Source of the DNA: Papaver somniferum
Lineage: Eukaryota; Streptophyta; Magnoliopsida; Ranunculales; Papaveraceae
NCBI RefSeq assembly: GCF_003573695.1
Contig: NC_039358.1
Span: 195,943,323 to 196,007,322 of the forward strand
DNA length: 64,000 bases
Reading direction: 5' to 3'
Position numbers and translations under genes: made by a program. Each line of letters begins with the position of its first letter. Position 1 is the first letter of the stretch. Shown piece by piece: positions 1 to 64,000 of the stretch. Below the pieces are notes generated by a model. That model had not been told where the DNA came from. It worked only from the letters and a program-made list of their open reading frames with translations, and made no database searches.

Positions 1-3000
1 TTTTAATGACCATTAATATGTTCTAAGGCAATATGTCTAGTAAAAATTGCATTTCTATGTACGTTGATTCAAGAAAATATGAAGGAAGTCAAATTTCACA
101 ATAGAACAAGGATGAAAGATCATGCAGAACTAATCCAAATCCTAACAAATTTCATCTTGTTTAATCAAATATAAAGACAAAGCCAACATAAAAAGAAAGA
201 GTTCATATAAATGTTGAATTTTATATACGTTAACTCAAAAAAGTCTACATGTTTCGTTATAAGTCGGAAATTGATTCCTGAGACTAAATTGTAAACTAGA
301 TAAACTCATCTTTAACAGAAAAAGTTTGAAAAATGTATTGTAATGACAATTAATATGTTCTAAGGCAATACGTCTAGTAAAAATTGCATTTCTATGTAAG
401 TTGATTCAAGAAAATATGAAGGAAGTCAAATTTCTCAATAGAAGAAAGATGAAAGGCCATGCAGAACTAATCCAAATCCTAACAAATTTCATCTTCTTGA
501 ATCAAATAGAAAGACAAAGCCAACATAAAAACAAAGAGTTCATATAAATGTTGAATTTTATATACGTTAACTCAAAAAAGTCTACATGTTTCGTTATAAG
601 TCGGAAATTAATTCCTGAGACTAAATTGTAAACTAGATAAACTCATCTTTAACAGAAAAAGTTTGAAAAATGTATTGTAATGAAAATTAATATGTTCTAA
701 GGCAATATGTCTAGTAAAAATTGCATTTCTATGTACGTTAATTCAAGAAAATATGAAGGAAGTCAAATTTCACAATAGAACAAGGATGAAAGATCATGCA
801 GAACTAATCCAAATCCTAACAAATTTCATCTTGTTGAATCAAATAGAAAGACAAAGCCAACATAAAAAGAAAGAGTTCATATAAATGTTGAATTTTATAT
901 ACGTTAACTCAAAAAAGTCTACACACTTCGTTATAAGTCGGAAGTTGATTTCTAAGGCTAAATTGTAAACTAGATAAATTCATCTTTAACAGAAAAAGTT
1001 TTAAAAATGTATTTTAATGACAATTAATATGTTCTAAGGCAATATGTCTAGTAAAAATTGCATTTCTATGTACGTTGATTCAAGAAAATATGAAGGAAGT
1101 CAAATTTCACAATAGAACAAGGATGAAAGATCATGCAGAACTAATCCAAATCCTAACAAATTTCATCTTGTTGAATCAAATAGAAAGACAAAGCCAACAT
1201 AAAAAGAAAGAGTTCATATAAATGTTGAATTTTATATACGTTAACTCAAAAAAGTCTACATGTTTCGTTATAAGTCGGAAATTGATTCCTGAGACTAAAT
1301 TGTAAACTAGATAAACTCATCTTTAACAGAAAAAGTTTGAAAAATGTATTGTAATGACAATTAATATGTTCTAAGGCAATACGTCTAGTAAAAATTGCAT
1401 TTCTATGTAAGTTGATTCAAGAAAATATGAAGGAAGTCAAATTTCTCAATAGAAGAAAGATGAAAGGCCATGCAGAACTAATCCAAATCCTAACAAATTT
1501 CATCTTCTTGAATCAAATAGAAAGACAAAGCCAACATAAAAACAAAGAGTTCATATAAATGTTGAATTTTAAATACGTTAACTCAAAAAAGTCTACATGT
1601 TTCGTTATAAGTCGGAAATTAATTCCTGAGACTAAATTGTAAACTAGATAAACTCATCTTTAACAGAAAAAGTTTGAAAAATGTATTGTAATGACAATTA
1701 ATATGTTCTAAGGCAATATGTCTAGTAAAAATTGCATTTCTATGTACGTTGATTCAAGAAAATATGAAGGAAGTCAAATTTCACAATAGAACAAGGATGA
1801 AAGACCATGCAGAACTAATCCAAATCCTAACAAATTTCATCTATCTTGAATCAAATAGAAAGACAAAGCCAACACAAAAAGAAAGAGTTCATATAAATGT
1901 TGAATTTTATATACGTTAACTCAAAAAAGTCTACACATTTAGTTATAAGTCGGAAATTGATTTCTGAGACTAAATTTTAAACTAGATAAACTCCTCTTTA
2001 ACACAAAAAGTTTGAAAAATGTATTGTAATTACAATTAATATGTTCTAAGGTAATACGTCTAGTAAAAATTGCATTTCTATGTAATTTGATTCAAGAAAA
2101 TATGAAGGAAGTCAAATTTCTCAATAGAAGAAAGATGAAAGACCATGCAGAACTAATCCAAATCCTAACAAATTTCATCTTCTTGAATCAAATAGAAAGA
2201 CAAAGGCAACATAAAAACAAATAGTTCATATAAATGTTGAATTTTATATACGTTAACTCAAAAAAGTCTACACATTTCGTTATAAGTCGGAAATTAATTC
2301 CTGAGACTAAATTGTAAACTAGATAAACTCATCTTTAACAGAAAAAGTTTGAAAAATGTATTGTAATGACAATTAATATGTTCTAAGGCAATACGTCTAG
2401 TAAAAATTGCATTTCTATGTAAGTTGATTCAAGAAAATATGAAGGAAGTCAAATTTCTCAATAGAAGAAAAATGAAAGGCCATGCAGAACTAATTCAAAT
2501 CCTAACAAATTTCATCTTCTTGAATCAAATAGAAAGACAAAGGCAACATAAAAACAAATAGTTCATATAAATGTTGAATTTTATATACGTTAACTCAAAA
2601 AAGTCTACATGTTTCGTTATAAGTCGGAAATTAATTCCTGAGACTAAATTGTAAACTAGATAAACTCATCTTTAACAGAAAAAGTTTGAAAAATGTATTT
2701 TAATGACAATTAATATGTTCTAAGGAAATATGTCTAGTAAAAATTGCATTTCTATGTACGTTGATTCAAGAAAATATGAAGGAAGTCAAATTTCACAATA
2801 GAACAAGGATGAAAGATCATGCAGAACTAATCCAAATCCTAACAAATTTCATCTTGTTGAATCAAATAGAAAGACAAATCCAACATAAAAAGAAAGAGTT
2901 CATATAAATGTTGAATTTTATATACGTTAACTCAAAAAAGTCTACATGTTTCGTTATAAGTCGGAAATTGATTCCTGAGACTAAATTGTAAACTAAATAA

Positions 3001-6000
3001 ACTCATCTTTAACAGAAAAAGTTTGAAAAATGTATTGTAATGACAATTAATATGTTCTAAGGCAATACGTCTAGTAAAAATTGCATTTCTATGTAAGTTG
3101 ATTCAAGAAAATATGAAGGAAGTCAAATTTCTCAATAGAAGAAAGATGAAAGGCCATGCAGAACTAATCCAAATCCTAACAAATTTCATCTATCTTGAAT
3201 CAAATAGAAAGACAAAGCCAACATAAAAACAAAGAGTTCATATAAATGTTGAATTTTATATACGTTAACTCAAAAAAGTCTACACGTTTTGTTATAAGTC
3301 GGAAATTGATTTCTGTGACTAAATTGTAAACTAGATAAACTCATCTTTAACAGAAAAAGTTTGAAAAATGTATTGTAATGACAATTAATATGTTCTAAGG
3401 CAATATGTCTAGTAAAAATTGCATTTCTATGTACGTTGATTCAAGAAACTATGAAGGAAGTCAAATTTTACAATAGAACAAGGATGAAAGACCATGCAGA
3501 ACTAATCCAAATCCTAACAAATTTCATCTATTTTGAATCAAATAGAAAGACAAAGCCAACTCAAAAAGAAAGAGTTCATAAAAATGTTGAATTTTATATA
3601 CGTTAACTCAAAAAAGTCTACACATTTCGTTATAAATCGGAAATTAATTCCTGAGACTAAATTGTAAACTAGATAAACTCATCTTTAACAGAAAAAGTTT
3701 GAAAAATGTATTGTAATGACAATTAATATGTTCTAAGGCAATATGTCTAGTAAAAATTGCATTTTTATGTACGTTGATTCAAGAAAATATGAAGGAAGTC
3801 AAATTTCACAATAGAAGAAAGATGAAAGATCATGCAGAACTAACCCAAATAATAACAAATTTCATCTATCTTGAATCAACTAGAAAGACAAAGCCAACAT
3901 AAAAATAAAGAGTTCATAAAAAATGTTAAATTTTATATACGTTAACTCAAAAAAGTCTACACATTTCGTTATAGGTCGGAAATTGATTTCTGAGACTAAA
4001 TTTTAAACTAGATAAACTCCTCTTTAACAAAAAAAGTTTGAAAAATGTATTGTAATTACAATTAATATGTTCTAAGGCAATACGTCTAGTAAAAATTGCA
4101 TTTCTATGTAATTTGATTCAAGAAAATATGAAGGAAGTCAAATTTCTCAATAGAAGAAAGATGAAAGGCCATGCAGAACTAATCCAAATCCTAACAAATT
4201 TCATCTTGTTGAATCAAATAGAAAGACAAATCCAACATAAAAAGAAAGAGTTCATATAAATGTTGAATTTTATATACGTTAACTCAAAAAAGTCTACACA
4301 CTTCGTTATAAGTCGGAAGTTGATTTCTAAGGCTAAATTGTAAACTAGATAAATTCATCTTTAACAGAAAAAGTTTTAAAAATGTATTTTAATGATAATT
4401 AATATGTTCTAAGGCAATATGTCTAGTAAAAATTGCATTTCTATGTACGTTGATTCAAGAAAATATGAAGGAAGTCAAATTTCACAATAGAACAAGGATG
4501 AAAGATCATGCAGAACTAATCCAAATCCTAACAAATTTCATCTTGTTGAATCAAATAGAAAGACAAAGCCAACATAAAAAGAAATAGTTCATATAAATGT
4601 TGAATTTTATATACGTTAACTCAAAAAAGTCTACATGTTTCGTTATAAGTCGGAAATTGATTCCTAAGACTAAATTGTAAACTAGATAAACTCATCTTTA
4701 ACAGAAAAAGTTTGAAAAATGTATTGTAATGACAATTAATATGTTCTAAGGCAATACGTCTAGTAAAAATTGCATTTCTATGTAAGTTGATTCAAGAAAA
4801 TATGAAGGAAGTCAAATTTCTCAATAGAAGAAAGATGAAAGGCCATGCAGAACTAATCCAAATCCTAACAAATTTCATCTTCTTGAATCAAATAGAAAGA
4901 CAAAGCCAACATAAAAACAAAGAGTTCATATAAATGTTGAATTTTATATACGTTAACTCAAAAAAGTCTACATGTTTCGTTATAAGTCGGAAATTAATTC
5001 CTGAGACTAAATTGTAAACTAGATAAACTCATCTTTAACAGAAAAAGTTTGAAAAATGTATTGTAATGAAAATTAATATGTTCTAAGGCAATATGTCTAG
5101 TAAAAATTGCATTTCTATGTACGTTGATTCAAGAAAATATGAAGGAAGTCAAATTTTACAATAGAACAAGGATGAAAGACCATACAGAACTAATCCAAAT
5201 CCTAACAAATTTCATCTATCTTGAATCAAATAGAAAGACAAAGCCAACTCAAAAAGAAAGAGTTCATAAAAATGTTGAATTTTATATACGTTAACTCAAA
5301 AAAGTCTACACATTTCGTTATAAATCGGAAATTAATTCCTGAGACTAAATTGTAAACTAGATAAACTCATCTTTAACAGAAAAAGTTTGAAAAATGTATT
5401 GTAATGACAATTAATATGTTCTAAGGCAATATGTCTAGTAAAAATTGCATTTCTATGTACGTTGATTCAAGAAAATATGAAGGAAGTCAAATTTCACAAT
5501 AGAAGAAAGATGAAAAATCATGCAGAACTAACCCAAATCCTAACAAATTTCATCTATCTTGAATCAACTAGAAAGACAAAGCCAACATAAAAATAAAGAG
5601 TTCATAAAAAATGTTAAATTTTATATACGTTAACTCAAAAAAGTCTACACATTTCGTTATAGGTCGGAAATTGATTTCTGAGACTAAATTTTAAACTAGA
5701 TAAACTCCTCTTTAACAAAAAAAGTTTGAAAAATGTATTGTAATTACAATTAATATGTTCTAAGGCAATACGTCTAGTAAAAATTGCATTTCTATGTAAT
5801 TTGATTCAAGAAAATATGAAGGAAGTCAAATTTCTCAATAGAAGAAAGATGAAAGGCCATGCAGAACTAATCCAAATCCTAACAAATTTCATCTTCTTGA
5901 ATCAAATAGAAAGACAAAGCCAACATAAAAAGAAAGAGTTCATATAAATGTTGAATTTTATATACGTTAACTCAAAAAAGTCTACACACTTCGTTATAAG

Positions 6001-8586
6001 TCGGAAGTTGATTTCTGAGGCTAAATTGTAAACTAGATAAACTCATCTTTACAGAAAAAGTTTGAAAAATGTATTGTAATGACAATTAATATGTTCTAAG
6101 GCAATATGTCTAGTAAAAATTGCATTTCTATGTAAGTTGATTCAAGAAAATATGAAGGAAGTCAAATTTCTCAATAGAAGAAAGATGAAAGGCCATGCAG
6201 AACTAATCCAAATCCTAACAAATTTCATCTATCTTGAATCAAATAGAAAGACAAAGCCAACATAAAAACAAAGAGTTCATATAAATGTTGAATTTTATAT
6301 ACGTTAACTCAAAAAAGTCTACACGTTTCGTTATAAGTCGGAAATTGATTTCTGTGACTAAATTGTAAACTAGATAAACTCATCTTTAACAGAAAAAGTT
6401 TGAAAAATGTATTGTAATGACAATTAATATGTTCTAAGGCAATATGTCTAGTAAAAATTGCATTTCTATGTACGTTGATTCAAGAAAATATGAAGGAAGT
6501 CAAATTTTACAATAGAACAAGGATGAAAGACCATGCAGAACTAATCCAAATCCTAACAAATTTCATCTATCTTGAATCAAATAGAAAGACAAAGCCAACT
6601 CAAAAAGAAAGAGTTCATAAAAATGTTGAATTTTATATACGTTAACTCAAAAAAGTCTACACATTTCGTTATAAATCGGAAATTAATTCCTGAGACTAAA
6701 TTGTAAACTAGATAAACTCATCTTTAACAGAAAAAGTTTGAAAAATGTATTGTAATGACAATTAATATGTTCTAAGGCAATATGTCTAGTAAAAATTGCA
6801 TTTCTATGTACGTTGATTCAAGAAAATATGAAGGAAGTCAAATTTCACAATAGAACAAGGATGAAAGACCATGCAGAACTAATCCAAATCCTAACAAATT
6901 TCATCTATCTTGAATCAAATAGAAAGACAAAGCCAACACAAAAAGAAAGAGTTCATGAAAATGTTGAATTTTATATACTTTAACTCAAAAAAGTCTACGC
7001 ATTTCGTTATAAGTCGGAAATTGATTTCTGAGACTAAATTGTAAACTAGATAAACTCCTCTTTAAAAGAAAAAGTTTGAAAAATGTATTGTAATTACAAT
7101 TAATATGTTCTAAGGCAATACGTCTAGTAAAAATTGCATTTCTATGTAAGTTGATTCAAGAAAATATGAAGGAAGTCAAATTTCTCAATAGAAGAAAGAT
7201 GAAAGGCCATGCAGAACTAATCCAAATCCTAACAAATTTCATCTTCTTGAATCAAATCGAAAGACAAAGCAACATAAAAACAAAGAGTTCATATAAATGT
7301 TGAATTTTATATACATTAACTCAAAAAAGTCTACATGTTCCGTTATAAGTCGGAAATTAATTCCTGAGACTAAATTGTAAACTAGATAAACTCATCTTTA
7401 ACAGAAAAAGTTTGAAAAATGTATTGTAATGACAATTAATATGTTCTAAGGCAATATGTCTAGTAAAAATTGCATTTTTATGTACGTTGATTCAAGAAAA
7501 TATGAAGGAAGTCAAATTTCACAATAGAAGAAAGATGAAAGATCATGTAGAACTAACCCAAATAATAACAAATTTCATCTATCTTGAATCAACTAGAAAG
7601 ACAAAGCCAACATAAAAATAAAGAGTTCATAAAAAATGTTAAATTTTATATACGTTAACTCAAAAAAGTCTACACATTTCGTTATAGGTCGGAAATTGAT
7701 TTCTGAGACTAAATTTTAAACTAGATAAACTCCTCTTTAACAAAAAAAAGTTTGAAAAATGTATTGTAATTACAATTAATATGTTCTAAGGCAATACGTC
7801 TAGTAAAAATTGCATTTCTATGTAATTTGATTCAAGAAAATATGAAGGAAGTCAAATTTCTCAATAGAAGAAAGATGAAAGGCCATGCAGAACTAATCCA
7901 AATCCTAACAAATTTCATCTTCTTGAATCAAATAGAAAGACAAAGCCAACATAAAAAGAAAGAGTTCATATAAATGTTGAATTTTATATACGTTAACTCA
8001 AAAAAGTCTACACACTTCGTTATAAGTCGGAAGTTGATTTCTGAGGCTAAATTGTAAACTAGATAAATTCATCTTTAACAGAAAAAGTTTGAAAAATTAT
8101 TCTAATTACAATTAATATGTTCTAAGGCAATACGTCTAGTAAAAATTGCATTTCTATGTACGTAGATTCAAGAAAATATGAAGGAAGTCAAATTTCTCAA
8201 TAGAAGCAAGATTAAAGGCCATGCAGAACTAATCCAAATCCTAAAAAATTTCATATATCTTGAATCAAATAGAAAGACAAAGCCAACACAAAAAGAAAGA
8301 GTTCATAAAAATGTTGAATTTTATATACGTTAACTCAAAAAAGTCTACACATTTCGTTATAAGTCGGAAATTGATTTCTGAGACTAAATTGTAAACTAGA
8401 TAAACTCCTCTTTAACAGAAAAAGTTTGAAAAATGTATTGTAATTACAATTAATATGTTCTAAGGCAATATGTCTAGTAAAAATTGCATTTCTATGTACA
8501 TTGATTCAAGAAAATATGAAGGAAGTCAAATTTCACAATAAAACAAGGATGAAAGACCATGCAGAACTAATCCAAATCCTAACAAA
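1..8586 (+). repeat. 337-bp satellite array, first block
   Basis: About 25 head-to-tail monomers. The motif gcatttctatgta recurs at 49, 386, 723, 1060, 1397 and onward, giving a period of 337 bp. Monomers alternate between variants: one with 'cacaatagaacaaggatg' and one with 'ctcaatagaagaaagatg'. Diagnostic variants recur at multiples of the monomer: 'gccaactcaaaaag' at about 3556, 5243 and 6594 (5 and 4 monomers apart), and 'gcatttttatgtacg' at about 3763 and 7474 (11 monomers apart). This indicates irregular higher-order repeats. Short open frames that cross the monomers are not genes. The block ends in the left target-site duplication of the next element (8573-8586). Confidence 0.97.
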
Positions 8587-8728
8587 AAAAGCCAAATTAT
8601 TTTTTATCTTTGAATTTTTCTCTCTCATGCGAATTTTTCTCTCCAAAAAAATGGCGAATTTTTTCTTTAGGGTTTTCAACTTTCATTAACGTTTTTCCTT
8701 CATTCTAGATCATCTTTGGTGATTTAGG

Positions 8729-10921
8729 ATGGGGGAAAACCCTGATTCAAACGTGAATAATCATGGGAACAATAAGGTATCTTTTGCTGATCTGGTTAAG
8801 GGTAAAAAACCCTATATGTTAACAGATTCAGATTTCTTATCTCTCCCTGAGGCATCAACATATTTGGAAGAACCATCTTTGGTTTTTTCTAATAGTCTTC
8901 TTCAAGAGGGACGTGATATCATTGGGAGATTGAACTTTAAGGGCTTAAAACTTGCTTATGTTCAAAAGAGTTTGGAGGAACCGGTTTCGGTGCTGGAAGA
9001 TGTAAGTTAGTTCCAATGACAAAAGGGTTCTTCATCATAAAGTTAACTTCAGGAGATGACAAGGAACGTGTATGGCATGGTGATACTTGGGTCATACGGA
9101 ATCAACAGCTTAGTGTTTTCAATTTTTACCCAAATTTTGATCCGGAAAGACAACAAACTTCAACAGCTTCAGTTTGGGTAAGTTTCCCTGGTTTGTACAT
9201 TGAGTTATGGACTAAGAAAATTCTTCTTTCCATTGCTAAAATTATTGGAAAACCGATTGCTATTGATCAAAAGACATTGGATCATGATGTTGGAAACTAT
9301 GCTGCGGTTCTGATTGATATTGACTTTGCTAAGTTGATTCCTAGAAGAATTCGCTTGAAGGCAAATGGAAAAGAGTTCTGGCAGTATATTGAAATTCAAG
9401 ACTTAGAGAATGTCAAATTCTGCACTCATTGTAAGTTTATGGGCCACAAATTTGAGAATTTCCTTGCTGCAAAGAAAATTTTGGGAGGTTCTAATGCTGA
9501 AAAGAAGTCACCTACTGTGAACATTAAGAATGGCAAAGAAGGAAAATCAATCAAATCTGTTTGGAAAGAAGTTAGTGAAACTTCCCATGCAGGCCATGCA
9601 GTTAACGTCAATAATGTGCAGAGGCTGGTAAGGAGAGTATAAATTTAGTTCATGAGGTTGCTGTTCATGATGATATTGTGAAGTCTGGGAACGTGATTAT
9701 TGAATCAATTCATGAGAAGTCTGATGATAAACAACTAGAAGAGCAGCTCGAAAAAGCTTTTACTGAGTATCGTGAAGCTCAGATTAAGTTGATGAGATGT
9801 AAAAACAATATTTCAGCCAAAAAAGATCTTGCTTTACGTAATAATTCTGTCCATATTGACAATGCAGATAGTAGACAAGGGAACTCTAGCAAGCAAAGCC
9901 ATTCCCGGACTAATGAAACTACTCAGCAAGAGTCCGTGCAAACTAGGAAAGCTCAGCAAGAGTCCGTGCAAACTAGGGAAGCTCAGCAAGATTCCGTGCA
10001 AACTAGGGAAGCTCAGCAAGAGTCCGTGCAAATTTTGGGAGATCAGTCCGTGCAAACTTTTAAATCCCAGCAAGAGTCCGTGTCTAAAAAGAATTTGGAA
10101 CATATTCCAAATATTCAGTCTGTGACCAAGTATGATTCTGAGTTTATGACCGTGACTAATCCAAACTCAGTTACGGAAACTTCTTCAAATTCCGTGTCCA
10201 AGCTAAATCCAATGCCAAACTCTGTTATGGAAAAGGGTACGACCAGACCTGAGTTTATTTCTAAACCACGGACACCTAAAGAGGATTGGAAAATAGTTAT
10301 GGGTAAGAACTCCCCTAATAAAGGTACATCTTTTAAATTTAAATCTTTTGAAACTCCTTTTATGGATGAGCTTTTTCAAACTGAACTTGTGGTGAATAAC
10401 AAGTATGGTTCCCTAGCTTCTGAGTTAGGCCTTACTAATGATTCTAGTGAGGCTTTGGTAAAGGAGAAAAAAGCTGAGATCATTGCTATGAATTCAAAGT
10501 CTATTGAGGAAATTCGAAGCCGTGAGCATCACAAGGATATTCAAGCAGGGTTGGAGGAAAATGTTTTTGATCTAGATAATATTTTGTCTACAGAGGAACT
10601 AGATGAGGCAAGTACTATTCAACTTGAAGAAGTGCGTGCTAAATTCATTAGACATCCAGATTTTCGACGAGACTACTTAGAGGAAAAGAAGAAGAAAATG
10701 GATAGAATGTCAACAAAAAGAATGTTCAATCTCCTATTAAGCTTGTTCCAAGTGGTAATTATGCTTCAGATGAAAATGAACAGGATTATGACAATGATGA
10801 AACTTATGATGATTATGAAGATGAATTCAAAGAGCACTATGATTTGACTCAAATAATTGATGATTTCATTCCCAAGAAGAGGAATTTTAGAGTTGGAAAT
10901 AAGGGGCGAAAGCGATTTTGA
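8729..10921 (+). pseudogene. E1 ORF1, DUF4283/zinc-knuckle gag-like protein, frameshifted
   Basis: Start at the ATG in ggatgggggaaaacc, the same start as in E8 and near the equivalent one in L1/L2. Three open pieces in different frames (8729-9010, 9016-9642, 9678-10847) cover one ancestral ORF1 of about 720-770 codons. A small deletion removes the FQFSL-equivalent residues, and further indels lie near 8990, 9640 and 10725. The second piece holds the DUF4283-like region (KGFFIIKL, FNFYPNFDPE, ASVWVSFPGL) and a CX2CX4HX4C knuckle whose last Cys is Phe (CTHCKFMGHKFENF). The third is rich in Gln, Ser and Val with 30-bp repeats. The C-terminus, out of frame by then, encodes the SPIKLVPGGNYAS motif, an acidic stretch and a basic tail ending at 10921. 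ORF1 proteins of this type bind the element RNA. This copy cannot make the full protein. Confidence 0.88.
9921..10040 (+). repeat. Four 30-bp tandem repeats inside E1 ORF1
   Basis: Units at 9921, 9951, 9981 and 10011, each starting with gctcagcaag (first unit actcagcaag). They encode a ten-residue unit around QQESVQTREA. Single substitutions separate the first three units and the last third of the fourth diverges. E8 has only scattered SVSK-like motifs at the equivalent place, so the expansion looks specific to this lineage. Confidence 0.9.
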
Positions 10922-11015
10922 TTTTATTAGTTTTCTTCTTTATGCTATTTTTTAGTGCTTAAGAGCTTATTTTATGATTTTTTAGAGTTTTTTGCCCCTT
11001 TGGTTTATGGGGTGT

Positions 11016-11032
11016 GGAGGCCTACCGCCTCC
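11016..11032 (+). other. E1 3'-UTR hairpin
   Basis: GGAGGC, loop CTACC, GCCTCC, about 70 bp before the poly(A) end. The seventh pair found in relatives is lost here (T opposite C). The same position carries a hairpin in the other E elements. Confidence 0.65.
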
Positions 11033-11100
11033 CATTTTGTAATTCTTGTAATTACGTTTTTTTGCTTTAATAAACCATTTTGACCTAGCAAAAAACAAAA

Positions 11101-11690
11101 CAAATCCTAACAAATTGCATCCATCTTGAATCAAATAGAAAGACAAAGCTAACACAAGAAGAAAGAGTTCATAAATTATTGAATTTTATATATGTTAACT
11201 CAAAAAAGTCTACACACTTCGTTATAAGTCGGAAATTGATTTCTGAGACTAAATTGTAAACTAAATAAACTCATCTTTAACAGAAAAAGTTTAAAAAATG
11301 TATTGTAATTACAATTAATATGTTTTAAGGCAATACGTCTAGTAAAAATTGCATTTCTATGTAAGTTGATTCAAAAAAATATGAAGGAAGTCAAATTTCA
11401 CAATAGAAGAAAGATGAAAGATCATGCAGAACTAATCCAAATCCTAACAAACTTCATCGATCTTGAATCAACTAGAAAGACAAAGCCAACATAAAAAGAA
11501 AGAGTTCATAAAAAATGTTGAATTTTATATACGTTAACTCAAAAAATCTACACATTTCGTTATAAGTCGGAAATTGATTTCTGATACTAAATTTTAAACT
11601 AGATAAACTCCTCTTTAACAGAAAAAGTTTGAAAAATGTATTGTAATTACAATTAATATGTTCTAAGGCAATACGTCTAGTAAAAATTGC
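11101..11690 (+). repeat. Satellite between E1 and E2
   Basis: About 1.75 plus-oriented monomers. It begins with the right TSD of E1 (11101-11114) and ends with the left TSD of E2 (gtctagtaaaaattgc, 11675-11690). No gene. Confidence 0.95.
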
Positions 11691-11755
11691 TTTTTTTTTG
11701 CTAGGTCAAAATGGTTTATTAAAGCAAAAAAACGTAATTACAAGAATTACAAAGT

Positions 11756-11774
11756 GGGAGGCTCAAGGCCTCCC
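11756..11774 (-). other. E2 3'-UTR hairpin
   Basis: On the minus strand GGGAGGC, five-base loop, GCCTCCC: seven perfect pairs, about 60 bp before the element's 3' end. Confidence 0.7.
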
Positions 11775-11885
11775 CACCCCCATAAACCAAAGGGGAGAAA
11801 AAAATAACATCAAAAAAATTACTAGAAACTCATAAAATAAGCTCCTAAACTCAAATAACTAACAAAAAAGAAGAAAAATAGGAAC

Positions 11886-14088
11886 TTAACATCGTTTTCG
11901 CCCCTTTCCCACCTTAAAATTCTTCTTCTTAGGTTGGAGACCAGCAAGGATTTCCGCCAAAACATCAGTGTCTCCATAAAACTCATTATATTCATCATCA
12001 CAAGTATCATCATATTCATCTTCATCTGAAGCATAATTACCACCAGGAACAAGCTTAATAGGAGTTTGAGGTTTTTTCTTCTCTTTTTTTTCTTTGAAAT
12101 ACTCCTTTCTATAAGCTGGATTTCTAATAAAATTAGTCCGAACTTCATCATTCTTAATGGTGCCTACCTCTGCAAGCTCCTCTTCATTGAGAATATTTTC
12201 CGTCCTTTGTTGCCTTAGAGCTTCTAATCTATCAAGAAAAGCTTTCTTCTTTTCTGCATCAACAGTTTCAGTTGAGCTCTCAACTAAATCTGTAGCCTTT
12301 GAAACATTGCTATTCTTGTTTTCATTGTGATCACTAATCGTACCCCATTCAGTAGAATTTTTAACTTCAGCTGTAATATTAGCAGCAAGCAATTCAGCCT
12401 CTTCCTCATCTAAATCTTCAACAATACTTTGCTGAGCTTCCTCCAAATTAGCACCCTCAACGTCCTTTCTAAAACCCAATTCTAAACTTAACACTTCATA
12501 TGTATTTTTCCTAACTTTTTCAGAAGATTCAAGTAAAGCATCAGTTAGAGGCGTAAAAGAAAATTTTGTACCTTTCACTGGCGTCCAATTCTCATTAGAT
12601 GCCTTAGTAAACGTATTAGGGTTGGAAACTGACTTGTTTTCCAAATCAGACTTGGAAACGGACTTCTTGTTGGCCATGGACTTGTGAACCTCAGAGTTTT
12701 GCAAAGTCACGCACCTTTCTACCAAATTAGCCCCAGGCGTATTTTCCAAATTAGACGTTTCAGAATTTTGGTTGGACTTGGTTTCAGAATTCTGGTCTTG
12801 CACGGACTTGCCTTCACAAACGTTAGTTGTACCAATTTTGTCCCCGGTCATACCAGCTTCAACAGGCTTAGTCACAACTCCTTTACGTACATCAATAGCT
12901 TCCTTGGCTGCAATTGCGTTTTTGCACTTAATTAACCTGAATTGAGCCTCATGGAATTCTTTTGAAGAAATAGCAAGCTCATTCTCCAACTGTTCATTGC
13001 TAGATTGAACTGTAGCCTCAATTCTGTTATCATTAGTAACTCCAATAGTACTTGAATCTGAAGCACAAAGAATAGTTTCCTGATTTGCATGAGCTGCATG
13101 GGCTATTGCAGCCTTGTGCTTCTCAAAATATTGTTCAATTTGATTAGTATTACCATCCTCGCCCACACTAACTTCTGGTAAAACAACTTTAGATTTGATG
13201 TTCCATCTCATACCTTTTTTTTTTGCTAGGTAATTCCATCTCATACCAGCATTAGGATCATAACTACCCTTAAAAGTCTTCTCTCCCACGACTACTTGTT
13301 GTTGTTTCTCTTTGTTACCATCAATTTTAGTCGACTTCTTCTTCCATTCAGCTTCCGCATGACCAATAATATTACACTTTGAACAGAACTTTGGATATTT
13401 TTGAATATCAATATATTCCCAAAAATCTTTTCCACCTGAAGTTATATGAATTCTCTCTGGAATATGCTTAGAAAAATCAATATCAATTAAAACTAAAGCA
13501 TAAAACCCATAATCAAGTTGTAAAGTTTTTTCATCCACCACAATTGGATTACCTAGAATCTTACCAATTGAAAGCAAAGACTTTTCAGTCAAAAGCTCAA
13601 CCGGTAAATCTGGAAACATAACCCAAACAGCAGCATGTGAAGAACGCTGTTTGTTTGGGTTAAAACCTGGATACCAATCAATTAGCTTCAACAGTTGCAG
13701 TTGCAGCTAGAACATTGTGAATCTTCTCTTTATCTTCAGCATACGAAAGCATAACTATGAAGAAACCTTTAGCCATTGGAAGAAATTTAATCCGTTCAAG
13801 TTTCCATTGATCTAAAATTTGTTTCTTAACTTCAGAAAACGTCAAACCCGTGAAGTCTAATCTAGCAATAAAACTATGTTGAAATCTGATGCAACCCTCT
13901 TGAAACAAATCCAAAGGGATTTCTAACGCAGGTTCACCTTCTTTAAGAGTTAGATTAGGTAACTTGGAAAGATCAACAGATGTTGGAATTAGGGTTTTCT
14001 TTCCTTTGAGAATATCAGCAAAAGAACCATGACTACCATTAGGATTTTTAATCCCTGATGTTGTAGGGATTGATGATTCAATCATCAT
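11886..14088 (-). pseudogene. E2 ORF1, DUF4283/zinc-knuckle gag-like protein, one main frameshift
   Basis: Two open pieces, 136 codons (13678-14088, starting MMIESS) and 601 codons (11886-13691), overlap by 14 bp. The break falls inside the DUF4283-like region, just before a WYPGFNP motif. Downstream come the VWVMFPDLPVELLTEK segment, a knuckle CX2CX4H with Trp in place of the last Cys (CSKCNIIGHAEAEW), a Glu/Lys-rich coiled region (residues roughly 200-280 of the second piece), and a C-terminus shared with E8: FIRNPAYRKEYFK, PIKLVPGGNYAS, an acidic Asp/Glu/Tyr run, and the basic end KKKNFKVGKGRKR. It carries an in-frame 33-bp insertion described separately. Length and domain order match E8. 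The function is inferred as RNA-binding ORF1p of a non-autonomous LINE. Confidence 0.88.
13215..13233 (-). mobile_element. 19-bp LINE 3'-tail insertion inside E2 ORF1
   Basis: On the minus strand this is ttacctagc followed by ten A, matching the extreme 3' end of the E elements (gacctagc plus poly(A)). It is bounded by perfect 14-bp copies of ttccatctcatacc at 13201-13214 and 13234-13247. Insert plus duplication is 33 bp, so the frame is kept and the protein reads GMRWN-YLAKKK-GMRWN. The simplest reading is a target-primed insertion that stopped after copying about 9 nt beyond the poly(A). Confidence 0.85.
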
Positions 14089-14215
14089 AAACCAACCGTA
14101 GCTGATTTAGATGATCAAAACGTGAGAAAAATCAAAACCTAGGCGTGAAAAAAATTGGAAAAGAAAATCGCCCTTTAGAGAAAAAAAACGGATATAGCTC
14201 CCCAACTCCAAGATA

Positions 14216-14564
14216 GTCTAGTAAAAATTGCATTTCTATGTAAGTTGATTCAAGAAAATATGAAGGAAGTCAAATTTCTCAATAAAAGAAAGATGAAAGG
14301 CCATGCAGAACTAATCCAAATCCTAACAAATTTCATCTTCTTGAATCAAATAGAAAGACAAAGCTAACATAAAAAGAAAGAGTTCATATAAATGTTGAAT
14401 TTTATATACGTTAACTCAAAAAAGTCTACGCACTTCGTTATGAGTTGGAAATTGATTTCTGAGACTAAATTGTAAACTAGATAAATTCATCTTCAACAAA
14501 AAAAGTTTGAAAAATGTATTGTAATTACAATTAATATGTTCTAAGGCAATACGTCTAGTAAAAA
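14216..14564 (+). repeat. Satellite between E2 and L1
   Basis: About one plus-oriented monomer. Its first 16 bp are the right TSD of E2 and its last 12 bp (gtctagtaaaaa, 14553-14564) are the left TSD of L1. No gene. Confidence 0.94.
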
Positions 14565-14675
14565 GGTTGATTAATAAAAAACTTTTTTCTCTCTCCTATG
14601 CTCTGAGGCGAATTTTCCTTAGGGTTTTACAAACTTTTTTCATTCTTCCTCTCAATCATCTTTAGGTGATTTGAG

Positions 14676-16169
14676 ATGGGGGATCCACCTCAATCATCTA
14701 CTAATAGGTCTCTCTCTTATGCTGATCAGTTGAAAGGAAAACAACAACTTCCAACAACTCTATTGATCTCAAAACCTTGCCAACACCAACGTCAAAAGAA
14801 GGAAAGCCTGCTGTTGTTTTTCCTGAGGAGTTTTATTTAGAAGGTTGCGATATTTGGAAATTCAGTCTCATAGGCTTTTAGATCTTAAAGGGATCACTTT
14901 TCAAGAGGTGAAAAACGATTTGTTAAATCAATGGAAGTTAAGCCAAGATGTTGTTCAATTAATTCCTATGAGTAGAGGTTTCTTTACCATCAAGTTACGC
15001 ACGTAATCATCCAAAGATACGATTTTGAATGCTGAAGCTTGGTTTTTTAGAAACCAAAAGTTAAACCTAATTGAATGGTTTCCTGGTTTTGATGCTGAGA
15101 AGCAACGCACATCTCATGCTTCGGTGTGGGTGACTTTTCCAGGGTTACCATTGGAGTTTTGGACAGAAAAACGTTATTGTCTCTTGCAAAATCGTTAGGA
15201 ACTCCTATTGTGGTTGATAGAAGAACTCTTGAACATGAATATGGTCACTTTGCTTCAGTTTTGGTGGATATTGATTTTTCTGAAGCGGCTACTGATGCTA
15301 TACATATCACGGTGGGGGGTTTGGATTTTTGGCAAGCTGTTGCGATCCAAAAAATTCCAAAATATTGTTCCAAGTGCAAGCTAATTGGTCATAATGATAA
15401 GGAGTGTAGAAAACAATCCAAGGAAACTTCTGAGCGTCAACCTTTGGTTACCAATCAATCTCACGAAACTGGTGAAGCGCAACTTGTGATGAATAACAAG
15501 GTTGGTGGTGGATGGCAAGTTGCTAGGCGTAAGAAAAAAGGAAAAAAGAAGGATACAAACAGCTTGGAGGTTATTCATGATGATGAAGAAGCTTTTGTTG
15601 GGGACGTGGTTGATGAGGAGTTTGCTGCTAAGCTGGTGAAAGCTAAGCAGTTGGAGGCTGTTATGTCACAAGCCAAAGCTGATTTTGAATCTGTCTATGT
15701 TGAATTGTCGAGAACTAAACAAGCACAGGCTTCAAAATCAGCCGTATTATTGAATTGAAAAGTGGGTGAAACTAATCCTTCAAATATGACAAGTTTGGTT
15801 GGAACTAGGATTCCTAAACCTGTTAGGATTGTGACTTCAACTCCAACTCCTCTTTGTGATCAGCTCACGGCTGGGGAGTTTATATTGAATAACAATAAAT
15901 ATAGTGCTCTTAATTCTATGCAAGATGTGGAGGAAAGCACAGCTGATGCAAAGTTTAGGGCTGAACAAGAAGTAAAGAGAATACGCATGCTATCCATGCA
16001 TAAAATTGTGAATACTACAGCTGGGAGGAATACTTCTTTAGAACAAATTTCTGAATCCGCTTCTCTTCAGGACTCTAATGTCCGTGTTGGTGTTGAACAA
16101 GGAAGTTCACCAGGAGTGAACTCTGGCGTTGCTTCGGTAGTTGGTAAGGCCTCTAAATCTGGTTTTTAA
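14676..16169 (+). pseudogene. L1 ORF1, DUF4283/zinc-knuckle protein, several breaks
   Basis: ATG at 14676 (gagatgggggatcc) gives MGDPPQSS and SYADQLKGKQQLP, matching the L2 N-terminus, then loses frame near 14755. Stops and indels fill 14760-15120, including a taa at about 15006. From 15126 the frame is open: LLSLAKSLGTPIVVDRRT, then an intact knuckle CSKCKLIGHNDKEC, then a Lys-rich segment. A tga at 15756-15758 replaces the Gly codon seen in L2, with the same frame open again to 16169. A 5-A run at 15167-15171 carries a one-base loss also present in L2. The stop overlaps the ORF2 start as taATG. Role by family: RNA binding and chaperone function in the LINE RNP. Confidence 0.88.
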
Positions 16170-19100
16170 TGCGTGTTCTCTATTGGAACATTAATGGCAT
16201 TGCACGGGATGCAGCCAAAAATAAGTTAAGAGAGTTAATTCTTGAGTTTAAGCCAGATATTTTCTGTCTAGCTGAACCTAAGGTGCATTGTACCTTGCGT
16301 TTCTTGCACAAATTATATGTAGCTGGTTATAAGAAGGAAGTTATTCATAATTCTGTTGATTCGTCTAAAGGTAACATATGGATTTTTTGGTCCATTGACA
16401 TAGCTACGCCTGTAGTTATGAATACTAGTAGACAAGCTATTACCATTGCAACAGAGGGGGTGTTGGTGTCCTTTGTTCATGCTAGCTGTTTTCAAGTGAC
16501 GAGAAGAAGTTTGTGGCAACAAATTTCCTCAGTTGATATTAATACTCCTTGGTTGGTTATGGGTGATTTTAATTGTGTTCTTCGTAATGAGGAGAAAAAA
16601 GGAGGCAATCAACCACGTACTTCAGTCATCAATGATTTTAGTGATTGGATGGATGATAATAATCTTTTTGAAGCTGATTTTTTGGGTTCTAAATTCACTT
16701 GGTCTAATAGGCAATCTGGTGTTCATAGAATCCTTTGTAAGCTGGATAGAGTTTTGATTAATGAGGCATGGCTTATTAAGTATGAGAATTGGAGGTGTAA
16801 AGCTCTTCCCCGTGAAGTTTCCGACCATTCTACTCTTATTGGCTTTCCTTTTGTTAATACTAGACCGAAACGAGCTCCTTTTAGAGTTCAGAAGATGTGG
16901 TTTGCTCATTCTGATTTCATGAGAATGGTAAGTGATTGTTGGAATGCTCCGGTTACAGGATCTCCTGCTTTTATTTTTCTTTTCAAGCTCAAGAGGTTAA
17001 AAGCTGTTATGAAGGATTGGAATTTACATGTTTTTGGCAATATTTTTGCTAAACTAAAACAAGCTGAATTGACTATGGAAGTGGCTCTTCGTATTTCGGA
17101 TGAGGATCCAGAGGATATAACTAAGCTGAATTCGGCCAAGGAGGCTTCAGTTATTCTTCAGGAAATTCGTTCTCATCATGTTACTATGCTAAAGCAAAAA
17201 TCACGTAATAAATGGCTTTTGGAGGGAGCTAGTAATACTTCTTTCTTTCATGCTAATATCAGAATGCGCAGGAGTAGTAATATGATTTCGGAGTTGGTGG
17301 ATGATAATGGGGCTGTTATTACTGATTGTGATCAAATTAGAGACTATACGGTTTCTTTTTTTGAGTCAAAGTTTAATGGTGATGAGTTGCCTATTGATGA
17401 GGAGCTTTTTAATTATGATCATAACATCATCTCGGTGGAGGATAGTCAGAGAATGGATGAAATTCCTTCTATGGAGGAGATTAAGAATGTTGTTTTTGAT
17501 TTGGGTGCGGATAGTGCGTCAGGGCCGGATGCTGTTGGCAGCGGCAAATCATTCCTCATGGTGCTAATTCTAGTCTTATTATTCTTCTTGCCAAGGTTAG
17601 AGGAGCCAACACTCTTCGAAACTTTCGGCCTATTGGTCTTAGTAATTTTTTCTTTAAAATTTTTACTAAGATTTCAGCTACAAGACTAGGGAGTGTTCTT
17701 GATAATTTGGTTTCAGAAGAACAAGTTGCTTTCATGAAGGGGAGGAACATTCATGAAAACATTACTGTGGCGTCGGAGATGATCAATGATCTGAAAACCA
17801 AACGTAAGGATGGCAATTTGGGGTTGAAACTGGATATTACTCAAGCTTTTGACACGGTTAGTTGGTCATTTGTTTTAGAGGTTTTTCGAAGGTATGGTTT
17901 CTCTCAAAATTGGTGTTCTTGGATTTTGGCTATTCTTAACTCAGCAAGGATTTCTATTCTTCTTAATGGAAGTCCAGAGGGTTTCTTCAAAATCAATAGA
18001 GGTCTTCGGCAAGGTGATCCTTTATCTCCTCTTATTTTTGTTCTGATTGAAGATGTTCTTAGTAGAAATCTTACAAAGTTGTTTGCTGAGAAGATGATGA
18101 CGCCTATGCTTTCCAAAAGAGGTATTTCTCCCACACATCTTTTCTTTGCTGATGACATTATGATTTTTTGTAAAGGCAATATGAAGAGTCTGCATAACCT
18201 TCTTGCTTTGCTTGGTAAATACCAAACTACCTCGGGCCAAACTGTCTGTCGTCAAAAGAGTAAGATTTATTATGGTAGTGGTTCTTTGAGTCGCTGTGGG
18301 ACTATCACTAATTTACTGGGTATGGAAGTTACTACTTTTCCGGACAGGTATTTGGGAGTTCAAATTATGCCTGGAGCAGTTAAGTATCGTCACATTTGTA
18401 ATGTGATAGAGAAAATTAAGAATCAACTTTCGGTTTGGAAAGGTAAGTTACTTTGTTTTCAAGATAGAGTTGTTCTTATCAATTCAGTGATAGCGAGTTA
18501 TGCTATTCACAACATGGCGGTGTACAAATGGCCTAGAAAATTTGTTCAACAGGCTGAAAGAGTTATTCGTAATTTTCTTTGGTCGGGTGATGCTGAAGTT
18601 GCAAGGAAATTTGTTGTTGGATATCCAAAGGTTTGTTGTCCGTTGAAGGAAGGGGGTCTTGGTATAACCAGCATGGTTGTTACTAATAAGGCTCTTCTAA
18701 TGAAGCTATGGTGGAGTAATCGTTCTTCTAACAAGAAATGGGCTCGTTTCTTATGGGCGAAATTTACTACTAAGCAGGGTAGTATAAAGCTTTATGGGGT
18801 GAATTCTTCTATTGTGCCGGGCATGAAACTGATTCATTCTATTGTTGACAAGAATACCAAGGTTCTAATTGGGGACGGGAGGTCTACATCTCTTTATTTT
18901 GATGTTTGGTATGGTAATGAGTGTATTGCTGATATGCTTAATGAAACTGACTTGGAAAGAAATGTCAAGGTCAGTGATATTATTGTTAATAATGCTTGGA
19001 TGATGCAGGGAGATCATATTCAGAATTTGGTCCGTGCGGGTGTGGATCTTTCAAATTTGCCTTTGTTACAAGGAGGGAATGATTGTAGAGTTTGGATGCC

Positions 19101-20193
19101 GGAGATGAATGGCCACTTTTCAGTCTCTTCAGCAAAGAATATCATTAGAAGGGCGTATCCAAAATCAGCAATTTATGATCTTTTGTGGAGGAAAGAAATT
19201 CATCCCAAATTGGCTGCTCAGAATTGGAAGATATGTCGTGAGGTTTGTGCAACTCAAGACAAGATCAGGAGTAGATTCAAAGTTGAAATGGCCAACAAAT
19301 GTTACTTGTGCAACATGGAGGAAGAATCTTTGGAGCATATTATTTGGAGTTGTACGTTTGCAACTCAAATTTGGCAGTGGTGTTCAGGTTTGTTTAATCT
19401 AACACCTTATTATGATATTGTGAATTCATATAAATCAGCAAAGGGTAGAAGTAGAATTGTCAAGGATTTATGGCTTTTAGCTATTTTGGTGATTCGCTCG
19501 GAATTATGGCAAACAAGAAATATGGCATGTTTTCAGAATTCTTCTGTTAGCATTCATTTTTTTAAGAAGAGAGTGTTCTATTTGATTAGTGAATACGCTG
19601 GTCGTTTGAAGGGTTTCATGCATAATACTACAACGGCCTTGGATCTTTTGAACTTTTTCCGTGTGATGCATAGGAAGGTTAAGCAGGTTCAGCCAATTGA
19701 GTGCTTTTGGAGTCCGCCAAATAGGGATGAAATTATATTATGTTGTGATGGAGCATCCAAAGGAAATCCGGGTATAGCTGGAGCTGGTGTTGTGGTTCGT
19801 GATGCTGATTGTAATTTTTTGGGTGCTATGAGTATTGGTTTGGGTTCTACTACTAATTTCTTAGCTGAACTTTATGGTATTATTGTTGGTTTGGAGTGGG
19901 CTATGAAGTGGAATGTTAAAAGAGTGGTTGTACGTTATGATTCAATGGGAACAATTAAGACATTGACGGGTACAAATCTTCCTTGGTTTGTCAAGCACAG
20001 ATGGAGAAGAATACAAAACAATTATGACTCTATTCGCTTTGTTCATACTTATCGTGAGGCTAATTTTGCAGCAGACAAGATGGCTAAAAGGGAATGTTAT
20101 CTTCGTAATGGTGAAGGTTTAAATTATGATGAAAGGCCTGATTTCCTTTTGTCTTTAGAATTTCCTAATGTTGTTTATTTCAGATTCAAGTAG
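16169..20193 (+). pseudogene. L1 ORF2, endonuclease-reverse transcriptase-RNase H, one internal deletion
   Basis: The first piece (16169-17689) starts MRVLYWNINGIARD and contains the APE-type endonuclease: the Asn of WNIN, Glu of AEPKVH, Asp/Asn of GDFN and the SDH near the domain end. After GPD (about 17530) roughly 70 bp present in L2 is missing. This throws the frame and removes part of the N-terminal RT region. The second piece (17707-20193, 828 aa) keeps RT motifs LKLDITQAFD, QGDPLSPLIF and FADD (18145-18156), a zf-RVT region CYLC-X8-H-X4-C, and an RNase H with CDGASKG, AELYG, YDSMG and AADKMA, so the four acidic residues are in place. The copy is non-functional because of the deletion. 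Otherwise it is conserved and close to L2. Confidence 0.93.
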
Positions 20194-20206
20194 TTTGTAA
20201 GTTTTT

Positions 20207-20222
20207 GGGGTCTTCTGACCTC
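20207..20222 (+). other. L1 3'-UTR hairpin
   Basis: GGGGTC, loop TTCT, GACCTC (one G.T pair), 14 bp after the ORF2 stop. L2 has the same stem with loop TTAG. Confidence 0.6.
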
Positions 20223-20288
20223 TTTTCTTATGAACACTTTGTACATATTGGTTATTCATTAATACAACATGGATTTAGCAAAAAAAAA

Positions 20289-23200
20289 GTCTAGTAAAAA
20301 TTGAATTTCTATGTACGTTGATTCAAGAAAATATGAAGGAAGTCAAATTTCACAATAGAACAAGGAAGAAAGACCATGCAGAACTAATCCAAATCCTAAA
20401 AAATTTAATCTATCTTGAATCAAATAGAAAGACAAAGCCAACACAAAAAGAAAGAGTTCATAAAAATGTTGAATTTTATATACGTTAACTCAAAAAAGTC
20501 TACACATTTCATTATAAGTCGGAAATTGATTTCTGAGACTAAATTGTAAACTAAATAAACTCCTCTTTAACAGAAAAAGTTTGAAAAATGTATTGTAATT
20601 ACAATTAATATGTTCTAAGGCAATATGTCTAGTAAAAATTGCATTTCTATGTACATCGATTCAAGAAATATGAAGGAAGTCAAATTTCACAATAGAACAA
20701 GGATGAAAGACCATGCAGAACTAATCCAAATCCTAACAAATTTCATCTATCTTGAGTCAAATAGAAAGACAAAGCTAACACAAGAAGAAAGAGTTCATAA
20801 AAATATTGAATTTTATATATGTTAACTCAAAAAAGTCTACACACTTCGTTATAAGTCGGAAATTGATTTCTGAGACTAAATTGTAAACTAAATAAACTCA
20901 TCTTTAACAGAAAAGTTTGAAAAATGTATTGTAATCAGAATTAATATGTTCTAAGGCAATACATCTAGTTAAAATTGCATTTCTATGTACGTTGATTCAA
21001 GAAAATATGAAGGAAGTCAAATTTCACAATAGAAGAAGGTTGAAAGACCAAGCAGAACTAATCCAAATCCTGAAAAATTTCATCTATCTTGAATCAGATA
21101 GAAAGACAAAGCCAACACAAAAGGAAAGAGTTCATAAAAATGTTTAATTTTATATATGTTAACTAAAAAAAGTCTACACACTTCGTTATAAGTAGAAAGT
21201 TGATTTATGAGACTAAATTGTAAACAAGATAATTCATCTTTAACAGAAAAGTTTGTAAAATATATTGTAATTACAATTAATATGTTCTAAGGTAATACCT
21301 CTAATTAAAATTTCATTTCTATGTACGTTGATTCAAGAAAATATCAAGGAAGTCAAATTTCCCAATAGAAGAAGGTTGAAAGACCAAGCAGAACTAATCC
21401 AAATCCTGACAAATTTCATCTATCTTGAAATAAATAGAAAAACAAAGCCAACACAAAAGCAAAGAGTTCATAAAAATGTTAAATTTTATATATGTTAACT
21501 GAAAAAAGTCTACACACTTCGTTATAAGTCGGAAGTTGATTTATGAGACTAAATTGTAAACTAGATAAACTCATCTTTAAATTAAAAAGTTTGAAAAATG
21601 TACAGTAATTACAATTAATATGTTCTAAGGCAATACGTCTGGTAAAATTTGCATTTCTATGTACGTTGATTCAAGAAAATATGAAGGAAGTCAAATTTCA
21701 CAATAGAACAAGGATGAAAGACCATGCAGAACTAATCCAAATCCTAACAAATTTCATGTATCTTGAATCAAATAGAAATACAAAGCTAACACAAAAAGAA
21801 AGAGTTCATAAAAATGTTGAATTTTATATACGTTAACTCAAGAAAGAGTTCACATTTCTTTATAAGTCGGAAATTGATTTCTGAGACTAAATTGTAAACT
21901 AGATTAACTCATCTTTAACAGGAAAATTTTAAAAAATGTATTGTAATTACAATTAATATGTTTTAAGGCAATACGTCTAGTAAAAATTGCATTTCTATGT
22001 AAGTTGATTCAAGAAAATATGAAGGAAGTCAAATTTCACAATAGAAGAAAGATGAAAGATCATGCAGAACTAATCCAAATCCTAACAAATTTCATCTATC
22101 TTGAATCAACTAGAAAGACAAAGCCAACATAAAAAGAAAGAGTTCATAAAAAATGTTGAATTTTATATACGTTAACTCAAAAAAGTCTACACATTTCGTT
22201 ATAAGTCGGAAATTGATTTCTGAGACTAAATTTTAAACTAGATAAACTCCTCTTTAACAGAAAAAGTTTGAAATAATGTATTGTAATTACAATTAATATG
22301 TTCTAAGGCAATATGTCTAGTAAAAATTGCATTTCTATGTAAGTTGATTTAAGAAAATATAAAGGAAGTCAAATTTCTCAATAGAAGAAAGATGAAAGGC
22401 CATGCAGAACTAATCCAAATCCTAACAAATTTCATCTTCTTGAATCAAATAGAAAGACAAAGCCAACATAAAAAGAAAGAGTTCATATAAATGTTGAATT
22501 TTATATACGTTAACTCAAAAAAGGCTACATATTTCGTTATAAGTCGGAAATTGATTCCTGAGAGTAAATTGTAAACTAGATAAACTCATCTTTAACAGAA
22601 AAAGTTTGAAAAATGTATTGTAATGACAATTAATATGTTCTAAGGCAATATGTCTAGTAAAAATTGCATTTCTATGTACGTTGATTCAAGAAAATATGAA
22701 GGAAGTCAAATTTCAAAATAGAACAATGATGAAAGACCATGCAGAACTAATCCAAATCCTAACAAATTTCATCTATCTTGAATCAATTAGAAAGACAAAG
22801 CCAACACAAAAAGAAAGAGTTCATAAAAATGTTGAATTTTATATACGTTAACTCAAAAAAGTCTACACATTTCGTTATAAGTCGCAAAATGATTTCTGAG
22901 ACTAAATTTTAAACTAGATAAACTCCTCTTTAACAGAAAAAGATTGAAAAATATATTGTAATTACAATTAATATGTTCTAAGGCAATATGTCTAGTAAAA
23001 ATTGCATTTCTATGTACGTTGATTCAAGAAAATATGAAGGAAGTCAAATTTCTCAATAGAAGCAAGATTAAAGGCCATGCAGAACTAATCCAAATCCTAA
23101 CAAATTTCATCTATCTTGAATCAAATAGAAAGACAAAGCCAACATAAAAAGAAAGAGTTCATATAAATGTTGAATTTTATATACGTTAACTCAAAAAAGT

Positions 23201-23880
23201 CTACATGTTTCGTTATAAGTCGGAAATTGATTCCTGAGACTAAATTGTAAACTAGATAAACTCATCTTTAACAGAAAAAGTTTGAAAAATGTATAGTAAT
23301 GACAATTAATATGTTCTAAGGCAATACGTCTAGTAAAAATTGCATTTCTATGTAAGTTGATTCAAGAAAATATGAAGGAAGTCAAATTTCTCAATAGAAG
23401 AAAGATGAAAGGCCATGCAGAACTAATCCAAATCCTAACAAATTTCATCTTCTTGAATCAAATAGAAAGACAAAGCCAACATAAAAAGAAAGAGTTTATA
23501 TAAATGTTGAATTTTATATACGTTAACTCAAAAAAGTCTACACACTTGTTATAAGTCGGAAGTTGATTTCTGAGACTAAATTGTAAACTAGATAAACTCA
23601 TCTTTAACAGAAAAAGTTTGAAAAATGTATTGTAATGACAATTAATATGTTCTAAGGCAATATGTCTAGTAAAAATTGCATTTCTATGTACGTTGATTCA
23701 AGAAAATATGAAGGAAGTCAAATTTCACAATAGAACAAGGATGAAAGACCATGCAGAACTAATCCAAATCCTAACAAATTTCATCTATCTTGAATAAAAT
23801 AGAAAGACAAAGCCAACACAAAAAGAAAGAGTTCATAAAAATGTTGAATTTTATATACGTTAACTCAAAAAAGTCTACAC
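20289..23880 (+). repeat. Satellite between L1 and E3
   Basis: About 10.6 plus-oriented monomers, beginning with the right TSD of L1. Monomers around 20990-21600 are more divergent (agaaggttgaaagaccaagcag, ggtaataccta) than those around 22000-23800. An open frame at 20625-20825 is satellite read-through, not a gene. The last 16 bp (23865-23880, tcaaaaaagtctacac) are the left TSD of E3. Confidence 0.95.
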
Positions 23881-24111
23881 TATTTCAAGGAAAAAAAGGA
23901 GAAAATGGATAGAATGTCAACTAAGAAGAAAGTTCAATCTCCTATTAAGCTTGTTCGAGGTGGAAATTATGCTTTAGAGGAAAATGAAGAGGATTATGGC
24001 TATGATGATTATGAAGATGAATACAAGGAGCCCTATGATTTAACTCAAATAATTGATGATCTCATTCCCAAGAAGAAGAATTTTAGAGTTGGAAGACGAA
24101 AACGTTTTTAA
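23881..24111 (+). pseudogene. E3 ORF1 C-terminal fragment
   Basis: Reading frame open across the whole truncated ORF1 remnant. The internal ATG at 23905 gives a 68-residue product, but there is no reason to think it is expressed. It differs from the E5 and E7 fragments by two residues (VQS for AQS, VRGG for VPGG). Closest full-length relative in the window is E8. Confidence 0.85.
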
Positions 24112-24205
24112 TTTCCTATTTCTCTTCTTTATGCTAATTTTTTAATGTTTAGGAGCTTATTTTATGAGTTTTTAGAGTTTTTTTCCTCTTTGGTTTATGG
24201 GGGTG

Positions 24206-24224
24206 GGGAGGTCTAGAACCTTCC
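24206..24224 (+). other. E3 3'-UTR hairpin
   Basis: GGGAGGT, loop CTAGA, ACCTTCC. The closing pair is T-A where E1, E2, E8 and E10 have C-G, and one pair is G.T. E5 and E7 have the same stem with ACCTCCC, all pairs perfect. Confidence 0.68.
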
Positions 24225-24288
24225 ATTTTGTAATTCTTGTAATTACGTTTTTTTGCTTTAATAAACCATTTTGACCTAGCAAAATAAA

Positions 24289-24495
24289 TCAAAAAAGTCT
24301 ACACATTTCGTTATAAGTCGGAAATTGATTTTTGAGACTAAATTGTAAACTAGATAAACTCCTCTTTAACAGAAAAAGTTTGAAAAATGTATTGTAATTA
24401 CAACTAATATGTTCTAAGGCAATATGTCTAGTAAAAATTGCATTTCTATGTACATTGATTCAAGAAAATATGAAGGAAGTCAAATTTCACAATAC
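24289..24495 (+). repeat. Satellite between E3 and E4
   Basis: Part of one plus-oriented monomer, starting with the right TSD of E3. Nothing else seen. Confidence 0.93.
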
Positions 24496-24595
24496 TTTTT
24501 TTTTTGCTAGGTCAAAAAGGTTTATTAAGCAAAAAAACGTAATTACAAGAATTACAAATTTAGAGCACAATTCTCCCTACCCCCATAAACCGAAG
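24496..24595 (-). mobile_element. E4: 100-bp LINE 3'-end stub
   Basis: Minus-strand poly(A) (ten T here), gctaggtc, the aacgtaattacaagaattac segment and part of the 3' UTR up to cataaaccgaag. It joins satellite at aactaatcc, so about 27 bp of satellite between cacaata and aactaatcc is missing and no TSD is recognisable. Either a deletion accompanied the insertion or later recombination removed one side. E6 is an identical junction. Confidence 0.88.
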
Positions 24596-25732
24596 AACTA
24601 ATCCAAATCCTAAAAAATTTCATCTATCTTGAATCAAATAGAAAGACAAAGCTAACACGAGAAGAAAGAATTCATAAAAATATTGAATTTTATATATGTT
24701 AACTCAAAAAAGTCTACACACTTCGTTATAAGTCGGAAATTGATTTCTGAGACTAAATTGTAAACTAAATAAACTCATCTTTAACAGAAAAAGTTAAAAA
24801 AATGTATTGTAATTACAATTAATATGTTTTAAGGCAATACGTCTAGTAAAAATTGCATTTCTATGTAAGTTGATTCAAAAAAATATGAAGGAAGTCAAAT
24901 TTCAAAATAGAAGAAAGATGAAAGGTCATGCAGAACTAATCCAAATCCTAACAAATTTCATCTATCTTGAATCCACTAGAAAGACAAAGCCAACATAAAA
25001 AGAAAGAGTTCATAAAAAATTTTGAATTTTATATACGTTAACTCAAAAAAGTCTACACATTTCGTTATAAGTCGGAAATTGATTTCTCAGACTAAATTTT
25101 AAACTAGATAAACTCCTCTTTAACAGAAAAAGTTTGAAAAATGTATTGTAATTATAATTAATATGTTCTAAGGCAATACGTCTAGTAAAAATTGCATTTC
25201 TATGTAAGTTGATTCAAGAAAATATGAAGGAAGTCAAATTTCTCAATAGAAGAAAGATGAAAGGCCATGCAGAACTAATCCAAATCCTAACAAATTTCAT
25301 CTTCTTGAATCAAATAGAAAGACAAAGCCAACATAAAAAGAAAGAGTTTATATAAATGTTGAATTTTATATACGTTAACTCAAAAAAGTCTACACACTTG
25401 TTATAAGTCGGAAGTTGATTTCTGAGACTAAATTGTAAACTAGATAAACTCATCTTTAACAGAAAAAGTTTGAAAAATTTATTGTAATGACAATTAATAT
25501 GTTCTAAGGCAATATGTCTAGTAAAAATTGCATTTCTATGTACGTTGATTCAAGAAAATATGAAGGAAGTCAAATTTCACAATAGAACAAGGATGAAAGA
25601 CCATGCAGAACTAATCCAAATCCTAACAAATTTCATCTATCTTGAATAAAATAGAAAGACAAAGCCAACACAAAAAGAAAGAGTTCATAAAAATGTTGAA
25701 TTTTATATACGTTAACTCAAAAAAGTCTACAC
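24596..25732 (+). repeat. Satellite between E4 and E5
   Basis: About 3.4 plus-oriented monomers, ending in the tcaaaaaagtctacac copy at 25717-25732. It is one monomer longer than the matching stretch between E6 and E7. No gene. Confidence 0.94.
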
Positions 25733-26140
25733 TATTTCAATGAAAAAAAGGAGAAAATGGATAAAATGTCAACTAAGAAGAAAGCTCAATCTCCTATTAA
25801 GCTTGTTCCAGGTGGAAATTATGCTTTAGAGGAAAATGAAGAGGATTATGGCTATGATGATTATGAAGATGAATACAAGGAGCCCTATGATTTAACTCAA
25901 ATAATTGATGATCTCATTCCCAAGAAGAAGAATTTTAGAGTTGGAAGACGAAAACGTTTTTAATTTCCTATTTCTCTTCTTTATGCTAATTTTCTAATGT
26001 TTAGGAGCTTATTTTATGAGTTTTTAGAGTTTTTTTCCTCTTTGGTTTATGGGGGTGGGGAGGTCTAGAACCTCCCATTTTGTAATTCTTGTAATTACGT
26101 TTTTTTGCTTTAATAAACCATTTTGACCTAGCAAAATAAA
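25733..26140 (+). mobile_element. E5: duplicate of insertion E3
   Basis: Same 408-bp length, same truncation point, and same flanks (25717-25732, and 26141-26156 with one change, tcaaaaaagtatacac). The ORF1 remnant reads to 25963 (MDKMSTKKKAQS). The hairpin is GGGAGGT-CTAGA-ACCTCCC. Two independent insertions would not share the breakpoint and TSD, so this copy arose by duplication of the satellite block. Confidence 0.93.
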
Positions 26141-26348
26141 TCAAAAAAGTATACACATTTCGTTATAAGTCGCAAATTGAATTTTGAGACTAAATTGTAA
26201 ACTAGATAAACTCTTCTTTAACAGAAAAAAAGTTTGAAAAATGTATTGTAATTACAACTAATATGTTCTAAGGCAATATGTCTAGTAAAAAATGCAATTC
26301 TATGTACATTGATTCAAGAAAATATGAAGGAAGTCAAATTTCACAATA
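26141..26348 (+). repeat. Satellite between E5 and E6
   Basis: Part of one monomer, matching 24289-24495 with scattered substitutions. Confidence 0.92.
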
Positions 26349-26448
26349 TTTTTTTTTTGCTAGGTCAAAAAGGTTTATTAAGCAAAAAAACGTAATTACA
26401 AGAATTACAAATTTAGAGCAAAATTCTCCCTACCCCCATAAACCGAAG
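26349..26448 (-). mobile_element. E6: duplicate of LINE stub E4
   Basis: Same junctions as E4 on both sides (poly(T)-gctaggtc and cataaaccgaag-aactaatcc), 1853 bp further on. This equals the E3-E5 spacing of 1852 bp. Confidence 0.88.
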
Positions 26449-27250
26449 AACTAATCCAAATCCTAACAAATTTCATCTATCTTGAATCAAATAGAAAGAC
26501 AAAGCTAACACAAGAAGAAAGAATTCATAAAAATATTGAATTTTATATATGTTAACTCAAAAAAGTCTACACACTTCGTTATAAGTCGGAATTTGATTTC
26601 TGAGACTAAATTGTAAACTAAATAAACTCATCTTTAACAGAAAAAAGTTTAAAAAATATATTGTAATTACAATTAATATGTTTTAAGGCAATACGTCTAG
26701 TAAAAATTGCATTTCTATGTAAGTTGATTCAAAAAAATATGAAGGAAGTCAAATTTCATAATAGAAGAAAGATGAAAGGTCATGCAGAACTAATCCAAAT
26801 CCTAACAAATTTCATCTATCTTGAATCCACTAGAAAGACAAAGCCAACATAAAAAGAAAAAGTTCATAAAAAATTTTGAATTTTATATACGTTAACTCAA
26901 AAAAGTCTACACATTTCGTTATAAGTCGGAAGTTGATTTCTGAGACTAAATTGTAAACTAGATAAACTCATCTTTAACAGAAAAAGTTTGAAAAATGTAT
27001 TGTAATGACAATTAATATGTTCTAAGGCAATATGTCTAGTAAAAACTGCATTTCTATGTACGTTGATTCAAGAAAATATGAAGGAAGTCAAATTTCACAA
27101 TAGAACAAGGATGAAAGACCATGCAGAACTAATCCAAATCCTAACAAATTTCATCTATCTTGAATAAAATAGAAAGACAAAGCCAACACAAAAAGAAAGA
27201 GTTCATAAAAAAGTTGAATTTTATATACGTTAACTCAAAAAAGTCTACAC
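26449..27250 (+). repeat. Satellite between E6 and E7
   Basis: About 2.4 plus-oriented monomers, one fewer than between E4 and E5. Ends in the tcaaaaaagtctacac copy at 27235-27250. Confidence 0.94.
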
Positions 27251-27658
27251 TATTTCAAGGAAAAAAAGGAGAAAATGGATAGAATGTCAACTAAGAAGAA
27301 AGCTCAATCTCCTATTAAGCTTGTTCCAGGTGGTAATTATGCTTTAGAGGAAAATGAAGAGGATTATGGCTATGATGATTATGAAGATGAATACAAGGAG
27401 CCCTATGATTTAACTCAAATAATTGATGATCTCATTCCCAAGAAGAAGAATTTTAGAGTTGGAAGACGAAAACGTTTTTAATTTCCTATTTCTCTTCTTT
27501 ATGCTAATTTTTTAATGTTTAGGAGCTTATTTTATGAGTTTTTAGAGTTTTTTTCCTCTTTGGTTTATGGGGGTGGGGAGGTCTAGAACCTCCCATTTTG
27601 TAATTCCTGTAATTACGTTTTTTTGCTTTAATAAACCATTTTGACCTAGCAAAAAAAA
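27251..27658 (+). mobile_element. E7: second duplicate of insertion E3
   Basis: Same 408 bp, breakpoint and flanks (27235-27250 and 27659-27674). The ORF1 remnant ends at 27481. It starts 1518 bp after E5, that is 1852 minus one monomer. No third copy of the E4/E6 stub follows: the satellite at about 27860 is uninterrupted there. Confidence 0.93.
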
Positions 27659-28055
27659 TCAAAAAAGTCTACACATTTCGTTATAAGTCGGAAATTGATT
27701 TCTGAGACTAAATTGTAAACTAGATAAACTCCTCTTTAACAGAAAAAGTTTGAAAAATGTATTTTAATTATAACTAATATGTTCTAAGGCAATATGTCTA
27801 GTAAAAATTGCATTTCTATGTACATTGATTCAAGAAAATATGAAGGAAGTCAAATTTCACAATAGAAGAAGGTTGAAAGAACTAATCCAAATCCTGACAA
27901 ATTTCATCTACCTTGAACCAAATAGAAAGACAAAGCCAACACAAAATCAAAGAGTTCATAAAAATGTTAAATTTTATATATGTTAACTGAAAAAAGTCTA
28001 CACACTTCGTTATAAGTCGGAAGTTGATTTCTGAGACTAAATTGTAAACTAGATA
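27659..28055 (+). repeat. Satellite between E7 and L2
   Basis: About 1.2 plus-oriented monomers with a small deletion near 27880 (gaaagaactaatcc). Ends in the left TSD of L2, attgtaaactagata (28041-28055). Confidence 0.93.
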
Positions 28056-28121
28056 TTTTTTTTTGCTAAATCCAGATTGTATTAATGAATAGCCAATATT
28101 TACAAAGATTTCACAAGAAAA

Positions 28122-28137
28122 GAGGTCCTAAGACCCC
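28122..28137 (-). other. L2 3'-UTR hairpin
   Basis: Minus strand GGGGTC, loop TTAG, GACCTC. Same stem and position as in L1, with a different loop. Confidence 0.6.
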
Positions 28138-28150
28138 AAAAACTTACAAA

Positions 28151-31100
28151 CTATTTAAATCTGAAATAAGAAACATATGGAAATTCTAAATGCCTAAGAA
28201 AATCCGGCCTTTCATCAAAGCTTAAACCTTCACCATTTCTAAGATAACATCCCCTCTTTTCCATACAATCAGCTGCAAAATTTGCCTCACGAAAAGTATG
28301 AACAAAACGAATAGAATCATAACTGTTATTAATTCTTCTCCACCTGTGTTTAACAAACCAAGGAAGATTTGTACCCGTCAAGGCAGCAATAGCTCCCATT
28401 GAATCTGAACGCACAAGAACATTTCTCATATTCCACTTCAAAGCCCATTCTAAACCAACAATAATACCATAAATTTCAGCCAAGAAATTATTTGTAATTC
28501 CCAGCCCAATGCTCATAGCCCCAACAAAGTTACAATCCGCATCACGCACCACAACACCAGCCCCTGCAACACCTGGGTTTCCTTTTGCCGCACCATCACA
28601 ACATAATAAAATCTCATCCCTATTAGGAGGATGCCAAAAAAATTCAATTGGATCGACCTGATGAACCTGCCTATGAGCCACACGGAAGTGGTTCAAAATT
28701 TCCAAATCTGCTGAAGTATTACGCATGGAACTCTTCACCCTAACAGAATATTCATGAACCAAAAAGAAAACTCTCTTCTTGAAGAAGTGAATGTTAGCTG
28801 CCAAATTTTGAAAAAAAAGCTAAATTCCTAGTCTGCCACAACTCCGAGCGAATCACCAAGTTAGTAAGAAGCCATAAATCCTTAATAATACGACTCCTAC
28901 CTTTTGCTGATTTATAAGAGGTCACAACATCATAATAAGGTCTTAAATGAAACAAACCTGAACACCACTGCCAGATTTGCATAGCAAACGGACAACTCCA
29001 AATAATGTGCTCCAACGATTCCTCATCAGCATTGCATAAGTAACATTTGTTGGCTAATTCAATTTTGAATCTACTCCTAATCATGTCTTGAGTAGCACAA
29101 ACCTCTCTACAAATCTTCCAATTCTGGGCAGCAAGTTTAGGATGAATTTCCTTCCTCCACAAAAGACCATACACCGCTGAAGTTGAATACTCCCTTCTAA
29201 TGAGATTCTTAGCTGAAGAAACAGAAAAACGTCCATTCATCTCTGGCATCCAAATTCTACAATCCTTCCCTCCTTGTAACAAAGGCAAATCCTCCAAGAC
29301 TACCCCAGCATGCATCAAATTCTGGAGATGAACACCCTGCAACTGCCAAATATTATTATCAATAATATCACTAACCTTAACATTTCTGTCAAGGTCAGTT
29401 TCATTAAGCAAATCAGCAATGGTCTCATTCCCATACCAAACATCAAAATAAAGAGATGTAGCCCTCCCATCACCAATAAGAACCTTAGAATGCTTGTCCA
29501 CAATAGAATGAATCAATTTAATGCCCGGCAGAATTGAAGATTTCACACCATAAAGTTTGATACCACCATTTCTAGTAGTAAACTTTGCCCACAAAAAACG
29601 AGCCCATTTCTTGTCTGAAGAACGAATACTCCACCACAGCTTCATGAGAAGAGCTTTATTAATAACAACCATGCTGGTTATACCAAGACCACCTTCCTTA
29701 AGAGGACAACAAACTTTAGGATACCCAACAACAAATTTCCTAGTAACATCAGCATCACCAGACCAAAGAAAATTACGAATGGCTCTTTCCGCCTGTTGAA
29801 CAAACTTTCTAGGCCACTTGTACACCGCCATGTTGTGAATGGCATAGCTAGCTATCACTGAATTAATAAGAACAACTCTATCTTGAAAAGAAAGTAATCT
29901 TCCCTTCCAAACCGAAAGTTGATTCTTTATTTTCTCAATCACATTGCTTATGTGACGATATCGAACAACCCCAGGCATGATCTGAACTCCCAAATATCTG
30001 TCCGGAAAATTGGAAACTTCCATACCAAGCAAATTAGTGATAGTTCCACAGCGACTCAATGAACCACCACCATAGTAAACCTTACTCTTTTGACGACAAA
30101 CAGATTGCCCAGAGGCACTTTGATATTTACCAAGCAAAGATAGAAGATTATGCAAACTCTTCATATTGCCTTTACAAAAAATCATAATGTCATCAGCAAA
30201 GAAAAGATGAGTGGGAGAAATACCTTTCTTTGAGAGCATTGGCGTCATCTTCTTTTCCACAAACAATTTCGTGAGATTTCTACTCAGAACATCTTCAATA
30301 AGAACAAAAATAAGGGGAGATAAGGGATCACCTTGCCTCAGACCTCTATTGATTGTGAAGAAACCCTCAGGACTTCCATTAAGAAGAATAGAAATCCTTG
30401 CTGAATTAAGGATTGACCAGATCCAAGAACACCATCTTTGAGAGAAACCATATTTTCGAAAAACCTCTAAGACAAAGGACCAGCTAACCGTGTCAAAAGC
30501 TTGAGTAATATCTAGCTTCAACCCCAAATTACCATCCCTCCGCTTAGTTTTTAAATCGTTGATCATCTCCGACGCCACACTAATGTTCTCATGGATATTT
30601 CTCCCCTTCATAAATGCAACTTGCTCTTCTGAAACCAAATTATCAAGAACACTCCCCAGTCTTGTAGCTAAAATCTTAGTAAAAATCTTAAAGAAAAAAT
30701 TACTAAGACCAATAGGCCTGAAGTTTCGAAGAGAATTGGCCCCTCTAAACTTGGCAAGTAAAATAATAAGACTAGAATTAGTACCTTGAGGAATCATCTG
30801 TCGACGCCAGCAATACGTGACAGCATTGAAAAGGTCTTGCTGAATCACATCCCAGCAATGCCTATAGAAACAACCAGAGAAACCATCCGGCCCAGGGGCA
30901 CTATCAGCGCTAAGATCAAAAACAGCATTCTTAATCTCTTCAATAGTAGGAATCTCATCCATTCTCTGACTATCTTCCACAGAAATAATGTTATAATCAT
31001 ATTGAAACAAAGCATCATCAATAGGCAACTCAGCACCATTAAATTTATCCTCAAAATAGGCCACGGTGTGTTCTTTAATTTGGTCACAATCAGTTATAAC

Positions 31101-32246
31101 AACCCCATTATCATCCACTAACTCCGAAATCATGTTACTACTCCTTCTAGTCCTAATATTAGCATGAAAAAAAGAAGTATTACTAGCACCTTCCTGAAGC
31201 CATTTATTTCTTGACTTTTGCTTCAACATAGTAGCTTGTTGGGCACGAATTTCCTGAAGAGTAACTGAAGCCTCCTTGGCATAATTCAGCTTAGTTACAT
31301 CTTCTTGATCCTCATCAGAAATTGTAAGCGCCACTTCCATAGTCAACTGCGCTTGCTTGAGCTTAGCATACACATTGCCAAAGACACGTAAATTCCATTC
31401 TTTCATGATAACCTTTAACCTTTTAAGTTTGGAAGGAAAAATAAAAGCAGGCGTACCAGTAATAGGGGCGTTCCAACTCTCACTCACCATGCGCATGAAA
31501 TCTGAATGAGAGAACCACATCTTCTGAACTCTAAAAGGAGCTCGTTTCGGTCTAGTATTAACAAAAGGAAAGCCAATAAGAGTGGAATGGTCAGAAACTT
31601 CACGAGGAAGAGCTTTACACCTCCAATTCTCAAACTTAATAAGCCACGCCTCATTAATCAAAGCTCTATCTAGCTTACAAAGTATTCTACGAACACCAGA
31701 TTGGCCATTAGCCCAAGTGAACTTAGAACCCAAAAAATCAGCTTCAAAAAGATCATTATCCTCCATCCAATCACTAAAATCATTGATGACTGAAGTACGT
31801 GGTTGTCTACCTCCTCTCTTCTCCTCATTGCGAAGAACACAATTAAAATCACCCATAACCAACCATGGAGTATTATTATCAACTGAAGAAAGTTGCTGCC
31901 ATAAACTTCTTCTCGTGACACGTAAACAGCTAGCATGAACAAAGGAAATCAAAACCCCCTCTACTTCAATAGTAATAGCTTGCCTACTAGAATTCATAAC
32001 TACAGGCGTAGCTATGCAGCTGGACCAAAAAATCCATATGTTTCCTTTAGACGAACCAACAGAATTATGAATAACTTCTTTCTTATAGCCATCCACATAT
32101 AAAGTTTGCAAGAAATTTAAAGTACAATGTACCTTTGGCTCTGCAATACATAAAATATCCGGCTTGAAATCATGAAATAACTCGCGCAACTTATTTTTAG
32201 CAGCATCACGCGCAATGCCATTTATGTTCCAATATAGAACACGCAT
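28151..32246 (-). pseudogene. L2 ORF2, endonuclease-reverse transcriptase-RNase H, single +1 frameshift
   Basis: The 1150-codon main frame (28794-32246) and a 217-codon remainder (28151-28804) are separated only by one extra base in a run of eight T on the coding strand (28811-28818); seven T would keep the frame. Domains by residue: APE endonuclease 1-230 (E36, GDFN 132-135, SDH 218-220); RT about 490-760 (LKLDI 576-580, QGDPLSPLIF 638-647, FADD 683-686); zf-RVT region about 1010-1095 with CX2CX8HX4C at 1068-1085; then RNase H in the last piece (CDGAAKG, AELYG-equivalent AEIYG, RSDSMG, AADCME), with all four acidic residues present. The family nicks target DNA and copies element RNA onto the 3' end. 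A homopolymer error in the assembly could explain the frameshift, so function is not excluded. Confidence 0.94.
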
Positions 32247-33733
32247 TAAAAACCAGTTTTGGAGGAATCAATATCAATCTGAGAAGTTGCACCAGAATTA
32301 ATTCTTGGTAAACTTCCTTTTTCAGCACAAATTCTCAAATTGGAGTCCTGAAGAGACTCGGAATCAGAAGCATTCCTACCCTCAGTAGTATTCACTACCT
32401 TATGCATGGATTGCATGCGAACACGCCTAGATTCTTGATCAGCCCTAAACTTTGCATCAGCTGAACTCTCCTCCACATCTTGAATTGTTTCAATAGCAGT
32501 ATATCTGTTTTTATTCAAAAGAAACTCCCCAGACGTAAGCTGATCACAAAGAGGAGTAGGAGTTGCGGTCACAATCCTAACAGGTTTGGGAATCCTAGTT
32601 CCAACCAAACTTGTTATAGTTGATGGATTAGTTTCACCCACTTTTCCATTCTTAACTAAAACTGATTTTGAAGCCTGCGCTTGTTTAGTTCTCGCCAATT
32701 CAACATAGACAGATTCAAAATCAGCTTTGGCTTGTGCCATAACAACCTCCAACTGCTGAGCCTTCACCAGCTTAGCAGCAAACTCCACATCAGCTTCTTC
32801 CCCAGCAATATTATCAACAACATCACGCACATCTACATTGACGTTGTGAGCTTTTTTCTTACCCTTCTTCTTACGCCTAGCCACTTGCCATTCCCCACCA
32901 GCAGGTTTAGGAATATTGCTCACGCCAGGTTGAGAATCATCACCGCTAACTTGTTTGCTTACCACAAGTTGTCGCTCAGTATTTTCCTTGTGCTGCTTTC
33001 TACATTCATGATCAGTATGCCCAATCAACTTGCACTTGGAACAATATTTTGGAACTTTTTGAATCTCAACAGATTGCAAAAAATCTAAACCCCCAACCGT
33101 AATATGAATAGCATCAGTAGCTGCTTCAGCAAAATTAATATCCACCAAAACTGATGCAAAGTGACCATATTCATGAGCAAGAGTACGTCTATCAACCACA
33201 ATTGGAGTTCCTAATGATTTAGCCAAGGACAATAGCGTTTTTCTGTCCAGAATTCTAATGGAAGCCCTGGAAAAGAAACCCACACGGAAGCATGAGATGA
33301 TCTTTGTTTTTCAGCATCAAAACCAGGAAACCATTCAAAGGGTTAGCTTTTGATGCCTAAAAAACCAAGCTTCAGCATTCAAAAGCTTTTCTTTTGCTGT
33401 TTGGGATTGTAACTTGATGGTGAAGAAACCTCTACTCATAGGAATTAGCTGAACCGCACCTTGACCTAGCTGCCATTGATGTTCCAAATCATCCTTCACC
33501 TCTTGGAAAGTAATTCCTTTGAAATCGAAACGTCCAATAAGACTGAATTTCCAAATATCACAACCTTCCAAATAGAAAGATTCAGGTAAAACAATCGCTG
33601 GTTTGCCTTCTTTTAACGTTGGCAATGGTAAAGAACTGAGATCAATAGATGTTGTTGGAAGCTGTTGCTTCCCCTTCACCTGATCAGCATAAGTACGAGA
33701 CCTAACATGAGACGCATGAGAAGCATCTCCCAT
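32246..33733 (-). pseudogene. L2 ORF1, DUF4283/zinc-knuckle protein, two nearby frameshifts
   Basis: Starts MGDASHASHV at 33733. The frame closes after 132 codons (33335) because two bases are missing before a WFPGFDAEKQ-equivalent stretch. A further base is missing in the A run at 33238-33242 (as in L1), after which the original frame resumes and runs 345 codons to 32246. The net loss of three bases restores phase, leaving a short garbled stretch with stops. The DUF4283-like half includes SLIGRFDFKGITFQEV and MSRGFFTIKL. The knuckle CSKCKLIGHTDHEC is intact, followed by a Lys-rich region and a charged C-terminal half. The stop overlaps the ORF2 start in taATG. If made, this is the RNA-binding partner of ORF2p. 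Confidence 0.9.
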
Positions 33734-33860
33734 CTCAAATCACCCGTAGATGATTGAGGAGAACCAAAAAAAAAAATTGAAAAGTTTGAAAACCCAAAAC
33801 CCTAAGGAAAAATCGCCTCAGAGCCAAGAGAGAGAAAAAAGTCAAAAAAAAAACCAGAGA

Positions 33861-35980
33861 ATTGTAAACTAGATAAACTCATCTTTAACAGAAAAAGTTT
33901 GAAAAATGTACTTTAATTACAATTAATATGTTTAAGGCAATACGTCTAGTAAAATTTGCATTTCTATGTACGTTGATTCAAGAAAATATGAAGGAAGTCA
34001 AATTTCACAATAGAACAAGGATGAAAGACCATGCAGAACTAATCCAAATCCTAACAAATTTCATCTATCTTGAATCAAATAGAAAGACAAAGCGAACACA
34101 AAAAGAACGAGTTCATAAAAATGTTGAATTTTATATACGTTAACTCAAGAAAGAGTTCACATTTCGTTATAAGTCGGAAATTGATTTCTGAGAGTAAATT
34201 GTAAACTAGATAAACTCATCTTTAACAGAAAATTTTTAAAAAATGTATTATAATTACAATTAATATGTTCTAAGGCAATACGTCTAGTAAAAATTGCATT
34301 TCTATGTAAGTTGATTCAAGAAAACATGAAGGAAGTCAAATTTCTCAATAGAAGAAAGATGAAAGGCCATGCAGAACTAATCCAAATCCTAACAAATTTC
34401 ATCTTCTTGAATCAAATAGAAAGACAAATCTAACATAAAAAGAAAGAGTTCATATAAATGTTGAATTTTATATATGTTAACTCAAAAAAGTCTACACACT
34501 TCGTTATGAGTTGGAAGTTGATTTCTGAGACTAAATTGTAAACTAGATAAATTCATCTTTAACAGAAAAAGTTTGAAAAATGTATTGTAATTACAATTAA
34601 TATGTTCTAAGGCAATACATCTAGTAAAAATTGCATTTCTATGTACGTTGATTCAAGAAAATATGAAGGAAGTCAAATTTCACAATAGAACAAGGATGAA
34701 AGACCATGCAGAACTAATCCAAATCCTAACAAATTTCATCTATCTTGAATCATATAGAAAGACAAAGCCAACACAAAAAGAAAGAGTTCATAAAAATGTT
34801 GAATTTTATTTACGTTAACTCAAAAAATGCTACACATTTCGTTATAAGTCGGAAATTGATTTCTGAGACTAAATTGTAAACTAAATAAACTCCTCTTTAA
34901 CAGAAAAAGTTTGAAAAATGTATTGTAATTACAATTAATATGTTCTAAGGCAATATGTCTAGTAAAAATTGCATTTCTATGTAAGTTGATTCAAGAAAAT
35001 ATGAAGGAAGTCAAATTTCACAATAGAAGAAAGATGAAAGATCATGCAGAACTAATCCAAATCCTAACAAATTTCATCTATCTTGAATCAACTAGGAAGA
35101 CAAAGCCAACATAAAAAGAAAGAGTTCATAAAAAATGTTGAATTTTATATACGTTAACTCAAAAAAGTCTACACATTTCGTTATAAGTCGGAAATTGATT
35201 TCTGAGACTAAATTTTAAACTAGATATACTCCTCTTTAACAGAAAAAGTTTGAAAAATGTATTGTAATTACAATTAATATGTTCTAAGGCAATACGTCTA
35301 GTAAAAATTGCATTTCTATGTAAGTTGATTCAAGAAAATATGAAGGAATTCAAATTTCTCAATAGAAGAAAGATGAAAGGCCATGCATAACTAATCCAAA
35401 TCCTAACAAATTTCATCTTCTTGAATCAAATAGAAAGACAAAGCCAACATAAAAAGAAAGAGTTCATATAAATGTTGAATTTTATATACGTTAACTCAAA
35501 AAAGTCTACACACTTCGTTATAAGTTGGAAGTTGATTTCTGAGACTAAATTGTAAACTAGATAAACTCATCCTTAACAAAAAAAAGTTTGAAAAATGTAT
35601 TGTAATGACAATTAATATGTTCTAAGGAAATACGTCTAGTAAAAATTGCATTTCTATGTACGTTGATTCAAGAAAATATGAAGGAAGTCAAATTTCTCAA
35701 TAGAAGAAAGATGAAAGGCCATACAGAATTAATCCAAATCCTAACAAATTTCATCTATCTTGAATCAAATAGAAAGACAAAGCCAACACAAAAAGAAAGA
35801 GTTCATAAAAATGTTGAATTTTATATACCTTAACTCAAAAAAGTCTACACATTTCATTATAATTCGGAAATTGATTTCTGAGACTAAATTGTAAACTAAA
35901 TAAACTCATCTTTAACAGAAAAAGTTTTAAAAATGTATTGTAATTACAATTAATATGTTATAAGGCAATACGTCTAGTAA
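33861..35980 (+). repeat. Satellite after L2 up to the first gap
   Basis: About 6.3 plus-oriented monomers, beginning with the right TSD of L2. No gene. Confidence 0.95.
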
Positions 35981-35990
35981 NNNNNNNNNN
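35981..35990. other. Assembly gap, 10 N
   Basis: Satellite is cut at cgtctagtaa and resumes at aattttatatacg, skipping about half a monomer of phase. True missing length is unknown (half a monomer plus any number of whole monomers). Confidence 0.98.
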
Positions 35991-38900
35991 AATTTTATAT
36001 ACGTTAACTCAAAAAAGTCTACACATTTCGTTATAAGTCGGAAATTGATTTCTGAGACTAAATTGTAAACTAGATAAACTCATCTTTAACAGAAAAAGTT
36101 TTAAAAATGTATTGTAATTACAATTAATATGTTCTAAGGCAATACGTCTAGTAAAAATTGCATTTCTATGTACGTTGATTCAAGAAAATATGAAGGAAGT
36201 CAAATTTCACGAAGAAGAAAGATGAAAGGCCGTGCAGAACTAACCCAAATACTAGCAAATTTCATCTATCTTGATTCAAATAGAAAAACAAAGTCAACAT
36301 AAAAAGAAAGAGTTCATAAAAATGTTGAATTTTATATACGTTAACTCAAAAAAGTCTACACATTTCGTTATAAGTCGTAAATTGATTTCTGAGACTAAAT
36401 TTTAAACTAGATAAACTCCTCTTTAACAGAAAAAGTTTGAAAAATGTATTGTAATTACAATTAATATGTTCTAAGACAATACGTCTAGTAAAAATTGCAT
36501 TTCTATGTACGTTGATTCAAGAAAATATGAAGGAAGTCAAATTTCTCAACAGAAGCAAGATTAAAGGCCATGCCGAACTAATCCAAATCCTAACAAATTT
36601 CATCTATCTTGAATAAAATAGAAAGACAAAGCCAACATAAAAAGAAAGAGTTCATATTAATGTTGAAATTTAGATACGTTAACTCAAAAAAGTCTACACG
36701 TTTCATTATAAGTCGGAAATTGATTTCTGAGACTAAATTGTAAACTAGATAAACTCATCTTTAACAGAAAAGGTTTGAAAAATATATTGTAATGACAATT
36801 AATATGTTCTAAAGCAATACGTCTAGTAAAAATTGCATTTCTATGTACGTTGATTCAAGAAAATATGAAGGAAGTCAAATTTCACAATAGAACAAGGATG
36901 AAAGACCATGCAGAACTAATCCAAATCCTAACAAATTTCATCTATCTTGAATCAAATAGAAAGACAAAGCTAACAAAAGAAGAAAGAGTTCATAAAAATA
37001 TTGAATTTTATATATGTTAACTCAAAAAAGTCTACACACTTCGTTATAAGTCGGAAATTGATTTCTGAGACTAAATTGTAAACTAAATAATCTCATCTTT
37101 AACAGAAAAGTTTGAAAAAATATATTGTAATTAGAATTAATATGTTCTAAGGCAATACATCTAGTAAAAATTGCATTTCTATGTACGTTGATTCAAGAAA
37201 ATATGAAGGAAGTCAAATTTCACAATAGAAGAAGGTTGAAAGACCAAGCAGAACTAATCCAAATCCTGAAAAATTTCATCTATCTTGAATCAGATAGAAA
37301 GACAAAGCCAACACAAAAGCAAAGAGTTCATAAAAATGTTAAATTTTATATATGTTAACTGAAAAAAGTCTACACATTTCGTTATAAGTCGGAAGTTGAT
37401 TTCTGAGACTAAATTGTAAACTAGATAAACTCATCTTTAACAGAAAAAGTTTGAAAAATATACTGTAATTACAATTAATATGTTCTAAGGCAATACGTCT
37501 AGTAAAATTTGCATTTCTATGTACGTTGATTCAAGAAAATATGAAGGAAGTCAAATTTCACAATAGAAGAAAGATGAAAGGCCATGCAGAACTAATCCAA
37601 ATCCTAACACATTTCATCTATCTTGAATCAAATAGAAAGACAAAGTCAACATAAAAAGAAAGAGTTGATAAAAATGTTAAATTTTATATACGTTAACTCA
37701 AAAAAGTCTACACATTTCGTTATAAGTCGGAAATTGATTTCTGAGACTAAATTGTAAACTAGATAAACTCATCTTTAACAGAAAAAGTTTTAAAAATGTA
37801 TTGTAATTACAATTAATATGTTCTAAGGCAATACGTCTAGTAAAAATTGCATTTCTATGTACGTTGATTCAAGAAAATATGAAGGAAGTCAAATTTCACG
37901 AAGAAGAAAGATGAAAGGCCGTGCAGAACTAACCCAAATCCTAGCAAATTTCATCTATCTTGATTCAAATAGAAAGACAAAGCTAACAAAAGAAGAAAGA
38001 GTTCATAAAAATATTGAATTTTATATATGTTAACTCAAAAAAGTCTACACATTTCGTTATAAGTCGTAAATTGATTTCTGAGACTAAATTGTAAACTAGA
38101 TAAACTCATCTTTAACAGAAAAAGTTTGAAAAATGTATTATAATTACAATTAATATGTTCTAAGGCAATACGTCTAGTAAAAATTGCATTTCTATGTACG
38201 TTGATTCAAGAAAATATGAAGGAAGTCAAATTTCACGAAGAAGAAAGATGAAAGGCCATGCAGAACTAATCCAAATCCTAACAAATTTCATCTATCTTGA
38301 ATCAGATAGAAAGACAAAGCCAATACAAAAATAAAGAGTTCATAAATATGTTGAATTTTATATACGTTAACTCAAAATAGTCTACACACTTCGTTATAAG
38401 TCGGAAATTGATTTCTGAGACTAAATTGTAAACTAGATAAACTCATCTTTAACAGAAAAGTTTGAAAAATGTATTGTAATCAGAATTAATATGTTCTTAG
38501 GTAATACATCTAGTAAAAATTGCATTTCTATGTACGTTGATTCAAGAAAATATGAAGGAAGTCAAATTTCACAATAGAAGAAGGTTGAAAGACCAAGCAG
38601 AACTAATCCAAATCCTGACAAATTTCATCTTTCTTGAACCGGATAGAAAGACAAAGCCAACACAAAAGCAAAGAGTTCATAAAAATGTTAAATTTTATAT
38701 ATGTTAACTGAAAAAAGTCTACACACTTCGTTATAAGTCGGAAGTTGATTTCTGAGAATAAATTGTAAACTAGATAAACTCATCTTTAACAGAAAAAGTT
38801 TAAAAAGTGTACTGTAATTACAATTAATATGTTCTAAGGCAATACGTCTAGTAAAAATTGCATTTTTATGTACGTTGATTCAAGAAAATATGAAGGAAGT

Positions 38901-41900
38901 CAAATTTCACAATAGAAGAAGGTTAAAAGACTAAGCAGAACTAATCCAAATCCTGACAAATTTCATCTATCTTGAATCAAATAGAAAGACAAAGCTAACA
39001 CAAAAAGAAAGAGTTCATAAAAATGTTGAATTTTTTATACGTTAAGTCAAGAAAGAGTTCACATTTCGTTATAAGTCGGAAATTGATTTCTGAGACTAAA
39101 TTGTAAACTAGATAAACTCATCTTTAACAGAATAAGTTTGAAAAATGTATTGTAATTATAATTAATATGTTCTAAGGCAATATGTCTAGTAAAAATTGCA
39201 TTTCTATATACGTTGATTCAAGAAAATATGAAGGAAGTCAAATTTCACAATAGAAGAAACATGAAAGAACAAGCAGAACTAATCCAAATCCTGAAAAATT
39301 TCATCTATCTTGAATCAAATAGAAAGACAAAGCTAACACAAAAAGAAAGAGTTCATAGAAATGTTGAATTTTAATTACGTTAAGTCAAGAAAGAGTTCAC
39401 ATTTCGTTATAAGTCGGAAATTGATTTCTGAGACTAAATTGTAAACTAGATAAACTCATTTTTAACAGAAAATTTTTTAAAAATGTATTGTAATTACAAT
39501 TAATATGTTCTAAGGCAATACGTCTAGTAAAATTTGCATTTCTATGTAAGTTGATTCAAGAAAATATGAAGGAAGTCAAATTTCACAATAGAAGAAAGAT
39601 GAAAGATCATGCAGAACTAATCCAAATCCTAACAAATTTCATCTATCTTGAATCAACTAGAAAGACAAAGCCAACATAAAAAGAAAGAGTTCATAAAAAA
39701 TGTTGAATTTTATATACGTTAACTCAAAAAAGTCTACACATTTCGTTATAAGTCGGAAATTGATTTCTGAGACTAAATTTTAAACTAGATAAACTCCTCT
39801 TTAACAGAAAAAGTTTGAAAAATGTATTGTAATTACAATTAATATGTTCTAAGGCAATACGTCTAGTAAAAATTGCATTTCTATGTACGTTGATTCAAGA
39901 AAATATGAAGGAAGTCAAATTTCTCAATAGAAGCAAGATTAAAGGCCATGCCGAACTAATCCAAATCCTAACAAATTCATCTATCTTGAATAAAGTAGAA
40001 AGACAAAGCCAACATAAAAAGAAAGAGTTCATATTAATGTTGAAATTTATATACGTTAACTCAAAAAAGTCTACACGTTTCGTTATAAGTCGGAAATTGA
40101 TTTCTGAGACTAAATTGTAAACTAGATAAACTCATCTTTAACAGAAAAAGTTTGAAAAATATATTGTAATGACAATTAATATGTTCTAAGGCAATACGTC
40201 TAGTAAAAATTGCATTTCTATGTACGTTGATTCAAGAAAATATGAAGGAAGTCAAATTTCACAATAGAACAAGGTTGAAAGACCATGCAGAACTAATCCA
40301 AATCCTAACAAATTTCATCTATCTTGAATCAAATAGAAAGACAAAGCTAACAAAAGAAGAAAGAGTTCATAAAAATATTGAATTTATATATGTTAACTCA
40401 AAAAAGTCTACACACTTCGTTATAAGTCGGAAATTGATTTCTGAGACTAAATTGTAAACTAAATAAACTCATTTTTAACAGAAAAGTTTGAAAAAATATA
40501 TTGTAATCAGAATTAATATGTTCTAAGGCAATACGTCTAGTAAAATTTGCATTTCTATGTACGTTGATTCAAGAAAATATGAAGGAAGTCAAATTTCACA
40601 ATAGAAGAAAGATGAAAGGCCATGCAGAACTAATCCAAATCCTAACACATTTCATCTATCTTGAATCAAATAGAAAGACAAAGTCAACATAAAAAGAAAG
40701 AGTTGATAAAAATGTTAAATTTTATATACGTTAACTCAAAAAAGTCTACACATTTCGTTATAAGTCGGAAATTGATTTCTGAGACTAAATTGTAAACTAG
40801 ATAAACTCATCTTTAACAGAAAAAGTTTTAAAAATGTATTGTAATTACAATTAATATGTTCTAAGGCAATACGTCTAGTAAAAATTGCATTTCTATGTAC
40901 GTTGATTCAAGAAAATATGAAGGAAGTCAAATTTCACGAAGAAGAAAGATGAAAGGCCGTGCAGAACTAACCCAAATCCTAGCAAATTTCATCTATCTTG
41001 ATTCAAATAGAAAGACAAAGCTAACAAAAGAAGAAAGAGTTCATAAAAATATTGAATTTTATATATGTTAACTCAAAAAAGTCTACACATTTCGTTATAA
41101 GTCGTAAATTGATTTCTGAGACTAAATTGTAAACTAGATAAACTCATCTTTAACAGAAAAAGTTTGAAAAATGTATTATAATTACAATTAATATGTTCTA
41201 AGGCAATACGTCTAGTAAAAATTGCATTTCTATGTACGTTGATTCAAGAAAATATGAAGGAAGTCAAATTTCACGAAGAAGAAAGATGAAAGGCCATGCC
41301 GAACTAATCCAAATCCTAACAAATTTCATTTATCTTGAATCAGATAGAAAGACAAAGCCAACATAAAAAGAAAGAGTTCATATTAATGTTGAAATTTATA
41401 TACGTTAACTCAAAAAAGTCTACACGTTTCGTTATAAGTCGGAAATTGATTTCTGAGACTAAATTGTAAACTAGATAAACTCATCTTTAACAGAAAAGGT
41501 TTGAAAAATATATTGTAATGACAATTAATATGTTCTAAGGCAATACGTCTAGTAAAAATTGCATTTCTATGTACGTTGATTCAAGAAAATATGAAGGAAG
41601 TCAAATTTCACAATAGAACAAGGATGAAAGACCATGCAGAACTAATCCAAATCCTAACAAATTTCATCTATCTTGAATCAAATAGAAAGACAAAGCTAAC
41701 AAAAGAAGAAAGAGTTCATAAAAATATTGAATTTTATATATGTTAACTCAAAAAAGTCTACACACTTCGTTATAAGTCGGAAATTGATTTCTGAGACTAA
41801 ATTGTAAACTAAATAAACTCATCTTTAACAGAAAAGTTTGAAAAAATATATTGTAATCAGAATTAATATGTTCTAAGGCAATACATCTAGTAAAAATTGC

Positions 41901-43756
41901 ATTTCTATGTACGTTGATTCAAGAAAATATGAAGGAAGTCAAATTTCACAATAGAAGAAGGTTGAAAGACCAAGCAGAACTAATCCAAATCCTGAAAAAT
42001 TTCATCTATCTTGAATCAGATAGAAAGACAAAGCCAACACAAAAGCAAAGAGTTCATAAAAATGTTAAATTTTATATATGTTAACTGAAAAAAGTCTACA
42101 CATTTCGTTATAAGTCGGAAGTTGATTTCTGAGACTAAATTGTAAACTAGATAAACTCATCTTTAACAGAAAAAGTTTGAAAAATATACTGTAATTACAA
42201 TTAATATGTTCTAAGGCAATACGTCTAGTAAAATTTGCATTTCTATGTACGTTGATTCAAGAAAATATGAAGGAAGTCAAATTTCACAATAGAAGAAAGA
42301 TGAAAGGCCATGCAGAACTAATCCAAATCCTAACACATTTCATCTATCTTGAATCAAATAGAAAGACAAAGTCAACATAAAAAGAAAGAGTTGATAAAAA
42401 TGTTAAATTTTATATACGTTAACTCAAAAAAGTCTACACATTTCGTTATAAGTCGGAAATTGATTTCTGAGACTAAATTGTAAACTAGATAAACTCATCT
42501 TTAACAGAAAAAGTTTTAAAAATGTATTGTAATTACAATTAATATGTTCTAAGGCAATACGTCTAGTAAAAATTGCATTTCTATGTACGTTGATTCAAGA
42601 AAATATGAAGGAAGTCAAATTTCACGAAGAAGAAAGATGAAAGGCCGTGCAGAACTAACCCAAATACTAGCAAATTTCATCTATCTTGATTCAAATAGAA
42701 AAACAAAGTCAACATAAAAAGAAAGAGTTCATAAAAATGTTGAATTTTATATACGTTAACTCAAAAAAGTCTACACATTTCGTTATAAGTCGTAAATTGA
42801 TTTCTGAGACTAAATTGTAAACTAGATAAACTCATCTTTAATAGAAAAAGTTTGAAAAATGTATTATAATTACAATTAATATGTTCTAAGGCAATACGTC
42901 TAGTAAAAATTGCATTTCTATGTACGTTGATTCAAGAAAATATGAAGGAAGTCAAATTTCACGAAGAAGAAAGATGAAAGGCCATGCAAAACTAATCCAA
43001 ATCCTAACAAATTTCATCTATCTTGAATCAGATAGAAAGACAAAGCCAATACAAAAATAAAGAGTTCATAAATATGTTGAATTTTATATACGTTAACTCA
43101 AAATAGTCTACACACTTCGTTATAAGTCGGAAATTGATTTCTGAGACTAAATTGTAAACTAGATAAACTCATCTTTAACAGAAAAGTTTGAAAAATGTAT
43201 TGTAATCAGAATTAATATGTTCTTAGGCAATACATCTAGTAAAAATTGCATTTCTATGTACGTTGATTCAAGAAAATATGAAGGAAGTCAAATTTCACAA
43301 TAGAAGAAGGTTGAAAGACCAAGCAGAACTAATCCAAATCCTGACAAATTTCATCTTTCTTGAACCGGATAGAAAGACAAAGCCAACACAAAAGCAAAGA
43401 GTTCATAAAAATGTTAAATTTTATATATGTTAACTGAAAAAAGTCTACACACTTCGTTATAAGTCGGAAGTTGATTTCTGAGAATAAATTGTAAACTAGA
43501 TAAACTCATCTTTAACAGAAAAAGTTTAAAAAGTGTACTGTAATTACAATTAATATGTTCTAAGGCAATACGTCTAGTAAAAATTGCATTTCTATGTACG
43601 TTGATTCAAGAAAATATGAAGGAAGTCAAATTTCACAATAGAAGAAAGATGAAAGGCCATGCAGAACTAATCCAAATCCTAACAAATTTCATCTATCTTG
43701 AATCAAATAGAAAGACAAAGCCAACATAAAAAGAAAGAGTTCATAAAAGTGTTGAA
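35991..43756 (+). repeat. Satellite with a large internal duplication
   Basis: About 23 plus-oriented monomers. Variant markers (taaaatttgc with aacacatttc, gccgaactaatcc with tcatattaatg, gccgtgcagaactaaccc, ttcttgaaccgg) recur in the same order. Roughly 36.5-38.85 kb matches 41.2-43.58 kb with an offset of about 4726 bp (14 monomers). A partial third copy lies around 39.9-41.2 kb (9 and 5 monomers away). No gene. Confidence 0.94.
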
Positions 43757-43910
43757 CTGGAAGTTTATTCGTGGTGTGTGTGCTACTCTTGATAAGGTAC
43801 GTAGCAGATTTAAAATTCAACTTGCATCTAAATGTAGTGTGTGTCAGATTGAGGAGGAGTCTCTGCAACATATTCTTTGGAGCTGTAATTTTTTTTTTTT
43901 TTTTTTTTTG
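43757..43910 (+). pseudogene. L3 upstream fragment, zf-RVT region of a LINE ORF2
   Basis: Starts abruptly in satellite after gtgttgaa with tggaagtttattcg and encodes NWKFIRGVCATLDKVRSRF then CSVCQIEEESLQHILWSC, the zinc-binding segment just before RNase H, with both first cysteines kept. It ends in a run of about 21 T and a G at the gap edge, where the downstream copy reads ttttgcacg. It repeats 44071-44205 with only about four differences, so it is either a second copy or an assembly duplicate. Confidence 0.75.
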
Positions 43911-44009
43911 NNNNNNNNNNNNNNNNNNNNNNNNNNNNNNNNNNNNNNNNNNNNNNNNNNNNNNNNNNNNNNNNNNNNNNNNNNNNNNNNNNNNNNNNNN
44001 NNNNNNNNN
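43911..44009. other. Assembly gap, 99 N
   Basis: N run inside LINE L3, entered from a homopolymer T run and left at tttttgaagg. The sequences on both sides partly repeat each other, so the gap size and the order here are uncertain. Confidence 0.98.
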
Positions 44010-45042
44010 TTTTTTGAAGGAGGCGGGGTTGTTATGGAAGAGGGTGGTGCATCCTTCATTGGCGGCTCAGAACTGGAAGTTTATTCGTAGTGCGTGTGCT
44101 ACTCTTGATAAGGTACGTAGCAGATTTAAAATTCAACTTGCATCTAAATGTAGTGTGCGTCAGATTGAGGAGGAGTCTCTCCAACATATTCTTTGGAGCT
44201 GTAATTTTGCACGTCAAGCTTGGGAGTGGATTGAAGGTATTTTCAAAATTAAACCTAATTATGATATCATTACTTCTTACCAAAAGGCAAAAAACCATAG
44301 TGGTATTGTTAAGGATTTGTGGTTGGTAGTGAATTTGGTTGTGCGTTCAGAATTATGGTTCACTAGGAACAAAAAAGTGTATGAAAAGAAGAACCCTTGT
44401 TGGTCTTTATTTCAAAAACGTGTTTTTAGTTTGATGCAAGATTATTCAGTTCGTATGAAGAGTTATATGCATAATTCTATGGATGACTTGAGAATTCTGG
44501 AGTTTTTTAGGGTTCGGCATAGAAAGGTGAAGTTTACTGATCCCAAGGAGTGTTTTTGGTTTCCACCTAATGATAATGAATTGCTTTTGTGCACGGATGG
44601 CGCCTCAAGAGGTAATCCTGGGGTGGCGGGAGCTGGTGTTGTTGCCAGGAATGCACATTGTGAAGTGGTAGGTGCAATGTGTATTGGTTTGAGAGTTACT
44701 TCTAATTATTTGGCTGAATTGTATGGTATTATTGTGGGTATGGAGTGGGCAGTTCAGTGGGGATATGCTTGCATTGTTATTAGATCAGATTCTACAAGTG
44801 TGTTGAAAGCTTTGGAAGAAGATAACGTTCCTTGGTTTGCTAGGCAAAGATGGATGGAAGTTAAAGGTTTATATGGTTCAATTCGTTTTGAAAATTCTTT
44901 TAGAGAGGCGAATTTTGCAGCTGATGCAATGGCAAAGCGTGGTTGTTTACTAGAGGACGGGGTTGGTTTTCACTTTGAAGGTCGACCAGTTTTTTTAAGT
45001 TCTATTGAGTTTCCAAATGTAATTTATTATCGTTTTAAATAG
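44010..45042 (+). pseudogene. L3 ORF2 C-terminal part: zf-RVT and RNase H
   Basis: Open from the gap to the stop at 45042 (about 343 codons). It begins LKEAGLLWKRVVHP, equivalent to the YGLLWRKEIHP region of L2, and the zinc segment follows with the second Cys changed to Arg (CSVR). The RNase H domain is complete by motif: CTDGASRGNPG, AELYGIIVG, RSDSTSV and NFAADAMA. It ends PNVIYYRFK, like the PYVSYFRFK of L2. Endonuclease and RT are missing, either truncated or in the gap. Confidence 0.88.
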
Positions 45043-45105
45043 GTTTTAGGAGTTTTTTAGGGGTTTCTCTGATCCCTTTTCTCCTTCACCTATCTTGTAA
45101 ATATC
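44010..45105 (+). mobile_element. L3: 3' part of a third, more divergent LINE
   Basis: Contains the end of ORF2 and a 3' UTR with an aggggt...atccct hairpin (about 45058-45075), which parallels those of L1 and L2. The usual end (gatttagc plus poly(A)) is absent: after tcttgtaaatatc the sequence goes straight into a minus-strand LINE end. It differs from L1/L2 at many positions, so it represents another family. The flanking satellite shares only ttgaa on both sides (43752-43756 and 45137-45141). Confidence 0.85.
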
Positions 45106-45136
45106 TTTTTTTTTGCTAGGTCAAAATGGTTTATTA
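45106..45136 (-). mobile_element. 31-bp E-type LINE 3' end
   Basis: On the minus strand taataaaccattttgaccta then gc and nine A: the exact 3' terminus of the E elements. It sits between the L3 3' UTR and satellite with its poly(A) facing L3. No target duplication is visible, so it may be a minimal insertion or part of a chimeric insertion with L3. Confidence 0.8.
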
Positions 45137-45618
45137 TTGAATTTTATATACGTTAACTCAAAAAAGTCTACACATTTCGTTATAAGTAAGAAATTGATTT
45201 CTGAGACTAAATTGTAAACTAGATAACTCATCTTTAACAGAAAAAGTTTGAAAAATGTATTGTAATTACAATTAAAATGTTCTAAGGGAATATGTCTAGT
45301 AAAAATTGAAATTCTATGTACGCTGATTCAAGAAAATATGAAGGAGGTCAAATTTCACGAAGAAGAAAGATGAAAGGCAATGCAGAACTAATCCAAATCC
45401 TAATAAATTACATCTATCTTGAATCAGATAGAAAGAAAAAGCCAACACAAAAAGAAAGAGTTCATATACATGTTGAATTTTATACATGTTAACTCAAAAA
45501 AGTCTACACATTTCATCATAAGTCGGAAATTGATTTCTGAGACTAAATTGTAAACTAGATAAACTCATCTTTAGTAGAAAAAGTTTGAAAAATGTACTGT
45601 AATTACAATTAATATGTT
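45137..45618 (+). repeat. Satellite before the orientation switch
   Basis: About 1.4 plus-oriented monomers ending at aattacaattaatatgttt. Confidence 0.93.
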
Positions 45619-48209
45619 TGAAAAACTCATCTTTCTTAGTCTAGTTTACAATTTAGTCTCAGAAATCAATTTCCGACTTATAACGAAGTGTGTAGACTTT
45701 TTTGAGTTAACATATATAAAATTCAACATTTTTTTGAACTCTTTCTTCTTGTGTTAGCTTTGTCTTTCTATTTGATTCAAGATAGATGAAATTTGTTAGG
45801 ATTTGGATTAGTTCTGCATGGTCTTTCATCCTTGTTCTATTGTGAAATTTGACTTCCTTCATATTTTCTTGAATCAACGTACATAGAAATGCAATTTTTA
45901 CTAGACATATTGCCTTTGAACATATTAATTGTAATTACAATACATTTTCAAACTTTTTTTTTTTAAAGATGAGTTTATCTAGTTTACAGTTTAGTCTCAG
46001 AAATCAATTTCCGACTTATAACGAAGTGTGTAGACTTTTTTGAGTTAACATATATAAAATTCAATATTTTTATGAACTCTTTCTTCTTGTGTTAGCTTTG
46101 TCTTTCTATTTGATTCAAGATAGATGAAATTTGTTAGGATTTGGATTAGTTATGCATGGTCTTTCATCCTTGTTCTATTGTGAAATTTGACTTCCTTCAT
46201 ATTTTCTTGAATCAACGTACATAGAAATGCAATTTTTACTAGACATATTGCCTTAGAACATATACAATACATTTTTCAAACTTTTTCTGTTAAAGATGAG
46301 TTTATCTAGTTTAGAATTTAGTCTCAGAACTAAATTTCCGACTTATAACGAAATGTGTAGACTTTTTTGAGTTAACGTATATAAAATTTAACATTTTTAT
46401 GACCTCTTTGCTTTTGTGTTGGCTTTGTCTTTCTATCTGATTCAAGATAGATGTTATTTGTCAGGATTTGGATTAGTTCTGCTTGGTCTTTCAACCTTCT
46501 TCTATTGTGAAATTTGACTTCCTTCATATTTTCTTGAATCAACGTACAGAGAAATGCAATTTTTACTAGACATATTGCCTTAGAACGTATTAATTATAAT
46601 TACAATACATTTTTCAAACTTTTTTTTTGTTAAAGATGAGTTTATCCAGTTTACAATTCAGTCTCAGAAATCAACTTCCGACTTATAACGAAGTGTGTAG
46701 ACTTTTTTGAGTTAACGTATATAAAATTCAACATTTTTTTGAAATATTTTTTCTTGTGTTAGCTTTGTCTTTCTATTTGATTCAAGATAGATGAAATTTG
46801 TTAGGATTTGGACTAGTTATTCGTGGTCTTTCATCCTTGTTCTATTGTGAAATTTGACTTCCTTCATATTTTCTTGAATCAACGTACATAGAAATGCAAT
46901 TTTTACTAGACATATTGCCTTAGAGCATATACAATAAATTTTATAAACTTTTTCTGTTAAAATGAGTTTATCTAGTTTACAATTTAGTCTCAGAAATCAA
47001 TTTCCGACTTATAACAAATGTGTAGACTTTTTTGAGTTAACGTATATAAAATTCAACATTTATATGAACTCTTTCTTTTTATGTTGGCTTCGTCTTTCAT
47101 TTTGATTCAAGATAGATGAATTTTGTTAGGATTTGGATTAGTTCTGCATGGCCTTTCATCTTTCTTCTATTGAGAAATTTTATTTCTTTCATATTTTCTT
47201 GAATCAACGTACATAGATATGCAATTTTTACTAGACATATTGCCTTAGAACATATTAATTGTAATTACAATACATTTTTCTCACTTTTTCTAATAAAGAT
47301 GAGTTTATCTAGTTTACAATTTAGTCTCAGATATCAATTTCCGACTTATAACAAAATGTGTAGACTTTTTTGAGTTAACGTATATAAAATTCAACAGTTA
47401 TATGAACTCTTTCTTTTTATGTTGGCTTTGTCTTTCTATTTGACTCAAGATAGATGAAATTTGTTAGGATTTGGATTAGTTCTGTATGGCCTTTCATCTT
47501 TCTTCTATTGAGAAATTTGTCTTCCTTCATATTTTCTTGAATCAATGTACATAGAAATGCAATTTTTACTAGATGGATTGCCTTAGAACATATTAATTGT
47601 AACTACAATACATTTTTCAAACTTTTTCTGTTAAAGATGAGTTTATCTAGTTTACAATTTAGTCTCAGAAATCAATTTCCGACTTATAACGAAATGTGTA
47701 GACTTTTTTGAGTTAGCGTATATAAAATTCAACATTTTTATGGACTCTTTCTTTTTATGTTGGCTTTGTCTTTCTATTTGATTCAAGATCGATGAAATTT
47801 TCTAGGATTTGGATTAGTTCTTCATGGCCTTTCATCTTTCTTCTTCGTGAAATTTGACTTCCTTCATATTTTCTTGAATCAACGTGCATAGAAATGCAAT
47901 TTTTACTAGACTTATTTCCTTAGAACATATTAATTGTAATTATAATACATTTTTCAAACTTTTGCTGTTAAAGATGAGTTTATCTAGTTTAATATTTAGT
48001 CTCAGAAATCAACTTCCGACTTATAACGAAGTGTGTAAACTTTTTTGAGTTAACATATATAAAATTCAATATTTTTATGAACTCTTTCTTCTTGTGTTAG
48101 CTTTGTCTTTCTATTTGATTCAAGATATATGATTGGATTAGTTCTGCATGGTCTTTCATCCTTGTTCTATTGTGAAATTTGACTTCCTTCATATTTTCTT
48201 GAATCAACG
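45619..48209 (-). repeat. Inverted satellite up to the copia element
   Basis: About 7.7 monomers in minus orientation (gacttccttcatattttc, gcatggtctttcatcc and so on). The switch falls between 45615 and 45640, where ...aatatgtttgaaaaactcatcttt... joins the two orientations. The last five bases before the LTR, caacg (48205-48209), are the copia target duplication. Confidence 0.94.
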
Positions 48210-48420
48210 TAATAGTACTGAGAGTTTTATAATGTTCTCACGTGTGTCTGAGTGTGTGAGAAATGACTCTCATTGGCTGAGTGTGAGCTGTCTACAGCCT
48301 GTCCTGTTCTAACATCTCTTGTCTTAGTCAGGACATGTATAAATGCAGGTCTTTCTTGCTTTTAGTGTGTAAGAAAGAAATCAGTTTCTTGTTTTTGATC
48401 AATTAGTGAAAGTACTATTG
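48210..48420 (+). repeat. 5' LTR of the copia element
   Basis: 211 bp, pairing with 55370-55581. It starts taatagtactgag and ends agtactattg, so the termini are not the usual TG...CA. tagtact at the start mirrors agtacta at the 3' LTR end as an inverted repeat. A likely promoter TATA box, tataaat, lies at 48338-48344, in the second half of the LTR. Confidence 0.92.
48338..48344 (+). promoter_or_regulatory. Putative LTR TATA box
   Basis: tataaat within gacatgtataaatgcagg, the only TATA-like motif in the LTR and in the expected place. The copy in the 3' LTR is identical. Promoter activity is inferred. Confidence 0.55.
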
Positions 48421-48430
48421 TGGTATCAGA
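48421..48430 (+). promoter_or_regulatory. Primer-binding site, initiator tRNA-Met
   Basis: tggtatcaga directly after the 5' LTR, the standard plant copia primer-binding core complementary to the 3' end of initiator tRNA-Met. Pairing stops after ten bases (tgaagc follows). Confidence 0.85.
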
Positions 48431-48592
48431 TGAAGCTTCCGCAATCGCCATTAATGGCATTCAACCTATCAACCAATTTTCAGATCTAATTTATTCAATT
48501 CAATCAAAACTTTAATCAACCATCTTACTTCAATTCAATCTTTCAATCTACTTTCATCACTTTTATACACAATTTTCTTGTTTGTTCTTTCA

Positions 48593-49723
48593 ATGGCAGC
48601 ATATGAATCAAGAATTTCTCAAGTTCCTCTTAATCAAATCTCACAAATTCTCAGTTACAAACTCAAGGATGACAATTTCCTCACCTGGAAATCACTTCTT
48701 CTACCACTTCTGCGTCGATACAGAGTCAATGGTTTTCTTGATGGATCTTTACCATGTCCACCTTATCTGCTTAATAATGGCGTGAATCCTGGTTATACAG
48801 CTTGGCATGATGATGATACTACTCTTGTACTCTGGATTCAGATGTCTATCTCTGAATCTGTAATTCCATATGTTGTTGGAGCTGATTCTTCAAAAGATTT
48901 ATGGGACAATATTGATTCTAGGTATGCAAGAAGCTCTTCTACACATTCAATTCAACTTCGTCTCAAACTTCAATCCACAAAACTTGGGTCAGGTACTGTT
49001 TCTACCTTCCTAAGTGAAATCAAGAAAATAACAGATGAATTGTTTGCTGCTGGTTCACAAATTCATGATGATGAATTGGTAGTTACTATACTCAATGGGT
49101 TAGGCCAAAATTATAGTTCTTTTTGTACATCTATTCGTATTCGCAATCCACCAATATCATCAAAGGAACTTCATAATCTGCTTCTTACTGAAGAAATAGT
49201 TGTTACAAATAAGCAAAAGAACTTACTTACTGAGGCCAATTCAAAGGCGTTTGCTGCTACAAGACCTTTTGTTCAAAATTATAGAGGTAGTGGTAGAGGT
49301 TATCATTACTCTTCAAGACCTGCAGTTCCTTACTCTGGATACATCAGACCACCCCCATCTTTTTATCCAAGAGGTTATTCTCAATTTCAGATGCATTCTG
49401 CTTCTTCATCAACACCATCACCTCATTTCAATCCAAGACCTCACTATAGTTCAGCTCCTTCTTCTTCTGCTCCACCACCAATAACTGACAGGATTTGTCA
49501 GATCTGCAACAAAACTGGTCATCTTTCTTTGGAATGCAGACACAGATTGAATTTTGCCTATCAGAACAACTATACACCTCACAATCTCAGTGCCATGCTT
49601 GCTACTGCCAATATCATGGGTGAAAATCCTTGGTATGCTGACTCTGGAGCAAATAGTCATATCACTAATGATGAATCTGAATTACCTGAAGCAACATCTT
49701 TTGAAGGGGCAGATGAGATTCAA
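48593..49723 (+). pseudogene. Copia gag and start of protease, cut by LINE insertion
   Basis: The ATG at 48593 (MAAYESRISQ) is the first Met; upstream codons in the frame do not include ATG. The UBN2-type gag core runs over residues about 15-200 (DDNFLTWKSLLLPLLRRY, VSTFLSEIKKITDEL, ILNGLGQNYSSF). A Ser/Pro/Tyr-rich linker follows, then a CCHC knuckle CQICNKTGHLSLEC and the protease start with the catalytic motif DSGA (WYADSGANSH). The frame is open up to the insertion at 49723, and the rest of the protease resumes at 52365. Gag forms the particle and binds RNA. Confidence 0.93.
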
Positions 49724-49789
49724 TTTTTTTTTTGCTAGGTCAAAATGGTTTATTAAAGCAAAAAAACGTAATTACAAGAATTACAAAAT

Positions 49790-49808
49790 GGGAGGCTCTA
49801 GGCCTCCC
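49790..49808 (-). other. E8 3'-UTR hairpin
   Basis: Minus strand GGGAGGC, loop CTAGA, GCCTCCC, seven perfect pairs. Compared with E5/E7 the loop-closing pair is C-G instead of T-A. Confidence 0.72.
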
Positions 49809-49898
49809 CACCCCCATAAACCAAAGGGGCAAAAAAAAAGAAAACTCTAAAAAACTCCTAAACATTAAAAAGTTAGCATAAAGAAGAGAACTAGTAAA

Positions 49899-52224
49899 TT
49901 AAAAACGTTTTCGTCTTCCAACTCTAAAATTCTTCTTCCTGGGAATGAGATCATCAATTATTTTAGTCAAATCATAGGGATCCTTGTATTCCTCTTCATA
50001 AACATCATACCCATAATCCTCTTCATTTTCCTCTGAAGCATAATTACCACCCGGAACAAGCTTAATAGGAGATTGAGCTTTCTTCTTAGTTGACATTCTA
50101 TCCATTTTCTCTTGTTTATCCTTGAAATAATCTTTTCTAAAAGCTGGATCTCTAATGAATTTAGCATGCACTTCATCAATCTTAATAGTACTTGCCTCCT
50201 CTAGTTCCTCCATAGACAAAATATTACCCATATCAAAAACATTTTCTTCCAACCCTGCTTGAATATCCTTGTTATGCTCACGGCTTGGACTTTTCTCATT
50301 AGACTTTGAATTAATAGTCATGATCTTGTCAGCTTGCTTGGCCACTTTTCTAGCTTGCTTCCTGGCTAGAATATCTGCATCAACTTCACCCCAATCTTTC
50401 GAACCCATACTATTATCTGAATCACTAGAATCATCTTGTTCCTCCTCCACCCAAACCTCACTAGAATCATTAGCAAGGCCTAACTCAGATTCTAGAGCAC
50501 CATACTTGTTATTCACCACTAAATCTTTTTGAGAAAGCTCATTCACAAAAGGAGTTTCAAAAAATTTAAATTTAAAAGGAGTACCTTTGTTTGGGGAACT
50601 CTTACTCTTTACTGTTTTCCAATCATCTTCTTTTGTATCAGACTCCTTGGAAACTCCCGTATTTTGCTTGATAGAAACTGAATTATGCACGGTTTTGTTT
50701 TCCAATGAAGAATTTGAATTGGCCACGGACACAGTTTGAACCAAAACATCGTTATTAGCTCCCAAACTGGATTTTGTGTTGGATACAGACTTATCCATGT
50801 TCGTATTTTGCTTGGACATCCCAGAAGTTTGCTTGGTCACGGACAGGATTTTCTAAATTCTTCTTGGTCACGGACTGTATAGTATTCACGGAAGAATCCA
50901 AATTGTGCTTGGACACGGAAACTTGCTGAGTTCCCAAATTTTGTACGTTCTCTTGATAGGTATTTGATTTATGCACAGACTTTGGAGTTGCATTCAAGCC
51001 CTGAGAATTAGCTTGCTTGGACACGGAAGTTCCCAAATTTTGCACGGACTGAGAATTGTTTTTCTCTGGCGGAACATCTGCATGAACTGAATTGTCACGT
51101 GCAGCAAGATCTTTTCTGGCTGCAATTTTGTTTTTACATTTTATCAATTTCATCTGTGCTTCACGATACTCAGTGAAAGCTTTGTCGAGCTGGTCCTCCA
51201 ACTGACTATCTTCAACATTCTCTTGAACTGGATCAATGTTTTGTATAGACATAGTTGATGCGGCATCTATCAAATTTTCCTTCCCGGACTGAACATTATC
51301 TCTTGCAACAACAATATCTTCACTGACTTTATTTGCATGCTCTTCATGGGAATTTTTCCGCACTTCCTTCCAAACAAATTTGGATGTTTTATCCACTTTA
51401 CCATCTTTGATACTCTCACTAGAAGATTTCTTTTCAGCAGTAGAACCTCCTAATATTTTACGAGCAGCAAGGCAATTTTCAAATTTATGGCCCATAAACT
51501 TGCAGTGAGTACAATACTTGATGCTCTCTAAATCCTGAATTTCAATATACTGCCAGAACTCCTTTCCATTTGCTTTCAAGCGAATTCTTTTAGGAATCAA
51601 CTTAGCAAAGTCAATATCAATCAAAACAGCAGCATAGTTTCCAACATCATGATCCAAAGTCTTTTGATCAATAGCAATCGGTTTCCTAATAATTTTAGCA
51701 ATGGAAATAAGAATTTTCTTTGTCCATAACTCAATGTATAAACCAGGGAAACTTACCCAAACTGATGCTCGTGTAGTATGTCGTCTTTCCGGATCAAAGT
51801 TTGGGTAAAAATTGAAAACCCTAAGTTGTTGATTTTGAATCACCCAAGTTTCACCATGCCATACACGTTCCTTGTCTTCCGCTGAAGTTAATTTTATAAT
51901 GAAAAATCCCTTTGTCATTGGAACTAGCTTGCATCTACCAGCACCAAAACCCCATTGTTCTTCCAAGCTTTTTTGAACATCAGCAAGTTTTAAACCCTTA
52001 AAGTTCAATCTCCCAATGAGACTGAACTGAAAAACATCACGTCCCTCTTGAGTAAGATCAGTAGGCAAATCCAACGCTGGTTCGTCAAGATATGTTGATG
52101 CCTCAGGAAGAGATAATAAATCTGAATCTTTTAACATATATGGTTTTTTACCCTTAACCAAATCAGCAAAAGATATCTTATTGTTCCCATGATTATTCAC
52201 GTTTGAATCAGGGTTTTCCCCCAT
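49899..52224 (-). pseudogene. E8 ORF1, DUF4283/zinc-knuckle protein, one frameshift
   Basis: Two pieces, 477 codons from 52224 (MGENPDSNVNNHG) and 313 codons ending at 49899, overlap at 50791-50840, so a single indel separates them from an ORF of about 770 codons. Residues about 60-150 form the DUF4283-like region (SLIGRLNFKG, MTKGFFIIKLTS, FNFYPNFDPE), then ASVWVSFPGLYIELWTKK, then an intact knuckle CX2CX4HX4C at 238-251. A Lys/Glu coiled stretch around 350-390 (QLDKAFTEYREAQMKLIKC) and a Ser/Val/Gln-rich linker follow. The C-terminus has FIRDPAFRKDYFKDK, SPIKLVPGGNYAS, an acidic Asp/Glu/Tyr run and the basic RKKNFRVGRRKRF. It is the best-preserved ORF1 of the E group. Confidence 0.93.
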
Positions 52225-52364
52225 CCTAAATCACCAAAGATGATCTAGAATGAAGGAAAAACGTTGATGAAAACCCTAAAGAAAAAATTCGCCAATTTTT
52301 GGAGAGAAAAATTCGCATGAGAGAGAAAAAAAAATATCAAGTTTTGTTTGCAGATGAGATTCAA

Positions 52365-55300
52365 GCTGCTAATGGAGAAGGTATGCCAATTACTCATATT
52401 GGTCATGTGTCTAAAACAACTTCCTCTCATTCTTTTAATCTAAACAATGTGCTTCTTGTTCCAAAATCATCTCAAAACTTATTATCAGTGCATAAATTCA
52501 CTAGTGATAACAACTGTTCTATCACCTTTGATTCTATTGGTTTTGTTGTTAAGGATTACTCAACTGGGAGGATCATTTTACAAGGACCACATAAAGGAGG
52601 ATTATATCCAGTAAATTTTGCCAAGTCTACTAAGAATAAAGCTTTCTTTAGCAACAATAATTCAGCTTCAGTTTGGCATCAAAGGTTGGTTCATCCTTCT
52701 TTTCAAGTACTTCAAAAAGTGTGCAGAGATATGCAACTGTCTAGTTTAGTCAAAACACCACTATTTTGTAATGAATGTCATCTAGGGAAAAGTCATACAT
52801 TGCCTTTTACTTTATCTTCACATAGCGCTCAATCTCCACTAGAACTAGTGCATATGGTTTATGGGGTCCTAGTCCTGTAATCTCTTCAAGTGGTTTCAGA
52901 TATTATGTCAATCTCATAGATGACTATTCAAGATTTTGTTGGATATTTCCTTTGTCTGAAAAGTCTGAATTCAAAGACATTTTTCTACATTTCAAATCTA
53001 TGACTGAAAAGTTACTACATACTTCAATTGTTAAAATCAGAACTGATGGAGGAGGGGAATTCTTAAATAATGCACTACAAGAATTTATTAGTATACATGG
53101 AATTATTCATGAGGTTTCTTGCCCTCATAGACATCTTGTAGACACAGGGAGAACTTTTTTTAATTCAATCAGGTCTCTCAGAAAATTTTTGGGTTGATTC
53201 TTTTCATACAACCAATTATGTTATTAATAGACTGCCTGTTAGAAGTTTGGATTACTTATCTCGTTTTGAAAAGTTGTTTGGTCAGAAACCAGATTATTCC
53301 TTCTTCAGATCCTTTGGTTCATCATGCTTTCCATGGATAAGGCCTTACACTACACATAAACTCCAACCAAGGAGTGTACACTGTGTTTTTATTGGTTACA
53401 GTTCTATGCACAAAGGATATAGATGTTTAGATATTAAAACAGGGAAAGTATATATCTCCAGACATGTAGTATTTAATGAGACTTTCTTCCCATTGAGATC
53501 TTCAGATACATTACTTCCTGGCATTGCAAATTCTCCAGCACCAACTGATATTGCTTCTACAGCTCCATTTGTCAAGATTTCTGCACCAACACCTGCAACA
53601 TCAACCTCACCAGCTGCATCCATTGATACTTTATCTACTGATCCTTCAAACATTGTTAAGTCATCTGATGCATCCACTACAACTATTTCTGAACATACTT
53701 CAGCTTCTGGTATTCCTTCACTGGCTAATTCACACTCCATGGTAACAAGGGGTAATTTTAAACCCAAAGTTTTTAATACAAAGTATGTTCTATCAGCCAA
53801 TCTTACTTCTGATATTCCACCACCCACACCTACTTGTTATTCTAAGGCAAATAGAATACCTCAATGGAAACATTCTATGGAAGAAGAACATACAGCCCTT
53901 AAGGATGCAGGCACATATACACTTGTTGCACCAGATCCATGCTATAATGTTGTAGGCTGTAAGTGGGTGTTTAGAATCAAATATAAGGCTGATGGTTCTT
54001 TAGATAAATGTAAATCTAGACTGGTGGCCAAAGGGTTTCATCAACAAGAAGGAATTGACTACACAGAAACCTTTAGTCATGTAGCCAAACCAACAACTAT
54101 TAGACTAATCATTTCATTGGAAGTTCACTTCAACTGGGAAATGAAACAATTAGATGTTAGTAATGCCTTTTTACATAGGGATTTAGCTGAAGATGTCTAT
54201 ATGCAACAACCTCCAGGCTTTGTTGATCAAACCAAGCCTCATTATGTATGTAAACTTCATAAATCCATATATGGTCTGAAGCAAGCTCCCAGAGCTTGGT
54301 ATGATAAATTGCTACAAATTCTTCTCACTCATGACTTCAAACCCTCCTTAGCAGATGCTTCCTTATTTGTTCAAAAGTTTGGCTCAAGGATTACAGTTCT
54401 TCTGGTCTATGTAGATGACATTATTATCACTGGGAATTCAACTGAGTATATTCTCAGTTTATCAATCACCTTAAGACATACTTTCCCATAAAAGACTTGG
54501 GCTCTCTTCATTATTTTCTTGGTCTTCAGGTGAAAAGAAATTCAGACAACCTTTTTCTTAGTCAAACTAAGTATGCCTTGGACTTATTGGAGAAATTCAA
54601 TATGACTGGTGCTAAACCCTTTGGTACACCAGTCTCCCTCTCTACTTCACTCACTGCTTCAGCTGGTACTCCATTAGCAGATCCAAGTGAATACAGATCA
54701 TTAGTGGGTGCTCTACAATATCTTACTTGGACATGGCCTGAAATTGGTTTTGCTGTGAATCAGGTATGTCTTTATATGCAAGCTCCCACTGATCAACACT
54801 TTATTGCAGCCAAGAGAATTCTAAGATACATCAAAGGCACCCTAGATTATGGTATACTGTTTTCCAAAGGTCTTCTTACACTACATGGCTTTAGTGATGC
54901 TGACTGGGCAGGATCAATTGATACAAGAAGATCTACATGAGGCTTTTGTATATTTTTTGGTCCTAATCCAATTTCATGGTCTAGCAAAAGACAAGGTGGT
55001 GTTTCAAGAAGTTCCACTGAATCAGAATACAGGTCTCTAGCCAATACCACAGCTGAAATTGTTTGGGTTTTTCAGCTACTCAAAGATCTTCATCTCTTGC
55101 TTCCTGCTCCACCATTGATATCTTGTGACAATCAAAGTGCGGTTTCTCTGTCATCTAATCCAGTATTTCATAGTAAAATGAAACACCTGACCAATGATTA
55201 TCATTTTGTCAGAGAACTTGTCCAGAACAAAAACATTCAGGTCACATACATTTCAACTTGGGATCAAATTGATGATATTCTCACCAAGGGACTGGCAGGA

Positions 55301-55372
55301 CCAAGGTTTTCTACACTCAGAGACAAGCTGAAGGTAATCTCTAGTAACAACCTCCAGCTTGAGGGGGGCTAA
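52365..55372 (+). pseudogene. Copia pol: integrase, reverse transcriptase, RNase H, several lesions
   Basis: Continues the protease frame (AANGEGMPI). The pre-integrase zinc region WHQRLVHPS...CNECHLGK is present. A frameshift near 52855 destroys the first catalytic Asp segment. RTDGGGEF keeps the second Asp, and at about 53128 CPH joins RHLVDTG directly, so the NGxxERK segment with the catalytic Glu is gone. A further shift lies near 53165-53205. RT spans 53247 to about 54490, with KCKSRLVAKGFHQ, QLDVSNAFLHRDL and the core YVDDI. A base lost at 54487 and a tga at 54938-54940 (Ser codon in relatives) break the end. RNase H shows SDADWAGS, STESEYRSL, CDNQSAV and DDILTKGL. The stop taa at 55370-55372 is the first three bases of the 3' LTR. 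Confidence 0.93.
55361..55369 (+). promoter_or_regulatory. Polypurine tract
   Basis: gaggggggc immediately before the 3' LTR; plus-strand DNA synthesis starts at this tract in the family. Confidence 0.82.
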
Positions 55373-55581
55373 TAGTACTGAGAGTTTTAGAATGTTCTCA
55401 CGTGTGTCTGAGTGTGTGAGAAATGACTCCTCATTGGCTAAGTGTGAGCTGTCTACAGCTTGTCCTGTTCTAACATCTCTTGTCTTAGTCAGGACATGTA
55501 TAAATGCAGGTCTGTCTTGCTTTTAGTGTGTAAGAAAGAAATAAATTTCTTGTTTTTGATCAATTAGTGAAAGTACTACTA
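55370..55581 (+). repeat. 3' LTR of the copia element
   Basis: 212 bp, starting taatagtact and ending agtactacta, followed by the caacg duplication. It is one base longer than the 5' LTR (cctcattgg for ctcattgg), with scattered substitutions. Confidence 0.92.
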
Positions 55582-58541
55582 CAACGTACATAGAAATGCA
55601 ATTTTTACTAGACATATTGCCTTAGAACATATACAATACATTTTTAAAACTTTTTCTGTTAAAGATGAGTTTATCTAGTTTACAATTTAGTCTCAGAAAT
55701 CAATTTCCGACTTATAACGAAATTTGTAGACTTTTTGAGTTAACGTATATAAAATTCAACATTTATATGAACTCTTTCTTTTTATGTTGGCTTTGTCTTT
55801 CTATTTGATTCAAGATAGATGAAATTTGTTAGGATTTGGATTAGTTCTGCATGGCCTATCATCTTTCTTCTATTGAGAAATTTGACTTCCTTCATATTTT
55901 CTTGAATCAACGTACATAGAAATGCAATTTTTACTAGACGTATTGCCTTAAAATATATTAATTGTAATTACAATACATTTTTCAAACTTTTTTTTGTTAA
56001 AGATGAGTTTATCTAGTTTACAATTTAGCCTTAGAAATCAACTTCCGACTTATAACGAAGTGTGTAGACTTTTTTGAGTTAACAAATATAAAATTTAACA
56101 TTTTTATGAACTCTTTGCTTTTGTGTTGGCTTTGTCTTTCTATCTGATTCAAAATAGTTGAAATTAGTCGGGATTTGAATTAGTTCTGCTTGGTCTTTCA
56201 ACCTTCTTCTATTGTGAAATTTGACTTCCTTCATATTTTCTTGAATCAACGTACATAGAAATGCAATTTTTACAAGATGTATTGCCTAAGAACATATTAA
56301 TTCTGATTACAATACATTTTTCAAACTTTTCTGTTAAAGATGAGTTTATCTAGTTTACAATTTAGTCTCAGAAATCAATTTCCGACTTATAACGAAGTGT
56401 GTAGACTTTTTTAAGTTAACATACATAAAATTCAACATTTTTTTGAAATCTTTCTTCTTGTGTTAGCTTTGTCTTTCTATTTGATTCAAGATAGATGAAA
56501 TTTGTTAGGATCTGGACTAGTTCTGAGTGGTCTTTCATCCTTGTTCTATTGTGAAATTTGCCTTCCTTCATATTTTCTTGAATCAACGTACATAGAAATG
56601 CAATTTTTACTAGACATATTGCCTTAGAACATATTAATTGTAATTACAATACATTTTTCAAACTTTTTTCTAATAAAGATGAGTTTATCTAGTTTACAAT
56701 TTAGTCTCAGAAATCAATTTCTGACTTATAACGAAATGTGTAGACTTTTTTGAGTTAACTTATATAAAATTCAACATTTATATGAACTCTTTATTTTTAT
56801 GTTGGCTTTGTCTTTCTATTTGACTCAAGATAGATGAAATTTGTTAGGATTTGGCTTAGTTCTGCATGGCCTTTCATCTTTCTTCTATTGAGAAAGTGGA
56901 CTTCCTTCATATTTTCTTGAATAAACGTACATAGAAATGCAATTTTTACTAGATGTATTGCCTTAGAACATATTAACTGTAACTACAATACATTTTTCAA
57001 AATTTTTCTGTTAAAGATGAGTTTATCTAGTTTACAATTTAGTCTCAGAAATCAATTTCCGACTTATAAAGAAATGTGTAGACTTTTTTGAGTTAACGTA
57101 TGTAAAATTCAACATTTTTATGAACTCTTTCTTTTTATGTTGGCTTTGTCTTTCTATTTGATTCAAGATAGATGAAATTTTCTAGGATTTGGATTAGTTC
57201 TTCATGGCCTTTCATCTTTCTTCTTCGTGAAATTTGACTTCCTTCATATTTTCTTGAATCAACGTACATATAAATGCAATTTTTACTAGACGTATTGCCT
57301 TAGAACATATTAATTGTAATTATAATACATTTTTCAAACTTTTGCTGTTAAAGATGAGTTTATCTAGTTTACAATTTAGTCTCAGAAATCAACTTCCGAC
57401 TTATAACGAAGTGTGTAGACTTTTTTGAGTTAACATATATAAAATTCAATATTTTTATGAACTCTTTCTTCTTGTGTTAGCTTTGTCTTTATATTTGATT
57501 CAAGATAGATGAAATTTGTTAGGATTTGGATTAGTTCTGCATGGTCTTTCATCCTTGTTCTATTGTGAAATTTGACTTCCTTCATATTTTCTTGAATCAA
57601 CGTACATAGAAATACAATTTTTACTAGACATATTTCCTTAGAACATACTAATTGTAATTACAATACATTTTTCAAACTTTTTCTATTAAAGATGAGTTTA
57701 TCTAGTTTACAATTTAGTCTCAGAAATCAATTTCCGACTTATAACGAAATGTGTAGACTTTTTTGAGTTAACGTATATAAAATTCAACATTTTTTTGAAA
57801 TCCTTCTTCTTGTGTTAGCTTTGTCTTTCTATTTGATTCAAGATAGATGAAATTTGTTAGGATTTGGATTAGTTCTGCATGGTCTTTCATCCTTCTTCTA
57901 TTGTGAAATTTGACTTCCTTCATATTTTCTTGAATCAACGTACATAGAAATGCAATTTTTACTAGACATATTGCCTTAGAACATATTAATTGTAATTACA
58001 ATACATTTTCAAACTTTTTTATTAAATATGAGTTTATCTAGTTTACAATTTAGTCTCAGAAATCAGTTTCCGACTTATAACGAAATGTGTAGACTTTTTT
58101 GAGTTAATGTATAAAAAATTCAACATTTATATGAACTCTTTCTTTTTATGTTGGCTTTGTCTTTCTATTTGATTCAAGATAGATGAATTTTTTTAGGATT
58201 TGGATTAGTTCTGCATGGCCTTTCATCTTTCTTCTATTGAGAAATTTGACTTCCTTCATATCTTCTTGAATCAACGTACATAGAAATGCAATTTTTCTAG
58301 ATGTATTGCCTTAGAACATATTAATTGTAATTACAATACCCTTTTCAAACTTTTTCTGTTAAAGATGAGTTTATCTAGTTTACAATTTAGTCTCAGAAAT
58401 CAATTTCCGACTTATAACGAAATGTGTAGACTTTTTTTGAGTTAACGTATATAAAATTCAACATTTTTATGAACTCTTTCTTTTTATGCTGGCTTTGTCT
58501 TTCTATTTGATTCAAGATAGATGAAATTTGCTAGGATTTGG
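55582..58541 (-). repeat. Inverted satellite between copia and E10
   Basis: About 8.8 minus-oriented monomers. It continues the satellite interrupted by copia: the broken monomer reads gaatcaacg on the left and caacgtacatag on the right. No gene. Confidence 0.95.
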
Positions 58542-58605
58542 TTTTTTTTTGATAGGTCAAAATGGTTTATTAAGCAAAAAAAGGTAATTACAAGAATTAC
58601 AAAAA

Positions 58606-58624
58606 GGGAGGCTCAAGGCCTCCC
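58606..58624 (-). other. E10 3'-UTR hairpin
   Basis: Minus strand GGGAGGC, loop CTTGA, GCCTCCC, seven perfect pairs, same place as in E8. Confidence 0.7.
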
Positions 58625-58726
58625 CTCCCCCATAAACCAAAGGGGAGATAAATAACATCAAAATAGCTAACAAAATAAGCTCCTAAACACAAATAACTAA
58701 CAAAAAGAAGGAAACTAGGATTATCA

Positions 58727-60168
58727 TCAAGTTCCTCCACCTCTTTCTTTGTTCTTATTTTTCGCATTTGGAGTCTTCATTCTTTTGGATTGAGCTTGTA
58801 TTTCCTTTAAATACTCCTTTCGGAAAGATAAATCCTTCAAAAACTTTTGTTGAATATCAAATTTTGTTATTGAACAAAAAACTTCCTCCTCCTCCGTGGT
58901 TACGCGTATAGAAGTACTTTCCACAGACCCAGCACCACTGTCCGTGCTTTGATTGTTATTGGGCTTATGTAAAAGCCCAATATTTCCATTGTGATCCTCA
59001 CGTGCAATGTCATGTCTTGTATTCGCCCTATTGTTATGCTGTTGCAGTAAATGCGCAGCATTAGAACTTCCAGGCTTACGAGAACTTCCTTCTGATCGCC
59101 CTTTTGCTATCTCTATCTTCTTGTCCAAAGGAAGCTCATCCCACTTCTTACCTTTAACCTCCGAGGCTGCTTGTGCAACTGAAAAATTTTCATCTGAACT
59201 TGAATCACTTTTAACATCATCAACATTCTCATTTAAACCTTCCTCATTCTCAAGCACACTAAATTTGTTAGGAGATAAAACTACTCCAGAATTGGTTGGT
59301 TGCTCAGCAGAAGTTGTTTGCTTAGCCGGTTTAGTGGAATTCTTAGAAGAAGCATACTCTAACGCAGCCTGCTTAGTTTTCCAATCCTCAGTTGCCTTGC
59401 GTAAATCATCTTCAGCTTTTGCTAAGGTATCTTCCAGTTGTTTGATTGACTCCAAAACATTCTCCTCATCATTCAGCACAACAATAGTTGTTTCAGCATC
59501 ATTATAATTTGATTCAATATTTTGTTTACCTGAATTTCTATGTTTCACTTCTTTCCAGACTTGTTTTGCAAGCTTCTCTGTACGTACCAGTTGTATCTCA
59601 ACCTCCTCACCAGCTATAGCATTCACCCCTTCACCTTGCGTTGTAACCCCAATGCCAGCATCAATAGTTGCAACTAACTCCTTCTCCTTTCCTTTTGAGG
59701 TTTCATCAGGTTCCGGCTTCCACTTGCATTCACTTTCATTGTGCCAATAATGTTACAATGTAGGCAAAATTTAGGATGCTTCGGAATCTCTACATATTTC
59801 CAAAAAGTCCTACCTCCAGCCGTAAGTAGAATTCTACTAGGAATGTGTTTTGCAAAATCTACATCAACTAGGATTGACGCATAACTGCCAATCTCTAAAT
59901 TTAGGGTTCTTTGGTCTACCACAATCGGATTACCAACAGCTTTCCCTATTGATAACAATGATCTCTCCGTCCAAAATTCTGCATGAAGCCCCGGAAGATG
60001 AAACCATACAGCTGCATGGGAAGTAGTTTGTCTTTCTGGATCAAACCCTGGGTAGCACTCCATCAAACGCAACTCCTGTTGATTCACAAACCACTTCTTG
60101 TTACGGATTCTATCCTTTGTTTGTTCATCACGCAACATAACAACAAAGAAATCCTTACTCATAGACAT
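58727..60168 (-). pseudogene. E10 ORF1, truncated and frameshifted
   Basis: The upstream piece reads from satellite into MSKDFFVVMLRDEQTKD and continues through ECYPGFDPERQTTSHAAVW, FHLPGLHAEFWTERSLLSIGK and the first half of a knuckle (CLHCNIIG). A base is lost inside the knuckle, so its His and last Cys fall out of frame and the piece stops at 59674. The second piece (58727-59626) has Glu/Lys-rich helices (QLEDTLAKAEDDLRKATED), KWDELPLDKKIEIAKGRSEG, and a C-terminal KFDIQQKFLKDLSFRKEYLKE motif equivalent to FIRDPAFRKDYFK of E8. It ends KNKERGGGT without the acidic/basic tail of E8. The Met at 60258 is satellite and not the true start. Confidence 0.87.
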
Positions 60169-60175
60169 AATCCTA

Positions 60176-60403
60176 ATTTGGATTAGTTCTGCATGGCCTT
60201 TCATCTTTCTTCTTCGTGAAATTTGACGTCCTTCATATTTTCTTGAATCAACGTACATAGAAATGCAATTTTTACTAAACGTATTGCCTTAGAACATTTC
60301 AATTGTTATTACAATACATTTTTCAAACTTTTACTGTTAAAGATGAGTTTATCTAGTTTACAATTTAGTCTCAGAAATCAACTACCGACTTATAACGAAT
60401 TGT
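60176..60403 (-). repeat. Inverted satellite between E10 and E11
   Basis: About 0.7 of a minus-oriented monomer ending cttataacgaattgt, where it joins E11 without any duplication. Confidence 0.9.
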
Positions 60404-60874
60404 GATTCAAGTTCAGATGAAAATTTTTCAGTTGCACAAGCAGCCTTGGAGGTTAATGGTAAGAAGTGGGATGAGCTGCCTTTGGACAGGAAGATAGAGA
60501 TAGCAAAAGGGCGATCAGAAGGAAGTTCTCGTAAGCCTGGAAGTTCTAATGCTGCGCATTTACTGCAACAACATAACAATAGGGCGAATACAAGACATGA
60601 CACTGCACGTGAGGATCACAATGGAAATACTGGGTTTTTACATAAGCCCAATAACAATCAAAGCACGGACAGTGGTGCTGGGCCTGTGGAAAGAACTTCT
60701 ATACGCTTAACCACGGAGGAGCATGAAGTTTTTTGTTCAATAACAAAATTTGATATTCAACAAAAGTTTTTGAAGGATTTATCTTTCCGAAAGGAGTATT
60801 TAAAGGAAATACAAGCTCAATCCAAAAGAATGAAGACTCCAAATGCGAAAAATAAGAACAAAGAAAGAGGTTGA
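60404..60874 (+). pseudogene. E11 ORF1 C-terminal fragment
   Basis: In frame from the breakpoint (DSSSDENFSVAQAA) through KKWDELPLDRKIEIAKGRSEG to the KFLKDLSFRKEYLKE motif. A G-to-T change turns a Gly codon of E10 into tga, so it ends KNKERG at 60874, three codons early. No start signal of its own. Confidence 0.85.
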
Positions 60875-60985
60875 GGAACTTGATGATAATCCTAGTTTCC
60901 TTCTTTTTGTTAGTTATTTGTGTTTAGGAGCTTATTTTGTTAGCTATTTCGATGTTATTTATCTCCCCTTTGGTTTATGGGGGAG

Positions 60986-61004
60986 GGGAGGCCTTGAGCC
61001 TCCC
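60986..61004 (+). other. E11 3'-UTR hairpin
   Basis: GGGAGGC, loop CTTGA, GCCTCCC, identical to the E10 hairpin, preceded by a G-rich run tgggggagggg. Confidence 0.7.
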
Positions 61005-61068
61005 TTTTTGTAATTCTTGTAATTACGTTTTTTTTGCTTAAAAACCATTTTGACCTAGCAAAAAAAAA

Positions 61069-64000
61069 CCAAATCCTAGCAAATTTCATCTAACTTGAAT
61101 CAAATAGAAAGACAAAGCCAACATAAAAAGAAAGAGTTCATAAAAATGTTGAATTTTATATACGTTAACTCAAAAAAGTCTACACATTTCGTTATAAGTC
61201 GGAAATTGATTTCTGAGACTAAATTGTAAACTAGATAGACTCATCTTTAACAGAAAAAGTTTGAATGTATTGTAATTACAATTAATATGTTCTAAGGCAA
61301 TACGTCTAGTAAAAATTGCATTTCTATGTACGTTGATTCAAAAAAATATGAAGGAATTCAAATTTCAAAATAGAAGAAGGATGAAAGACCATGCAGAACT
61401 AATCCAAATCCTTACAAATTTCAGCTATCTTGAATCAAATAGAAAGACAAATCAAACACAAGAAGAAAGAGTTCATAAAAATATTGAATTTTATATATGT
61501 TAACTCAAAAAAGTCTACACACTTCGTTATAAGTCGGAATTTGATTTCTGAGACTAAATTGTAAACTAGATAAACTCATCTTTAACAGCAAAAGTTTTAA
61601 AAATGTATTGTAATTACAATTAATATCTTCTAAGGCAATACGTCTAGTGAAAATTGCATTTCTATGTACGTTGATTCAAGAAAATATGAAGGAAGTCAAA
61701 TTTCACGAAGAAGAAAGATGAAAGGCCATGAAGAACTAATCCAAATCCTAGCAAATTTCATCTATCTTGAATCAAATAGAAAGACAAAGCCAACATAAAA
61801 ATAAAGAGTTCATAAAAATGTTGAATTTTATATACGTTAACTCAAAAAACTCTACACATTTCGTTATAAGTCGGAAATTGATTTCTGAGACTAAATTGTA
61901 AACTAGATAAACTCATCTTTAACAGAAAAAGTTTGAAAAATGTATTGTAGTTACAATTAATATGTTCTAAGGCAATACATCTAGTAAAAATTGCATTTCT
62001 ATGTACGTTGATTCAAGAAAATATGAAGGAAGTCAAATTTCTCAATAGAAGAAAGATGAAAGCCCATGCAAAACTAATCCTAATCCTAACAAATTTCATC
62101 TATCTTGAATCAAATAGAAAGACAAAGCCAACATAAAAAGAAAGAGTTCATATAAATGTTGAATTTTATATACGTTAACTCAAAAAAGTCTACACAATTC
62201 GTTATAAGTCGGAAATTGATTTCTGAGACTAAATTGTAAACTAGATAGACTCATCTTTAACATAAAAAGCTTGAAAAATGTATTGTAATTACAATTAAGA
62301 TGTTCTAAGGCAATACGTCTAGTAAAAATTGCATTTCTATGTACGTTGATTCAAGAGAATATGAAGGAAGTCAAATTTCATGAAAGACCATGCAGAACTA
62401 ATCCAAATCCTAACAAATTTCATCTACTTTGAATCAAATAGAAAGACAAATCCAACACAAAAAGAAAGAGTTCATAAAAATGTTGAATATTATATACGTT
62501 AACTCAAAAAAGTTTACACATTTCGTTATAAGTCGAAAATTGATTTCTGAGACTAAATTATAAACTAGATAGACTCATCTTTAACATAAAAAGTTTGAAA
62601 AATGTATTGTAATTACAATTAAGATGTTCTAAGGCAATACGTCTAGTAAAAATTGCATTTCTATGTACGTTGATTCAAGAAAATATGAAGGAAGTCAAAT
62701 TTCACAATAGAAGAAGGATGAAAGACCATGCAGAACTAATCCAAATCCTAAAAAATTTCATCTATCTTGAATCAAATAGAAAGACAAAGCCAACACAAAA
62801 AGGAAGAGTTCATAAAAATGTTGAATATTATATACGTTAACTCGAAAACGTCTACACATTTCGTTATAAGTCGGAAATTGATTTCTGAGACTAAATTGTG
62901 AACTAGATAGACTCATCTTTAACATAAAAAGTTTGAAAAATGTATTGTAATTACAATTCATATGTTCTAAGGCAATACGCCTAGTAAAAATTGCATTTCT
63001 ATGTACGTTGATTCAAGAAAATATGAAGGAAGTCAGATTTCACAATAGAAGAAGGATGAAAGACCATGCAAAACTAATCCAAATCCTAACAAATTTCATC
63101 TATCTTGAATCAAATAGAAAGACAAATCCAACACCAAAAGAAAGAGTTCATAAAAATGTTGAATATTATATACGTTAACTCAAAAAAGTTTACACATCTC
63201 GTTATAAGTCGAAATTGATTTCTGAGACTAAATTATAAACTAGATAGACTCATCTTTAACATAAAAAGTTTGAAAAATGTATTGTAATTACAATTAAGAT
63301 GTTCTAAGGCAATACGTCTAGTAAAAATTGCATTTCTATGTACGTTGATTCAAGAAAATATGAAGGAAGTCAAATTTCACAATAGAAGAAGGATGAAAGA
63401 CCATGCAGAACTAATCCAAATCCTAAAAAATTTCATCTATCTTGAATCAAATAGAAAGACAAAGCCAACACAAAAAGGAAGAGTTCATAAAAAAGTTGAA
63501 TATTATATACGTTAACTCGAAAACGTCTACACATTTTGTTATAAGTCGGAAATTGATTTCTGAGACTAAATTGTAAACTAGATAGACTCATCTTTAACAT
63601 AAAAAGTTTGAAAAATGTATTGTAATTACAATTAAGATGTTCTAAGGCAATACGTCTAGTAAAAATTGCATTTCTATGTACGTTGATTCAAGAAAATATG
63701 AAGGAAGTCAGATTTCACAATAGAAGAAGGATGAAAGACCATGCAGAACTAATCCAAATCCTAAAAAATTTCATCTATCTTGAATCAAATAGAAAGACAA
63801 AGCCAACACAAAAAGGAAGAGTTCATAAAAATGTTGAATATTATATACGTTAACTCGAAAAAGTTTACACATCTCGTTATAAGTCGGAAATTGATTTCTG
63901 AGACTAAATTGTGAACTAGATAGACTCATCTTTAACATAAAAAGTTTGAAAAATGTATTGTAATTACAATTAATATGTTCTAAGGCAATACGCCTAGTAA
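61069..64000 (+). repeat. Satellite, last block, with dimeric order
   Basis: About 8.7 plus-oriented monomers. From about 62200 two monomer types alternate: one with gacaaatccaacac and acatctcg/acatttcg, one with caaaaaggaagag and tcgaaaacgtc. This gives a repeat of about 675 bp. Markers agatagactc and taacataaaaag are specific to this block. No gene. Confidence 0.95.

Follow-up and report, generated by a model that had tools for sequence, protein, structure and literature searches.

Mammalian HAL1 (half-L1) elements are described as encoding ORF1p only, ending in poly(A), lying between target duplications, depending on the RT/EN of a LINE and having several origins (PMC5753468, PMC5322556). 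In plants, Celine is presented as a centromere-concentrated, two-ORF LINE with a DUF4283 ORF1 (PMC11288735). The maize ZmSINE2/3 families, L1-clade SINE/LINE pairs, are reported to end in a conserved 3' stem-loop, which is suggested to be the signal that the RT recognizes (PMC3747384).

We analyzed a window of 64,000 nucleotides of Papaver somniferum contig NC_039358.1, which contains a set of elements, here called E, together with two-ORF LINEs, here called L. The E elements resemble HAL1 in encoding ORF1 only, with no EN or RT from leader to poly(A), and in carrying target duplications and poly(A). The ORF1 of HAL1 is of the mammalian L1 ORF1p type, whereas the E ORF1 product contains DUF4283 and a zinc knuckle; E also differs by its plant host, its conserved hairpin-bearing 3' tail and its regional clustering. 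The HAL1 parallel drawn in the initial annotation is fair as an analogy, in which the E elements would be a plant counterpart of mammalian half-L1, and fails as membership because E ORF1 is a DUF4283 protein. This ORF1 type is common to E, Celine and other two-ORF plant LINEs, but Celine carries both ORFs and E lacks ORF2, so that E does not belong with the autonomous DUF4283 LINEs. A conserved 3' stem-loop tail is found in E as in ZmSINE2/3; E differs in its protein-coding ORF1, and no LINE sharing its tail was encountered. We argue that E1, E2 and E8 very probably belong to a long-lived, non-autonomous LINE lineage coding for ORF1p alone.

Limits and coding content of the elements

The window contains the following features:

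8587..11100, + strand: E1, full-length ORF1-only LINE with leader, broken DUF4283 ORF1, 3' UTR and poly(A)
11691..14215, - strand: E2, ORF1-only LINE from a diverged second subfamily
14565..20288, + strand: L3, two-ORF LINE with EN, RT and RNase H; duplication GTCTAGTAAAAA
23887..24284, + strand: 5'-truncated E8-type 3' end of 398 bp, repeated by tandem segmental duplication at 25739-26136 and 27257-27655
24495..24593, - strand: 5'-truncated E tail of 99 bp, with a similar copy at 26349-26446
28056..33859, - strand: L7, two-ORF LINE; duplication AATTGTAAACTAGATA
43757..45136, + strand: L-type ORF2 fragment broken off within its own 3' UTR, meeting head-on a 22-nt piece of E tail with poly(A) on the - strand
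49724..52349, - strand: E8, ORF1-only LINE of the E1/E8 subfamily, inside a Ty1-copia element
58545..60175, - strand: E10, 5'-truncated ORF1-only copy of a third subfamily
60405..61051, + strand: E11, inverted segmental duplicate of the E10 3' part with flank

Exact target duplications of 14 bp (CAAATCCTAACAAA, 8573-8586 and 11101-11114), 16 bp (GTCTAGTAAAAATTGC, 11675-11690 and 14216-14231) and 15 bp (GCAGATGAGATTCAA, 49709-49723 and 52350-52364) flank E1, E2 and E8, respectively; E10 has a 6-bp candidate only. In this repetitive window, 41 of 3000 random position pairs reach 12 bp with a slack of 3 bases, as against 10 for the elements.

DUF4283 exceeds the Pfam cut-off in the frames of E1, E8 and E10; the E2 frame scanned contains only the end of this domain and scores 17.6 bits against a cut-off of 27.2. 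Besides DUF4283, Pfam gives no domain in the E frames at E-values up to 0.01, and neither EN nor RT appears in the E frames scanned, while the same scan recovers EN, RT and zf-RVT in L3 and L7. The L3 ORF1 is DUF4283-like as judged from its similarity to the E and L7 ORF1s, not by Pfam. The E ORF1 consensus displays a zinc knuckle, CX2CX4HX4C. The limits, the perfect 14-16 bp duplications and the lack of EN and RT initially reported for E1, E2 and E8 were thus recovered; the ORF1 of 720-770 codons is interrupted in all three, so that this figure describes a span and not an intact frame in the window. Structure prediction for the N-terminal ORF1 frame of E8 is poor overall (mean pLDDT 59). The PDB matches of the predicted fold are mostly tandem RRMs; since the top rank is held by a Cas6 and no match reaches an E-value of 0.001, an RRM-like resemblance is only weakly suggested.

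Several short pieces reduce to fewer insertions. Copies two and three of the 398-bp piece do not count as separate events, the segments that carry them being 97.7% identical over 1704 bp (first pair) and 96.2% over 1421 bp (second pair): one insertion was duplicated in tandem. The head-on junction of 43757..45136 is possibly a twin-priming chimera.

Genomic copies and the 3' tail

A genome search for E8 relatives, in which 40 of 2087 candidates were scored and 30 loci analyzed further, yielded 15 near-full-length copies (E8 included) of 2.50-2.68 kb, with 89-100% identity and common 3' ends; full-length copies start in a similar leader. No match to L-type ORF2 was found in any of the 15, over the element plus 1.5 kb flanks. 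The size class without ORF2 that the initial annotation had anticipated is therefore observed. Duplications of at least 12 bp border nine of these copies and represent seven independent events; the finder yields false pairs in nested repeats, as at L017, where a 14-bp pair lies beside the true 17-bp pair. Four of the 15 retain an open frame, 732-793 codons from stop to stop inside the element, and three of these end with the usual C-terminus. The common 3' end, the poly(A) and the 12-17 bp duplications show that E insertions are of the target-primed type. Several E copies are annotated in Papaver somniferum as uncharacterized host proteins. L-type ORF2 lies within 1.5 kb at four of the 30 loci (L024, L030, L031 and L032), all partial E copies; at three of them it runs on the opposite strand, and at L030, where the E copy lacks its 3' end, it occurs past that copy on both strands. 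We tentatively read these ORF2s as neighbours, not parents.

The 3' tail of E is nearly invariant and consists of a hairpin, AATAAA and GACCTAGC-poly(A). Its pattern has 1067 matches in the genome at up to 2 mismatches, and the reversed control none. Forty tail regions were drawn and 36 of the 1067 judged, leaving out L052 (tail missed) and L062, L067 and L076 (too short); all 36 match the 28-mer without mismatch, were taken from the first 100 listed and lie on four contigs, and not every one represents an insertion of its own. E ORF1 is present in all 30 exact-tail copies that extend into coding sequence, the other six ending within the 3' UTR. It had been considered that most E-type 3' ends might carry an ORF2; none of the 36 judged tails belongs to an ORF2-bearing copy. 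L072, a candidate for such a copy, was rejected: an E2-like copy is inserted there in an L-type ORF2 that continues past the tail. As a control for detection, nine of 17 other DUF4283 loci did show a downstream ORF2, at 25-38% identity.

Poly(A) and target duplications are also typical of processed pseudogenes, and the E copies annotated as host proteins would fit an origin from a host gene domesticated from a LINE ORF1. Such an origin is highly improbable: there are about a thousand tails, full-length copies begin in a similar leader, E copies are interrupted by copies of the same family (around L017 and L019), and there are three diverged subfamilies, features that resemble those of a replicating lineage.

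Over the last 105 nt, E1, E2 and E8 are 94-96% alike and E1 and E10 90% (six pairs compared), despite an E2-E8 dS of 1.5-1.8. This near-identity could reflect exchange between subfamilies and not selection. Within the hairpin, a paired C-G to T-A change occurs in five distinct tails. The tails of L3 and L7 fold into a hairpin unlike that of E, and no two-ORF or ORF2-bearing element with an E tail was encountered among the tails and elements examined.

Evolution of ORF1 and origin of the lineage

Judging from sequence comparison, E ORF1 is held by purifying selection, with E1-E8 dN/dS values of 0.16, 0.36 and 0.56 in successive parts of the frame. The distinction of two subfamilies plus a third holds, given the deep divergence between E2 and E8 (dS about 1.5-1.8), with E10 as the third; E10 and E11 are a single insertion. 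E11 was rejected as an independent one because it is an inverted duplicate of the E10 3' end and flank (96.4% over 1011 bp). A C-terminal ORF1 extension is present in E1, E2 and E8, shorter in E10 and missing from L3, L7 and P0018. The ORF1 tree with an outgroup does not discriminate between one clade of all E subfamilies and several relative to L (p-AU 0.20).

These data bear on whether E copies are repeated products of internal deletion or premature polyadenylation of various two-ORF LINEs. One ORF1 tree does place the E2/E10 group with the L clade, away from E1/E8 (82/78), and the ORF1-only structure has more than one origin in the P. somniferum genome. Against repeated deletion, the 3' end, the tail and the C-terminal extension, the last missing from the sampled L ORF1s, are common to the E subfamilies, the E1-E8 ORF1 is still under selection and no judged E-tailed copy carries ORF2. 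The tail census and the common C-terminus lead us not to favour this explanation, which we regard as improbable. We prefer a lasting ORF1-only family because of the size class without ORF2, the tail census and the purifying selection on ORF1; the initial proposal of a lasting lineage rather than one internal deletion is supported by the E ORF1 found in E-tailed copies, by its selection and by the common tail and C-terminus.

Proposed reverse transcription in trans, and other ORF1-only LINEs

In this lineage, the E RNA would be transcribed from its own leader and translated into an ORF1p comprising DUF4283, the zinc knuckle, a predicted long helix (maybe a coiled coil) and the E-specific C-terminal extension. 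This ORF1p would bind the E RNA, which a two-ORF LINE of the L1 clade would reverse-transcribe in trans with its EN/RT, the nearly invariant 3' tail probably serving as the handle by which the RT grips it; the structure of the insertions speaks for such mobilisation only indirectly. The donor is most plausibly of the L3/L7 type (L7 vs L3, 82-85%), whose leader and ORF1 make it the nearest two-ORF relative sampled; the E8 and L3 leaders are 80% identical over 80 nt. The autonomous partner is a guess, as no autonomous element with an E tail was found. Since the sampled E-tailed copies lack ORF2, the RT must come from elsewhere, which would also suit a split two-part LINE whose other half carries ORF2 alone and has a tail related to that of E; two-ORF L elements exist here and would be enough, and we hold a split LINE to be extremely unlikely.

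Most E copies lie in a small number of chromosome regions; this clustering was assessed only in comparison with DUF4283 hits. Additional ORF1-only elements, flanked by 14-16 bp duplications, belong to a distant DUF4283 clade of the same genome, and the AU test rejects uniting every ORF1-only row in one clade (p-AU 0.0005). We tentatively propose, as somewhat short of an even chance, that ORF1-only LINEs form a recurrent, long-lived plant class, with at least two distant DUF4283 lineages in one species, and that the E lineage, through its C-terminal extension and fixed tail, captured the RT of two-ORF LINEs and accumulated in a small number of regions that are partly rich in satellites and may be centromeric. 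If such elements recur in plants as in mammals, shedding the RT and keeping ORF1p would be a repeatable parasitic strategy. ORF1p would then serve its own RNA even with the RT in trans, which such natural pairs would make testable. ORF1-only LINEs may also lie behind part of the DUF4283 'host genes' that plant genome annotations list.

Structure and genomic relatives of the E elements

A 337–339 bp satellite array forms the window (C1:195.94–196.01 Mb in the Papaver somniferum genome searched: 2.715 Gb, 34,283 contigs) and is interrupted by inserts, among which are the following.

8587–11100, 11691–14215 and 49724–52349: E1, E2 and E8, ORF1-only LINE insertions
14565–20288 and 28056–33859: L3 and L7, two-ORF LINEs
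43757–45136: insert between satellite repeats, an L-type ORF2 piece, cut in the 3′ UTR, that meets 22 nt of E tail (the conserved 3′ end of E elements) and poly(A) head-on
48230–55581: putative Ty1-copia element, so named from a reading of its sequence, interrupted by E8
58545–60175: E10, a 5′-truncated copy of a third subfamily

E1, E2 and E8 each display a leader, a DUF4283 ORF1, a 3′ UTR and a short poly(A), as described in the initial annotation, and their target duplications, claimed there to be perfect and of 14–16 bp, are exact (14, 16 and 15 bp, respectively). The absence of endonuclease (EN) and reverse transcriptase (RT) was borne out as well: a Pfam scan of the E frames returned DUF4283, with a score under the curated cut-off for E2, and neither EN nor RT. 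Exo_endo_phos, RVT_1 and zf-RVT were all detected in L3 and L7. E8 sits within the Ty1-copia element and is therefore younger than that insertion, whose terminal repeats share 96.8% identity across 188 nt; at a substitution rate of 7e-9 per site per year, its age would be about 2–2.5 million years. Locus L010 (C1:107.24 Mb) is a 99% copy of E8 with a nearly identical target duplication, and therefore one segment occurs at two sites separated by 89 Mb.

Searching the genome with E8 yielded 74 matches (40 of 2087 candidates scored), including 15 near-full-length copies of 2502–2684 bp and 89–100% identity, E8 among them. These form a narrow size class, in line with the peak at about 2.5–2.6 kb that the initial annotation had proposed as the sign of a family. 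An L-type ORF2 match was found in none of these 15 elements or their 1.5 kb flanks. L-type ORF2 matches lie near four partial E copies (L024, L030, L031 and L032); in three of these the match runs opposite to the E copy, and in L030 both strands carry one. Among the 15 relatives, nine are bordered by duplications no shorter than 12 bp. Two pairs of these nine have a duplication in common within the pair and are segmental copies; the seven independent insertion events that remain all have the same 3′ end, again as anticipated. Four of the 15 retain an open frame, measured between stops inside the element, of 732–793 codons, which in three reaches the usual C-terminus. Two loci (L017 and L019) are nested within other E copies, whose matches continue beyond the insertion.

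Conservation and census of the E tail

The E tail, taken as a 28-mer with at most two mismatches, occurs 1067 times in the genome (reversed control, 0). From 100 exact matches listed, 40 regions were fetched and 36 judged, one region missing the tail and three being too short. E ORF1 lies directly upstream in 29 of the 36 and truncation falls within the 3′ UTR in six. The initial annotation had considered that E-type 3′ ends might mostly carry an ORF2; no ORF2-bearing parent was encountered among the 36 judged tails. One candidate, L072, proved to be the ORF1 end and tail of an E2-like copy that had entered an L-type ORF2. We estimate that such parents amount to at most about a tenth of the 30 copies reaching coding sequence if these are independent, although duplicates may be among them, and parents whose tails have changed may escape this census.

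The last 105 nt are 94–96% identical among E1, E2 and E8 and, for pairs with E10, 90% in E1–E10, far above the identity of the coding parts, and the identity declines moving upstream. The hairpin GGGGAGGCCTTGAGCCTCCC was matched in 67 of 70 distinct 110-nt tails under a loose test (up to six substitutions), and in five distinct tails both partners of a C-G pair have changed, giving T-A. This conservation reflects either recognition of the tail by RT or its exchange between subfamilies. Within E2 (13201–13247), a 19-nt minus-strand insert, made up of ten T plus some 6 nt of E-type tail, is flanked by the perfect 14-bp duplication TTCCATCTCATACC and reads as a retroposition that copied almost only the tail.

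Along three parts of ORF1, E1–E8 dN/dS is 0.16 (210 codons), 0.36 (207) and 0.56 (151), with dS of 0.53–0.81; E8–E2 values are 0.31–0.40, with dS of 1.5–1.8. Thus the E ORF1 evolved as a protein without ORF2, provided that the ancestor of E1 and E8 already lacked it. L3–L7 dN/dS is 0.51 for an ORF1 part and 0.12 for ORF2.

Origins of ORF1-only LINEs

The E8 and L3 leaders are 80% identical across 80 nt, and E and L ORF1s share about 39–53% identity around DUF4283 (32% in one 38-residue piece), so E and L have a common ancestor. A C-terminal ORF1 extension present in E is absent from L3, L7 and protein P0018; part of it also occurs in proteins P0002 and P0011. ORF1 trees of E and L, advocated in the initial annotation, were obtained but disagree on E1/E8, E2 and E10 as a single clade. 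With an outgroup, E2/E10 group with L (support 82/78) and forcing E monophyly costs 1.8 log units (p-AU 0.20); a wider tree recovers E monophyly with weak support (82/79). An annotated E2-type relative from Papaver atlanticum (P0017) was also placed in the tree.

Seventeen other DUF4283 loci, each offering at least about 3 kb of sequence past the domain start, formed a non-random sample (nine of the first 12 matches, three picked for long frames, and ranks 13–17). ORF2 follows on the same strand in nine and is absent downstream in eight. The remaining three of the first 12 comprise L005 and L008, with a downstream ORF2, and L004, where RNase H is confined to the opposite strand. Three of the eight ORF2-less loci are elements closed by a target duplication and belong to a distant DUF4283 clade:

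C10:99.02 Mb (L007, L083): 2134 bp, closed by a 14-bp duplication; its frame of about 622 codons holds one stop
C5:193.8 Mb (L089, L091): about 2.0 kb, 15-bp duplication, 574 open codons stop to stop
C30411 (L090, L092): about 2.3 kb, 16-bp duplication, 579 open codons

In a shuffled-locus control with similar, not identical, settings, a pair of at least 12 bp arose in one of 220 trials; no closing duplication was found at the other five loci. Among these five, the C9:28.08 Mb locus matches the C10 element at 84% across 1704 bp, up to its 3′ end, and C11:21.9 Mb matches C30411 at 79–82% in pieces ending near the ORF1 end, leaving out the 3′ part. A tree of 21 ORF1s rejects a single clade of the nine ORF1-only rows (p-AU 0.0005), among which C9:28.08 and C11:21.9 are so classed solely for having no downstream ORF2, and its starred branches require at least two changes; ORF1-only LINEs so most likely arose at least twice.

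The leaders of the three closed elements have the word GATGACGTG in common. Short 3′ stretches (52–67 nt) are 82–92% alike between loci L084/L094 (C1:197.26 Mb), L089 and L098 (C11:5.76 Mb), and for one pair no further DNA similarity was reported; this is another hint of tails common to different families.

Proposed mobilization and genomic distribution

Most likely, E RNA is translated into ORF1p, this protein binds the RNA that encodes it, and a two-ORF L1-clade LINE supplies the EN/RT for copying in trans, which would start at the poly(A) tail. An encounter of E and L RNAs would suit the insert at 43757–45136, which has an L-type ORF2 piece next to E tail and, judged by its arrangement, looks like a twin-priming chimera from two different RNAs; a nested insertion with deletion would give the same structure. 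In the part of the literature consulted on HAL1/half-L1, DUF4283 and plant or non-autonomous LINEs, Repbase aside and with subscription titles mostly outside its scope, no plant ORF1-only LINE family is named, and novelty is provisional.

Of the 100 exact tails listed, C1 holds 48, confined to 9 of its roughly 249 1-Mb bins (mean 43.7 under random placement), C4 holds 29 in six bins and C3 17 in 11, with 0/5000 placements as few in each case; for the six on C5, clustering is not clear (360/5000). Control DUF4283 matches on the same contigs (44) spread across 43 bins, and two of the 13 on C1 fall within E clusters. Because segmental duplication contributes to the clustering and these controls are distant relatives of E, we propose the targeting of E insertion to certain regions as a hypothesis. 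Satellite adjoins the element at 8 of 39 E-tail loci, whose flanks are short. At 60180–61051, the satellite orientation reverses beside the inverted duplication that links E10 to E11 (60405–61051).
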